This document shows positions 1 through 64,000 of a stretch of DNA of 64,000 nucleotides, piece by piece. The DNA is from Lenzites betulinus (Eukaryota > Basidiomycota > Agaricomycetes > Polyporales > Polyporaceae): NCBI GenBank assembly GCA_022264855.1, contig JABYQU010000005.1:1116001-1180000 (forward strand). Reading direction: 5' to 3'. The position numbers and the translations under genes are program-made. Under the pieces are notes generated by a model. That model did no database searches. It saw only the letters and a program-made list of their open reading frames with translations, and was not told where the DNA came from. How positions within the stretch are numbered: position 1 is the first letter of the stretch; the number at the start of each line of letters is the position of its first letter.

Positions 1-1440
1 AGCACGATTTCCACGATCCGTGTGGATTTCAACCATGTGCTGACTTGTCCTGTTGTAGAACCCGGTGACCCTTCTACGCAGGTCCCTACCGTCGTATCAA
101 CGCCTACTACAACGAGGGTGACTATCGGCACCACGCCTTCTTCAACCACCGTCAGAAGTACGTCTCTTCCGCCTGCCACGGCTCCGCTCAGCACGAATAC
201 GTCTGCTCCTCCCGAAGGCATCACTACTGCGCCCATTTCGAACATGCCGACACAAGTTACCAGCGCTCCTGCAGATACTGGCACGGTTGACGGACATCCT
301 TCCTCGCCTGCGTCTGGCGCTCCTGCTACTTCGGTTGCTGCTCCGACAAACTCGAGCCACTCATCCGCAACCCCTACCACTGGCCTACCCGGGGCCCCCC
401 TTTCGAGCGCTACGTTATCTACGTGGTCTTCAACCGTCCCAAGATCGCACTCATCTGCACTTGTACCTCAGGCTGCTTCCAGCTCCCAAACTGCGAGCTC
501 CGCCGGATCCTCGCCGTCGCAACACCCCGAAGGAGGACACGGGCTTTCTCCTAAGGCCTTCATCCCCGTCTCTGTCGCCATAGTCGTCGTGGTACTCACC
601 GCAGTCCTGGGCGCACTGATCCTATGCATGCGTCGACGCCGGCGCCGCCGAGCGAGCGCTCTTCCTGCTGGTCTCTCGAAGCAAGCGGTTTCCCAGAGTG
701 CTGAAGACGACCCCTATACGCGCCTCGAGAAGAGGAACAGGACTATTGTAGATGAACGCCCCGCCCACTTCGGAAAACATTCTCTGCAAGAGGAATCTGC
801 TCTCGCTTCGGAGGGCTGTGCTTCGCTATGGACGTCGGACTTGCCTATTGCACCCACAAGTAACCAAACCCGCACAGAAACATCCGGAGCAAATGTCTAC
901 GTTCCCCTGCCGCAAGCTGTGTCTGGGGATCAAGTCGGAGGCGACACGGATCCATTATATCAAGCTTCGCTATCGTCGGGTGGAGCCCCATTGCTACCTC
1001 GCACGCACCCTGTCAATGGCGAGGAGACATTCTCGTCATACGGAGGAGCTCGGTCGAACACCGAGACGCCGCCTTCCACCGAGACGACCGTCCAACCCGG
1101 AGGGATGGTGGCGGATGCGCGTCGCCTCTCGCTCGGAACTGTGGCGTTTGTCGGAGGTCCCGCTGTTCTTTCGGAGACATCAGAGAAGACAGCTGCGTCG
1201 GGGCGGCACCCTTCGGCCAACGCGACGTCGCCGCCGCCACAGCCTCCCTCTGTCCCCGCTCGCGCCGAAACGCTATTGACATCCACCTTGTCACCATCTT
1301 CCTTACGTCGTCCAAGGTTCGTGACGGTGCTGATGGAGGTGAACGAGGGCGACTCCGAGGAAGACGACCAGTTGCCGCCCTATCAGCCTCGATCGCAGAG
1401 TGCGAGTCCTGTTTCGCACCGCGATCATGATGGGCCGTAA
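1..1440 (+). CDS. CFEM-cluster membrane protein, C-terminal part (5' end outside window)
   Basis: The frame is open from base 1, so the extracellular domain lies outside the window. What is visible is a long Ser/Thr/Pro-rich stalk (to about residue 175), one membrane span (about residues 180-202 of the visible part) with the core IPVSVAIVVVVLTAVLGALI, a poly-Arg stop-transfer run, and a cytoplasmic tail of about 270 residues. The tail ends in an acidic stretch followed by LPPYQPRS, a PPxY motif close to the C terminus. The same architecture and end motif occur in the CFEM proteins at 2.6, 51.6, 53.5 and 60.2 kb, so I infer a CFEM domain upstream. The identity of the missing N terminus is inference; the stalk, span and tail are seen directly. 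Confidence 0.75.
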   Translation, partial: STISTIRVDFNHVLTCPVVEPGDPSTQVPTVVSTPTTTRVTIGTTPSSTTVRSTSLPPATAPLSTNTSAPPEGITTAPISNMPTQVTSAPADTGTVDGHPSSPASGAPATSVAAPTNSSHSSATPTTGLPGAPLSSATLSTWSSTVPRSHSSALVPQAASSSQTASSAGSSPSQHPEGGHGLSPKAFIPVSVAIVVVVLTAVLGALILCMRRRRRRRASALPAGLSKQAVSQSAEDDPYTRLEKRNRTIVDERPAHFGKHSLQEESALASEGCASLWTSDLPIAPTSNQTRTETSGANVYVPLPQAVSGDQVGGDTDPLYQASLSSGGAPLLPRTHPVNGEETFSSYGGARSNTETPPSTETTVQPGGMVADARRLSLGTVAFVGGPAVLSETSEKTAASGRHPSANATSPPPQPPSVPARAETLLTSTLSPSSLRRPRFVTVLMEVNEGDSEEDDQLPPYQPRSQSASPVSHRDHDGP

Positions 1441-2565
1441 GAGAGTTTGCAAGGTCCGTCGGTCTCGGCTTGAGTGAGTATTTTATTGGCAATCCCTGAA
1501 GACATCGTGCTGATAAATAATGGCAGTGGTGTACATATGAATACTACATGTACCTCAGCACTGGGGAGAAAGATCATCGAGTCGGAGTTCCCAAAGTTCT
1601 GTGCTCTGATACGTGCCCACTATTCAGGTTCTTCGGTATCATCTGACGCGAATGTTGTATGGCATAGGAATGTCTGTAACTAATTTTATCTTTTGGAAGT
1701 GTCGCTGCCAGGTGTTGGAGCATGGTCTGGAGATCTGAAGTCCTTGCAGCTGCCGGGACTCGGCGGATGCGCACAGTTGGAGCCGCTTTCAAGTTTTCGC
1801 ACGGCGTTGCTTTCTTGTACAGTAACACAATATCGTCCGACGAAATATGTACAGATCATATGTCACTGTGCGCATCGTATGTTTCTTCCTCTAACACGAA
1901 TCTTGGGCTGACCAATCGACGATGTCTTTTTAAGGACTGTCTGGACACGCTGTGCTATCCCGGGATGGCACTGCGAGGCTGCGGTTACAACGGTCCAGGC
2001 GGTCCAAAATCCCAGTGATCCGCGAGCCTCATCGTCTGCCTTTGGCGCCGCTCTGCTACTTATGACACCCAAAGGACTGTGTTGGGTATATCAACACTGC
2101 GCATTGCTAGGCCCGGAACGGGGTTTGAGGCATGGCTGGGCGCGCAACCATAGGTGAGCAGTACTTCTTTGATCATGAGCCCGACTCTTGACAAGTAGTG
2201 AATCTGACCGCTGCAATGATGTTACCTCGTATCAGGCTGTTGGACAACATGCCAATGGAACATCCCGTACCCGCATCGCATATTGCTGCCGTCGTGCTCT
2301 TGGGACTTGCCGGCTCCACCAAGGTAACGTTGTCAGTTAGAACTGGAATGCGATATGTGCCGTTTAAGTGAAAGTCCTCTTCAGATGAGCCCCACCGTGC
2401 GACAGGAGTACGGCATGCTGCCATCCCCTTATTATACCAGGCACGTAAGCTTCGTGGAAAGCTTCATATATGTGAGTGAGGATACGGGATACTTATCACT
2501 CTCTTCTGCTTCCGCCGCACCCCATCCAAGCGCTCCTTCCTGTGCTCCGCGTCCGATCCTTCGAC
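1441..2565. other. Intergenic region without a supported gene
   Basis: No convincing gene. A stretch at 2216-2323 encodes a hydrophobic, signal-peptide-like segment (AAVVLLGLAG) followed by a GTAACG donor-like site. It lies upstream of the TATA-like box at 2432 and does not join cleanly to the CFEM exons, so it is not included in the next gene. Confidence 0.4.
2432..2438 (+). promoter_or_regulatory. TATA-like box of the 2.6 kb CFEM gene
   Basis: The sequence TTATACC lies about 130 bases before the first in-frame ATG (2566). The paralogous gene at 51.6 kb has the same heptamer, also upstream of its ATG (53017-53023, minus strand). Confidence 0.4.
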
Positions 2566-3981
2566 ATGCGCCTTCAGCGTCCCGCGATCGACGTAGAAAC
2601 GATGCATCTCCCGGCGCAGATGTGGCGTAAGGCAGTCAGCGATGGATTTTGGGACAGTTTCCCGGCGTGTGTCGATCCGTGCATGGATTCCACTATAGAA
2701 AATACCGGATGTAACAGGTGCGTTCGTTCAGCCCTGGCGTACTTGCGTGGATAGCTGTTGTGATACACCGGCACATAGTCTCATCTCTCAGTGGCTCGTT
2801 GCTTACAGGCCGTTTTAGCGAGGACGTCGCTTGTCTATGCCTCGATACAACATTTGTCGATGATCTGTTGAATTGTATCGAGCGCTCGTGCAGCCCAGAC
2901 AATATCGAATCAGCGGCGACAGCCTTGGATCGGCAATGTAGCGGCGCACTGGACGATGATACCCCAAGTACGCCATATTCTTTCTATCTGGCATGAACGT
3001 GTAGTTCTGTCTATGTTCACGCAAACAACTCATCGACACAATGGTAGCCTCGGAGACGGATACATTTCAAACCCGAACCAGCACTCCGATGCCGACTTTG
3101 TCATCCTCAACGGTCCAGGCGACATCTACATCAATATCAGCATCGTCATCCACTAGCACAGGGGGGACCCTCTCCAGCAGTTCCTCGGTGTCTACTTCCC
3201 CCTCTTCCTCCTCCTCATCGACAACGCCACGTTTTACCAGTACTCTTCCGTCGCTATCCAGCAGCCGCGCTCCAAATCAAGCAGGAAATTCTACAAGTGC
3301 CCCAACCAGCTCGCGAAGTTCATTCGCACCAGTGAGCACCAGCTCGAAAGGGGCCTCGCAGTCGGTCTCCTCGCCCTCTCCGGGCTCAGCCGCCAGCACG
3401 CTTCCCGCCGTTACATCGGACCAACACACCACCACGATCATAGCAGCGATCTCATCAGTATGCGGGCTACTCTTCCTCATCTGCCTCGTACTAGGCGCAC
3501 GCTGGCTGTACAAACGCAGACGCCGCGTGAAGGGTAACTTCGCGCGCGACGATCTTTCACGCTTAGCGCCCCTCTCTCCTTTAATCACAGGTATGGACTT
3601 CGCCATGCCAGGTAGAATATAATAATTGATGCTACTGGGACAGAAGACACTACTTCCACGATTCCACGCTCGATCATAGATATCTCAAAATCGACAACTG
3701 CAGAGAGTCCTCGAACGGAGCTTTCCTCAGAGGCATTATCTAGTACAGGTGCCGATATTAGTACACTCCTCTCCGTCACCACTCCGTTCTCGCAGTCTCC
3801 GCTCACGTCTCAGCATATCCCGGGTGAAGAGCTCAAGCAACTTCACGAGGGCACGCCGATCGGACGCGTTTCCTCCCTTGCTCAAAACCCCGCGCGTCCA
3901 ACACAAGAATCATCTGCGTCCCGAGTATATTGGGGGCACGGGAACGAGGAGGAACCGCCACCATATGCACCGCGGGAGTAG
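2566..3981 (+). CDS. CFEM-domain single-pass membrane protein with C-terminal PPPY
   Basis: Exons about 2566-2710, 2809-2967, 3048-3590 and 3644-3981. From the in-frame ATG at 2620 they sum to 376 codons; ATGs at 2566 and 2602 are equally possible. The CFEM domain has all eight cysteines in the order FPAC, DPC, TG-C (codon split by intron 1), VACLC, LLNC, RSC and RQC. A Ser/Thr stalk of about 120 residues follows, then one span (IIAAISSVCGLLFLICLVLG), an RRRR stop-transfer and a cytoplasmic tail ending EEEPPPYAPRE. CFEM domains of fungi are extracellular eight-Cys modules, some of which bind haem. No signal peptide is visible in front of the domain. The role (surface sensing, haem or adhesion) cannot be told from sequence. 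Confidence 0.75.
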
Positions 3982-4200
3982 GATTCGGATTGTAAGCGCG
4001 GTGGCGTGCCCATGTGCGTCCATCGCGTCGTCATCTCGTTCATCTCCGTACTCATATGCGAGTGACAGGGAGAGATGGAGTCCATTTCAGAGTGGGTGGT
4101 AAGAAGTCTGAGCTCGGTAGTAAGATGAGCCCTGACTTGCGACCGCCTCTCACCACGGAGGTGAGACGATCTAGTATTGTTGATCCGTACATGCCCTCCA

Positions 4201-4207
4201 ATATATA
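4201..4207 (+). promoter_or_regulatory. TATA box of the 4.3 kb CFEM-GPI gene
   Basis: ATATATAG lies about 75 bases upstream of the ATG at 4278, a normal spacing for a fungal TATA box and a short 5' leader. Confidence 0.45.
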
Positions 4208-4277
4208 GTAGTCCATACATCCTCATCTTCTCCTCCCCCAGAATTTCTAAGGCTCGTGGACAAGACAAGTACTACGC

Positions 4278-5268
4278 ATGGCAACTGGTGCATCTCTACT
4301 CCTTTTCGTGGCGACCGCTGTCTCAGGCATGGAAGGCACCCTCTTCGGTATCCCTGGAAACATCTCTCAGTGCACAGTCGGTTGCATAGCGGCCTCTGGG
4401 TCTCACGACGGTTGTAGACCCCCGTACGTCTGCCTGATAATCTTCTTGGTACGCACTAACACAATCGCTAACAACCTTCCATACTATGGCTCGTCTCCCG
4501 TTCACAAACAGAATTGATACGAAATGCGTGTGCGGAAACCCATTGTTTACACAAGTAACGCTTCCATGCGTCGAGGATCAATGCACGGCGGACGACGTGG
4601 ATACGATCCTGCAGCTATACGTCGACTTCTGCGTGTCCTCTTCGTGTGAGAGGTGCTTCCTGTACTTGAGAGACTGAGGATTCTGACATCACTGACGAGC
4701 AGCAGTACTGGCCGCTGCACCCGGAATCACCGCTGTGACCGGAAGCTTCCATGTTCCGCCGTTTACATTTCCTCTTTCGATTATCCCACTTCCTTCGTTC
4801 CCACCACATCTGATTGGAACCTCCACGAACAATGCAACTGCGATGGGCGTTACAGCAACGACATCGCACCGGAGCTCCATCCAGGTCTCTGGGAGCGCGT
4901 CCGCCCCGATGTCTACGTCCCAACCGGCATCGGTATTATTCCATACTTCTCACACCACGCCACCGATGGATCCTTCCTTTAACACACCCTCTGCGGTCAG
5001 CACAGAGAGCGCGACATCAGTTATTTCTAAGCCAGGCCAGGAGTCCGGGATCACCTTGACATTCCCTTCTGCTGGAATGAGTTCTCCGTCTAGCTCGGAG
5101 CCTACAGTTGACGTCACGCAGAGCCTCGTTACATACTCTCCTATGCCCAGCAGCACAAACAAGGGCGATTCCGCAGGTCGAAATGCAGCAATTCGGAGAA
5201 ACTTCCAGATGACGACTCTCGCACTTTTCAGCATCCTGGCCATGCAGGTTGTCCCGCTCTTCTTCTGA
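4278..5268 (+). CDS. CFEM-domain GPI-anchored surface protein
   Basis: Exons 4278-4423, 4512-4645 and 4703-5268 (281 codons; a 4706 acceptor is also possible). The product has a signal peptide (MATGASLLLFVATAVSG). The CFEM domain has eight cysteines: SQC, VGC, DGC, TKC, VCG, LPC, DQC and DFC. A Ser/Thr/Pro-rich region follows, ending in a short hydrophobic C terminus (ALFSILAMQVVPLFF) after a basic spacer, typical of a GPI-attachment signal. Intron 1 falls between Cys3 and Cys4 of the domain, as in every CFEM gene of this window. It is the third of a tandem plus-strand trio. CFEM-GPI proteins are wall or membrane exposed, and some bind haem. I see the usual Asp before Cys4 of haem-type domains (IDTKC), which is suggestive only. 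Confidence 0.8.
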
Positions 5269-5739
5269 TCAAGGCACCTTCAGATACGTATCGATACATT
5301 ACCATACATGCATACATACATACATGTACTATCCTGCATCTTTGCGAATCCTCCATCTCCTTCAGCAGCCTTCAACGCGCACGAACATCCGTATGTCTAG
5401 AGCGTTCATCTAGGCGCGATCACGTGGTCGCGCCGCGGCTTAACAACTCGCGACATCCCAGGCGGAGCTGACGCGATGTGAGATTCATGCTTCCAGAGAG
5501 GCACTAGCAGAAGAAAGAAGGGTGTAGGGCGCTCCGCTGTACGCCGGGCGACATGTACACGTAAGTGACGGTGATGCGCTGCGCAAGTTCGCATGCATCA
5601 CGACGTCTGTATCTGCCGCGCACGATGACAGGTATGATGGAAGTGGGCCCGCGATATCGTTGATCAGTATCTATCTACGTGCGGTGTGTTTGGCTAACAC
5701 TGCAGTCCTCCAGGTTCGCTTCAACACGTACAATGTACC
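5269..5739. other. Convergent intergenic gap with a short CATA repeat
   Basis: This gap lies between convergent genes. It holds a short (CATA)n tract near 5305-5326. I see no gene. Confidence 0.5.
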
Positions 5740-7590
5740 TCAACTCGTCTCCGGGTCCGACATCGGTGAAGACACGGACGCAGGCTCTGACGTCGGGAGC
5801 ACCTGCGCCTCCTCCACTAGAAGCGTCCGCGCCTCCGTGAGCTCTGAGAGGAGCGCGGCGAGCCTCTCCCGCCTCGATGCGTACTCTACCTCTTCCGCGC
5901 GGCGCCTTGCCTCTGCCCGCTCCCTCCCTCTAGCCCTGCGCGTGGGCTTTTCCGGGGCACTTTGAGGGGAGGCCGTCTGAGGGTCATGAGAGCCTGACAA
6001 CGCGGAAAGACGAGATAGGTGTAGCGCATCGTGCGTTCTGAGCTGCCCCTCAAGCACGCGGATGAGACGCGTGAGCTCGACATGCCGCCGAGCACCAGCG
6101 TACGCGAGCGATGGTGGTGCTGAGCTGTAGGGCGGGAGTACAGTGTGGTGGGACATCCCCGATGGCGAGGACGCTCGCTCCAGGGCCTCGGGGTTGTCTG
6201 TGGACTGATTGATTGCGTACGAGGGCGGCAGGGAAACTCTTGAGCCTGGTACAGTGTTAGCGTTGGTAAATGCGCGTAGCTGGGGAGAGGTCGGGACTGA
6301 CCATGCGCATTGGGAATACTCCCCAAAGGACCATGTCCATCGGGTGCGGAATGTCTCATGGTGTTGCCTAAAGGAAATTAGCACACGTGTGACTGGTGCT
6401 CCTATCTCAGGATGCACACCTTGTGAATCTAAGTGTTGTGCAAACATCGCATACGCGGCGGGCGGTGACCGAACGTAGACGGACTCCGACCCAGGAAGTT
6501 CATCTACGTGACACACTGCGTCAGCCTCTTGCTTCACAAGCATACACAGATCCCAGCTAGTACTACGTACCGAAGCAGTCTTCTGAAGATGAGCGCGACG
6601 CACTGTGCGAGTGCGCGAATAAGGCAGGGAAGATGCCCAGCCCATCCTTGTCGTCGCCCCCACCTCCAGCCGCGCCGTTACGCTTCTCTTGCCGTCCGCG
6701 TAGCCTACGACGTCGCAGCACGAACGCGGCTACTGCTAAGGCGACAAGCGCGAGACCTCCGACGATTCCGCCCACAAGCGCGCCGATGCGGGAGGTTGTG
6801 CTGAACGATGCGGTCTGAGCGTCGCTCACGGCGGAAGTAGGAGTGACGGATAAAGTATTTGTGGGGAGAAGGCTCGTCGCCTGTCCGGTCGATAGGTCAA
6901 GGGACGTCGCTGCGGATGAGGTCTGCCAGAGATGTGTCAGTCGGCGGTGCAGGTTTATGACAGAACAGAAGAGCGCACCGGATCTGTGGCTACATCCGTA
7001 ACGTACTGCGCAAAGTCGAACGCGTATAAACTGTTCGTCGCGCCGGCAGAGTAGATACTGAGAGTGTGCTCCTCATTCGGAATCCCAGTCAGGCTGAACA
7101 TCCGTACAGTGTACATGGGCATCCCATTCCACAACGTAGGAAACTGCTTCACCGGCTTGAACACGCCATCATTGGAAATAGGCTTGCCCGTGGGGTCCGT
7201 GTCGAGGGTGAACGTCAGGTTCGTCTGGGCCAACGTAGAGGGTGTGGGCCGCGCAATGACGAAGAAGACGTCTATCGCGGTGCCGGTGAAGTTCATCGTG
7301 ATCGTGCGTTCCCCGGTCCCGCTCGTGATGGAGTGCCATGTCCCGGAGAAGACTTGAGAGGAATTGACAAGGGACGAATTGACAGCACAAGCATCGCAGT
7401 TAGCACCTTGGACCCAGCCGTCCGCGGGCGTGTAGATGGGCTTTGTGCCCGTCGCGCTGTCTCCGTGCTCATCGTCGATCGTCCGATCCACAAGGATGGC
7501 GGTGGCACAGTGGAGGACACCGAGGATCGTCGCGAGCGCGCACAAGCTAGAGAGGCTGAAGCCCAGGAGACAGGTTTTGCGAGACGACAT
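5740..7590 (-). CDS. Single-pass surface protein, uncharacterised fungal family, copy A
   Basis: Exons 7590-6979, 6922-6571, 6503-6420, 6367-6302 and 6245-5740 (539 codons, all phases consistent). The N terminus is a signal peptide. An extracellular domain of about 180 residues follows, with the family signatures TIDDEHGD, YTPADGW, NCDAC, GTWHSIT, MNFTGTAI and TNLTFTLD. A short Ser/Thr stalk leads to one span (IGALVGGIVGGLALVALAVAAFVL), an RRRR stop-transfer and a cytoplasmic tail. The tail carries an LPPYSSAPPS motif (PPxY) and then a basic, Arg/Glu-rich predicted coiled coil containing RRERLAALLSELTEAR. I recognise the family as common in Agaricomycetes genomes but know no assigned function. 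It is a tandem partner of the 8.2 kb gene. Confidence 0.8.
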
Positions 7591-8218
7591 CCGGGGAGGC
7601 TCTAAGCATGCGCCATTAGCTGGATGTTATGAGGGTATCGACGTGACGCACCGCTCTATTAATGCATAGGGCGCTCTACCCTTTTCCTCGGTGGCAATGA
7701 TGCAGGCACCGAGGACTCGAGGACGAGTGATGTGGTCATAGATCAAGTTGACGACGCTAGTTGCATAAAACAGGGCCGCAGTGGAGCCCCACTAGTAACT
7801 ACACTAGCTGCATGGTGCACCAGATAACATCAGTGGTCGAATGTCATCCTTTACGTTTAACGGGAACGTGATGACTTTCGGATGGCGGTCCGTTACAGAA
7901 GGGTGAGAGTGAGGCGGTGCAAGAGCTCGGTAGCCGATATTGAGACCTCGCCGCCGTTGTTGGCGAGATATGGTTGTTAATCCCGTGGGGGAGGTGGATA
8001 GCTCTTCTGCTCAATAAGATGTGCCGATCAAACGATACATTCCGAACACCCCGCAGCGTTCTACGATCCCTTTGTATAGAGTGCGTGCGCCAGCATCCGA
8101 GCGGGAAGGACGGTGAGATTGGACTCCAGGTGGCAGGTGACGGTGCTGCCAGACTTTTGATCTCCGCGAAGGGAACGTCCCCGAGTCCTCCGAGCCCGTT
8201 CGCACACGCACACGCACA
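7591..8218. other. Intergenic gap between the two tandem surface-protein genes
   Basis: No gene seen. It should contain the promoter of copy A, but no motif stands out. Confidence 0.5.
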
Positions 8219-10168
8219 TCACCTCAACTGCTGATCCAACACTGGTGCAGGCGCGGGGTCGATCCCACGCCCAGAACCAGATAGGGCCGGTGCCTCCTCC
8301 GCGAGCAGTGCCCGCGCCTCTGTGAGCTCTGAGAGCAGTGCGGCGAGCCGTTCCCGCCGCGACCTGTGCTCCTCTTCCTCGGCACGTCGACGCGTTTCCG
8401 CGCGACCCCTGGGTCTGGCTCTGCGTGCGGCTTTTTCTGGGCGGGCTTTCGGAGGAGTCGCTGTTTCCCTACCGGGCTGGGTTTGAACTTGAGGTGGGAG
8501 GGAACGTGACAGATGGAGTGCGTCGTGCATCGCGAGCTGCCCCTCCAGGACGCGGATGAGGCGCGTGAGCTCGACGTAGCGCCGCGCACCGGCATGCGCG
8601 AGAGACGGGGGCGCCGAGGAGTATGGTGGGAGCGCAGTATGATGCGACATTCCCGATGGCGATGATGCTCGTTGCGGGGCGTATGAGGGCGGAAGAGAGA
8701 TTCTTGAGGCTGAAGATGATGTGTAAGTGTTTCATGAAAACAGCGTCGGATTGTGTCATGAGTCACCATGCGCGCCGGAGATGTTCCCAAGGGTATCTTG
8801 CCTGTCCGTGGGGTAGGGCGCGGAAGATCTCCTAAGATGGGTTCCGTTGCCTATGGCGTCTCTATTAGCTAAAGTAGATCGTAATGGTGATTCCGACAGT
8901 GTTCACCTTGAGCATAAGAGTGTCGCGCGAACACTGCATAGACCGCGGAAGGAGACTGAGCAACTGCGGACGTCATCTGCGGCTCGGGAACCACCGCTCC
9001 ATCTGTGTCAGACACTGCTTCAGTCACCCACGTCGATTCCAAAGAAGATGATGATACGCACTCAGGGATCCTTCCGAGGATGCGCGGGACTCGCTATGCG
9101 TTTGCGCAAACAGCGCAGGGAGGATGGTTAGGCCGTCCGCGCCGTCGTCAGTCGCGTTACCACCGATCCACGTGCGAGGCCTTTCCCGCAACCGGCGGCG
9201 CCAGAGCAAAAACGCAACTACACCTACGACGACAATGGCAAGCCCGCCGAGCGCTCCTCCCACGATCGCGCCGATATTGGGACCATGTAAGGGCACACTG
9301 GGCGGGCCCTCCGAAGGCGTCGGACTCGGGAGGGCAGGAGTGGCGATCAGAGTGTTGCTTACCGAGGAGGTGGAAGAGGTAGTAGAAAATGAGGTCGTGA
9401 GTGGAGCAGTCCCGTCTCCGGTGCTCGACGAGCTCGAGATAGCGCGAGTTGGCGCAGAAAAGCTGCTTAAAGTTGGAGCATCGAGCGTCGCTGCCGACGA
9501 AGCCTACGTGCGAAGGGCTGTCTGAGGAACAGATGGTCAAACAAGATCGAAAAGCGTACCTGGGTCGTGCCCGTCGCACCGTCCTCGTCCGCGACGTACT
9601 GCACATAATCAAACGCGTACAGATTGTTTGTCGGGCCAGCAGAGCTGATTTTCAGTGTATGCTCGCGGTTTGGAAGGCCGCTCACACCGAACATCCGTGC
9701 ACTGTACACAGGCTCTCCGTCTATCAGCGCGGGAAACTGGAGTGTTGTGTCTGTGTCGGCGTCTGGTCCTTCCTCAGGATCAAGGGTGAATGTCAGGTTT
9801 GTCTGGGCCAACGTGGACGGCATGGGGCGAGCGATCACGAAGAAGGCGTTTACCGCAACGCCCGTGAAAGTGACCGTGATTGTACGCTCGTCCGTTCCGC
9901 TCGTAATGGAGTGCCATGTTCCGTCCAGTACCTGGGAAGCGTCGATGAGGGATGAGTCAATGGAACAGCCAGTGCAAGTCGCTCCTTGGGACCAGCCGTC
10001 CGCGGGCGTGTATATGGGCTTTGTACCCGTAATGATGTCTCCTTGCTCATCGTCGATGGTGCGGGTGACTTGGACAGCGACGGCGGCGCGAGAGAAGCTA
10101 AGAATGGTAGAGAATACAAAAACATCAGAGAGGCTGAGGCTCGGGAGAAGACTTTTGGGAGATGGCAT
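8219..10168 (-). CDS. Single-pass surface protein, uncharacterised fungal family, copy B
   Basis: Exons 10168-9560, 9503-9062, 9014-8907 and 8709-8219 (549 codons). The signal peptide and ectodomain share the signatures of copy A (TIDDEQGD, YTPADGW, GTWHSIT, VTFTGVAV, TNLTFTLD). The stalk is Ser/Thr-rich, the span is IGAIVGGALGGLAIVVVGVVAF, and the tail contains LPPYSSAPPS followed by the basic coiled-coil segment RLIRVLEGQL...RRERLAALLSELTEAR. Copy A has one extra 66-base exon between exons 3 and 5. The matching stretch here (8831-8767) is only 65 bases and would break the frame, so I left it out of the model. The close similarity and tandem arrangement indicate recent duplication. Confidence 0.78.
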
Positions 10169-11110
10169 ACGGGAAAGTTTCGAGCGGGTGGCAATCCGAC
10201 GTTATAAGGGTGCCGACGTGCGAATCTTCCGCGTGGAGAAGTCATCGACACGGCGAGTTTAAGGAGCACCGGCACAAATCGCCCGACAATCCCGCTGTGT
10301 TGTATGATGCGGTTCCGCGCTTTCACTCGGTGGCAATGCACTCAGAGATTAAGTACACGGCGCTCGTGCCAAATAAAGGACCGCAGCGCCCCGCTGTACT
10401 TGGAGCGGCTTGCCCGTTGCTACCGCGAGAGCCAGTCCACGGAGTCGTTGTTTCAGTGCTATAGATGGTCATAGTAGTGTCAAGACTCAGGACGAGGGAG
10501 AAAATGGCCAACGACTTATACGGTACGGCGTTCAAGGTCACCTTATAGAGGGCCAATTTGAACCAGTGCTAGTGACACGTTTAAATTTGCACGTTAGCAA
10601 GAGTGAGTGAGTGAGTGAGTGAGTGAGTGAGTGAGTGATGATTTGGACCGCATGTACGTTTACAACCCCGATCCGGTCGGTGCTAATCTATGTAAAATAA
10701 ACACACAATATACTGGACCCGTAGTACTAGTAACGTAGCGCCTGAATACCTTTGCTCATCGGACTTTTAATATGTGCTTACTTTGATTACAGCTCTCTAG
10801 ATCTCAGATATATCTATGAGGACATAATGGAGATGTCGAATGCACGCGCAAGGTCGAATTATTACACTCACTCATTCACTTACTCTGATACATCTGCGCG
10901 TCCATACCATACGACTCCTGCGGCTGCTATAAATTATGTCCTGCTATCTAGCTTAGATTCTAGCTTCCACGGTGATTAAAGAGGACGTACACGAGGCGTC
11001 TAGATCTGATGACGGCGAGACTCATGCGCTTACTTCGTACCCACTACCTCCCTCACACCTCCTCCCTCACGCCCTCTCTCTAAGACTCTTAGATCGTGAA
11101 CATCGATTCC
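10169..11110. other. Intergenic region with GAGT microsatellite
   Basis: Divergent gap between copy B and the first BTB gene. I see no gene. It is AT-richer than its surroundings around 10,680-10,960. Confidence 0.5.
10600..10638. repeat. (GAGT)n microsatellite
   Basis: About nine perfect tandem copies of the tetranucleotide GAGT. Confidence 0.9.
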
Positions 11111-12493
11111 ATGTCATCAAGCCCTCAGACAGCTCCCGCCAAGGACCCACAAGCTCAACACACTGAGGCAACCGGCACTGGCGCCACCAGTGGCACACCC
11201 GCCGGAAAACAGTCGCGATCGAGTCGGACATATGGGAAACGTCCTCGAACCGACTCACCCTCATGCAGTGGCTCAGAGGGCGTCGGTGAGCCAACAGAGG
11301 TGCATCCCGGCTGATTTGCGTGTTCTAGTAAAGCTCGCATTGACGATGAGATGTCGGGGATCGACCTGATCAGGCTGCCAGTGCCTCCCAGAAACGGACC
11401 AAGGTGGATAATGGTCCCCTCGACTTAGAGTGCCCGGCGTCTTGCACCCGGTCTCCAGACTTCTGGTACCCCGACGGGAACGTTGTTATCAAGGTCGAAG
11501 ACGTTGAGTATAGGCTATATGGTGCACGGCTTGCTCGACATTGCCAATATTTCGCGGACCTCTTTGGGGAGAATGCACCCCCTGGAGGTCTTGTACTGGA
11601 TGGACACTCACCGGTGAAGATTTCAGTAAGTAAATGGGTGATGATGACACCGCACGGAGCTTCGTTCTTATCTCGACCATAGGTAACAGCTCGCCAGTTT
11701 GATACCATGTTGGAGACCCTCGATATGCCGCTGTACGCAACCAATCCATGCCTGACTGCACAATTTATGCCCTGATGCCAGCATGGCGCTGTTTCCATAG
11801 GGAGCACCCCGTGCACACCGCATCCCTCCATAGATGTGTCCTCCTATACAACGCCTCCAAAGCCCTCGGCTGTTCGCGCGCGCAGGAGCACGCACTTGCG
11901 CGAATCAAGACTCTGTGGAGTTCGTCAGAACCCCCAAACTCCAACCTAACGGGTCGACATGCACATATGAAGACGCCGCGGATCTCATAGCGATCGCTCG
12001 CCACCATGACCTACCAGACACCGTTCTAAAGCGTGCTCTTTACGAGGTCCTTCGCAGCACGGACTTCTGGGAGGTCGTTGACACGCAAGGCAACGGCGCC
12101 GTGATGGAGAGAATCTCACAGACGGACCTCCTCGGACTATACGCCGCGCGCACCTTCCTGGGTAAATCTTGGCGGACGTTGTGTTTGGAGCCGCCTCCGG
12201 TGAATACTTCATCCCCCCGCTGCACATGTACTGTCAAGGATATGCAAGCACGAGCCAAGATGTGGCGTGAGCAGCTCGCTTACGCGCTATCGGACGACCT
12301 GGACCCCATCTCGTATGCGAATCAGCTCAGGACAAGATTTGTGCCCCTCGGGGGAGAGTGGTGTGATGTGTGTGTGAAAAAGCAGCGGTCGGAGTGGATG
12401 AAGGCAAGAAGACGATGGTGGAAGCAACTGGACACTTGGTTTGGGCTCGCGTGCGAGGGGTCTCATGCTCCGGAGGGTAACGTTGCACAATAG
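11111..12493 (+). CDS. BTB/POZ-domain protein, copy 1
   Basis: Exons 11111-11299, 11374-11625, 11683-11732, 11801-11919 and 11973-12493 (376 codons). A low-complexity N terminus with a basic cluster (YGKRPRTD) precedes a BTB/POZ fold that starts SPDFWYPDGNVVIKVEDV and continues through RLARHCQYFADLFGE. The C-terminal part is a fungal-specific region containing CTVKDMQARAKMWREQL. BTB domains mediate dimerisation and cullin-3 binding; the fungal expanded families are mostly unstudied. Relative to its paralogue at 16.1 kb, a net 10-base loss near 11,940 shifts the frame. An extra GT-AG intron (11920-11972, with CTAAC branch point) would restore it; otherwise this copy is a pseudogene. Confidence 0.65.
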
Positions 12494-13369
12494 TGCCGGC
12501 GAATGGCTAGCAGAGGAGTCGTGGTGAAATTGGGCCCTGGTACTCTGAGATGTGATGTTCTCTAGTCCTCGTAAACGGAGGTGGGTCGTACTGTGGCTAC
12601 CCAAGGAGCAACACGCCGGAGGCTCTGGGCCAGAAAAACTAGTATGACTTCATTACTTATGGGCGTAGCACGACGGGCTGCTTTCTGCACGCGGACACTG
12701 CCAGTACCAAGTGCACCGCAGCTCAAGATGGCATGCCGCGCAAATCAACGTGCGCAACTGTCAATCACAACACCGCCCTCTGTGTATGAGCGTCCATCCA
12801 ACAGGCCCTGCATACCGATGTTCTTTGTATCATTCAGCCTCCCCCAATCTCTACTATCTTTCTTCTCTAGGCACATCTACCATGACAGTTGCAGTCGGGA
12901 CTCGATACGGGGAGTCATGATCATCGAGTCCACGTTCCTTGCGCAGCGGATCCCTTGTCTCGGTTGTGCCGCTCGCTGTCGAACTCGATGTGCGTGTCCT
13001 CGTTTCAGTGATCTTCCTCATGTTCCGAAGATGACGGTGGCCCGGTGGTCGTCCGTCTGCGCGCGCGCTGTATCTACATAATCAGGATCACCGCCCGTTG
13101 TCGCGCCTCTGCGGCTGTATGAAGACGAAGAACACGGACCCCTGGGGATATCGCCAGCCTCGTGGCAAAGATTATTGGCGGACTGAACAGCATATCGCCA
13201 ACTGCCCATTGCACAGGCGTCAGCCTGCCGCGACGACGAAGACGCAGAGATTTAGCCCCCACGACAATCAAATAAACCATTCTAGGTTACAACGGTATTA
13301 CCTGTACATTATTGACTAGCGAGAACGTCCCTGTGGTTAGCATGGTGTACTGAAGGTATCGAGCGTCCG
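12494..13369. other. Unassigned region between BTB copy 1 and the helicase
   Basis: No recognisable protein. A minus-strand frame of 68 codons at 13,074-13,280 starts with ATG and has hydrophobic patches, but there is nothing to support it as a gene. Confidence 0.4.
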
Positions 13370-15704
13370 TCATGGAGCCGCGTCCGTATCAGTGTGGGTC
13401 TCTAGGGTCGTACTCCACTCGATGACCTTCGGATGCGCCTTGACCTGGAGGATCGCCGTGAAACTCGGTATGAACAATCTTAGAACCGGCAGAGGCGTAC
13501 CTTCTTAGGGTCAAAACCCAGTACTTGCAGACCATCGAGCGATGCCGCTCGTGATAGCGCAACGTAGCTTTGCCCTAGCCAAAAGTCAGTCGCAAGCCAA
13601 GTACAGCAATACTCGGAGGTCCTCACCCTTTTCGAACACGCTACGCAAATCGATCTTGACGTGCTGGATAGTCTGACCCTGGCTCTTGTGTATCGACATC
13701 GCCCATGCCAGCACGAGCGGAACCTAAGCGTGCGCAGTCAGAAGAAGAGCGGGATTGGCCCGGATAACGGGTCCCACATACCTGTACGCGACGGGCGAGT
13801 AGCTTGCCCTCGTTGTCTTCCACGCGAAATTCATCGCGGACCACGAGCACGATCTCCGTCCCTTGCGGCGTACGGAACTCGACGAGCGGATACCGCTCCT
13901 CGTCTTTCGCCTTGCCCTTCGCCGTCGACGCAGGCTTGGCCGCGCCCGCGTTCTCTTTATCGTCAGACGTCCGGTAGAACGAAATCGGAGTGCGGCCGTC
14001 CGGGCCAACCTGCACGTTGCGCACAGCGCCGCCCGCCTTCGGCTCCGGAGAGCCCCCGGCTGCAGACTTCGGCTTCGCGCCGCCCTCTTGCGGCGTCGGG
14101 GGGCCTACACTCTCCAGGCAGCTGGCGGTGTTGAAGAAGCCGAGGACGCGCCCGACGCTGCCGTTCACGAGCTTCTCGTCCACGTTCTTGACGAGCATGA
14201 CTTGCGCGTTGGACTTGAGCATGAGCTGTGCAGGTATGACGATCTGCTCCAGCATCTTCTGGTGCGTGCCCGTGTCGCGGGCGGCGAAGGTGCGGGGCGC
14301 GCCAGGCAGTGCCGCAAGCCGCGCGCTATTTGCACGTTCTACCTGAGCGCGCAGTGGGTATAGCTCGGTCGGGAGGATTCCCTGAGGGAGCGGCGGGAGA
14401 GGGCGGGAGAGCGAGCTAAACGTTTTGTGCGCTGACGAGGAGATAGTCCCCTTGCGTAGCTCATTGAGCAGTTCGACAAACTCTAAGAACCAAGGTGTTG
14501 GGCGGGGTGACCCAAAGAGAAGCGAGGCAATCACTCACGGGTGTCCTTCTGGCGGTATACTTGTGAAAGAGTGATTGTGTGGTCGATGCAGTTCTTCCAG
14601 GCTTCGCTCTCGAACGCAAAGAAGGGCTCCTCGCCAGATTTCGTGACCGGAGGTAATTGGAAGAAGTCACCAGTGACGACAATCTACCCATAGTCGCGTC
14701 AGCAAGGTACCTGATACGCGAAGAAAAGATATACCTGAATACCCCCGAAAGGCTTGTCCGTTTTCTTGCGCAGCTGGTCTGCTAGCTTAGCTAAGGTATC
14801 GAACAGTTGACCATCGACCATGGATACTGCGATAAATTTGGGGATAAGGTCGCAGGGGCTTGATGGTGGGGACTACGAACCTTCGTCGATGATGAGCACT
14901 TTGGTCTCCTTCCAGCGTTTGAACGCGGGCTTGCAGGTCTTGATACAGCTGATCTGCCGGTCGATGTTGTGCATACCAGGCGTTACCGCGCCCCAGGAAT
15001 GGATGGTCATCCCTGCGCGGGTACGTTCAGACAGTTGGACATTATCCCGGCCATAGCCACGTACCGCCAATATTGGAGGCCGCCATGCCAGTACTAGCGG
15101 TTACGGAGACCACTTCTGGCTTTTTGGCATACTTTCTGCGAAGAGCCGCGATGATACCACGAAGCAAGAGCGACTTGCCAGTACCTAGGGAGGCGTATCA
15201 TCAGTAAAGATATAGCTACATAGGTTATGAGTGCAATGAAATGCCTGACGCGTGCTTCGGGATATGCTATTGTTAGGTACCGGTATGCCCTCGTAAACAG
15301 GGCGCACGATACTTATCGTCGACGCTGAGCACTTGCCAAGAGTTGCCATATCTCAAGAATTGGGCCTGGCGTAGAGGACTCGTGGAGGACTGTCCTCTAA
15401 CCAGACGATAAAACCAGTAACCACACTCACCAGCCGCACCGGTGAAGAAGACACTCTTCTCTTCCTGCACAACCATCTGGAGCACGCGTACTTGCTCAGC
15501 GTTGAGAGAAACATGCTCGCAGGGCGCGTCGACGTCGTGACCAGAGCTTGAGGGAATCGCGACCTGGGGCGAAAAGAACGTGTCGAGAGTCCTGCGCCTC
15601 TTGTTGGAGTCCGTTGCTGCGTTCTTGCCGTCGTCGATGCCACCTGTGGACTTTCGCTTTCTAGTGTTGGCCGGTTTCGTCGTGAGGACCGTACTCCTCG
15701 CCAT
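13370..15704 (-). CDS. PIF1: PIF1-family 5'-3' DNA helicase
   Basis: A multi-exon gene; exon 1 is 15704-15431 and the last exon ends with TGA at 13370. Pif1 helicases unwind G-quadruplexes, telomeric ends and R-loops in nucleus and mitochondria. All superfamily 1B motifs are visible once introns are removed. They are Walker A GAAGTGKS (split by intron 1), Walker B LIIDEVSMVDG (split), motif [18 protein letters not shown], and the HKSQGQT motif, followed by YVALSRA. The N terminus holds a basic cluster (NTRKRK) and RRRTLDTFF, which resembles a PCNA-interacting (PIP-like) peptide lacking the usual Gln. An insertion of about 80 residues, rich in Gly, Ala and Lys, lies between the GSVGRVLGF segment and the RYPLVEF segment. 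This looks like the chromosomal gene, not a Helitron: no Rep domain is nearby. Confidence 0.9.
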
Positions 15705-16144
15705 TTTCCTCCCCGCGGCAAGACCAGAGAGACAGCGAGCGCGAGAGAAGAAGACGAGGCGATGCACGGTGGGCGGTGGACGGTGGTTGTGAACAAGCTG
15801 AAGTCGCGCGTCGGCAAGTGAGTCGCGTAAACGTCACGTGCTGGGATGTTCGCTCGTCCGAAATAGTCGGAGTCGCGATTCCTCCTGGTACTTACACCAC
15901 GGACAGATCTCCTGGCAGCGGGTTCATCACGAATTTCATGACGATCGCATGGGCATGGACTCGTGAGTTATCCTGACACATTTCCTAATCTATACTCATA
16001 TCTGTGAGTTTTTCTTCTGTGCCGCAACTACGTGTGACTCGTCCAAATCACCAAGGAACGTCACGTCTCGGAGCACCAGGACTCAGGAGTATGGATAGAT
16101 ATATCACATTTCACAACGCCTATACTAACCATTCCCCGACGCTA
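15705..16144. other. Intergenic gap upstream of the helicase
   Basis: This is the promoter side of PIF1 and the 3' side of BTB copy 2. The PIF1 frame stays open upstream of its ATG but contains no further ATG. No gene seen. Confidence 0.5.
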
Positions 16145-17538
16145 TTATTGTGCAACACTACCCTCGGGTGCAAGCCGAAACCAGACGTCGAGCTGCCTCC
16201 ACCACCTCGACCGTGCCGTCGCCCACTTCCACGACTGCTTTCTCACACACGTACCACACCACTCTCCTCCGGAAGGCACAAACCGCATCTTGAGCTGGTC
16301 CGCATACGCGATCGGGTCCAGATCGTCCACCAGCGCGTGCGCAAGCAGCTCCCGCCACGCCTTCGCCCGCGCCTGCATATCCTTCGCCGCGCACCTGCAG
16401 GCCAGAGGCATATGCACCGCAGGCGGCTCCAAGCAGAGCGCGCGCCACGACTTCCCGAGGGAGGTGCGCGCGGCGTACAGCCCGAGCAGGTCCGCTTGCG
16501 TAATCTTCGCGAGCACCGCGCCGTTGCCCCGCGTGTCGACGGCCTCCCAGAACGCCGCGCTGCGCAGGACCTCGTAGAGCGCGTACTTCAGAACGGCGCC
16601 GGGCAGGGCGCGTTGTCGCGCGATGGTAATGAGGTCGGCGGCGTCTTCGTACGTGCACGTCGTTGGCCCGTTCCTAGTCGGCTGGGGTTTTGGGGGCCCG
16701 GGCGAGCTGCAGAGAATCTTGATTCGTGCGAGGGCGTGCTCCTGCGCGCGCGAGCAGCCGAGGGCTTTGGCTGCGTTGCATAGGACGATGGATCTGTGGA
16801 GGGATGCGGTGTGCACGGGGTACTCCCTGTGAAAGCAGCGCCGTGCTGAGCATCAGGCCGGTATGTTGTACAGTCGAGTACGGAGTGGTTGCGTACAGCG
16901 GCATATCTAGGACCTTCAACAAGGTATCAAACTGGCGAGCTGTCACCTACAATCGAGATGGAATGAATATCAACGTCCGAGTAAGAACCACCCATTCAGT
17001 TTCACTTACCGGAAGCTTGACCGCTGTACCACCATCCAACAGGAGTCCTCCCGAGGGTGTATTCTCCCCAAATAGGTCCGCAAAGTACGAGCAGTGCCGC
17101 GCAAGCCGCGACGCGTGCAGCCTATACCCAACATCCTCCACCTTGATCACAACGTTTCCGTCGGGGAACCAGAAATCCGGCGACCGTGTACAGTCGGCCG
17201 CCGGGCAGTCGCTGTTAGTACTAGTAGTAGCGTCCACTTTCGCCCTTTTCTGGGAGGCGTCGATATCGATCTGCCAATCACGCCGGTATCAACGCGAGCA
17301 GCTAGAGCGCACACAGCAAAGTACCGGGCTGCACCTCTGCTGGTACGCCGCCGGCGCCGTCGCTGTCTTCGGAGGAGTCGATTCGAGCACGTTTCCCGTG
17401 CGCCCGCCGTCTCTGCGACCGCGCCTGTTTGACGGTGGGTGTGTCATTGTCGCTGCCACTGGCAGCGGGATGTACTTGTAGCGAATCCCCGGCGTTGACT
17501 GGGACCGGGACCGTCTGCGAGGTTGACGACGTCGACAT
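16145..17538 (-). CDS. BTB/POZ-domain protein, copy 2
   Basis: Exons 17538-17335, 17270-17010, 16946-16897 and 16826-16145 (398 codons, phases consistent). The Ser/Gln-rich N terminus has a basic patch (RRRAHGKRARID). The BTB core reads SPDFWFPDGNVVIKVEDVGY...LARHCSYFADLFGE, then VTARQFDTLLKVLDMPLEY after intron 2. The C-terminal region contains TCTYEDAADLITIARQ and the cysteine pair GTCVRK. It is a close paralogue of the 11.1 kb gene, in inverted orientation on the other side of PIF1. Introns 1-3 are at identical positions in both copies (exon 3 is 50 bases in both), so this copy serves as the reference for the frame change in copy 1. Confidence 0.78.
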
Positions 17539-17850
17539 GGTCAAGACAGACTAAGGTCCGGGAGAAGGTCGCTGCGTCCACGGTGTAAGCCAAGTTAGAA
17601 TCGCATCGCGTGCATGTATGAGTTCATGGCCGTGGGAGTATCCGGAGCCACGATAGTACGTAAACCTTGGGTTGTATAGCATACACCAACAACCGGACGA
17701 TCCTGAGCTGTTCGCTCGCTTCCCACCGTCAACACCTCCCGAACAGACGAACCCAGTGTATTCAATTCCCCGCTACAGAGCTGTTCTTCAAAGTCAGCAG
17801 ACGCGACCGATGGCCACCTCACTGCTGCGCCAAGCGCCGCGCAAACTCGA

Positions 17851-20225
17851 TCAAAGCCCTACAAAACAAAAACCAATGATGAGCACCGCGCAACCAGCTT
17901 CAATCCGCCAAACGCGAAGATTCAGCACATACCGCGTCGGCCGCCCCGTCATCCCCACCTCCTGGTACGGCGCACTCCGCGACGCCTGCCGCACCGCGCG
18001 CACCCGTCAGTCCGCGCACCACACACAGCGACCCCGAACGCGCACGCACCTCCATCGCCCCCGCGATATCGATGTGCCCCCACCGCACCGGCGGCTCCGC
18101 CTCCTCGTCCGCGCCGTCGGCGGGCTCGACGCCCTCGACGAACGCCTTCAGGAACAGCGCCGCCGTGCAGCACCCCGCGCGACTCCCGCCCGTCTGTGTG
18201 ACCGCGCGCATCAGCCGCCGCGCGAATTAGGAGAAAAGAGGGAAGCGGGGAGGGGGAGGAAGGACGCACGTTGATGAGGTCGGCGTACGAGCCGTAGATC
18301 TGCGGCCCGTACGCTTCGTCGAGCGGCATCCGCCAGAAGCGGTCGTGCTCGCGCCGGCCGGCTGCGTCCAGCTCTGCCCAGAGCGAGTCCGAGTTCTACG
18401 TTAGCAGCGGGCGCGTTAGCGGTGAGCCAGCGAATTAAACAGGCGGCGGGGAGGCGCGACGCACGGTGAACACGCCCGAGTAGACCTCGCCCATGCTGTA
18501 GTCCATGGAGCTGATATCGACGGCAAGCAAACGTCAGCGACCATTGTAAGCGGCGGGCTGGGAGACTGACCCGGTGAGCGTCGCGACGTCGATGATCGTC
18601 TTCGGCTTGAACTCCGTCGAGCCGTAGTACAGCGCATCTGCAGCACCCACCGCCGTCAGTCAATCCTACGCGCACGCGCGAAGTACGCACCAGAAAGGAC
18701 GAGCCGCCCCTCCGCGTCCGTGTTGTCGATGTTCACAGACTTGCCGTTCATCGCGTACACCCTGTGACACGCGCGCGCGACCGGCCTTCAGCTTCAGCAG
18801 CGCGAGAGAGGCTATACAGCCGGATACATGGGCACGCACACGTCGCCGGGCCTGTTCGCGGCCGGGCCGGGCATGTTCTCCGTCAGCGGGGTGAGCACGA
18901 CGAGGTTGATCCTGGCGTGACTCTGTCAGCATGGTATGTACATACGGACAAGGGGGCAACGTACGGGACCTGGAGCTGGGCGATCGCGACCGCCGCGGCG
19001 CACACCGTCGCCGCGCCGCCCATGTCTCCGCGCATGAGCGACATGTTCTGCAGATATAACGTTAGACTGGAGGCGTGGCAGCTGCGATACGGTGAGACGC
19101 ACGGCGGGGGGCTTGAGGGAGATCCCGCCCGTGTCGAAGGTGATGCCCTTCCCGACGAGCACGAGAGGCGGCGCGCCGGGCGTGCCGCCGTTGTAGTGGC
19201 TGGATGTGCGTGAGCGGCGCGCGGAGTGCAAGTGAGGAGTGGGGAGTGGGGGGAGGGGAGGAGACGTACATCTCGAGGAACTTGGGGGGCTCGGTGGTGC
19301 CCTTGGTCACGGAGATGAACGTGTTCTGCAGGGGAGGATGTCAGCTCGAGTGGGAAGAGGTGAGGCTGGTGGACGCACCATGCCCTTCTCCTTCGCCCAG
19401 GCTACAAAGTCACAAATTATATGAGAACTGCGGCCGCAAGAATACAGCACAGAAGCACATACCAGCGTCGCGCACAATAACCTCCACATTCGCAATCCCC
19501 GCAAACTCAGCCTTAATCCGCTCCGTGAACGCCTACGCGTCACGTCTCCATCAGCCCACGCGCTTGCCGCCAACAAGAACTGGGACGCATAAGACGCACC
19601 GTGGGGGTCAGGATGTTCGCGGGAAGCTCCATGAGCGTGCGTGCGAGGTTCTGCGCGCGCCCGTACACAATGCCCGTCTCCCACTCCGCGTGCGGAGCCA
19701 GCGGCGCCAGGGCCAGCTTCTCCGCGACCGGCGGGGAGACGCGCGGGTCGAACGGGGACGGGGTGGGCTTCGTCTTCAGCGTGAATTTGTACGCGGCGAG
19801 GTGCGCCGCGACCGCTGCCACACATTGTCCTATCAGCGTCACGCAGCACACGGACACGGAGACATACCAGCCGCATGCGGGTCCGCCGCCGCGTCCACAA
19901 CGACGCTGCTCCCTTGAACGCCCTCGCCCAAGTCCCGCACGGCCTTGACAGCGCTCGCCACGGCCTTGCGCACGACCTCCCGCCGCGCATCGCCCTTCTT
20001 CCGCGCGAAGCCGTCCCCGAGCGACGTGAGCGCGGCGACGGCGCCCGTCCCCGCGCCCGGCGCGCCGTAGAAGAGGTGCGCGGTGCCCGTGCTCGCGGGC
20101 TTGGGCTGCGCGGCGGAGGGGGTGAGGTTCCAGAGGCCCGCGGCGTCCAGCGAGTCGAGGCCAGGCACGGCGGGCGCGAGGGGGGCGGTCGGGTCGATGG
20201 GGAGAATGTAGAACTTGGAAGACAT
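17851..20225 (-). CDS. M17 leucyl (cytosol) aminopeptidase
   Basis: A minus-strand gene with about ten introns, ATG at 20225 and TGA at 17851. M17 aminopeptidases are hexameric dizinc enzymes that release N-terminal residues from peptides. The catalytic domain is unmistakable. In order: [11 protein letters not shown] (Lys and Asp ligands), LMRGDMGG (Asp ligand), [30 protein letters not shown] (Asp/Glu ligands and bicarbonate-site Arg), and [10 protein letters not shown]. Near the C terminus come HIDIAGAME and, after an intron, [13 protein letters not shown]. The N-terminal domain begins [12 protein letters not shown] and carries no signal peptide, so a cytosolic enzyme is expected. The extreme C-terminal residues after GRPTR are more hydrophobic than usual and the exact stop could change if another intron exists. 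Confidence 0.9.
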
Positions 20226-20417
20226 GGTCCTGACGCGGGAGAGGGGGCGGGTGTGGGGCAGGATGTATCGCGCGGTGCGGGAGAGCAGCATGAATATATG
20301 AATGCGAGTATTAATCCGGAGAGACCGCGAGAGAGTGTGCTCAATTCTGGCCGGCCGTTTGCCAGGACACTTTTTGAAAACGCTGAGGGCAGTGATGGAA
20401 CGAAGCGAGGACAAGCG

Positions 20418-20453
<36 letters not shown>

Positions 20454-20709
20454 GTTCGATTTGCTTCCACGCGGCTATGTAATGTAGCTACCAATATAAG
20501 TAATAAGGTAACGTACATTATTCTGACACAAATCGCGAACCAGTACGTAGATAGAGAGTAGCCGAAAACTCTTGCACACGAGCTAACCCTTTGAGTCCGC
20601 AATATTGGCTGCACGCGTCGCGCTATCATTCTAGACACTAATACACTCACTGGGGATTTACTGCAGTCTGCAAGTCGTCCGCGAACGGCGAGCCCTCGGC
20701 GCATGCCAG
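20226..20709. other. Promoter side of the aminopeptidase with a GGAGCA repeat
   Basis: No gene. An imperfect array of about six GGAGCA units occupies 20419-20454. Confidence 0.6.
20419..20454. repeat. (GGAGCA)n microsatellite
   Basis: About six tandem copies of a six-base unit. Shorter GGAGCA runs recur in the related repeat near 45,890. Confidence 0.85.
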
Positions 20710-21185
20710 CGGGAAACGCCGCTCGGTGTTCGCATCCGCCAACCCCGCGGGCAGTCTTGATTCGTTCCGCGTCTCGCCGTTAATGGAAGGAACGACGACG
20801 TTATAGGAGGACCCGCAGCACGCAGTACTCAGAGCTGGGCGCGCAACTGAGTACTGACGGTTCGTGCTGGCTACAACAATGATGCGCGATGGTAGCACGC
20901 GGTCGGTCGAGGTAGCGAATGCACCCCGCCCGCACCGCGCCAGCGACAGCGTCGGGGACGGGGACGGGGGGTAGTGCCAGTGGGGCTCGAGCGGGGGGCT
21001 CGGCTGCGGATCTGGACGGATGCGCTTCGAATTCCGGGAGTGGGAGTCGTTGGACGGTACTTACTTACTTGCCTACTTGCCTACCCGGGTCTGACGCTAC
21101 GCGTACGTGCGCACCTACCTGACTGTGACGCCTCGAGTCTTCGAATCCGGATTCGGATCTGCAGTCGGCGCATGATAGTCAGCTG
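20710..21185. repeat. Dispersed repeat, copy 1
   Basis: About 450 bases clearly alignable, in the same orientation, with 45,570-46,030. Shared blocks include AACGCCGCTCGG, ACTGACGGTTCGTGCTGG, GCACGCGGTCGGTCGAGG and GACTGTGACGCCTCGAG. There is no coding capacity or terminal repeat; the nature of the unit is unknown. Confidence 0.75.
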
Positions 21186-22595
21186 CTTCATGCCTTGATA
21201 AAGGGTAGACGGGGCCTGCAATTGCACGTCCTGAGGCCTAGGGAGTGAACGGCGGCGACGCGACGACGCAGCCTGGGACGGACAGACCGCGCGCCTGCCT
21301 GCCTGCCGATATTCGCAGTCGGAGAACGGCGGCGAGAGGAGGTTCGTTGCTAGAATTTGAGTTTAGAAGCGGGAAGCGGGAAGGGGAAGAAGACGTACTG
21401 AGCACGCTCATGGAGGAGGAGTGCATCTCCTGCCAGGGTACCTCAGCAGCACGCATGCGCAGGCCGTGCCACAATATTGCACGGCGCGCGCGAGGAGCCG
21501 GCGCGCCCCGCGCTCCGCACTGTTAGTCTACGCACTCGCGGGAGCTCGCGCGTTCTCCGTGCGCGCATATCGAGCACCCGTCTCCGTCCTTACCTCGCCC
21601 CCTTCCCTTACCCGCACCCCCTTCCCCTTCCCCTTACCCGCACCTCCGACCCGCACCCCCCTACCTCTCCCCAGTACCACGCCGGGAGGCACATCAGTAC
21701 ATCCCAGCAATATTTTTGGCTTCTGTCGGGGTCTGCGGCAGCGGCAGCAGCGGCGCCCTCTCCTGCCGGTGCTGGTGAGGGCTGGGGCTGGGGCTAAAGA
21801 TGCGCGGCGGTGGTGATGGTGGAGGAGGAGGAGAGAGGAGGAGGAGGGGGCGTATGGGGTATGGAGGATGAAGGAGGGGGAAGAGGGAAAGGGAGACTCG
21901 GAGGAGGGATATCGCGCGGCGAGCACTGGGCGTTGGGGACGCGAAGGCTGGGGGTGGAGAGCCGTGGACTTGCCATTTACCGCTCACCGCGCTGCGGCTG
22001 GGACTGGATAGAGTCATACGCGTCCTGGGGATCGCATGAGCAGTGAGCAGCGAGCGCGTCGGTCGAAGCGCGGGAGACGGACGTGTCTGCCGCCTAAGAG
22101 CTGAGAGCTGGAGCTGAGAGTTGAGAGCGTATGACTCAGTTGCGATCGCGACGACAAAGACGGGTCGGACGATGGCTGGGGCGGCGGTAGTGGTACTAGG
22201 CAGCCTGAGCAATGGCGACTGGGAGTCGAGTGCTTCGGCAAGCGGACGGGCGGGCGGGCTTGTGTGTGCCGAGGCGCTGCTGCGATGAGGACGAAGACTC
22301 AGGCGGTACCTAATCCAGGGCGGCGATAGCGAGGGCCTAGGAGCAAGACGACTCGAAGTGCTGTGGCGAGCCGGCGGGCGGGCGGGCGTGTGTGTCCCGA
22401 GGTGCTGCATGCAGATGGTTGTGCCAGACGACGGACGACGGCCGCCCGGGGTCGACACTTTGCCGACGCGGATGTCATGCTCTCAAGGAGAAGATAGAGG
22501 AGGACTGCTGGGGATGTGCGTTTGCGTTTGCGTTGAGCGGCCCGGAGAGCAAGGACGCGTGCTGCAGCTGCAGGCTTGTGTGCTTGTGTGTGCCG

Positions 22596-22630
22596 CCAGG
22601 TGCCAGGTGCCAGGTGCCAGGTGCCAGGTG
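22596..22630. repeat. CAGGTGC minisatellite
   Basis: Five tandem copies of a seven-base unit, CAGGTGC. Confidence 0.9.
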
Positions 22631-22780
22631 AGGTGCTAGACGGCGTTGCGCTGTGGACAGGACGACGGAGCCGGAGACGGAGCTGGCCATGCTCTGCGTG
22701 TGCGTCCGCGTCCGCGTTGTGTGTAAGCTTGACTGGTGGCGGCGTACTTCAAGGTGCGCTGAACATCCTGCTCGGTGGAC

Positions 22781-22802
22781 GTATGTATGTATGTATGTAT
22801 GA
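22781..22802. repeat. (GTAT)n microsatellite
   Basis: Five tandem GTAT units. Confidence 0.9.
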
Positions 22803-24453
22803 GCGTGCGGCAGCCCTGGCCTGCCAGTACAGGCTCGAGATCCACCCCGTCAACCCGCTCCCGATGCCGACGCCCACAAATACGTCCTGAGGATGTCACT
22901 GTCAGTGACCGATTGATCACGCACCTGCAACCGCGCCGCACAACTTACAAGTCGCGCCACAGTCCAGTATCCATCTCGTCCCGCATCGTCACGGCACGAC
23001 GTGGACGCATGCAAGAAACGACCATAGCAGGTTCCGGGTCCCGCTGCATATGTGCGCCCGGGCACGCGTGGCGGCGTGGCGGCGTGTGCCAGTGTGCGAG
23101 GTGCAACGCGGTCCTGTAGAGCGCCGGGACGCAACCTCGTATAGTTACACTCATGTTTGCCATCGTCGTGACTGGGACGCAGCGGGCTGTCCGTGTCCGC
23201 GGGCGCGGGTCCGGCTCAGGGCGCAAAAGGTCTGGTTCAGACGTGTCTTCAAGTTGGGCGCGTGTGCGCCCCGCGTGTACCTCCGTGCGCCAGGGCACGT
23301 TTGGGCCTTCATGCCCCCGGACCCGTGCTTCGTACACGTGTGCGATGCGGTCCCAGAGAGCACCGGCGCATCTTCGCCCTACCCACCCAAATTTGCTAGT
23401 AGATTCATGCTTCCCATCTTTGCGACTGGGGACGCGAGAGGGAGAGACGGGATTCGGACGTGCAGCCTGGAGCGCGAGTGCCGTCGTTTCCGGAAATGAC
23501 GAAGACGACCGAGGCGAGGACATGGACACCGACGACGACGGGGAGCGCAACGGTCAATACTAATGCGGGCGATGGTCCACGCGAAGAATTCCGGGCTACC
23601 GCGTTGACGGGCGTGTGCCAAGGGCCGGGTGAGATGGTGGTGACGACGGCGCAGGTAAGCATGAGTGGAAGATGGAGGTCGAAGATCGGGTCGTGAAGCT
23701 CGCACTCAGGCTGGCAGAGGACGTTGTACTGCTGCGAGTCGTCACGGCCCCCGTCATGGTCCACGCAGCCTGAGGGAGTACAGCTACTCCAGTGCGCAAA
23801 ACGTCAGCTCCTTGTTTACTGATACAGCCCAACCCTTCACTTTCCGTCCTCTGCCCTCCACCCAGCCCCAAACGACGAAACCGCCACTCACCCGACCCCG
23901 GCCGTCCCGAACCCGAGAGAGTGTGAGAGTGAGTGAGTGAGTGAACGTTTGAACATTCGTCCTGGTGCTGAGTGAGTGGAGTTGTGATCACGATAGATCC
24001 GGTTCTGGCGCTTGCATACATTGTGGAGCTGCCGGTTTCCACCGCCGCTCGTAAGGAGTGTTGTGATCGAACCCCATCTCCGAGGCCGTTCATGTTAAAT
24101 AGTCATGAGCGATCGGTGCTGTTTATGTATCTTTGCGCGAGCGGGGGAACATAGCCAGGGACAGAGGGGGTGTTTGTACCCGTGAAATGCAACAGAGGAT
24201 ATGGTATCGTCGTGAGAGGAGCACGGACTAAGCAGGCTTTTTATTCGCACTCGACAGGCTATCGGGCATCGTACAGCGTGGATACATAGAAAGAAACATC
24301 ATAGCAGATTTCCATTGCAAACTTGCAAGGTTGCCGGGCACACATTTCGCCCTTCAACCTGTGCGTCGGTCGAGTCAGGCTCCAGCATTATGCACGATAC
24401 AGCAATGAACGTACCATGATACGGACTTCGAGGCGCATGCGTCACGGTGGCGA

Positions 24454-26044
24454 CTAGACAACGCACGGCGCGATATACGGGGACTCGGTGCGGCGCCCAA
24501 TGATCGAGGGCGCGGCCTTCTCAGCCGCGCGAGCCTCGACAGCCTTCGCAGGCGCGACGGGGGCCTCGACCATGGTTGTGGCTTGGGAGGAGGACGGGGA
24601 GCCCGGGCGCTCATGCGTCGCCTCGTAAACCTCCTTCATCCAGGCCTGCAGCCTCGCAAGCCACTCGGGGTCCTCATACTCCTCGTCCGAGTCCTCATCT
24701 TCTGGTTGTGTCTCCTCCTCGTAGGCGTCCTCAAAGTCTTCAGGATTATCGACACACGACGCGGAGTCCTCAGGAGCCAGCGATGAAGAGTGTATTCCTG
24801 CACGGCGCGCAAACTGTGCATGTCCTGCACCCTGCCCAAACCCTCCCTGAGAATGGGCACCGTCCTGGGCCGAAGGATTCTGGTCGCTGCCCCCCGCGTC
24901 GCTACCATGTCCGGAGGAGCCCCCGGAACCAAGACTGCTAGAGTCGTTAGGTCCACCAGAAGTAGGCTGAGTATCAGAAAATGCCTTCTTCAGCCAATCG
25001 GGCTTGGAAGCGTTCCATGCTTCGTAGATATCTTTCATCGATTGCAACACAATTAGGGTAATCGCACCCAGCCTTCCGAAGTCTTGCTTAAGCATTGAAT
25101 CCACCAAATGGGGGATCGTGTAGGCACCTGAGAGTTTTCGGCCTGTGTCGTAGATGACGGAGTGATACGGGACGTGGAGGACCATATGCGGTACGGTCTC
25201 GAATGGGTAGTAGTATTGCTCAAATTTCGTGGCTGGGCTGAACTCTGCAACGGGAAAGTCAAGACGCCTGACGGCCCATGATGTCTTCATGGCGGGGAAT
25301 GGCACAAGTTGATACTTGAACTCGAAGGGTTTGTTGTCCTCGGAGTCTGGGTAGAACTAGAACATCGTTGAGTGCACTGAAAACAACACAGCGGTCTGCC
25401 TGTACCTCAAAAGGGTTGCGTCGTGCATTGGGGTACTGCTCTGGTGACCCCATACGAGTGCCAACATAATATTCGCGCATGTTCGCAATAATGTCAAACG
25501 CGCCGTTGCCACAGGGGAGCCAAAACCATCCGTTGTGCGTGTTGTTTTCGGTACGGTCGAAGTACCGATGGAGGGTTACATCGACTGTGTGGGACATGAG
25601 ACCTGCCCTGTCTCGCATGCGTGTAGGGACACTCACGAGGATGGATGTTATCGGGCGCATTTAGATATGTTTTGTCGCACGTGCCAACTCGGAGGTCCCA
25701 AGCCCATTCTAACTTAGCCTGCTGCAGAACATCATTAGCTGGACAACAGAGCAGATATACGAGCCAATCCCTACCTTATCTTCCTGGTGTGCAACTGCAG
25801 CTGGCACGAGGTGTGCGTACTCGATGATAGTGTATCTGTCAGGAGCGTGGGTGACAACGCAGAAGGGGGAATCAGCTTCCGGCTCGATTTCTTTGGCCTT
25901 CTTGTCCACTTTGTTGCGCTCGGCGGTCTGAAGGGACGACTTCTGCTTGCGGCGCGTGGAGGGAGGAGGGTAAGGATCTGCGGACGTCGCGGAACCCTGT
26001 AGTGCTACGCGAAGGAGCTTGTCAGAATTCTTAGATTTAGGCAT
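24454..26044 (-). CDS. HNH-nuclease-like protein, copy A
   Basis: Exons 26044-25775, 25721-25637, 25584-25406 and 25356-24454 (478 codons, phases consistent). The N-terminal half carries an HNH_2-type pattern: CVVTHAP, IIEYAHLVP (first His), LEWAW, DNIHPL (Asn, split by intron 2), and VTLHRYFD (second His and following Asp), then HNGWFWLPC. A conserved middle section (FPAMKTSWAVRRLDFP, YYYPFETVPHMVLHVPYHS) and an acidic, Ser/Asp-rich tail (EDSDEEYEDPEWLARL) follow. HNH proteins of this kind are numerous in mushroom-forming fungi; activity and targets are unknown. The three catalytic-type residues are present, so it may be active. Two paralogues lie at 33.9 and 41.2 kb. Confidence 0.72.
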
Positions 26045-26326
26045 GGTTAGACGACGTCGCCGAGTGCAATGCCACTGGCGGCTTGTAGATCAAGAGTGGG
26101 TGGAGAAAGGGAAGAGGAGACAACGTGTGTATCTGGGATCCGAACGTCCGCGCCTTGGTTGTGTTTATATATGAATGCCCTACCCTACCGCCACAGACCG
26201 ATGATGCATGCGGTCGGCAAAGTGATGACTCGATAGCCACCTGCTCGCGCCGTCAAGTGTCTTCTCATCTCTCTCATCTCAGCTTCTCCGACTCTCGTGC
26301 GCAGACTCACGGGGCCTCGTTGAGTT
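26045..26326. other. Promoter region of HNH copy A
   Basis: Upstream region of HNH-A up to the inverted-repeat element. GTTTATATATGAA at about 26,160 contains a TATA-like stretch on both strands. Confidence 0.4.
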
Positions 26327-26552
26327 GTATACATCAGTTGTTGCAACATTCTAGGTGTAATAAATAGCGGTAGTTGCAACTTCGGCGGTTTAAGGCCAAA
26401 TAGGCGCCGTGTGGCACAGCCACTGACGCGCGAGACGCGGGCGCCTATCTGCAGTTGCAGTCACGGCGAGGTGGGCGTCTATTGTAGTTGCAGCCACGAA
26501 AAGAACACGCAGCCAGCGGAATTGAACACCGGACCTGCTGCAAAAGCCTATA
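26327..26552 (+). repeat. Left terminal inverted repeat
   Basis: Matches the reverse complement of 28745-28970 throughout. On the minus strand it contains GTTCAATTC, a match to the RNA polymerase III B-box consensus. Confidence 0.9.
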
Positions 26553-27128
26553 CACGCCCAAAGTGGGTTGGTGTCCGCAGATATCTCGCGGATCAGGATA
26601 TTTACTTGAGACTGGTGCACTGCATGTTCTAAAGAATTTGCTACGGAAAAATATGTCTCAAATACGAAGTTTTCTTTCCATTTTGTGCTCATTTACTACG
26701 ACCTGAAATATCCACAGGTTTGTACGGAACATATCTGGTACGATCACGTGCCGGACGCGTCGAACCCCAGATAAGGCACAGGGAGGTCTTCGTGACGGGC
26801 ATAATACTCTTGAAGTCGAACCTCCACCATCTCTCCTCCTCCTCCTCGAAGGCCCGTCTTCCCCACACCGCCGCCTCTTACTCATTCTGATGCCTGTAAG
26901 TCACCCTCCTCAGCACTAGCCCATGTAATATGTACTGACTTACTAACTGAACTGCATGCCGACCAACATGCTGCCCTGATCAGTGCGAAAAACGCGCATA
27001 TAGTGAGGTAAAATCATCATTACTGACTTTTGCGACCTCTCAAACTGATGTTAGTACTAACCGATTTCTCGTTTGACTGTGCTTGTTCGGCAACGATTAT
27101 ATTATGACAACCTTCGAGTTCACGAAGT

Positions 27129-27221
27129 CACTGACATCACTAACTTACTAACTTACTAACATCACTGATGTACTAACGTACTGATATTACTAACATCACT
27201 AACATCACTAACATACTAACC
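27129..27221. repeat. ACTAAC-rich imperfect tandem repeat
   Basis: Repeated ACTAAC, ACTTACTAAC and CATCACTAAC units, about a dozen, inside the 2.64 kb element. Confidence 0.8.
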
Positions 27222-28342
27222 CGTGGGCTTCATAAGGTCTAAGTACACCGTATGTACTCATTAGTGGTGTACAGTAGTGTTCAATACATATCTTGTGTCG
27301 GTCGCATATGATAGCTGTGGCTTGTTTGAGTATTATGTAAGCGCCTTCGCGCGAAGAGCGAAGCTACGTCATTTGAAATAGGCGCCTGCTAAAAACATTG
27401 AGGAAAACTAGCGGAAAACGGTATATATTGTGTGCATTTGCTCGGGGTTTGCTGCGGAAGAATCTCAAGAAAACATCCATTATATTCTGACTTTGCTTCA
27501 TATATTTCGGTAGCAAATATCGGGCGACGCCCAGTGGTGCGGAACTTTGAAAAATATTTATCACCAATCGTCGAGTAGATATCGGGTCGCGAATATTACC
27601 ACGAAATTAGACGCAGGCGTCCGCCGACTCTCTCGCAGGTGTCCTGAGGATATCTACAGCTAGACGCCTGTGTCCAGGAGGCAGCAATCCGGGCGCTTGC
27701 CATGCCAGCAACAGCTGAAAATATTGCAGGGTTACACAAATATATCATATGTGGATGGACAAGATACAGCAGGACAGTGATACATAGTATGTTACTCATG
27801 AAAGAAGCATATACAGAGGTGGAAAAGGTGTTCTTTGCACGGAGAGGAGTTGGGATGTCGACGGCGACTAGCGGCGACTACTTACTATGAGGCATGGACG
27901 AGCGACTTACCAAGCTAGATATTCTTCAGTGGAAGCTTGAGGCTGAAGAGCGAACGATGTGGACCAGCAAAGGAGATTAAGTGCAAGTACCATGAGAGAG
28001 AGCGAGGTAAAACAACAAGACACGAAGACATAGGAGAAGAGGAGAGAGAGACAGCATGCAGAACCGTCGATTCCCCAAGTACGAAGCGCCCTCTCAAGCT
28101 CCCACACTTAGGGCGTCTCTGTACTAGATATCTGAGGATTCCGCTCAGAGGTCCGGCGGATATAGCGCCCGTCTCGAGCGAACATCGAGGCAGTTGTCTG
28201 CCGGGTTATTTCTGCTGATTATCCTCACGGTATCGCCAGGTAAATACTCGCATGATATCGGCCTGACGTCCATCAGCCATCCGTTACATATCCCCCGGGC
28301 GTTTCCTTTCGAAACCTCAACCCGACCTCACGGGCAATTGGG

Positions 28343-28748
28343 CGTGTAAGTAAGAGTGATACACATAAACCACTCAGCCACAGAGCTGTACAATCTCAAG
28401 GCTGTCCACGGGACTAGTTCTGATACATTTCCCCAGCTACTAATGGCACCCCCAGTTACTCTTAGTCCTCACGCAGTGCCAAGCTTCAGCAAGATGTCAG
28501 ATTCCAGTGATAGAAATGGACCACTCGGCCACAGAACTGTACACCCTATAGGAGTATATATGGTACTAGTGTCCATCCATTCCTTTGGCTACTAACAGCA
28601 TTATAAGTCCTTATGCAGCATCAAGATCCGGTAAGGACTTGGAGTACCATTAGTAGCTGGGGAAATCCATCAGAACTAGTACTGTTGACAACCCTGACTC
28701 TGTACAGCTCTGTGGCTGAGTGGTTTATGTGTATCACTCTTACTTATA
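28343..28748. repeat. Imperfect 400-base palindrome inside the element
   Basis: TAAGTAAGAGTGATACACAT...CAGAGCTGTAC at 28,345-28,390 is answered by its reverse complement at about 28,700-28,746. A second pair of arms lies inside (GGACTAGTTCTGATACA against TCAGAACTAGTAC). A third, partial copy of the CCACTC-GCCACAG block lies near 28,525. A single strand could fold into a long hairpin directly beside the right terminal repeat. Confidence 0.75.
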
Positions 28749-28970
28749 GGCTTTTGCAGCAGGTCCGGTGTTCAATTCCGCTGGCTGCGTGTTCTTTTCG
28801 TGGCTGCAACTACAATAGACGCCCACCTCGCCGTGACTGCAACTGCAGATAGGCGCCCGCGTCTCGCGCGTCAGTGGCTGTGCCACACGGCGCCTATTTG
28901 GCCTTAAACCGCCGAAGTTGCAACTACCGCTATTTATTACACCTAGAATGTTGCAACAACTGATGTATAC
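28745..28970 (-). repeat. Right terminal inverted repeat
   Basis: Reverse complement of the left repeat, apparently without a mismatch. Its inner border abuts the palindrome. Confidence 0.9.
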
Positions 28971-30081
28971 TCTACCCTCGTTCAGCCCACTAGCACTGCC
29001 CGTGCATGGCCGCACTCAGTGTCAAGCATACGCCACCCTCGCTCAATCCACGCGTAGGCATACACGGCCGCCAGCCACACTAACAGAACCCTCCGCCCAG
29101 AATACATCCCCCGGGCCCTATACTCGCCAGCATCAGCTTCTCGCTCGTATCCCCTTGCCGTTCGTTGTGCACCCATGCGACACGAACCGCGAAGCATTCA
29201 TGGAACCATGATCCGCCCCGGATGTGGTTGCGGCAGCCGGGTGCAGTTGTAGGTGCGAGCTCGGGTGCCTATGCGCTTATGGAAAACGCACAAGCAACAC
29301 ACTCTTCTCTGTGCCTGACATACTCAGTATCAAACACCGTGATTGCTGGGATGTATCAAGATACCGGACTTCGACGGCAGAAAGCGTATAGATGCGATCT
29401 CAATGGTAAGTCTTCTGATCATTTTAGGCGAGGAGGGCGATACTACGGCATTTCAGGACTGCGCCGCGAGCCAGAACGGATGGTTCGCAGACTGCGGATG
29501 CATTTTCCGTCGATGACTCGGACGAGCGTAGCATACGCCGCATATGCCGGCCCTACGGGTCCGCACAGCGAGTGGCCTCTCTTCAAGTTCGAGCCTTTTG
29601 TAGGCGTGATCATCGAGTCAAGCGGCGCGCGGAGGTATGCGAATGCGAACAGTCACACGAGCCTGGAGCATGGGTTGCGTGAGGGTGGGTACTAGTGCAG
29701 TCATCTGCGACGACCACGAGCGTGGAGTGGGTCGAGCCGGAGGTTCACAAGTTACGCGACGTGCATGGGTCGCCGGCCGGGGTGTAGACAGTGGTGGCAA
29801 GCACGAGGACGAGTTGGCGGTCACCACGCGGGAGTATGATGAGCTAGAAGTCGAGAGCCAGCACGGGTTACTTCACCTCGTCTCACTCACACACCTTCGA
29901 AATCGCGACTCGGCCTCGGTAAGTGCCATTTTGAGTGAATAGAACATCGACGTGTTCTGACTATATGCCGCGCTAACTTCTTTCACCGTAGAGCATGACT
30001 ACACCTTTTGCCCTTCCTCGGCACGACACTACGTGCAATACAGTCCTGCCCCGTGCACCTCCCCGCCCGCTTCCGTATGCT
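28971..30081. other. Unassigned region
   Basis: Open frames of 100-180 codons occur (for example plus strand 29,165-29,695), but composition and content give no family. I do not call a gene. Confidence 0.35.
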
Positions 30082-30982
30082 TCCTCCGAAGCCGATTTTT
30101 GAAATTTTGGAGCTCATGTGACGGGACAAGTGCGGGCTCGTCAAGCCGCTGTTCCCCTACATCCGGGGATTCCATCTTTTCGAAGTTAAGTGGCATATGG
30201 TCGATTGAACTGCAGCTCGAGGGCCGTTGCTCATGGGTGTGACTCCTATTCACCCGAATACGGAGGCTTTGATCTCGATGCCACTGACACCGAACACTTA
30301 CAATGGTATGGGGCATGATCTGGGTACACATGTGGGGAGCCTGAGATTCGATCTTCCACGAAGTACTGCAACCGGGACCGGTCAGCTTCAAAGCGCCCTC
30401 ATGCTTCACTAGCGTCTCCCTCGTTTCCGGGCTTGTCGTCCAGGTGCAGTGCTTCCTCGCGGCCCTCGACGCCGGGCGCGTGGAAGCAAGGCGCGAGCGT
30501 GCGGAGATGCCGCGCGTGCGCCATCTGTGCCTGCACTCACGCCCGGCGTGCAGCCGCAGTCCTGGGGCATCACGCCGCCGGGGGGCTATGGGTCGCTCGT
30601 GGACGCCGCACTCCGCCGAAGCCTCCCGGAGGTGGAGAACAACGCACAGGTGGACGCGAAGTGGAAGGAGTACCTCGATATGCTTGGCACACTCTGCGGG
30701 GCGGACCTGGCGGATGTCGAGAGACTGTGCGTCCTGCGCCATTCGTGCTACGACCATGAAGGCTTCCAGCGGCCGGAGCTGTTGTTGGAATGCCCGGGCG
30801 GGCTCCCGAAGCTGCACGAGCTCTCGTTCAATGGCGGGCTGGTCTTGGCGATGGTGCCAACGCCGAGCGAGGAGGTAGGCCTCGTCCCGCTGCTCTACCC
30901 GGGCCTGCATAGGCTGAATATCAAAGTGGACCGCGAACATGCACGCCTGCTGAAATTGGCGGCGCCGCACCTTGTCTGGTAA
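30082..30982 (+). pseudogene. Broken F-box/LRR-like gene
   Basis: The segment starts MLPPKPIFEILELM, resembling an F-box opening, and then hits a stop at 30,118. Later frames resume protein-like sequence. From about 30,557 to the stop at 30,982 one frame is open and protein-like: GSLVDAALRRSLPEVENN, WKEYLDMLGTL, LPKLHELSFNGG and YPGLHRLNIKVD, leucine-spaced as in the LRR part of fungal F-box proteins. At least one frameshift separates it from an upstream similar segment near 30,444. F-box assignment is inference from the layout; the breaks are seen. Confidence 0.5.
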
Positions 30983-33654
30983 TGGGTGATACTGGAAGTA
31001 AAGGAGCTCGGAGAGAGCTTGTAATATTGACCGCACCGCAAACATTTAACATAATATGTCTATAAATGTGTGCCAATTCAAGGAAGTGCCATGGCAGGAG
31101 TACTTGTAGATCAGGAATCTCACATGTTTTGGGCGTCTAGCAGGTATTCAACGGGCGCTTTGAAGCAATTTTGAAGCTGAGTAGTGTGGCGTTGATACTG
31201 GTAAGCAGGTACTGCTCACTCTCACTACCGGTCAAACTAGTATCAAACTATGACACTTGCATCCCTCACACTCCCTGGATAGATAATCCAGGTATGAATC
31301 GAACATTGATTTCACAAACGCGCGTGAGAATTCACAAGCCGTAGACTCACCCTCGCTCACTCACTCACTCACTCCCGAGATACACAGTGGCTCATAGCGA
31401 CGAGGCTCGAACGAGGCGAAGCGAGATCGAAGGAGATACGGTGCGCTTGCTGCGCGTGCGTCATTGCTCGCCAGATCTGGTATCCAAGATGGTCAGTTTG
31501 TCACGGAAAGTGCGCAGACACGGCGCACCGAAAGCACTCGGAACGGGGCATGACAGGAACGCTCGCACTGCAATGCAGCCCCGCCTGAGAGGATCTCGAG
31601 GATGGCCGCGGCGAGGTGCCTGTTGTGGGTGCAGGCCGAGCGAGCGGCGCTGGTACGTAGCTGCGTGGGACACGCCGAACGGGACAGAATGATGGTAGCC
31701 AATTTCGTGCCAAACGGTGCAGCCACGCTAATCCGCGCGCGAGTTTGCGGTACAGACAAGCGCACGGTACGCTCGGGGCGCGGAACACAGCGTCATGCAT
31801 CCCTTCTGCTTTGGCCCAAGACTGAGCATGCTTGACGCAGCATCCGGAGGCGGAGAGCGAGCGAGGAGGGCGCGGTACAGGCGTAGGATCCAGGGCAGCA
31901 CGGCGGGGATCACGGCACCTAGTAGCCCGGAATGGAGTGTGGTATCCAAGGTCGCTCCGAGGGGCAGGCGCTCCGCACGCGAATGGCGCATCGTGCGTCG
32001 CGAATCTGGCGACGGCAGGAGTTGCACGGGTCCTCTTGCAGCGCGAACGGGGCAGATCGTAAAAATGACAGATTCGTCAATGTCCTCTCCGAAAATCGCG
32101 AATCACGCTTGCAGTTTGCGTCCGCCCGCCGCGCCGCCTCGTACGTACACTCGCATACGCTCCCTACATACGCATACTGACTTTTGTAACCGTCCGCGCA
32201 GAAGTGAGTTGCGCCGGCCATGTGCAAAGACCCGCCCGTGCCGCACCCGCCTGGCACTCCGGCGCCTGGGCGCCTCGGTGCTGAAATCGACCAAGAATCG
32301 CGACTCGCGGCCGCACCACGCATACCCCCGCTCTGAGTCTCGGCACACACGCTCTCGTGCACCGTCGGCACCAGCCCGTGACGGCGCGGGGGAATCGGAT
32401 ACGAAACGCGGCGGCGACAGGCTGTGGGGCCACCATGAAGACAAGCACCAAGAGATGCACGCCCACGCCCACGCACGCATCCAGACCGCCCCATTTGTAC
32501 CGCAAATGCGTGCTGAGGCACCCGAGCGACGGCCGATACGCAGTGGCCCACCGCGCGAAGCACGCGTCTGGCAGCCACACAAGGCCGCCTCCCCGTCGCG
32601 TCCCCGGCCGTCCGAGTCTCCAAGATCTACATAGGTAGCTACGGGGTCAAGATATGGCGTCCGATGCGCACCACACTGCCCTCGCCGTCCTCTCCCCGCA
32701 CAAGCCGCGCGCGCGCCGCCCTCCTTCTGCGTCGATCGACGGCCGCGGACGGTGACGGATGTGCGGCGGTACCGCGGGATGCGTCGCAGCGCACGGGGAG
32801 CCTCGCGAGGACCCCCGCCAATACGCTGGGAGCTCATGTGCGGGCGCTACCGAAAACGGGCCCTTTGGGCCCGAAACGCTACATGCTGTTCACCGAAAAT
32901 CGGCCTCCGGATGGCCGAGGAAACATCCCGAAAACGGTGCCGGCCGCCGCCGCTATCATCCTCTGTACCACCGAAAAGGAGGGGTGGGCCAGGGGGACCG
33001 GCGCACAGGTACCCGGCTTGGGCCCACCGGGTGGATGTTTGCCGGGGTCTTTTCCGACCCGATTGGGGAGTTGTACCAACCGTCATAGCTGTTTTACCGG
33101 CCTCAAAGCTTCTATTCATTTGTAGTAACATCAGTTAGAAATGTAGTCTGCTTATCACAATCAGTTATGATTCGGGTCACAGAGGTGTCCATTGGAACTA
33201 TGCTCGCAAGTCACACCATATGATACTACTTGCACTTCATGATGCTAGACAACACCAGCAACACTATGGATTCACTTGTCCCTCCTGAAAACCTGCTTGC
33301 ACGCTACAAGCCTAGCACAGACATAACTGTAGCCCAACTCTTCGAGTGGCCAGATTCCCCTCGTCGATCGTCCAACCGGTCTTCTATAACAGACTCGTGA
33401 CCGTGAGGCCGCTGTTGTAATCCGCACACTCGCACCCACTCACACACCTAGCAATACTACAGAAGCCCTACCGCGCTTGCGCTCGCATATGCTGGCCTAC
33501 AGAAGTGGTCGTTGGACGACACACATGAGGGAAGCTTGCTCGAGGCGTAGAGCGCGCGCAATGCGCACCTAAGTAGATGATCAATGTGCCGGAGCACTGG
33601 TGGAATGCTCGGTACACGTTAGTCAGAGGTATCGCGATGTGCGATGTGTAAGAC
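30983..33654. other. Unassigned GC-rich region
   Basis: Long overlapping frames at 31,790-32,840 on both strands look like GC-driven shadows; none resembles a protein I know. A TCAC tetramer tract lies at 31,354-31,373. Nothing else is supported. Confidence 0.35.
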
Positions 33655-36140
33655 ATCTAAGCAGTACTCAGGATCTAGTGGAATGTACGGCTCGTCGGGG
33701 CTTCCAAAGGATTGGTTTGCGGACGAAGGACGGCCGCGGTACGGGTAGATATTTGTCTAGCAAAGGCGCCGACGAGATTAAGGTGAGTACTTACACGTGT
33801 GATCATGCAGTCGATCCATCACTCACTCACTCACTCCTCACTCCATCTGTAAACCTGGCATCTCACTCGTAAAGCCATGTCTCGATTACCGCCGTCCCAA
33901 TCTGCTAATGACTTTGAAGAGAAAAGCGACAGGCCGAATCCCGTAGATGTGGACTACGAGTCTTCTGATCATAAGCGCGTTGCAACAGCCCACCCAACGC
34001 CCACCAAGCGCCGCCAGGCGAGGTCGTCCCTTCTGACCTTCCAGCGCAGGAACGTCGACGACGAGGTTCGAAAGCTTGAGCCGGGAGCTGATTCCACCTA
34101 CTGCGTCGTCACCCACGCTCCTCCTACGTACACAATAATAGAGTATGCACACCTCGTGCCATCTGCAACGCCAGACGCCGACGTAGGGATCGGCTTGTAT
34201 ATTTGCTCTGTTGTCTAGCTAATGATGTTCTGCAGCTGGATAAATTAGAATGGGCTTGGAACGCCGAGAATAAGTCAACGGATCTAAACACGGAGAATAA
34301 CATCCATCCTCGTGAGTGTCCCTACACTCATGCAAGACAGGGCGGATCTCACATCTCATACAGTCGATATAAACCTCCATCGGTACTTTGACCGCACCAA
34401 AGACAACGAGCACAATGGATGGTTTTGGCTCCCCTGTGGCGAGCGCGCGCTTAACATTATTACAAACATGCGCCAATATTATGTTGGCACTCGTAGTAGT
34501 ACGCCGTCACCAGCGCAGTACCCCAATGCACGACGCAACCCTTGTGAGGTATGGGCAGACCGCTGTGTTGTTTTCAATGCACTCAATGATGTTCCAGTTC
34601 TACCCGAAATACGCATCCTTCAAGTTTAGGTATCGCTTTGTGCCGTTCCCCGCCATGGAGACATCATGGGCCGTCAGGCAACTCAACTTTCCTATCAAGA
34701 AATTCAGTCCAAAAACAAAAGTCAAGCAATATTACTACCCATTCGAGACCTTACGCCGCATAACCCTCCATGTCCCGTATCACTTCGTCATCTTCGACAC
34801 AGGCCGAAAACTCTCGGGTATCTACACGTCCCCCGATTTGCTAGAGAACAAGCTTGAGGAAGACTTCCCATGGCTGGATGCGGCTGAGCTGCTGGCGTTG
34901 GAGGCAGCCAAATATATCTACGAAGCATGGATGGCTTCCAAACCTGATTGGCTGAAGGAGGCGTCGTCTAACGATGAACATACTTCTGGTGGGTCTGACG
35001 ACTCTGGCAGTCCTAATTCCGGGGACTCCTCCGGCGATGGCAGCGACGCAGACGGCAGCGACACATATGACAGTGACGCAGATGGCAGCGATACAGAGCG
35101 CAGCGACCAGAACTCGTCCGCCCAGGACGGCGTCCATTCTCAGGGAGTGTTCGAGCAGGGTTCACGACGTGCACGCATTGCACGCCGTGCAGGGACACAC
35201 TCGTCATCGCTGGCTCCGGAGGACTCGGGGTCGTGCGTCGATACTGTTGAAGACTTTGAGGACTCGGACGCCTACGAGGAGGAGGTACGACCAGAAGATG
35301 AGGACTCGGACGAGGAGTATGAGGACCCTGAGTGGCTTGCGAGGCTGCACGCTTGGGTGGAGGAGGTTTGCGAGGCGAGTCAGGCGACGTATGAGCACAC
35401 GGGGTCCCCGTCTTCTTCCCCAGCCGATCTTGTCGCAACCCCGGGCCTGGTCGAGGACTCGGACGACGCGACTGCAAGCTTGGCTGTCGAGCCTCCCGCG
35501 ACTGACAACTCAGCTGTACCCTCGATTGGGCGCACCGAGTCGCCGTATATGGCGCCATGCGTTGTCTAACAACGCAGGGGCCGCTACCATGACTCATGCA
35601 TCCTTTAACTGTGTATCGTGGTACGTCCAATGCTGTATCGTGCATACTGGTGTTGCTGGATGCTGACAACAGATGTGTAGGTCGGTCAGCCATTGGATGT
35701 ATTGCCCGGCAACCTTGCAAGTGTGCAAGCTTGCAAGTGTGCAAGCTTGCAAACATGAACCTGCTATGATCATTTCTTTCTTTCTATCAGCCCACATTGT
35801 ATGATGTCCAATACCCTGTTAAGTGCATTCAGCTCGGGTTCCAACCCTTTATATCGCGGTACTCTGTCTCTCATTCTGCGGGTACAAATGCCCCCGTCCC
35901 TTCCGAGTCTGTCACTCACCACGCCCCCTCGCTCGCGCAGCGTTAACGACTCCACAGACCCACTGGCAACATCCCTCATGGCCGACACAAACAGCGTGCT
36001 CTGCCCTGTGTCGCTGTCCAACTGCAGCGACGAGCATCTACTACTCACTACTCAGACTCTACACACGCGGCTTGCCCCGGGCTAACGTCGCCCGCGGCCG
36101 CGCGGGCGTGCGTACTAACCACCGCCAGCCATTCATTCGA
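33655..36140 (+). repeat. Direct segmental duplication, copy 1
   Basis: Aligns in the same orientation with 41,000-43,548. It runs from TCAGGATCTAGTGGAATGTA, upstream of HNH copy B, through the whole HNH gene and its 3' flank, into a CFEM-gene promoter and broken first exons. Confidence 0.85.
33877..35569 (+). CDS. HNH-nuclease-like protein, copy B
   Basis: Exons 33877-34182, 34236-34311, 34364-34548 and 34598-35569 (512 codons, phases consistent). It has the same layout as copy A: CVVTHAPPTYTIIEYAHLVP, LEWAW, NNIHPL, INLHRYFD, HNGWFWLPC, then SWAVRQLNFP, YYYPFETL and FDTGRKLSG. All three H-N-H positions are kept. A Gly-Ser-Asp repeat (several GSDADGSD-like units, about residues 360-400) precedes the acidic tail EDSDEEYEDPEWLARL. 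Exon/intron borders match copies A and C exactly. It is more similar to copy C than to A, in keeping with the local duplication. Confidence 0.72.
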
Positions 36141-36215
36141 AACAGCGGCGACCTGTGCACGTCTGCAGACATACACGAGGGACAAGCTGGACAACCTTGT
36201 CCATGGCCGGGTAGC
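35978..36215 (+). pseudogene. CFEM gene fragment, copy 1
   Basis: ATGGCCGACAC..., in the same context as the start of the 51.6 kb CFEM gene: a TTTATATC box, a CTCTCTC leader, then MADTNSVLC and LSNCSDE. After a broken intron, SGDLCTSAD corresponds to SGDLCTCAD of the 51.6 kb gene, so one cysteine of the CxC pair is lost, and a deletion removes the following residues. No stalk or membrane span remains. Confidence 0.7.
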
Positions 36216-37994
36216 GACTCCGGCGCGATTCGTGCAGCGCTGTTTGTGTTTCTAATGATAGGTGCGTGGTCGTGATCACTGATAGTACCTTTGAATATTC
36301 TCAGGACGCATCTGGCCTCAGCGTCCCGTCGAGGTCGGGGCCGGAGGACTTAGGCTTAGTGAGGTGGGCAAGTTGGATTTCGAGGTCGAGGCGGGCCAGG
36401 GGCCTCCGCTGATACGTCCGCTTACTATTACTGCTCAGCTGGATCAGAATTACTGAGCCGCACCACAGCTTGAAGCGTGAACCTCCCGCTGGCCGCTCTG
36501 TACGAGCAGCTCATGCGAGTGACGCTACGCGCGCAAGCTTGAAGCACAACACAAACTGGGGCGCAACCAAATCCTACGACTCCATCTCCTCCTCGAGCCC
36601 ATGCCATCGTCAAAGTGTCGACCCCGCCGTCGTCAGTCTGCGGCACGACCGCGACCGCTTGGGGTGCTCGCACACCCGCTGCGCAGCACTTGCGTTACTA
36701 TCGCCACCACGACTATCGTCGTCGTCGTCGCGATCATACATAGCCGCTGTGGGTAGGTCCGCCTTGCGCCTTGCTCGAGGGGGTGGCGTTCGAGGTGTTC
36801 GTCTTGGGCGCCACCCGCTTCGTACTTGAGGAGGTGTGCATCGGCCCCATTCCATATTACACAGTGCCATGAATTTGATGCGTTTACAGCCACGATATTC
36901 TCGAGGCTAATGCCGCCAAGGAGAGGACGCTCGATGTGCGGTGGCGTCAAGCCCTCATGCGTGTTCAGGAAGAGGAGCGTCCCGTTGTCCATGATATTTT
37001 ATGTGGCGGGGAGGAGAGAGGGAGAGGGACGCGCAACGCGTGGTGGCGTCGAGGCGAGAGGAAACTTGAGATCGCGACGGATACGAGCGGTGGGATCGAG
37101 CGCACCTTGCGCCTTCGTGTCTGTGGGGAGAGGTGCGTACCCTTGCCCTTGATCTTCTCTTCCGAGCACCGATTGCTGAGCGACGGGCCTCTGCTGCGTA
37201 GACGAGGGAAGGAGAGAGGTCGAGGCCACCGGCTCGCAGATCAGCGGGTCTGGGACGTGGATCCTTGCGCGGTCTTGAGCGCGGCGGCGCGCCCGCCAGA
37301 TCTCACATCGCGCCAGCTGGGAGGCAGAAGATGGAGAGACGAGAGGAGATGACGGCGTGAGGCAAGCCGCACGTCCGTGTCCGCGCGCGCGTGCAAGGGA
37401 GATGGCGGACTCGAACTTCACAACCTCCCCACAGAGCAAGGCGCACGAGTTGTTATTGTTTACGCGTTGTGGGGATCGGGCGTGTGGATGTGGTTAAAGT
37501 GCGTCTGGAGGCCGGCCGGCCGGGCGGTGGCGTTGCAGGAGGCGTCGCAGGAGGACGAAGTGTGTGGCGTTATTCTGAGAAGACCGACGACTTCAAACAC
37601 GGAGCTGAGCTGCTATACATTTTGGGTCTTCGCCTTGATATTGTCTAGGTGGGATACACGCGGGGCTGCGTCTCTGGCTCGAAGGTCCGTGGGCTGTATG
37701 GCGACTCGACGCCACCGCAGGGGCAGGTGCTGGGAGGGTTGGACAAATGTAGGTCTCCTCAATCCAGACACCCAGCAGATATTTTGTTTTGCTGACATGT
37801 TGACGTCAGTAACAATACTTCCCAAACGTTGTGGTGCGCGGAGACGAGACGTAGGGATCACTTCTGAGCGGGGCCGCGTCTTAGCCCGCGAAAGCACGCT
37901 GAGCGCGTGCCGCCACGACCACGTGATCCTGTCATGGCGACGCGGCGGGACACTCTTGCGCGCCTAACAGCGACGGTTTTCCTCTTGACTCCCG
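36216..37994. repeat. Degenerate third copy of the 39-40 kb repeat sequence
   Basis: 36,850-37,660 shares GGACGCTCGATGTGCGGTGG, TGCGTGTTCAGGA/TGCGTCTTCGGAG and ATGGCGACTCGACGCCACCG-type blocks with 39,160-40,110. The rest of the interval has no gene that I can support. Confidence 0.55.
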
Positions 37995-40565
37995 TCATTG
38001 TGTTGTCCTCAGCCCCTGCTTGACTTGGTCGGGCTTATCTTGCTCTGTCGTGTTAGTGACCACAGCTTGCAGCTGGCACTGCGGCTTCCCTGTTCCAGCT
38101 TGGACTACTATGGGATCCTATGGCATTGCGTCCCACCGTCCTCGTCGTATCTTGCTGGGTGTGCTTGTCTAGTGTCCTGTCTGTGTCCTGGTAGCGTATA
38201 TGCGTCTTTTCCCCTACCCGGGGGTCTTGAATTGGCTTGTGTAGTGCGAGAAGCTGGACGGGACGTGTACTCGCGCCCCAGATCGCGCAGATTTAGACCA
38301 GATTCAGGTGAGTCATTCCCATGCTTCATTCCTTGATTTGTGCACTTCTGCTCGCTCTGTGTATCTTTTTCATATCTTGAATCATGTTTTGGCCCCATGT
38401 GAAGCTTGCCAGCTCTTATCGTGTCCTCATCGGACTTCTCCGCGCCCAGCATCCGTATTGCTCCGGATGAACGATCCATTCCGGGCTCGTTGAAGCCAAG
38501 TTCGTAGCGTCGTCCGGTGTCAAGCCTGCATCTCCTAAGTGTCCTATACGTGGCCTTCGGACGCATCTCCCAGATCTTCGTCGTATGTTTTCATATCGAG
38601 GATCATCCCCTTAGGGTCTTCAACCCGGTGTCCCTCAGTCAGATCATGTGTGTACCCCCATGTAGCCCAGTCGGCTCGTGTTCCATCATCAAGGGTGCGT
38701 GTCAATTCCGCGGCGTGTTCGCTGTCGTATTTGCTTGAGATGCGTGTCCATCATTCCTTTGCCCCCGATGGAGATCCTTTGGGTCCTATCCGCGGGTCAT
38801 CCCGCTATACGCCACTGGCCATCGGCGTCGACGAGTCTCTTCATGAATTCATCATCATGTCCTGTCGTCTCCGGCGGGACCGTGTCGCGCCGCATATGTG
38901 TGGCTGCACCGATCGAAGGCATCTCCTAGTCTTGCGCGACGTTGGATGTGGCGGCCATACAGGCCCCGTTCCTCCGTGCTCGTGCATTCCCAGCTATCGA
39001 TGATGGGGTGCCACGCGCCCGGATGGGCAGGGAGGGGAGGGTGGCGCACGAGGTGTTCACATCGTGCGCCACCCGCTTCGCACTTTGGACGCGCCGTCGA
39101 CCGCGCGGTGTGTAGATGTCCTGACCCCGCAGGCCACGAACTCGATACGATCGCGATCGCAACCACGATGCTCTTGAGGCTCACGCGGATGGCCAAGAAG
39201 GAGCGGCGGAGGACGCTCGATGTGCGGTGGCGTCGAGCGAACTCGAGATCGCGGCGGATGGTGCGGTGGCGTCGAGCGCACCCCGAGCCCTCGTGCGTCT
39301 TCGGAGAAAGGTGCGTGCCATTGCTCATGGTCTATATTTTGGCAGACAACGGTCGAGGTGAGGGGGACGCTCGACGCGGGGTGGCGTTGAAGCCTAAGGG
39401 AGCTTGAGATCACGGCGGACACGGGCGGTGGCGTCGGGCGCACCTAGGACCTTCATGCGTCTTCAGGGAGAGGTGCGTACCCTTGCTTATGATCCCATCC
39501 GAGTAGCGAGTGGTGCGCCTCCGCGGCGGCGGGAGAGGGGAGGGAGAGACGACGCCACCGCCGGCTCGCGATCAGCGATCCAGGACGAAGATCTTCGCGC
39601 GCGGTCTCCAGCGCGGCTGCACGCGCCCCGGCTCACATCGCAGCCTCCCGATTCCCCATCGTGCAGGGAACGAGCGAGGATGAAGAGCGGAAGGGTAGAG
39701 AGGGGGAATGGGGATGATGACGGCGGGAGGCAAGCCGCATGTCCGTGTCCGCGCGCGGGCGTGCGAGGTATAGGGCGGACTCGAACTTCGCACTCCGCTG
39801 CGCCGCGCACTCCGCGCAGTTGTCCCTCCCCCCGACTACCCACGGGTGCGTGCGTGCAGGCGTCGTCATTGTCTCCGGACGTGGGGGCTCCGCGCGTGGA
39901 TGTGGTCGAGGTGCGTGTGGAGATAAGCCGGGTGGACGGTGGCGTCGCAGGAGGACGAGGAGGGTGGCGTCCCACCGAGAAGATCTCAAGCACGGAGCTA
40001 AGCTACTAGACTTCCTCGAATTCCCCTTGTGATTGTCTACTCACGATGGATATGGATTTGCGTAAGTCGCTCGCTCGGAGCTGTGTAAACTGTCTGGCGA
40101 CTGGACGCCACCGCGTGTCGCAGGTGCGGGGAAGGTCCGCGACGAGTTATGCGCGCGCTCGCGCGCGCAGGCTTCCTCGAGTGAGCAGAGTGCGGACGGC
40201 TATTCCGAGTCTTAGTGCGTGTATGGTGCACCGTTAGAGCACTTCCCGTCCTTGCACGTACTGTGCGCGCTGGTGAGAATGGGCAGGGCATGCCTGGGGC
40301 TTGATTGGTGCGTTTCATCCCTGAGCTTCTGACAACTAAATACTCATCATTCAATATTTTTAGCCCACTGTAGACGCGAGGTTCGTCTGCGGACATCTAA
40401 GCGTCAGGTAGGCACTGTACAACTGCTCCCGGGAACGTATCTGTCTACAGCCGAGCCCCCCACTACTCCCTGTGCGGTCGCTACCTCAACCAACCGCTGA
40501 TGCTACCGTCGCGTGATCGTGAGGTGGCTGTTGAAGCCCACGCGGATCCTCTCATATGCGCACCC
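37995..40565 (+). repeat. Large inverted duplication, left arm
   Basis: Aligns with the reverse complement of 46,105-48,650. Strong blocks include AGATCGCGCAGATTTAGAC, TGCGTACCCTTGCTTATGAT and ATGGATATGGATTTGCG. It is diverged and carries small indels, with no functional gene. Long frames in it on both strands are GC shadows. Confidence 0.85.
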
Positions 40566-41234
40566 AGCGCCGTTTCTAACAACCTCACCGCGTGCCCTGT
40601 CCTGCAATGTCCTTGTCCCTCCCAATAACAGGAAGATACCGAATCAGTGCCCGGTACGTCGGGACCTCCGAGTCTCTCCTCCCGTGAGTACTTACTCCCC
40701 GTCCACAACCCCTTTCGTATGCTCGACGACACATACCAAATATTCCCGATGAGGGGACAAGCTGCCATTGTCTCTAGATTTACTATCCTCCTCCGACGGT
40801 AACGACTGGCAATCACCGTTGGACTGCAACGACGGCATCGGCCGTCACTTATAAGGGAGAAAACGCTCAGACTTGACCGACCGAGCCCGAGACGTGAGCA
40901 CAGTGCCGCGAACCTTGGCTTTCGTAACGATGTAGCCACCAGTCAGTCGTATTTTTGGGATAACGCCCGTCGACAGCGAGTTTGCATACCTGCGGATTTC
41001 CTAAGTAGTACTCAGGATCTGGTGGAATGTACGGCTCGTCGGGGCTTCCAAAGGATTGGTGTGCGGACGAAGGACGGCCGCGGTACGGGTAGATATTTGT
41101 CTAGTAAAGGCGCCGATGAGATTAAGGTGAGTACCTACACGTGTGATCCTGCAGTCGAATCATCGCTCACTCACCACTCACTCGACCCTCTCACCCCACC
41201 CAACCTGAAAACTTGGCATCGCGCTCGTACAACC

Positions 41235-43017
41235 ATGTCTCAATTACAACCGTCCCATTCTGCTAATGATTCTGAAGACAAAAGGGACAGGCCGGATCCC
41301 GTAGATGCCGACTACGAGTCTTTTGATCATAAGCGCGTTGCAGAAACCCACCCAACGCCCACCAAGCGCTGCAGAGCGAACTCGTCCCTTCAATCCTTCC
41401 AGCGCAGAAACGTTGACGAGGCGGTCATCAAGCTCGATCCGAAAGCTGATTCCACCTATTGTGTCGTCACCCGCGCTTCCCCCGCCTACACGATCATCAA
41501 GTATACGCACGTTTTGGGAGCTGCCACGTCGGACGAAGTCGTAGGAGTCGGCCAGAATGTCTACTGCTCCGCCCCATAGCTAACGATGCTTTGCAGCTGG
41601 ATAAATTAGAATGGGCCTGGAACTTCAAGCCCAAGACGCTGGACGTCGACACTCCCGATAACATCCATCCTCGTGAGTGTCCCTACACGCATGCGAGACA
41701 GGGCAGGTCTCATGTCCCACACAGTCGATGTAACCCTCCATCGGTACTTCGACCGTACCGAAAACAACAAGCACAACGGATGGTTTTGGCTCCCCTGTGG
41801 CAAGGGCGCGTTTGACATTATTGGGAAGATGCGCGAATATTATGTTGGCACTCTTATGGGGTCACCAGAGCAGTACCCCAATGCACGACGCAACCCTTTT
41901 GAGGTACAGGCAGACCGCTGTGTTGTTTTCAGTGCACTCAACGATGTTCCAGTTCTACAAGAACAAGGAATCCTCCAAGAAATCCTCTAAGATATCCTTC
42001 AAATTTGAGTATCAACTTATGCCTTTCCCCGCCATGAAGACATCATGGGCCGTCAGGCAACTTGACTTTCCCGTTGCAGAGTTCAGCCCAAACACAAAAT
42101 TTGAACAATACTACTACCCATTCGAGACCGTACCCCATATGACCCTCCACGTCCCATATCACTCCGTCATCTACGACACAGGCCGAAAACTCTCAGGTGT
42201 CTACACGATCCCCCATTTGGTGGGGAGAATGCTTCGGCAAGACTTCGAATGGCTGGATGGGAATACCCTAGCTGTGTTGCAATGGATTAAAGATATCTAC
42301 GAAGCATGGAAGGCTTCCAAGCCCGATTGGCTGAAGGAGGCGTCGTCTAACGATGAACATACTTCTGGTGGACCTGACGACTCTGGCAGTCCTGGTTCCG
42401 GGGACTCCTCCGGCCATGGCAGCGATGCGGGGGGCAGCGACGCATATGGCAGCGACGTGTCATATCGCAGCAACGTGTCATATGGTAGCAATGTGTCATA
42501 TGGCAGCGGCGCATATGATAGCGACACATATGGCAGCGACACAGGGGGCAGCGACCAGAATTCGTCCGCCCAGGACGGCGTCCATTCTCAGGGAGGGTTC
42601 GAGCAGGGTTCACGACGTGCACGCATTGCACGCCATGCAGGGACACACTCGTCATCGCTGGCTCCGGAGGACTCGGGGTCGTGCGTCGATACTGTTGAAG
42701 ACTTTGAGGACTCGGACGCCTACGAGGAGGAGGTACGACCAGAAGATGAGGACTCGGACGAGGAGTATGAGGACCCTGAGTGGCTTGCGAGGCTGCACGC
42801 TTGGGTGGAGGAGGTTTGCGAGGCGAGTCAGGCGACGCATGAGCACACGGGGTCCCCGTCTTCTTCCCCAGCCGATCTTGTCGCAACCCCGGGCCTGGTC
42901 GAGGACTCGGACGACGCGACTGAGAGCGTGGCTGTCGAGCCTCCCGCGACTGACATCTCAGCTGTACCCCCGATTGCGCGCACCGAGTCGCCGTATATGG
43001 CGCCAGGTGTTGTCTAA
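41235..43017 (+). CDS. HNH-nuclease-like protein, copy C
   Basis: Exons 41235-41540, 41597-41672, 41725-41903 and 41953-43017 (541 codons, phases consistent). The H-N-H positions are retained (IIKYTHVLG, DNIHPL, VTLHRYFD), although the usual AHLVP around the first His has become THVLG. The segment FYKNKESSKKSSKISFKF is a Lys/Ser-rich expansion absent from copy B. The Ser/Asp tail contains the longest repeat of the three copies, about ten GSDxYG-like units around 42,410-42,550. The acidic end EDSDEEYEDPEWLARL is the same as in copy B. Confidence 0.72.
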
Positions 43018-43414
43018 CAACGGAAGGGTCGCCACCGTGGCTCATGCGTCCTTGAACTGTGTATCGTGGTACGTCCAATGCTGTATCGTGCATACTGTGT
43101 TCTGCTGGAGTCTGACAGCAGATGCACAGGTCTGTCGGTCATTGAATGTGATGCCCGGCAACCTGGCAAATGTGCAAGTTTGCAACAAGAACCCGCTATA
43201 ATAATTGCTTTCTTTGTCTCTATCCCTCCGCATTTTACGATGCCCAATACGCTGTTGAGTCCATTCAGCTCGGGTTCTAACCCTTCATATCACGGTACAC
43301 CCTCTCTCTCATTGCGCGAGTACAAACGCCCGTCCCCTCCAAGTCTGTTTCTGACGACGCACGCCCGCACGCCGTCAACGATACTAACCTTCTGGCAGCA
43401 TCCGTTAAGGCCTC

Positions 43415-43480
43415 ATGACCGACACAGACGGCGTAACCTGCACTGCATCGCTGTCCAGCTGTAGCGATGATACTACGCGC
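43415..43480 (+). pseudogene. CFEM gene fragment, copy 2
   Basis: MTDTDGVTCTASLSSCSD parallels the first CFEM exon of the 51.6 kb gene (MAETSGVVCTMSC) and copy 1 of this fragment. It is preceded by the same leader and a TTCATATC box. A donor-like GTAAGC follows, but no second CFEM exon is found. Confidence 0.65.
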
Positions 43481-43548
43481 AGGTAAGCTTCTACTACTCG
43501 CCCTCTGCGCGGGCGTGTGTACTGACCACCGCCAGTCATTCGTTCATC

Positions 43549-44110
43549 GTCGCCGTCGCGATCATGTATACCAGAGCCGGTGTGGGTAGGTACGCCTCGC
43601 ACGCCTCGATCGACGCCGCGCTCACCTTCTTCTCTACAGGATGCGTACGATCGGGCGAGGCGGGTTCTCCATAGCGGCATAACGCGAACGCGGCACACGT
43701 CCTACAGCAATCCAGTCTGCGAGTCCATCGCGAGCGGCGTCCGCGCCCACAATGCCAAGTTCGAAGTCGAGCTCCTCAGGCTCGCAAGGGCTCAGAGTGG
43801 TGGTGAAATCTCAAGTGCGAGTCCTCATGCATCGTTCATGCCCGCCCAAGCGACCCCACGTCCCCCGCTGGCAGGAGAGGACGGCCGGCGAGCGGATATA
43901 GTGAGTGTACAGTGCACATTCAAAAAGAGCGAATCGGGCGGTCTCGTACATAACACATCCTCCCCCACAAGTATACAGTAACAACAGATACATCGATATC
44001 AACAACACAACCGCCCAATCATAAATTACCCAGGCCTCCTCATTCGGCCGCCCACCAAGTTTGAGCCTCAACTTCCCGTCCCACCCAAGATCCGGTCCAC
44101 CCGCACACAC
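43549..44110. other. Unassigned region
   Basis: A plus-strand frame at 43,580-43,981 (RARRVLHSGITRTRHTS...) has no recognisable family and no good start context. It is not called as a gene. Confidence 0.35.
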
Positions 44111-45157
44111 TCACAGAACGAACCCAGCCCCGACCAAAACTCCCGCCACGGCCACGGCCACGGCCACGACCGCACCCCCGCCCGCGCGCACCCCCAGTGC
44201 GGCGTTATGCGCGGGCACAGTGCTGTTCGCCGGAGAGGGCGCAGGCGGGGCGCTGCTCACGTCCGCAGACGCCGACGCGGACGCGCTGCCGCTGCTGCTG
44301 AGAGCAGCGGCGGCGAGCGATGGGCTGGCCGCGCTCGCGGCGGGGGCGACGGTGAGCGTCGACGGGGGCGCGGAGAGCGCGGTGCCAGAGGACAGCGCGG
44401 CGCTCGGGCCGCGTGCGCTGCCGGAGACGTTCATGCTCGCGCTAGTGGAGTTGGCGGAGAGGGAGGCGGGCCGCGGGGAGCCGGAGCCGGAGGGGGTGGA
44501 GGGGAAGGCGGAGTGGGGGGTGGCGGAGCGCGAGGTGCTGCCGGAGAGCGGGGCGGACGCGCTGCGGCTGCCTGTGCCGACAGACGCGGACGCCGTGCTC
44601 GTCGGCGGGGGCACTACTCCTGGCGCGGCGGTCAGCGTGTGGACAGCGGTGTGTGGCGGCGGAGAAGACGCGCTCGATCTGTCCATCGCGCGCGCAGTGC
44701 ATGGGGCGGCGACAGATCGAAGCGTGGATGGATGAGATGGACGGGCACGTACCGGAGAGGCTGGGGCTGACCCCGGCGCCGCAGAGGAGCGCGAAGTCCT
44801 GGGCGGCGGTCGCGGCCTCCGACGCGGGGCACGCGCTCGTCACGCACGCCTCTGCTATCATGAGGAACGCCGGCTTGCTGCACACGCACTGCAGCTCCGT
44901 GATGCTGCCCGGCCGTCGAATCGTCAGTGAGTGCTGCACTGCCGAGGGGGGTGGGCTCACATGTCGGAGGAGCAGCCGCTGGTCGTGGCCGCCTGGAGGA
45001 CGCACTTCTCGGTGCACGGCGGGATACCGCTCAGGCCGCCAGACGGGAGCGGGTTGCTGGGATCCGCGCCGGTGGGCGTCGGGTCGCCCTGGGCTGCGAC
45101 GACGCGGCCGAGGACCAGGAGAGAAGGGACGAGCACGCGCATAAGGACGGTAAGCAT
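44111..45157 (-). CDS. CFEM-domain GPI-anchored surface protein
   Basis: Exons 45157-44961, 44904-44753 and 44619-44111 (285 codons, phases consistent). The signal peptide is MLTVLMRVLVPSLLVLGRVVAA. The CFEM domain runs IPPCTEKC, TSGC, ELQCVC, AEACVTSAC and LLCG, all eight cysteines, with intron 1 between Cys3 and Cys4. A Ser/Ala/Pro-rich region of about 140 residues follows, ending in a GPI-type hydrophobic tail (AVVAVAVAVAGVLVGAGFVL). Extreme GC and Ala/Ser bias in exon 3 produces long shadow frames on the other strand. A CTATTTAG box lies about 125 bases upstream. Confidence 0.82.
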
Positions 45158-45569
45158 TTTGGTTGGCGGTTGTAGGTCTGCGAAACCTGTGTGGGGGTCC
45201 GGGGGTGGTATACGTGCGCGGGGCGGGGGCGGGAAGTGGAAGTGGAAGTGGAAGTGGGGAACGGCGCACGCTGGGGAGCTAAATAGGCCCTCGCAGCGCA
45301 AGTTCGACAGTGCGCTTCCCCTCCTCGGAGGCCTGTACTGTGTAGCACAGACCATCGGTATCTGCCAATCACGCAGACGAGCCCCGTCCGTCGCTGTTCC
45401 ATCGCTGTCAGTGCATCATCTCATCATCGCACGTCCGCCGTCGACGTCGAACGCTGATTCTGCGAACTCGCGCGGCATTCTGCTTCCCTTACGCGGCTCT
45501 CTCCGGCGTCCTAGTCCCATTTATTTCCCTGCATCATGCATTCCCGCGCGAGCCTCGAGAAAGTACAGC
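45158..45569. other. Upstream region of the 44.1 kb CFEM gene
   Basis: Promoter-side sequence with a (GGAAGT)n run at about 45,235-45,257 and a CTATTTAG box at about 45,279-45,286 on the minus strand. No gene. Confidence 0.5.
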
Positions 45570-46030
45570 ATGGAAAACGCCGCTCGGCGTTCGCATCCGC
45601 CACCTCCGCACGCAGTCTTCATTCGTCCCGCGTCTCGCCATTATTGGAAGGGACGCGGACGTTATAGGAAGACCCGCGCGCAGCACGCAGTACGCAGAGC
45701 TGGGCGCGCAACTGAGCACTGACGGTTCGTGCTGGCTACAACAAGGATGCGCGATGGTAGCACGCGGTCGGTCGAGGTAGCGACTGCATCGTGCCAGCGG
45801 CGGGGAGAGCGACGGGGAGTAATGCCAGTGGGGCTCGAGCGGGGGGCTCAGCGCGGATCTGGACGGATGCGCTTCGGATTCGGGAAGCAGGAGCAGGAGC
45901 AGTTGAACGGTACTTGCTTACCTAAGGTCGCCTACCTATAGAGGGACGCTGCGTGCGCACCTACCTGACTGTGACGCCTCGAGCCTTCCGATTCGGATTC
46001 GGATCTGCAGTCGGCGCACGACAGTCGATT
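45570..46030. repeat. Dispersed repeat, copy 2
   Basis: Aligns in the same orientation with 20,710-21,185. It lies immediately next to the right inverted arm. Confidence 0.75.
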
Positions 46031-46104
46031 CCTGATAGGGGAAGAGACGAGGACATCCAAGTTTTAGGAACGGGCGCGCGGTGAGGCCTCCCGAAGCGGC
46101 GTTG

Positions 46105-48650
46105 GGTGGGCATATCAGCAGAGCCGCACGGGCATCAACAGCGAGCCCACGACGGTGGCATCTACGTCGGCCGAGGTAGCGACCGCATGGGGAATAATGG
46201 GGTGGCTCGGCTGTAGACAGATACGTTCCCGGGAGCAGTTGTACAGTGCCTACCTGACGCTACATACCTGACCGTGAAGATGTCCGCAGACGAACCTCGC
46301 GTCTACAGTGGGCTAAAAATATTGAATGATGAGTATTTAGTTGTGAGAAGCTCAGGGATGAAACGCACCATACACGCACTAAGACTCGGAATATCCGTCC
46401 GCACTCTGCTCACTCGAGGAAGCCTGCGCGCGCTCGCGCGCGCGTAACTCGTCTCGGACCTTCCCCGCACCTGCGACCCGCGGTGGCGTCCAGTCCCCAG
46501 ACAGTTTACACAGCTCCGAGCGAGCGACTTACGCAAATCCATATCCATCGTGAGTAGACAATCACAAGGGCAATTCGAGGAAGTCAGGTAGCTTAGCTCC
46601 GTGCTTGAGGTCTTCTCGGAGAGACGCCACCCTCGAGCTCCTCGTCCTCCTGCGACGCCACTGTCCGCCTGGCCTGCAGACGCGTCTCGACCACATCCAC
46701 GCCCGGAGTCCCCATGCCCGGAGACAATGACGACGCCTGCACGCGCGCACCCGTGGGTAGGTCGGGGGGAGGGACAACTGCGCGGAGTGCGCGGCGCAGC
46801 GGAGTGCGAAGTTCGAGTCCGCCCTATACCTCGCACGCCCGCGCACGCACACGGACATGCGGCTTGCCTCCCGCCGTCATCATCCCCATTCCTCCGCTCT
46901 ACCCTTCTGCCCTTCATCCTCGCTCGTTCCATGCACGATGGGGGATCGGGCGGCTGCGATGTGAGCCGGGGCGCGTGCAGCTGCGCTGGAGACCGCGCGC
47001 GAGGATCCTCATCCTGGATCGCTGATCGCGAGCCGGCGGTGGCGTCGTCTCTCCCTCCCCTCTCCCGCCGCCGCGGAGGCGCACCACTCGCTACTCGGAT
47101 GGGATCATAAGCAAGGGTACGCACCTCTCCCTGAAGACGCATGAAGGTCCTAGGTGCGCTCGACGCCACCGCCCGTGTCCGCCGTGATCTCAAGCTCCCT
47201 TAGGCTTCAACGCCACCCCGCGTCGAGCGTCCCCCTCACCTCGACCGTTGTCTGCCAAACTATAGACCAGGAGCAATGGCACGCACCTTTCTCCGAAGAC
47301 ACACCAGGGCTCGGGGTGCGCTCGACGCCACCGCACTATCCGCCGCGATCTCGAGTTCGCTCGACGCCACCATGCACCAAGCGTCCTCCGCCGCTCCTTC
47401 TTGGCCATCCGCATCAGCCTCAATAGCATCGCGGTCGTGATCGCGATCGTATCGAGTTCGTGGCCTGCGGGGACAGGACATCTACACGCCGCGCGGTCGA
47501 CGGCATGTCCGAAGTGCGAAGCGGGTGGCGCACGATGTGAACAGCTCGTACGCCAGTTCACATCGTACGCCACCCTCCCCTCCCTGCCCATCCGGGCGCG
47601 TGGCACCCCATCATCGATAGCTGGGAATGCACGAACACGGAGGAACGGGACTTGTATGGCCGCCACATCCAATGCTGCGCAAGACGAGGCGGTGATTTCC
47701 ATCCACGCGGCTACACATATACGGCGCGACAGCCTGGCCGGAGGCGACAGGACCCGGTGTGCTCATGAAGAGACTCGTCGGGGCCGGTACCCACCGGCGC
47801 ATAGCGGGACGACCTCCAGACAGGACCCACAGGATCTCCATCGCTGCGGAAAGGGATAATAGACCCACATGCCACACGAATACGATGACGAACACACTCA
47901 CACTGACCTCCGATATTCGAACACGAGACTGTACCTGGGTGTCCCATGCGAGCCGACGGAGGAACAGGGTGCTTCAAGACCACAAGACCGAAATGATGAT
48001 CGTCGATACAAAAACATACGCCGAAGATCTGGGGATTGCATCTGAAGGCCATATATAGGACACTTACGGGAGGCGGCAGACATAACACCAGACGACGCTA
48101 CGAAGGCTGGAAGGAGCCCGGAATGGATAGGTCCTCCGGAGACACATGGATATTGGACACGGTGCAATCCGACAAGGACACGATAGGAGCTGCGAAGCTT
48201 GACATGGGGCCGCAACAAGATTCAGGATATGACCAGGATAGACCGGGCAAGCAGACATGCACGAATCAGAGATGAAGCATGGAAATGACTCGCCTAAATC
48301 TCGTCTAAATCTGCGCGATCTGAGACACAAGTATACATCCTTTCTAGCTGTTCGCGGTCCACCGGCCAATTCCAGGCCCCAGAGCAGAGGGAAAGACGCA
48401 TATACGCCACCAGGACACAGACAAGACCTTGGACATGTACACCCAGCCACGACCGAAAGACACAGCATGAGAGGCGGCACACCCAGACGACGAGGACGGT
48501 TAGTAGGACACGGCGATGCCGTAGGATTCCATAGCAGTCCAAGCTGGCACAAGGAGGTCGATGTACAAGCTGCAGGCTGTTATCTGTGAGATCCCAGAGC
48601 AAGACAGGCCCGACCAAGTAAGTAGAGACTGAGAACAACACGTTGAAGGG
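46105..48650 (-). repeat. Large inverted duplication, right arm
   Basis: Reverse-complement partner of 37,995-40,565. The pair encloses about 5.5 kb carrying HNH copy C and one CFEM gene. Confidence 0.85.
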
Positions 48651-49978
48651 AGCCAGGAGGAAAACCGTCGCGGTTAGGCGCGCAAGGGTGTCCGCCGCGT
48701 GGACATGACAGCATCACGTGGATGTGACAGCACGCATTCAGCATGCTTTCGCAGGCTCTATTCCCCACTGTGCGGAAAGAAATATATGCGACGTACTAAT
48801 AAGTGGGTTATGTTATTGGGAAGAGGATGGGTAGTTTTCTGATTGCTTTAGAGCTTTAGAACGAGTGCTTGGTGCTGGACATTCCGCTCACCCTCATCCT
48901 GCTCTTATGCACCCACAGGCGTTACAAAGAAACTCTCAGCTACAGCTCGGAGCACGGCGGTATGAAATTATAAGGTGTACTTGCGATGTCCGCCGTGCAT
49001 GAAGCGCCATACCTTGCGGTCTCGCCACGCCATGAACAGTACTTATGTACTTCCATGGGACAATGACCTGCGCCCATTGACCGGTGCGGGTGCGTTCTAC
49101 AACATCGCAAATATTACGATTGATTTATAACTTTTACAGCGCTCTGTGGGCCTGACGAGTGCCTGAACGCGATGGTTGCCTGAGAGCTGGCGACTGGTAT
49201 GGCTACCCGATACGGAAGGCGCCTAATCTGAACTAATCGTTATGGAATGCGGGACGGGACAGGAGGGGACAGGTTCGGGGAAGGGCAGTGAATGGCTAGG
49301 AGATACAAATATGTATCGTAACCGAGGTCAAGGGCTTCCGAGAGAATAGACGAGGCGGGAGAGCAGGGCAAAGTAAGAAAGAGCATCCGCGAGTTATGAT
49401 TGATCAACAGCTTATACCGGCTTTGCGCGCACGGTTCCGACTTTCACGCTGCATGTGAGAATGGATCGCTGGGTCTTCCACACGACCTCAAAAAAGCTGC
49501 AGGTAAGTGATACAATCACCAGTGGGAGCAGCGCTGAGTGACTGGAGGGGTGAGGGCGCGCGACAACGGAGGCCGGCGTCGGATGGCTGCAGGAAGGAAC
49601 ATGCGAATGTTGGGGAAAGTACATAGGTATGTATCATTCAAACCTCCCGCGGCAGTTTGGCCATGTATAGTATACGGACCCGGTCGTCAAGTTGAAGTGA
49701 GTCCACGCTCTCGCAAATCAGCAGGAGCCCTGCATGACGGGCCGTCAGGGTACTGCCCTTGTACCCAGTTGTACCCTGAGACATCCGTCGTGCCCTGATC
49801 AATATTCATACTCTGCGCGTCCTGAAGTTCGAACTGCGACGCGCTGCCTGCATTTATTGTGTGAATTAGAACAAATAAGATGGTGCAAAAACATCACCCC
49901 GGCTCAACGAGTTCGTGTCCTCAGGCTCCACCAAGAAGCGCAGACATTCCACGCGCTCCCGACCGGCATCTCCACTCC
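48651..49978. other. Intergenic region, nothing recognised
   Basis: Less GC-rich than its neighbours. I see no gene, RNA or repeat that I can support. Confidence 0.5.
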
Positions 49979-50680
49979 CTACAACACGAGGCCAGCACCA
50001 AGAACAGCGCCGACGAGGGCCACGCCGACGCCGATCGCACTGCCCGCGCTCACGCCTAGCGCAGGCCTGAACAGCGCCGATGCGGCGTTGCTTGTCTGGG
50101 TCGTCGACGCGCTCGAGCCGCTTGCGCTGCCCGTCCCTGAGATCGCGGTTGCGATGCTCAGGCTCGCACTCGGAACGGCCGCGGACGAGCCACTGCCAGA
50201 CGCAGAGGACGCGGCGGATGTCGCGGTGCTCACGGTGGAGGACCCGGATGCGCTGCCAGAGGCAGAGACTGGGGGACTATGTGAGCCTTCATTGCACGAG
50301 TGTGCCGAGGTATATGTTGTACGTACACGCTGTGCACTCCAGCTTCTGTTTATCCAAGACCTCCTGAAGGTCGGTGCTCGTGCAGCTGGACTGGAGACAT
50401 GAGATAGCGGCTTGCTGGAACGCCGTGCTGGTGCATAGGCAGGGCAGGTCGGTGCTGAGAAACACGATGTCGCGTGAGCATATGGAAGCCCTCGCATGCA
50501 TGCGCGCACTCACAACCCTGCGCAACCGTTGGAGGTGGCACTATTGGTGATGCAGTCGATGCTGCAGTTCGTGAGGGGCGAAGAGACGGTGGTCGGGGGT
50601 GCGCTGGTGGTTGCGTTTTGGGCGTTGACAACAGCGAAGGAGGCGACGATGGCGAGAGCGGAAAGGGCCTTGAACATCAT
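49979..50680 (-). CDS. CFEM-domain GPI-anchored surface protein, small
   Basis: Exons 50680-50514, 50454-50327 and 50268-49979 (194 codons, phases consistent). The signal peptide is MMFKALSALAIVASFAVVNA. The CFEM domain reads LTNCSIDC, SNGCAG, then FTDLPCLC after the intron, ISCLQSSC and LECTA; all eight cysteines are present. A Ser/Ala/Gly-rich spacer follows, with a GPI-type tail (SAIGVGVALVGAVLGAGLVL). It is the smallest CFEM protein here. The TDLPCLC segment places an Asp three residues before Cys4, near the position that coordinates haem iron in characterised CFEM proteins; haem binding is only a possibility. Confidence 0.83.
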
Positions 50681-50784
50681 TTTCGTACGAATTAATGGGA
50701 TGTGGGGCGTGCAAGTGCAAAAACGGACGTAAAGGCGGACGCGGGAGAGGCAGAAGCGTACAGAAATGAAAGAGCAGGGGGAGG

Positions 50785-50792
50785 TTTATATA
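50785..50792 (-). promoter_or_regulatory. TATA box of the 50.0 kb CFEM gene
   Basis: TATATAAA on the minus strand, about 105 bases upstream of the ATG at 50680. Confidence 0.6.
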
Positions 50793-51575
50793 ACACGCCT
50801 CTGGCCATCTGCGTCCTTGCCGGAGCGAGCAGGTGTGACGACGAAGAGCATTCTGCGTTTCGAATGTGCGAGTGGGAGCGCACTGTGTACCCGGTAAGTG
50901 ATCAGTTTCAAGTTTGCGATGAAAAAAGAGGAGATTCGTACTCCGTCGCGTCAGAGCCGCTTGAAAACGGCAGTTCGTGCCAGCTTGCATGGATCCCGCA
51001 TGGCTGGTCAGGAGGGTCTGCAGAATAGACCCTGCATCAGCGCTCAGCATCAGGTCTCCCCTCTCCGTCGTTTGCAGTTTTCTCCGTGTCTGTGTGGTGC
51101 AAATCGTAAGGGGGACTTGAAACCGTGGACCGCCCTAAGCATACCCTGGATGTGGTCGCGGCCGCCGTCAGTGTGCGGTCCCGCGCGCGCCCGGCTGTCT
51201 TCGGTAATTATGTATGCCATACGTGAACTTAGCGCTTTGTGAGCTATGTTCAGCAATTGCTGCCGCTTCGGAGCGAGGGCGTCGCGCGGTTTCAGGCCCG
51301 AAATCCCATAGATCAAAAAGGTTTTCCTTCGGTCTTGAGATAGCCAGAGACGAATCACAAGAGCAATTACCACCGCCTTTCACAGCGCACGCCGTAATCA
51401 AACCCCGTCTCCGAGTTTGATCGAGAACTTGCTGACGGTGGGCACTGTGCACTGGTGAATGCGCACTTATGAGTATGGCCGTAGCAGACGTTGCTCTTTC
51501 AACTTACCGTCACAGAACATGCCTGACATTGGCGCTCGCACGCTTGAGAAATAAAAAGCATCGTAAATACATCAC
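50793..51575. other. Intergenic region, nothing recognised
   Basis: Lies between the promoter of the 50.0 kb gene and the 3' end of the 51.6 kb gene. No supported feature. Confidence 0.5.
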
Positions 51576-52918
51576 CTAATCTCCTACACGCGAAAGGCAA
51601 CTCACCGACTTTGTCCCTCGAGTCTCGAGCCTGGGGGACGCCCTGACAGGACCACGACTGAACGGACCGCCCACGGCCGCCGGGGGCCCCTCCCGCTCCT
51701 CGTACGCCGGCAGGTACTCCGATTCACCATGCGCGGGCGCACCCAGCTCGCCCCCGGGCCGCGCCGCCGTTCCAGGAAGAGACGTGCTAGAAAGCAGCGC
51801 AAGCAGACGTTCGCCCATCGGCCACGGCAACACGATGACCTGCGATCGCGGGTCCGCGCTCGTTTCCGCCCCCGACGCAATCACAATAGGCGGACTCCCG
51901 TCGGCGGCCGTAGCCGCAGAGGCTGGATACGAGGGCGCGGGCCCTGTGTGGGCGCCCGCCTCTCCGGAGGGCTGCGCGGCGGCGGTATCTGCTGGCGTCC
52001 GGTTAGGCAGCCCGGGGGGAGAAGGCACGAACGCAGCCTCTTGAACGGGTGATGTAGGACTCGGAGCGCTCGATGCGAGGAATCCGGATTCGCCCTTATG
52101 GACACTGCTCGCAATGGGACTCGGGTAGCCGTAGAATCGTGTTATGGACGGAGAACGCGTCTCGCTGGATCGTCCTGCAGATCGGGCGCGGCGTCGGGCG
52201 GTGTACCTACAGAGGCATATGATCGCGGCGACGACTATGGCTGTGGCGGCAATGGGGAGAGCAATGACGAGTGCTGCGGGCTTGTGTGTACCCCCAGATA
52301 GTTGTGCTCCAGACGACGGTTGGGTCGACACGGATGATGGTTGAGTCAACACAGACGACGATTGGGTCGACACCAAAGACGATTGAGTCGACAACGATGA
52401 TGGTTGAATCGACCCTGATGACGATGATGCTATAGAGGAGGAGATGAAGGAGCTGGTTGAGCTTCGGGTTTGCCTTGCACTTGACGTGGAGCTCAGAAAT
52501 CCTGTTGAGCAGGTGTATCAGCGTAGGCCCCGGCCCGCCTCGAAGGCCGACTCCATCCGCTCCCGACGCCAACAAAAGCGTCGTAAAGGACCGGTCACTC
52601 ACCTGAATCAGCGCCGCATCGTGCAGTCTCCGCCTGGACGAGGCTGTCCAACTCGTCCCCAGTGCAGAGCGTCTGCAGGCATGCGAGTCCCTTGTAGACG
52701 GGCATGTCCGCACACGTGCACAGGTCACCGCTGTTCCGAACAAACGACTGATCAGTACACACTCCTGTATACAGGCGATGTTGAGGAAGCCGGTGCAGAG
52801 TCTGAGTAGTAGATGCTCACATGAACGTATCGACGCCGATGCTGCAGTTTGACAGCGATATCTGGTCGTTCTTTCCCGGGCAGGACATAGTGCAGACCAC
52901 ACCGGATGTTTCAGCCAT
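51576..52918 (-). CDS. CFEM-domain single-pass membrane protein with LPAY tail
   Basis: Exons 52918-52821, 52730-52603 and 52501-51576 (383 codons, phases consistent). The protein begins MAETSGVVCTMSC, so the first CFEM cysteine is residue 9 and no signal peptide is visible. The CFEM domain continues LSNC, intron, GDLCTC, LACLQTLC and ARCG. A Ser/Thr/Gln stalk with STQSS-type repeats leads to a span (ALVIALPIAATAIVVAAIICL) and an RRRAR stop-transfer. The cytoplasmic tail carries QVIVLPWPMGERLLALL and then SEYLPAYEERE, an LPxY-type PY motif, about 35 residues before the end. The tail module is shared with the 53.5 kb neighbour. Confidence 0.82.
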
Positions 52919-53016
52919 CAGCGATATTAGGTGTGTATCGTTTCGCGAGCGAGGAGAGGTGGTAAGAGGCAGAGAAGGGCGTGTGTACCCGCGAAATGGG
53001 AGAGAGGGTATACTGT

Positions 53017-53023
53017 GGTATAA
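53017..53023 (-). promoter_or_regulatory. TATA-like box of the 51.6 kb CFEM gene
   Basis: TTATACC about 100 bases upstream of the ATG. The same box and leader are recognisable in front of the CFEM fragments at 35.98 and 43.4 kb. Confidence 0.45.
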
Positions 53024-53049
53024 GGAGCCCGGGCCGAGCAGGAGACACA

Positions 53050-53270
53050 TTCCGGGGGTTCCATCTTTTCGAAGTTCAGTGGCATGTGAACACTTTAACT
53101 ATAACTCGAGGCCCGTTGCTCAGCGCTCATGACTGTGATACATGCTCACCTAAATACGGAGGCTTTGATGCTACTGACACCGAAGGCTTACAGCGGTGTG
53201 GGGCATGCTCTGGATATGCATGCGGTGAGTTTAAAGAGGCCTGAGAATGGATCTTCTGCGACGTTCGCAT
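53050..53270 (+). pseudogene. Relict of the F-box-like gene at 30 kb
   Basis: Aligns with 30,165-30,400: both contain TTCCATCTTTTCGAAGTT, CGAGG-CCGTTGCTCA and AATACGGAGGCTTTGAT. In this copy a frame reads GFHLFEVQWHVNTL. It is only a fragment, with no intact gene. Confidence 0.6.
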
Positions 53271-53468
53271 TGCTCTGATATATGATGGACAGGTACCGCT
53301 CGACGTCACTACCGCTTAGACTATGACACTTGCACGCCTGACAGGGCTCTCTGAGCGGACTATTCAGGTTTGAGTCGAACACTGATTTCACAAACACGCG
53401 CGGGAACCCACAAAATCCGTATACCCTGGCTAGGATAGCAAGGATGCTGCAACCGGAAGAAAGGCCGC

Positions 53469-54960
53469 TCACGAGCCCCCCTCCCGCTCTTCGTACGCTG
53501 GGAGATAGTCCGATTGAGCAGTCGAGCCTTCCTGTGGTGGCGCAACAGGCGTACTGGCGAGCAACGCTAGTAGGCGTTCCCCCATCGGCCACGGAAGCAC
53601 GATGACCTGGTCTCTTGGGTTTGAGGCAGCCGCTGGCGCCGTTGACATATTCCTATCGACCTCCGTAGCAGATCGATAGGAGGGCACCCGTTCCACGTGC
53701 GTGCTGCTCTCCCCTGGGGGCTGCTCCGGGATGATCTTGGCGGTGCAGACGTCTGGTGCCTGGGTAGATGCAATGCTCGGAGGACGTTCCACTGGGGCTT
53801 CAACGGGCTGCGAAGGAACGTTGCGTACGCCCGAACTAGTAGCCCTCGCGACGGAGATGGGAAGGCCATGGAATCGTGATAGCGGTGAGGAAGCATCGCC
53901 GCTGCTTGTATGTCGCGCCCGACGCCGGCGTGCTGCACGTTTGTAGAGGACGATGGCAAGCCCTATGACAGCCGTGGCGACGAGAGGGAGCGCGATGGCG
54001 AGTGCCGCGGACGCATCCCCGTGATGTTCTGCAGGGACAGCACTTGGGATACTAGCAGCACTTAGAGTACTAGTCGCACTTGGAGTACTAGCCGCACTTG
54101 GAGTACTGGTCGGACTCGGAGTACTGGTCGGACTCGGAGTGCTAGTATTACTACTGGATGACTGGGTGACAGACGGCGACTGAGAAGATACGGATCGCAA
54201 GGTTGCAAAGGAGAAGGCGAAAGATGGACTAGTGGTGGTTGCAGTACTGCTTGATCCAGCGTCAGAAATTGTGCTATGTGGCGCGATCGAGGGCGTGGAG
54301 GAGGTGGGCGGGGCGCCTTGGACGGGTATGATGGGGAGGAGCGGACCGGAGTCAGGGGAAGAGGATGGGCTCCCGGATGTTGTTGTTCTTTCGGCTTCCG
54401 ACGTCTGGGCAGTCTGTTGGCTTGTCAGTATATGCAACACTGAAAGTGCTTTCGTCCCGAGTCGGTGCTTACCGACGGGGATTTGGTGGGCTTCTGCGAT
54501 TCTTTCAGCGTAGTGGGACCTGCATACACCAAACTTGAAAAGAACGAGTAGGTAGCTGCTCATCAAATGCATCAGCGTGTGTCCCAAGAAGTGCCTTCCG
54601 TTCTCAACGTGCATGGAGGCGTCGCGAGGATGCCACGCACCCCCATCGGCGACGTCGCGTCGCATATTCGTGCCCTCGACGAGGCTGGTCATTGGTGTAT
54701 CTGCGGTGTCGGGGACGGTCCATAAATCTACGGAGGGAATCTCGTCGCTGAGGTCCGGCGTGTGCGACGCAGACCTGCTCCTAAATGCGACTCGTCAGTA
54801 TGCTGACCTCCCCCAAGCCACGGTCTGCATATGCGGTGCCGATGGCCGTGTCGGAAGGGAAAATAGTGTTGGAGCTCACAACGTAGGGGCACGGCCGTCA
54901 CAGCTCGACATTTTCACGGGGTCGTTGGTGTCCTCGCGGTGTATGTGGCAGTCGTAGACT
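53469..54960 (-). pseudogene. CFEM-family membrane protein with degenerate ectodomain
   Basis: The membrane and cytoplasmic parts are intact. They comprise a Ser/Thr/Pro stalk with TPSPTS repeats, a span (ALAIALPLVATAVIGLAIVLY), an RRRRAR stop-transfer, QVIVLPWPMGERLLALL and a C-terminal SDYLPAYEEREGGS. The ectodomain aligns with that of the 51.6 kb gene but has lost most cysteines. The first exon keeps only two (YDC, MSSC), and the second reads RSASHTPDLSDE where a CxC pair is expected. No ATG precedes the first Cys; the first available one is the Met of MSSC. The last exons (54413-53469, preceded by PTTLKESQKPTKSPS) are well defined. It could be a cysteine-poor working protein or a decaying gene. 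Confidence 0.6.
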
Positions 54961-56311
54961 GTGGTGAGTACTGCAGTCCGCGGAATACTGAAAGAGTATT
55001 GTTGTCCGAGAGAGGCGGGGTAGGGTGGGCGAGATCCAGCGGAGAGGGATTATATCTACCGGAGGGGTCAAGTACCGTCGACGTCGTGCGGTTCGTGATG
55101 TCAGTCACTTACGGAGTTTGGCCCCAGCTTGGGAGTGTTTATCCCTCAAGTTGTCTTCTGCCCGAGCAAAAGACACAAAACAGACGTCGAGGAAATTCCA
55201 TCTTCTCAAGCTCAGCGCCATGTGAACTGAAAAGCGGCGATGAGAAGCATCCCTACTTACAGACCTGGCACGGGCCCGCCCAAATACATCGTGAGACGCT
55301 TACGATGGTATTCGGCATACTGGAAATACGCTGGGCAGTCCGTATTTTGATCTCCCGCGACATGCACATCTGCCATACATCCCATTGCTCATCAGCATCG
55401 CAAAGTTCAACAAGCTGCGGCATCGGCACCCGCGCACACCAGAAGCGCCTGTAAGCAATATCATCAGCAAGTTTTCAAGAGTCGAACTTCGATCCTATAT
55501 GCGCGCGCGAGCTCACCATACTACCCCGTGCACGCTCAGCGGATAGCGTAGACACATCAACGTGCGTACCAGAGGACTCACGACTCCCCTCCCGCTGCTC
55601 ATACCTCAACGGAGGCTTGCAATGCGGAGTCGATCCGATGCTGCTCCCGATTCCAGGACGGATGTACCAGCACGTATTCGCTCATGAGCGCTGAGCGTTG
55701 AACGTCCGCGTGCAGGAGTTTACCGGACTGTTCCGCTTCTCCAATTTCTTGCATATGTGCGCGGTCTCACCCGAGGTCAATTTTGACTGTGCCTGAGCTT
55801 TAAAGCTTGAGAGTTGAATGTCGATCTACGACGCAGGGTCTAACGGAGGAACATATCGGTGCGCGTAACTGGATGGTGGCGGTCGGGAGCAGGTTTGTTG
55901 CGGCGCACTCGGGGCGAAGATCTGCGTAGTAAAAGAAACGTGGCAGCCACGTGCGCAACGCAATCCATGCGGCCTGTTTCTGATCAACTCTCGTCCTATA
56001 TAGCCCACCAGGTGGCGTCTGCGCTAGCGTGGTGCACTAGACGTCGAACACGGAGCAGTGTCACTTCCAAGGATGCGAAGGGTGAACAGGCCATCTTACC
56101 ACGCCGCTTCCAATTATTGCGATGGAAAGCATATGGATACAACGCTTCTGCGATCGCAGCCCGTCCCAACGCAGGGAGTAGGATTCCATGCCTACCTCCG
56201 TCTTCTGTGGACTATGATGTGCCTGGAGGGAATGTCTACCTGGTCAGTGCTCTTACTCTGCTGCTCGCCCCCCTCTCTTTCTCCTTTGGGTTCTTCCTCG
56301 TACGACTCAAC
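54961..56311. other. Intergenic region with relict sequences
   Basis: A TATAAT box lies near 55,050 (minus strand) in front of the degenerate CFEM gene. A short third relict of the F-box-like repeat is near 55,190-55,225. A minus-strand fragment reading RYEQREGS near 55,585-55,610 resembles the AYEEREGGS end of the 53.5 kb protein. No intact gene. Confidence 0.4.
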
Positions 56312-57252
56312 ATGCTCGCAGCACTCGGCGTCACTCCATATGTGTTCTATATTCTTGTGCTGGCCGTAGGACGCGCGGCCGCTCGAGAGACTCGTGAACC
56401 AGAAACGACATCCTTGTCGACCGCCACACCCTCGACGGTCCCGATACCCGTGCCGAAGTGCGTCACTCAGTGCTTAACGGACGCGCTAAAAGCCGCGAGT
56501 TGCAAAGACCTGTAAGTATCATCTACTCTAGCGTGTCTCGATGCGATAGAAATACGAACCGACAAGCTGACCATGCCCGTACTCTCTTCCACAGATCGGA
56601 CACGACGTGCGTCTGTACAAACCTGGTGGCATTCGCGGGTACGCTGGGGTTCTGCGTGCAGCGGTCGTGCAGTAGCAAGGACGAAACGGCTGCGGAGGCG
56701 ATATACGAGCAGACGTGCGGCGGGGTCGGCTCTGGTGAGTTGCGCGCGCTTGGGTCGTCTTGGCATTTGCCATCGCCTTCGCTGTCAATCACGCCCACGT
56801 GACCGTGTGTGCCCTGCTCACGCCCCGCCTCAGTTCCCCCTTTCAGCCCCTCGCTCTCAGTCCCTGTCCCGCCCACGACTGTCCTGAGCATCTCCGAGGT
56901 CGCCATGCCACCCTCCTCCTTCTCTCTCTCCACCAAGGTCACCCTTGTCCCGCCCAGCTCCTCGGGCTCCCAGAACACAGCTGCACCGATCACGCCCTCT
57001 GCGTCCCAACCCGAAGGAAAGCCTGCTGCAGAGACGCCGTCCCCGCTTTCGCCCACCCCAATCCCAAGCGGGGACGACTCTGGCGACTCGGGAGACGCGG
57101 ACGTCACCGTTGTCGTCACCAGTACCAGTCTCACCGACGACGGAAGCACGCCGACTCCCGGCGCAAACAATAGCGCGGTAGGCCTGCGGCGGATCGGAGG
57201 CATGTCCGTGGTCGTTGTCGTGTCAAGTATAGCAATTGGCATGATATTTTGA
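56312..57252 (+). CDS. CFEM-domain GPI-anchored surface protein
   Basis: Exons 56312-56511, 56595-56734 and 56834-57252 (252 codons, phases consistent). The signal peptide is MLAALGVTPYVFYILVLAVGRAAA. The CFEM domain reads VPKCVTQC, AASCKDL, then SDTTCVC, GFCVQRSC and QTCGG. All eight cysteines are present and the intron again lies between Cys3 and Cys4. A Ser/Pro/Thr-rich region follows with a GPI-type tail (SVVVVVSSIAIGMIF). The S-D-T-T-C-V-C segment has an Asp at the usual position ahead of Cys4. The upstream frame continues before the ATG, but this ATG gives the signal peptide. Confidence 0.83.
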
Positions 57253-58484
57253 GAGGCCAGACGACGTCGACGCTTCGCGTGCTATCTGATGTACTCGACT
57301 TGGAGGTACCGTGCTGCACCCGGCTCTAATTTATTTATACCCGCGGCATGTACTAGCCATTCCTTATCCCAGCCGTTCCTTTGCCTGTACTATGAACTAG
57401 ATACTATATCTACATTTAGACCACGGTCGACAAATGGTACAATGCCAATGCCTTTGCGATGGTTATTGGATTGACTGTATACTGGGCGCCGCTGACTCAG
57501 ATGACTGGTCGCCGTCCCCCGCACCATAAACTGATGCTGATCCTACCGTCTAACAGGATGTGTTTTTGGTGCCGTATGCCAAGTGATGTCGCGCCGACTA
57601 CACGAGCAGCGGTGCACCCCAGTCGAGGCCTTCCGCGACGATTCGCGGGATTTCCCTCTAATATGGCGAGAATCAGCCACGGTGTCGACCGCTAGGCAAA
57701 TGAACACCGGCGTGCTATGGGTTTGTTTTGGTCTGTCAAGCGACGCGATTGGTAGCGTATGTACTGCTTGACGGGGTATGCGGCGCACGTTATCTAATAA
57801 TAGCTACAGGTAGCTAGCACGATATAGCGCTCGCTCCATCGCTAGATAAAATTTCTTTACTCTCTCACACTTTGACCCAGTCATCGACCAAAACATCCGT
57901 TGCAACGTATCAGGAAAATAAGACCCTTTTATCTATCACAGCACAGAACGATGTTCTCGCGCACACATCCATGTCATGAGCGGTAGACAGGTACCGCGAA
58001 GCTTATCACAAAGAGACATGTCTACAGCAACTAGGCACGGCGTATAGGCCTATCGTGTGTACAAACTCACTTCTAGTCTCTTCACGGTCAGCTAATTGAT
58101 ACCCAAACCGTTCATAATTCACACAGCACCTGAAGCCTCTTCTGCGCCCGCCCAGTACTTGCCTACATTTACACTCTGTAGCCCTGCCACATTAAACCTC
58201 ACGTCGCCTCAGAAACGAGGTGCGAGCTAGGTAGTATGTTCATCGCCACCGGAACAGGCTTCTCTTCCTATTCTTCAGCCGCGAACCCTCCGAAAGCAGC
58301 CCATCCCGAAGATGATGGTCTCCCACACCGCGCCCTGCGCAGACCGCTGCTTGTCAGATCGATGGCACGCATGTGCACCCACCCGGGGCCCTAGGACTTA
58401 ACGCGGACGTGCGAGCCATACATCAAATCCTCTTCGCAACCACTCCGCATGTTCCCCACCGGCTCCCCTCCTCTGCATCCGGGT
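57253..58484. other. Intergenic region, nothing recognised
   Basis: Moderately AT-rich; no supported gene, RNA or repeat. The ATG at 58449, in frame with the next gene, lies at its end. Confidence 0.5.
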
Positions 58485-60066
58485 ATGCGTCTGCGTCTTC
58501 AAGCACGCCCGCCGTCGCTCCGCGCACTTTCCACCCTCGCCTCATTGGTTCTGCACTTGCCGCTGCTACCACAAACGCACGTCCACGCATCCCCCACCCC
58601 GCAGAACATCACCGTCGACGACACCCTCGGCAGCGCCGGCGCCGCGGGCGGGTACGCGCTCGTCTACGAGCCGCCCGGCGTCTGGAGCGCAGGGCAGAAC
58701 TGCTCCGCGTGCGAGGCGACGCCGCACATCGACAGGGCGCAGGTGCGCGGCGGGACGTGGCACGACGTGAGCTACCTCGCGGACGCCCCCCCGCCCGCGC
58801 CCATCAGCGCCACGCTCACGTTCGACGGTCAGTACATGCCTCCCTGCTCGCGTGCCGCGCGTTGGGTATTCATGCATTCATGTTTTGGACGGGTGGCGCA
58901 CATGTACAGGCACCGCGGTGTACGCGTACATGGTCCTCACGCGCGCGTTCGAGGACCCGAACGGGAACACGGACCTCGCGTTCCTCATCGACGGCGCGCC
59001 TGCGGGCGCGTTCGCGCTCCCCCCGGACGGGGACACGGCGTTCCGGTACGATGTGCCCGTGTATGCGAACGCGTCGCTCGTGCGCGGGACGCACACGTTC
59101 ACGATCGTCGTGGGGCGGCCCGGGGGGATGAGTGCGCTTGCGTTGCTGGACTACGTCGTGTTTACGTGCGTGCAAGTTTGTGCTTTCGTATTCGGCTGTA
59201 GCGGATTTGGGCGCGCGGCTTATGGTCACGGTGGTGTTTACAGACAGGAAGTGGATCTGGACACTCCACCGAGTATGCCCCAGCAAACGGGCAGTGCACA
59301 ACACCCTTCGAGCGCGAAGCCCGTCGTCGCGCTCTCCGTCACCCTCGGCCTCCTCGTGCTCTTCACAGCAGCCGCGTTCCTCTGGCTCTGGACGAAACGG
59401 CGCGCCCGGCCCTTGGCCGCACCAGGCGTCTCCCATGCTGCGCCTGCAGCCAAAGTCGATCTGGACGACGAGGAGCCCCACGCACGTATAGCACACGTCC
59501 TGCGCCCCCGCGCACAACCCGCGCAGCCCGACGCACACCTCCCCTACCCCTACACCCTCCCGCGCCGGCCCTCAGCACCCTGGCCCCCGTTCACGCGCGC
59601 CGACTCGCCCCCAGGCTCGTCTGCGTCCGGCTTTACGTGGGTGCCGGAGCGGAGACAGTACGTCGCGACGAAGGGGACGCCGCGTGCCAGTGATCCTTCC
59701 CCGGGTCTACCGACATCCGCGATGTCCGTGTCTACGTCGACGGAGGTGGTGGCGGCAGGGCGGAAGGACACGTACGGCCTGCCGCCCATCTCGCAGCACG
59801 AGCCCAGCACGCTTGATTCGAACTCGCGTGACGGCGAGATGGCTAACTCGGACGTGTACGTGCAGAGCCATGCAGCGGGTGGTGCGGTGTCGGTTTCGTC
59901 CGTGGCCGACGACGAGGCGGGCGTGGACGCAGCTCCGCACGTGGACACCGTCGAGTCGCGCCCTCGTGTTGTGGCGGAGGTGGAGGTGCATGATGCAGCT
60001 CCGGAGGCGCAGGACAGTGCGGAAAATGTCGATGACGGGCCACCGCCGTACGCGCCGCACGAGTGA
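58485..60066 (+). CDS. Single-pass surface protein, uncharacterised fungal family, copy C
   Basis: Exons 58485-58827, 58910-59165 and 59244-60066 (473 codons, phases consistent). The ATG at 58449 would add 12 residues; 58485 gives the better signal peptide. Family signatures: VDDTLGSAG, YEPPGVWSAGQNCSACE, GTWHDVSYL, DGTAVYAYMVL, DLAFLIDG, YDVPVYANASL and HTFTIVVG. The span is VVALSVTLGLLVLFTAAAFLWLW with a KRRAR stop-transfer. The tail of about 230 residues ends DDGPPPYAPHE, practically the same C terminus as the unrelated-ectodomain CFEM protein at 2.6 kb (EEEPPPYAPRE). It lacks the basic coiled coil of copies A and B. Confidence 0.82.
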
Positions 60067-60222
60067 TATGAGCGCCGTCTGGAGTTCCGCTGCATAGATC
60101 TCCTGATGTAGTTACGGGCCTTCGTAGGTGTACGATCAGCACGACGATATACACTGTATCTACTGTATCTCCACCAGTACTCAGGTGACATCATAAACGG
60201 CAGTCCCTAACGTCCATCGTGT

Positions 60223-61977
60223 CTATGTACGAGGCGTATACGCCGGCAGCGGCTCTGAGCTATCATCCATATCGCTAGTGTCGCCCTCAGTCCCTGTTGC
60301 CGGCGGCGGCGTCGCAGCGAGGAACGTCAAGAACAGCTCTCGGAGCGGCGCCGGTATTCCCGCGAGGGTGGACTCGTCCGTCTCTGGGTCCGCGGAGGGA
60401 GGTACTAGTCCAGGGAGTGCGGGCAGCTCCCTGGCCGTCGTGGGCGGAGAAGACGGGACACGAGGAGATGGGGCTGCAGCCCGACGGACGAGGCGTTCGC
60501 GTTCGGGCACTCCAAGTCCCGGCGGAGGCGCCACGTAACCTCCGTGTAAGTCGAGGGATCCGGCTGGCGAGTACACTAATTGTGTGCCAGGACTCGCACG
60601 ATGCTCATGGAGCGCTTCCTGCGGGTGCACTTTGGCATCAAGCACACGATTCCGGGAGGGCAAGGGGCGATCCCTGGAGATCATATTCCTTGGGTCCGCT
60701 AGCACGTCGCTTTGGGAACATCTGCCGTCGTTCGCCAGCGTGCTGTAGCTTCGTCCGGGGGCGTCAGAGCCAGAGCCGAGCGGTGATATGGGCGAATGAG
60801 GATCGTCGGAGGGAGGTGACTCCAAGTCTGGGTTCGACACGTCATTTGCCCCATGCTCGTCGTGGCTAAAAGAAACGGCGGACCGGTCCTTGGCTGCGAC
60901 CCCAGGGCTGTAGTCTCCCTCACGCCGGTACCGTGACGCATCCAATGGAGAGAAGGGGGAGGGGGGACTGGTCACGGTACGCATAACCGCGGGTTGAATG
61001 GGCACCATTGACACTAAGATCCGTCGTCTCTTCAAGTTCCTCTTCAACCGGCGGCAGAAGAGGAGCGCGGACATCACTGAGAAGATCACTCCTCCGACGA
61101 CGGCGAGGCCGATGATGAGACTCCTCGGAGTGTGCGTGGCGGGATCGGACTCGGATGTGCGTGCGTCTGTGCTGTTACTATACATGGCAGTTGGTGGGGT
61201 CAGAGTACTGAGGCCGTCGATTGCGCTGACTGACGTCGCGCTGATAGGTGGACCAAGGGAAGTAGATGGAAGGAGGGTGCCGGATTGGCGGGTGCTCAGG
61301 ATGGACTGCGTGGGTGGATCTGTCGTCTGCGGGAAGCTCGTAGGATCCTCGGAGCCCCGCATGCGCGGCGTCGCAACTGATACTCGTGTAATAGGAGGGG
61401 TGGTTATGGTCTGCAGCGTGGAGGAGAGCATAGGTGAAGAAGAGTCTTGGAGGGTCGAGGTGATGCTACTGGCGCGAGGCGGCGTGTTCTGCACGCCAGT
61501 AGTTCCTGGTGATTCCGACACCACTGTCGACGGCGAGAGGGGCGATGAAGGGGGCTGAGAAGTTGGCTGGATTGTCTGGGAGCCTATCCGCGCGACATAT
61601 GGCCACAGGAAATAGTAGGTATACTTATTGTCAGCACACGATTCTCCTGCGAACCCGATGCACAGAGCGGCACTCACTCCGAAGGGGTAGGGATGTACAA
61701 CGTGCAGCTTCATTATTGACCAGGTTGAAGAAGTCCTGGCTCGAGCACAGCGCCTGCAAACACGCCGGGTCCTGCACAAACACCGGGGACTGCGAGCACG
61801 GGCAGACTTGCGCGCTGCAATGACACGGCAAAGGGTATCAGAGGCACCATCGCACGGGCTATATGGAGAATACCGCACTCACATGGCAATGTTCATGTTG
61901 CCACACTCAGGCTGCGTGAAAATGTGAGTTGCGTCATCGCAGACGTACTGACAATATTGCAGGGAAGGGAGAGTCAT
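60223..61977 (-). CDS. CFEM-domain single-pass membrane protein with LPAY tail
   Basis: Exons 61977-61883, 61814-61678 and 61583-60223 (530 codons, phases consistent). It starts MTLPSLQYCQYVC; no signal peptide precedes the domain. CFEM cysteines: QYC, YVC, PEC, intron, QVCPC, PACLQALC and ARC. A long Ser/Thr/Pro stalk of about 150 residues leads to a span (SLIIGLAVVGGVIFSVMSALLFC), an RRLKRNLKRRR stop-transfer and a cytoplasmic tail of about 250 residues. The tail contains LRELFLTFLAAT, weakly like the ERLLALLAST module of its paralogues, and ends SSEPLPAYTPRT. An intron of 94 bases (61584-61677) is preferred over a 31-base alternative. Confidence 0.8.
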
Positions 61978-62093
61978 GGCGTGCAAGCTCTTTGTGAGTT
62001 AGGAGGATCACGAGAGGATCCTTGACGTGAGCGGGATGCGAGGTCGTTCGGACGCGCGGGTCATGGTAATGCGCTTGTCTGTGCGCCCGGTGG

Positions 62094-62100
62094 GTTATAT
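62094..62100 (-). promoter_or_regulatory. TATA-like box of the 60.2 kb CFEM gene
   Basis: ATATAAC on the minus strand, 117 bases upstream of the chosen ATG (61977). The space is too short for an extra signal-peptide exon plus intron unless one starts at the weak ATG near 62,063. Confidence 0.45.
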
Positions 62101-62561
62101 GGAAAATGGGGTCCGGGTGCCCGGTACACGCCACAGCCTGAGCCGGGCAGTGCGCTCAGGCGGAGCGCGACTTTATCACCAGAATCCATCCCTGCGTAGT
62201 GTCAGCAATCACCATAAAGACACGGCTTGGAAGTCGTTGACGAGCACTCACCATGGGGCGCCGTACCTAACGAAAGCGCATCTTGCAATGGAAGCTGCGG
62301 CGGTGCACGGCGCGCGCACCGTGTGTACTGCGCCAGCCGCCAATCCCCTCCGCCTGTCCACAGCACTCACACTCACGTAGTAACCGCACCTGTTCCAGCG
62401 CACGCTGCATATCCGAGGGCATGTCTCTGATCAACGCACGCGATTCCATTACTGCGTGCTTCCGATCTGTACACCGTGGGCGTCTTGTAAGCGTACGCCT
62501 GAGCACAGCGCTGCCCGACGCCAGCTCCGTCGTCCTTCGGAGCCCCGGCTTTTCCCATCTC
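62101..62561. other. Intergenic gap between tandem CFEM genes
   Basis: Frames here (for example minus 62,267-62,653) overlap the neighbouring gene's last exon and show no domain. No gene called. Confidence 0.45.
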
Positions 62562-63162
62562 CTAGTAACCAACGAACGCGGCGTGCGCCGTCCCTTCAAT
62601 CTGGATGGCACGCTGCGCGCGACGCCGACGATGGGCGTAGATAATCGATCCAACGACCAGGATCCCGAGCGCGATTGGGAACAGGAACACGGAAGACGTG
62701 TACGCGCCGCTCGGAGGAGCGAGCTGGTCCACTCCGTCGAAGGACGGCATGAGGCCCCGGCGGACGAGAGCTTCTCCGGTTTCCACGGGCACGTCGGTCG
62801 TTACGGTGGTCGGGACTAAATTGTGATGCCGCCAGCTATGTTAGCTCTTACTCGATATCATGCCATGAGCGGACAAGATGCTCACAGACACTGGGGCCGC
62901 ACCGCGCGATTTCGGCTGTGACTATGGCGTCGAAGTCTGCTGGAGAGCATAGCGACTGGAGACAGTCGTTCTGCTTGATGGGGGATTCCGCGCAAGTGCA
63001 ATCCCGAGCGCTGGGGTTTGCGGTTGTTAGAATAACACTGACAACACAGAGAGAACGAGGAGCCGGGACTCACATAAAGTCCTCGCCCTGGGAGCACGTG
63101 GACGGGAAGAAGGACAGCCGCCCGACATGGTTACAGAAGTAGTCGCATTCCGTGACTGACAT
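62562..63162 (-). CDS. CFEM-domain single-pass membrane protein, short tail
   Basis: Exons 63162-63074, 63010-62886 and 62815-62562 (155 codons, phases consistent). It starts MSVTECDYFC with no signal peptide. The CFEM cysteines are TEC, YFC, STC, intron, RDCTC, NDCLQSLC and ARC, in the same arrangement as the tandem 60.2 kb gene. A linker of about 35 residues leads to one span (SVFLFPIALGILVVGSIIYA), RRRR and a tail of about 20 residues without a PY motif. A leader intron ending at ...GTTCCAG just before the ATG is likely. It is the most compact membrane-span CFEM protein in the window. Confidence 0.78.
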
Positions 63163-63313
63163 GGCTGGAACAACATTGTTAAGGCTCGTGCTTTCAAAGC
63201 GAACGAGAGAATAACCAGAGACGCACCTAGTGTATACGAATTCAGTGGGACTCTTGAACACGTCGAGGGATGAAGAGTACAGAATGAGGACTGCGTTCAC
63301 TGATGTTCCGTCC

Positions 63314-63319
63314 TTTATA
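63314..63319 (-). promoter_or_regulatory. TATA box of the 62.6 kb CFEM gene
   Basis: TATAAA on the minus strand, about 150 bases upstream of the ATG. The transcribed leader between them contains no other usable ATG. Confidence 0.6.
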
Positions 63320-64000
63320 TGTGCAGGCTTGTTGTGCGCTCTAGAGAACGATTGAGTTCGCGCCGCGGTTCTACATCAGCTCATGACTGCCTGCGCAACG
63401 GCAGTTCGCGCCCGTAACGGGCAAGGACATGCTTCATACTATGAGTTTTCAGAGCAGGTGCGGTTCTAGACGTGAACGTTCCTGATCGACTAGCAGTTTG
63501 CATACTTCGCGCTGGCGATGTCATGAATGTCATCAGTGTATGCCAGAGGCGGTATCCGCGTTGTACGACGGAAACGCCCCGCGTGAGAGCGTGTTCGCCT
63601 GTGGTTCAACGTACATCAGCAGGTGCATACGCAGTAGATGATGTAGTAGACGCACCGTATATGAGTGGCTGATCCGGTAGTCAGCGCCAAGTGGTGTCTT
63701 AAACCCCGTTGCCTCAACCTCAAGTTGCAGAATGACGTGAAATTCAGGGGTCGAGGGTGTGGCATGATAGAAGTAAGGCGACTCGCAGTCCGGCGCAACT
63801 GCCGGCTACTTACGCAGATGATTTGTAGCACGTGGCAGCGTCGCGCCCATGTCACGAAAGGTGGAGTTGCAGCCCGGCGCAGATGCCCGACTGTTGATGG
63901 CAAAAGCTCTGCAATACATACCGCGTCGATCCTACACACAGTCAGAACAAACGGGGCCAATGCATCGTTCACAGTCCCTCCTCTCGTGCCAACATCTAGG
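63320..64000. other. Window end, nothing supported
   Basis: Cysteine-containing minus-strand frames near 63,780-63,960 might belong to a further gene running off the window, but I could not fit a CFEM pattern or exon structure. Confidence 0.35.

What the first reader, a model, noticed from the sequence alone, without database searches (positions are those of the whole stretch)
1..63162. Expanded surface-protein locus whose members share cytoplasmic PY motifs
Seen: seven single-pass proteins of two unrelated ectodomain types end or nearly end in PPxY/LPxY. These are LPPYQPRS (1.4 kb), PPPYAPRE (4.0 kb), LPAYEERE (51.6 kb), LPAYEEREGGS (53.5 kb), LPAYTPRT (60.2 kb), PPPYAPHE (60.1 kb), and LPPYSSAPPS in both copies at 5.7 and 8.2 kb. 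PPxY and LPxY are established ligands of WW domains in Rsp5/Nedd4-type ubiquitin ligases. Inference: a set of surface receptors or scavengers with one common turnover or signalling handle, converged on or exchanged between CFEM and non-CFEM families.
Basis: partly seen in the sequence, partly recalled or inferred. Interest (0 to 1): 0.8.

Follow-up and report, generated by a model that had tools for sequence, protein, structure and literature searches.

The report
Surface proteins ending in ubiquitin-ligase tags
In a wood-decay mushroom, single-pass surface proteins of at least three unrelated kinds, including the cluster in this window, often end in the same short PPxY signal that ubiquitin ligases of the Rsp5 type are known to bind, which suggests one shared handle for controlling many surface proteins.

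Summary
The PY motifs are real. The window is Lenzites betulinus (Polyporales). Eight of nine single-pass proteins modelled here carry [PL]PxY in the tail (shuffle mean 0.84); four have it within 10 residues of the end (0.04). Corrections: in J1/J2 it is internal, beside a second PPSY; in C3 it is 41 residues from the end; C6 has none.

It is not special to this locus. A stalk-plus-membrane-helix query had 50 matches in the genome. Of 23 readable tails, 19 hold [PL]PxY and 16 have it within six residues of the end (0.2 expected within ten). Known ectodomains: J family, CFEM, glutaminase A. In glutaminase A the terminal motif recurs across Polyporales and Agaricales: 26 of 35 hits, 26 of 29 with a membrane helix.

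One Rsp5-like C2-WW3-HECT gene was found.

Best reading: a shared C-terminal handle for Rsp5-dependent ubiquitylation and sorting, kept or regained on non-homologous tails. Tail exchange between CFEM and J genes is not supported. WW binding, and conservation of the window's CFEM tails in other species, are untested. Six searches of an open-access library found no report of it in basidiomycetes.

The parts
59..1440 (+). C1: last exon of a CFEM + TM protein (model begins 330 bases before the window); LPPYQPRS at 1372-1395
   Evidence: CFEM 5e-9
2602..3981 (+). C2: CFEM + TM protein ending PPPYAPRE* (3955-3978); start uncertain, an in-frame ATG lies 13 codons earlier
   Evidence: CFEM 5.9e-12
5740..7590 (-). 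J1: N-terminal hydrophobic leader, non-CFEM ectodomain, TM, tail with PPSY (6228) and LPPYSSAPPS (6138), coil-like C-terminus (by eye)
8219..10168 (-). J2: paralogue of J1 (tails 61% identical); PPSY (8692) and LPPYSSAPPS (8632); in public data as P0002 with a different middle part
51576..52918 (-). C3: eight-cysteine CFEM-like + TM; LPAYEERE at 51713, 41 residues from the end
53469..54692 (-). C4: tail paralogue of C3 (38%), no recognisable CFEM; ends LPAYEEREGGS*
58449..60066 (+). J3: divergent member of the J ectodomain superfamily + TM; ends PPPYAPHE* (60040-60063)
60223..61977 (-). C5: CFEM-like + TM; ends LPAYTPRT* (60249-60226); equals public model P0003
62562..63162 (-). C6: CFEM-like + TM, 22-residue tail, no PY and no lysine (counter-example)
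4278..5268 (+). G1: CFEM-like protein with hydrophobic leader and no cytoplasmic tail (natural control without PY)
   Evidence: C-terminal part read by eye

Best explanation
The tails carry ligands for group I WW domains ([PL]PxY), often at the very C-terminus, that recruit the Rsp5/Nedd4-type ubiquitin ligase. Rsp5 then ubiquitylates lysines in the tail (or a partner in the same membrane) and so sets internalisation and endosomal/vacuolar sorting of the surface protein. The handle sits on unrelated ectodomains (CFEM, the J family, glutaminase A) and survives while much of the rest of the tail changes. SHOWN: motif, position, excess over chance, recurrence in glutaminase A tails of other species, the Rsp5-like gene. 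INFERRED: topology, WW binding, ubiquitylation, turnover.
For: Terminal enrichment in a sample of 23 non-window tails: within 10 residues 16 observed, 0.2 expected; anywhere 19 against 2.62; reversed motif 0 of 23; [PL]PxF 0 of 23 within 45 residues and 1 of 23 anywhere. Window tails 4 of 9 within 10 residues against 0.04. Glutaminase A: 26 of 29 hits with a TM end in [PL]PxY with at most four residues after it, though the query left out the last 13 residues that hold the motif. Paralogue islands in otherwise diverged tails: C0/C1 RFVTVLMEV..GD.E..DQ.PPYQPR, C3/C4 QVIVLPWPMGERLLALL..YLPAYEEREG, J3/L056/L060 DGPPPYAP. Rsp5-like gene with WW domains reading YYVDHNTRSTTW, YYVDHNTRTTTW, YFVDHNTKTTTW; best PDB match NEDD4L 9.2e-45, RSP5 also among the hits; HECT matches next to it. 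All 34 tails with a PY motif have at least one lysine. Precedent: yeast Sna3p binds Rsp5 through PPAY and needs it for sorting (PMC2171029, passages); Rcr1 binds Rsp5 through PY motifs (PMC5578492, passages).
Against: No binding, localisation or expression data. Tail models are mine: the predictor got 8 of 9 window tails right and failed on J2, and its codon scores were trained on those same genes. Only 23 of 50 matches could be read, and one of them (L061) is the locus from which the query was taken after its tail had been seen (without it 18 and 15 of 22). 4 of 23 tails have no PY (L080, L087, L053, L063), 3 have it only internally (L084, L089, L040). In glutaminase A the neighbouring coil is conserved too, so what is kept is a coil-plus-PY end, not the motif alone. 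No relative of the window's C5 tail was found elsewhere. In yeast Rsp5 is said not to be required for Rcr1's role in chitin deposition (PMC5578492), so a PY tail need not mean Rsp5-dependent function.
Confidence: 0.65

Rival explanations
1. The PY-tailed proteins are adaptors, not cargo: like Rcr1 or Comm they bring the ligase to other membrane proteins.
For: Few lysines (1-6 in the 34 PY tails); PMC5578492 passages on Comm, PRRG and Rcr1/Rcr2.
Against: The handle on quite different ectodomains, one of them an enzyme domain, fits cargo better; all PY tails have lysine.
Confidence: 0.22
2. The motif is read by another WW protein or another domain, not Rsp5.
For: The genome has six further WW matches, five over the cut-off, and the search gives lower bounds; one reads LPPDWEIRHSREGAEVYFFNVKTDESTW (L017).
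Against: Those six lack the DHNT segment that all three WW domains of the Rsp5-like gene have; that this segment marks PY binding is recalled. PMC2171029 states that Rsp5's WW domains are group I and bind PPXY (passage).
Confidence: 0.1
3. Tails or tail exons were exchanged within this locus between CFEM and J genes.
For: The strict DNA form for [LP]PxYxP[KNSRHQ]x-stop has 14 matches in the genome, three of them here, and these three are the only ones clearly ending a TM protein; the stop codons of J3 and C5 lie 156 bases apart.
Against: blastp of tails without their last 15 residues links no C tail to a J tail at 1e-3.
Confidence: 0.05
4. Chance or composition in proline-rich tails.
For: Tails are rich in P and S; a looser control, [PL]Px[SH] within 10 residues, is 2 of 23 against 0.93.
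Against: 0 of 1000 shuffles reach the observed [PL]PxY counts; reversed and PxF controls lie near or below expectation in both sets.
Confidence: 0.01

Closest known systems
Yeast Sna3p (PPAY) and Rcr1/Rcr2 with Rsp5
   Same: Fungal membrane proteins with cytoplasmic PY motifs that bind Rsp5 (PMC2171029 passages; PMC5578492 passages)
   Different: A few proteins, with the Sna3p motif more than 20 residues from its end; here the motif is often the last few residues, on several unrelated families
Comm / PRRG / Shisa / CYYR short TM proteins of animals
   Same: Short TM proteins with L/PPxY inside and, in some, cysteine-rich parts outside; Comm and two PRRG proteins lack a signal sequence, as the CFEM-TM proteins here seem to
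   Different: No sequence relation tested; here long tails and large gene families
CFEM proteins (PF05730)
   Same: Eight-cysteine ectodomain
   Different: C3, C5, C6 have no Pfam match; no paper in the library holds both CFEM and PY motif
Glutaminase A (PF16335)
   Same: Ectodomain of L061 and L058
   Different: Here followed by TM, coil and terminal PPxY

Membership tests
PY-motif clients or adaptors of Rsp5/Nedd4 | PPxY or LPxY on the cytoplasmic side of a membrane protein | tested here: met
   8 of 9 window proteins; cytoplasmic side inferred from the basic cluster after the TM
PY-motif clients or adaptors of Rsp5/Nedd4 | a Rsp5/Nedd4-type ligase with WW domains in the same organism | tested here: met
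   the C2 part by eye
PY-motif clients or adaptors of Rsp5/Nedd4 | motif conserved among orthologues | tested here: inconclusive
   present in 26 of 35 glutaminase A hits; window CFEM tails: no orthologue found with one search; paralogues keep it
PY-motif clients or adaptors of Rsp5/Nedd4 | WW binding and Rsp5-dependent ubiquitylation | not testable with these tools
   -
CFEM | Pfam PF05730 over cut-off | tested here: inconclusive
   C1, C2 yes; C3, C4, C5, C6 no
CFEM | eight conserved cysteines | tested here: met
   invariant in C1, C2, C3, C5, C6, G1; C4 not included, no such pattern seen
Glutaminase A (L061, L058; outside window) | PF16335 over cut-off | tested here: met
   1.6e-79 and 1.8e-68 on partial models

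The most novel reading that the evidence does not exclude
In Agaricomycetes a C-terminal PPxY is the default last word of single-pass surface proteins, a positional tail code comparable in generality to a C-terminal retrieval or PDZ signal, read by one ligase (Rsp5), with accessory tail modules (a DSGxR box 19-48 residues from the C-terminus in some, a coil in others). It would tie turnover of a whole, quickly diversifying surface repertoire to one ubiquitin switch.
Probability: 0.45. Interest if true: 0.75.

Novelty: new variant of a known kind. Interest (0 to 1): 0.6.

Why it matters
Fungal surface repertoires expand and diverge, and how new members are plugged into existing trafficking is, as far as I know, open. 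A short terminal signal shared by non-homologous tails would be a simple answer, easy to test with one ligase and a handful of peptides. It would also give a sequence rule for finding surface proteins whose annotation stops before the membrane helix.

Tried and rejected
A profile search for SKG6 found nothing anywhere, controls included, and is uninformative. The structure prediction of the J1 first exon had mean pLDDT 40.4; its strands hint at an all-beta fold but that is not reliable, and no fold search was made. A J profile gave no PDB match. The homology search with the J1 ectodomain gave two proteins; the Trametes gibbosa one (P0001) is a shorter model without the PY region, so it says nothing about the tail. 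The C5 tail search returned only itself. Minus-strand loci were first read in the wrong orientation (nine loci) and corrected. A WW regular expression was badly written and found nothing; coordinates were used instead. The first automatic J1 model was replaced by hand-set introns. The tail predictor at first ran into neighbouring genes; limiting it to 1300 bases helped; the intron penalty was chosen on the window genes. The first signal-peptide scan used a threshold that would have missed the leaders of J2 and J3; it was repeated with a lower one, again without candidates.

Considered and rejected: NPxY or YxxPhi endocytic signals (by eye, not counted); tail exchange.

Full report
Source. The window lies at C54:1116001-1180000 of a 37.4-Mb genome, 24 kb from the end of that 1,204,046-base contig. 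Public proteins P0002 and P0003 of Lenzites betulinus lie on a contig of that length and match J2 and C5. The species is in Polyporales, Agaricomycetes.

Observation. A six-frame scan lists 40 [PL]PxY. Gene models were set by hand; C5 equals P0003. Nine single-pass proteins were modelled: C1-C6 and J1-J3. Eight carry [PL]PxY in the tail: four residues follow the motif in C2, C5 and J3, seven in C4, 18 in C1, 41 in C3, 128 in J1 and 133 in J2. C6 has none. Shuffling each tail 1000 times gives a mean of 0.04 within 10 residues (observed 4), 0.18 within 45 (6) and 0.84 anywhere (8); no shuffle reaches these. In the same nine tails the reversed motif occurs once (0.87 expected). Tail-less CFEM-like genes serve as natural controls: G1, two more with Pfam CFEM matches at about 44.8 kb and 50.4 kb on the minus strand, and one read by eye near 56.3-57.2 kb on the plus strand.

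Beyond the locus, strict form. A DNA pattern for [LP]PxYxP[KNSRHQ]x-stop has 14 matches in the genome against 24 for the pattern read backwards; three of the 14 end in TGG, which is not a stop. C2, J3 and C5 are the only ones that clearly end a TM protein; one other (L033) has a TM-like stretch 766 bases upstream in another frame and is undecided. So by number this form is not enriched in the genome; its clustering here is what is notable.

Beyond the locus, wider form. A 48-residue query of stalk plus TM without a tail had 50 matches. It was taken from L061 after its tail had been seen. Tails of 23 were read: 13 in loci held from the J1 search and 10 fetched in order of rank among the rest. 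With the tail predictor (8 of 9 window tails right), 19 of 23 hold [PL]PxY and 16 have it with at most six residues after it; without L061, 18 and 15 of 22; in the ten fetched ones, 8 and 6. Shuffle means are 2.62 anywhere and 0.2 within 10 residues; the reversed motif is 0 of 23. Without PY: L080, L087, L053, L063. L080 is 95% identical to L081 over 67 residues and differs at the end.

Ectodomains. Of the 13 sampled loci with upstream models, ten join the J superfamily by phmmer, two (L061, L058) are glutaminase A and one (L063) stands alone. The ten fetched tails have unknown ectodomains. C1 and C2 pass Pfam CFEM; C3, C5 and C6 have the eight cysteines, no Pfam match and a cluster of their own.

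Conservation. The last protein search used residues 150-497 of the 510-residue L061 model, leaving out the final 13 with the motif. Of 41 hits, 35 (P0004-P0038) are of the glutaminase type. 26 of 35 end in [PL]PxY with at most four residues after it; all 26 are among the 29 with a TM. They include Trametes, Ganoderma, Grifola, Gelatoporia, Wolfiporia, Panus, Armillaria, Mycena and Agrocybe; Armillaria and Mycena are Agaricales. Three TM hits end otherwise (P0012, P0019, P0028) and six have no TM. One of those six, P0037, is the L. betulinus protein of the L058 locus; it ends before the membrane helix, whereas the DNA can be read on into TM and PPPEYTSTFGS. The query included most of the tail, so hits with tails were favoured. 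In an alignment of the 26 plus L061 and L058 the second P and the Y are invariant by construction, the first P is 0.96, and the coil LR.EVENLRR.M is about as conserved (mean over 141 tail columns 0.46). Of the six other hits, P0039, P0040, P0042 and P0043 have no PY in a recognised tail, P0041 has PPAY 29 residues from the end and P0044 ends LPPSYQPRD. Within the genome, C0 (C54:1102898) and C1 share RFVTVLMEV..GD.E..DQ.PPYQPR in tails with 61 of 177 aligned residues identical; C3/C4 and J3/L056/L060 behave alike.

Tail kinds. (a) a DSGxR box starting 19-48 residues from the end in L082, L083, L086, L055 and L051 (5 of 23; shuffle mean 0.086; noticed first and counted afterwards), followed by PPxY; (b) coil then PPxY in L061, L058 and, by eye, L041, L044, L048; (c) acidic residues then [LP]P[PA]YxP[RH] in C1, C2, C5 and J3, by eye. 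blastp of tails without their last 15 residues joins no C tail to a J tail, which favours repeated gain or retention over exchange.

Reader. The genome search gave nine WW matches, a lower bound; three lie in one gene at C32:895175-895708(-), with HECT matches next to it and a C2-like stretch upstream by eye. Their DHNT segments are absent from the six others. HECT matches also lie on C1, C25 and C27; no WW match lies next to them. The best PDB match of the WW stretch is NEDD4L (9.2e-45), with RSP5 among the hits.

Mechanism. I hold Rsp5 recruitment and ubiquitin-dependent sorting most likely (0.65); binding and turnover are inferred. The 34 PY tails have 1-6 lysines; of six tails without PY, four (L080, L053, L063, C6) have none, but these are also the short ones.

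Novelty. In one open-access library, no paper held CFEM + PY motif, PPxY + single-pass + basidiomycete (35), PPxY + Agaricomycetes (52) or PY motif + Basidiomycota (75); Rsp5 + basidiomycete + PY motif gave one cellulase review (53) and PPxY + mushroom + transmembrane one cancer paper (66), both seen as listings only. Subscription papers are mostly not held. PMC5578492 and PMC2171029 were seen as passages.

What the second check changed: the number of relevant literature searches (six, not ten), the status of L033, the disclosure about L061, and the note that invariance of P and Y in the 28-row alignment is by construction.

Noticed in passing
window C1 (-330), 2602, 52918, 61977, 63162: The CFEM-like proteins with a TM (C1, C2, C3, C5, C6) have no hydrophobic leader in their models, and no single-intron upstream exon within 900 bases supplies one (0 candidates in 5 of 5), while J1 and the tail-less G1 have a clear one; C5's public model starts at the same Met. 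They may insert by the internal membrane helix; Comm and two PRRG proteins also lack a signal sequence.
   Followed up: partly
L082, L083, L086, L055, L051: A DSGxR box before the terminal PPxY in largely unrelated tails (5 of 23 against 0.086 by shuffle, counted after it was seen).
   Followed up: partly
L058 (C1:1684860), P0037: The public model of this glutaminase stops before the membrane helix; the DNA can be read on into TM, coil and PPPEYTSTFGS. Other hits without TM may be cut in the same way.
   Followed up: partly
L080 and L081 (C27, 9.5 kb apart): Tail starts 95% identical over 67 residues, but in the model of L080 the PPRY end is missing.
   Followed up: no
L056, L057 (C54:1185k, 1195k), L060 (C75:61.5k): J3-type genes outside the window, one on another contig, 78-95% alike among themselves in the tail, all with DGPPPYAP.
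   Followed up: partly
window 53469-54692: C4 keeps the C3-type tail but has no recognisable CFEM domain; perhaps a decayed or re-headed copy.
   Followed up: no
window 10600-10640: A run of about nine tandem four-base units (ACTC) upstream of J2.
   Followed up: no
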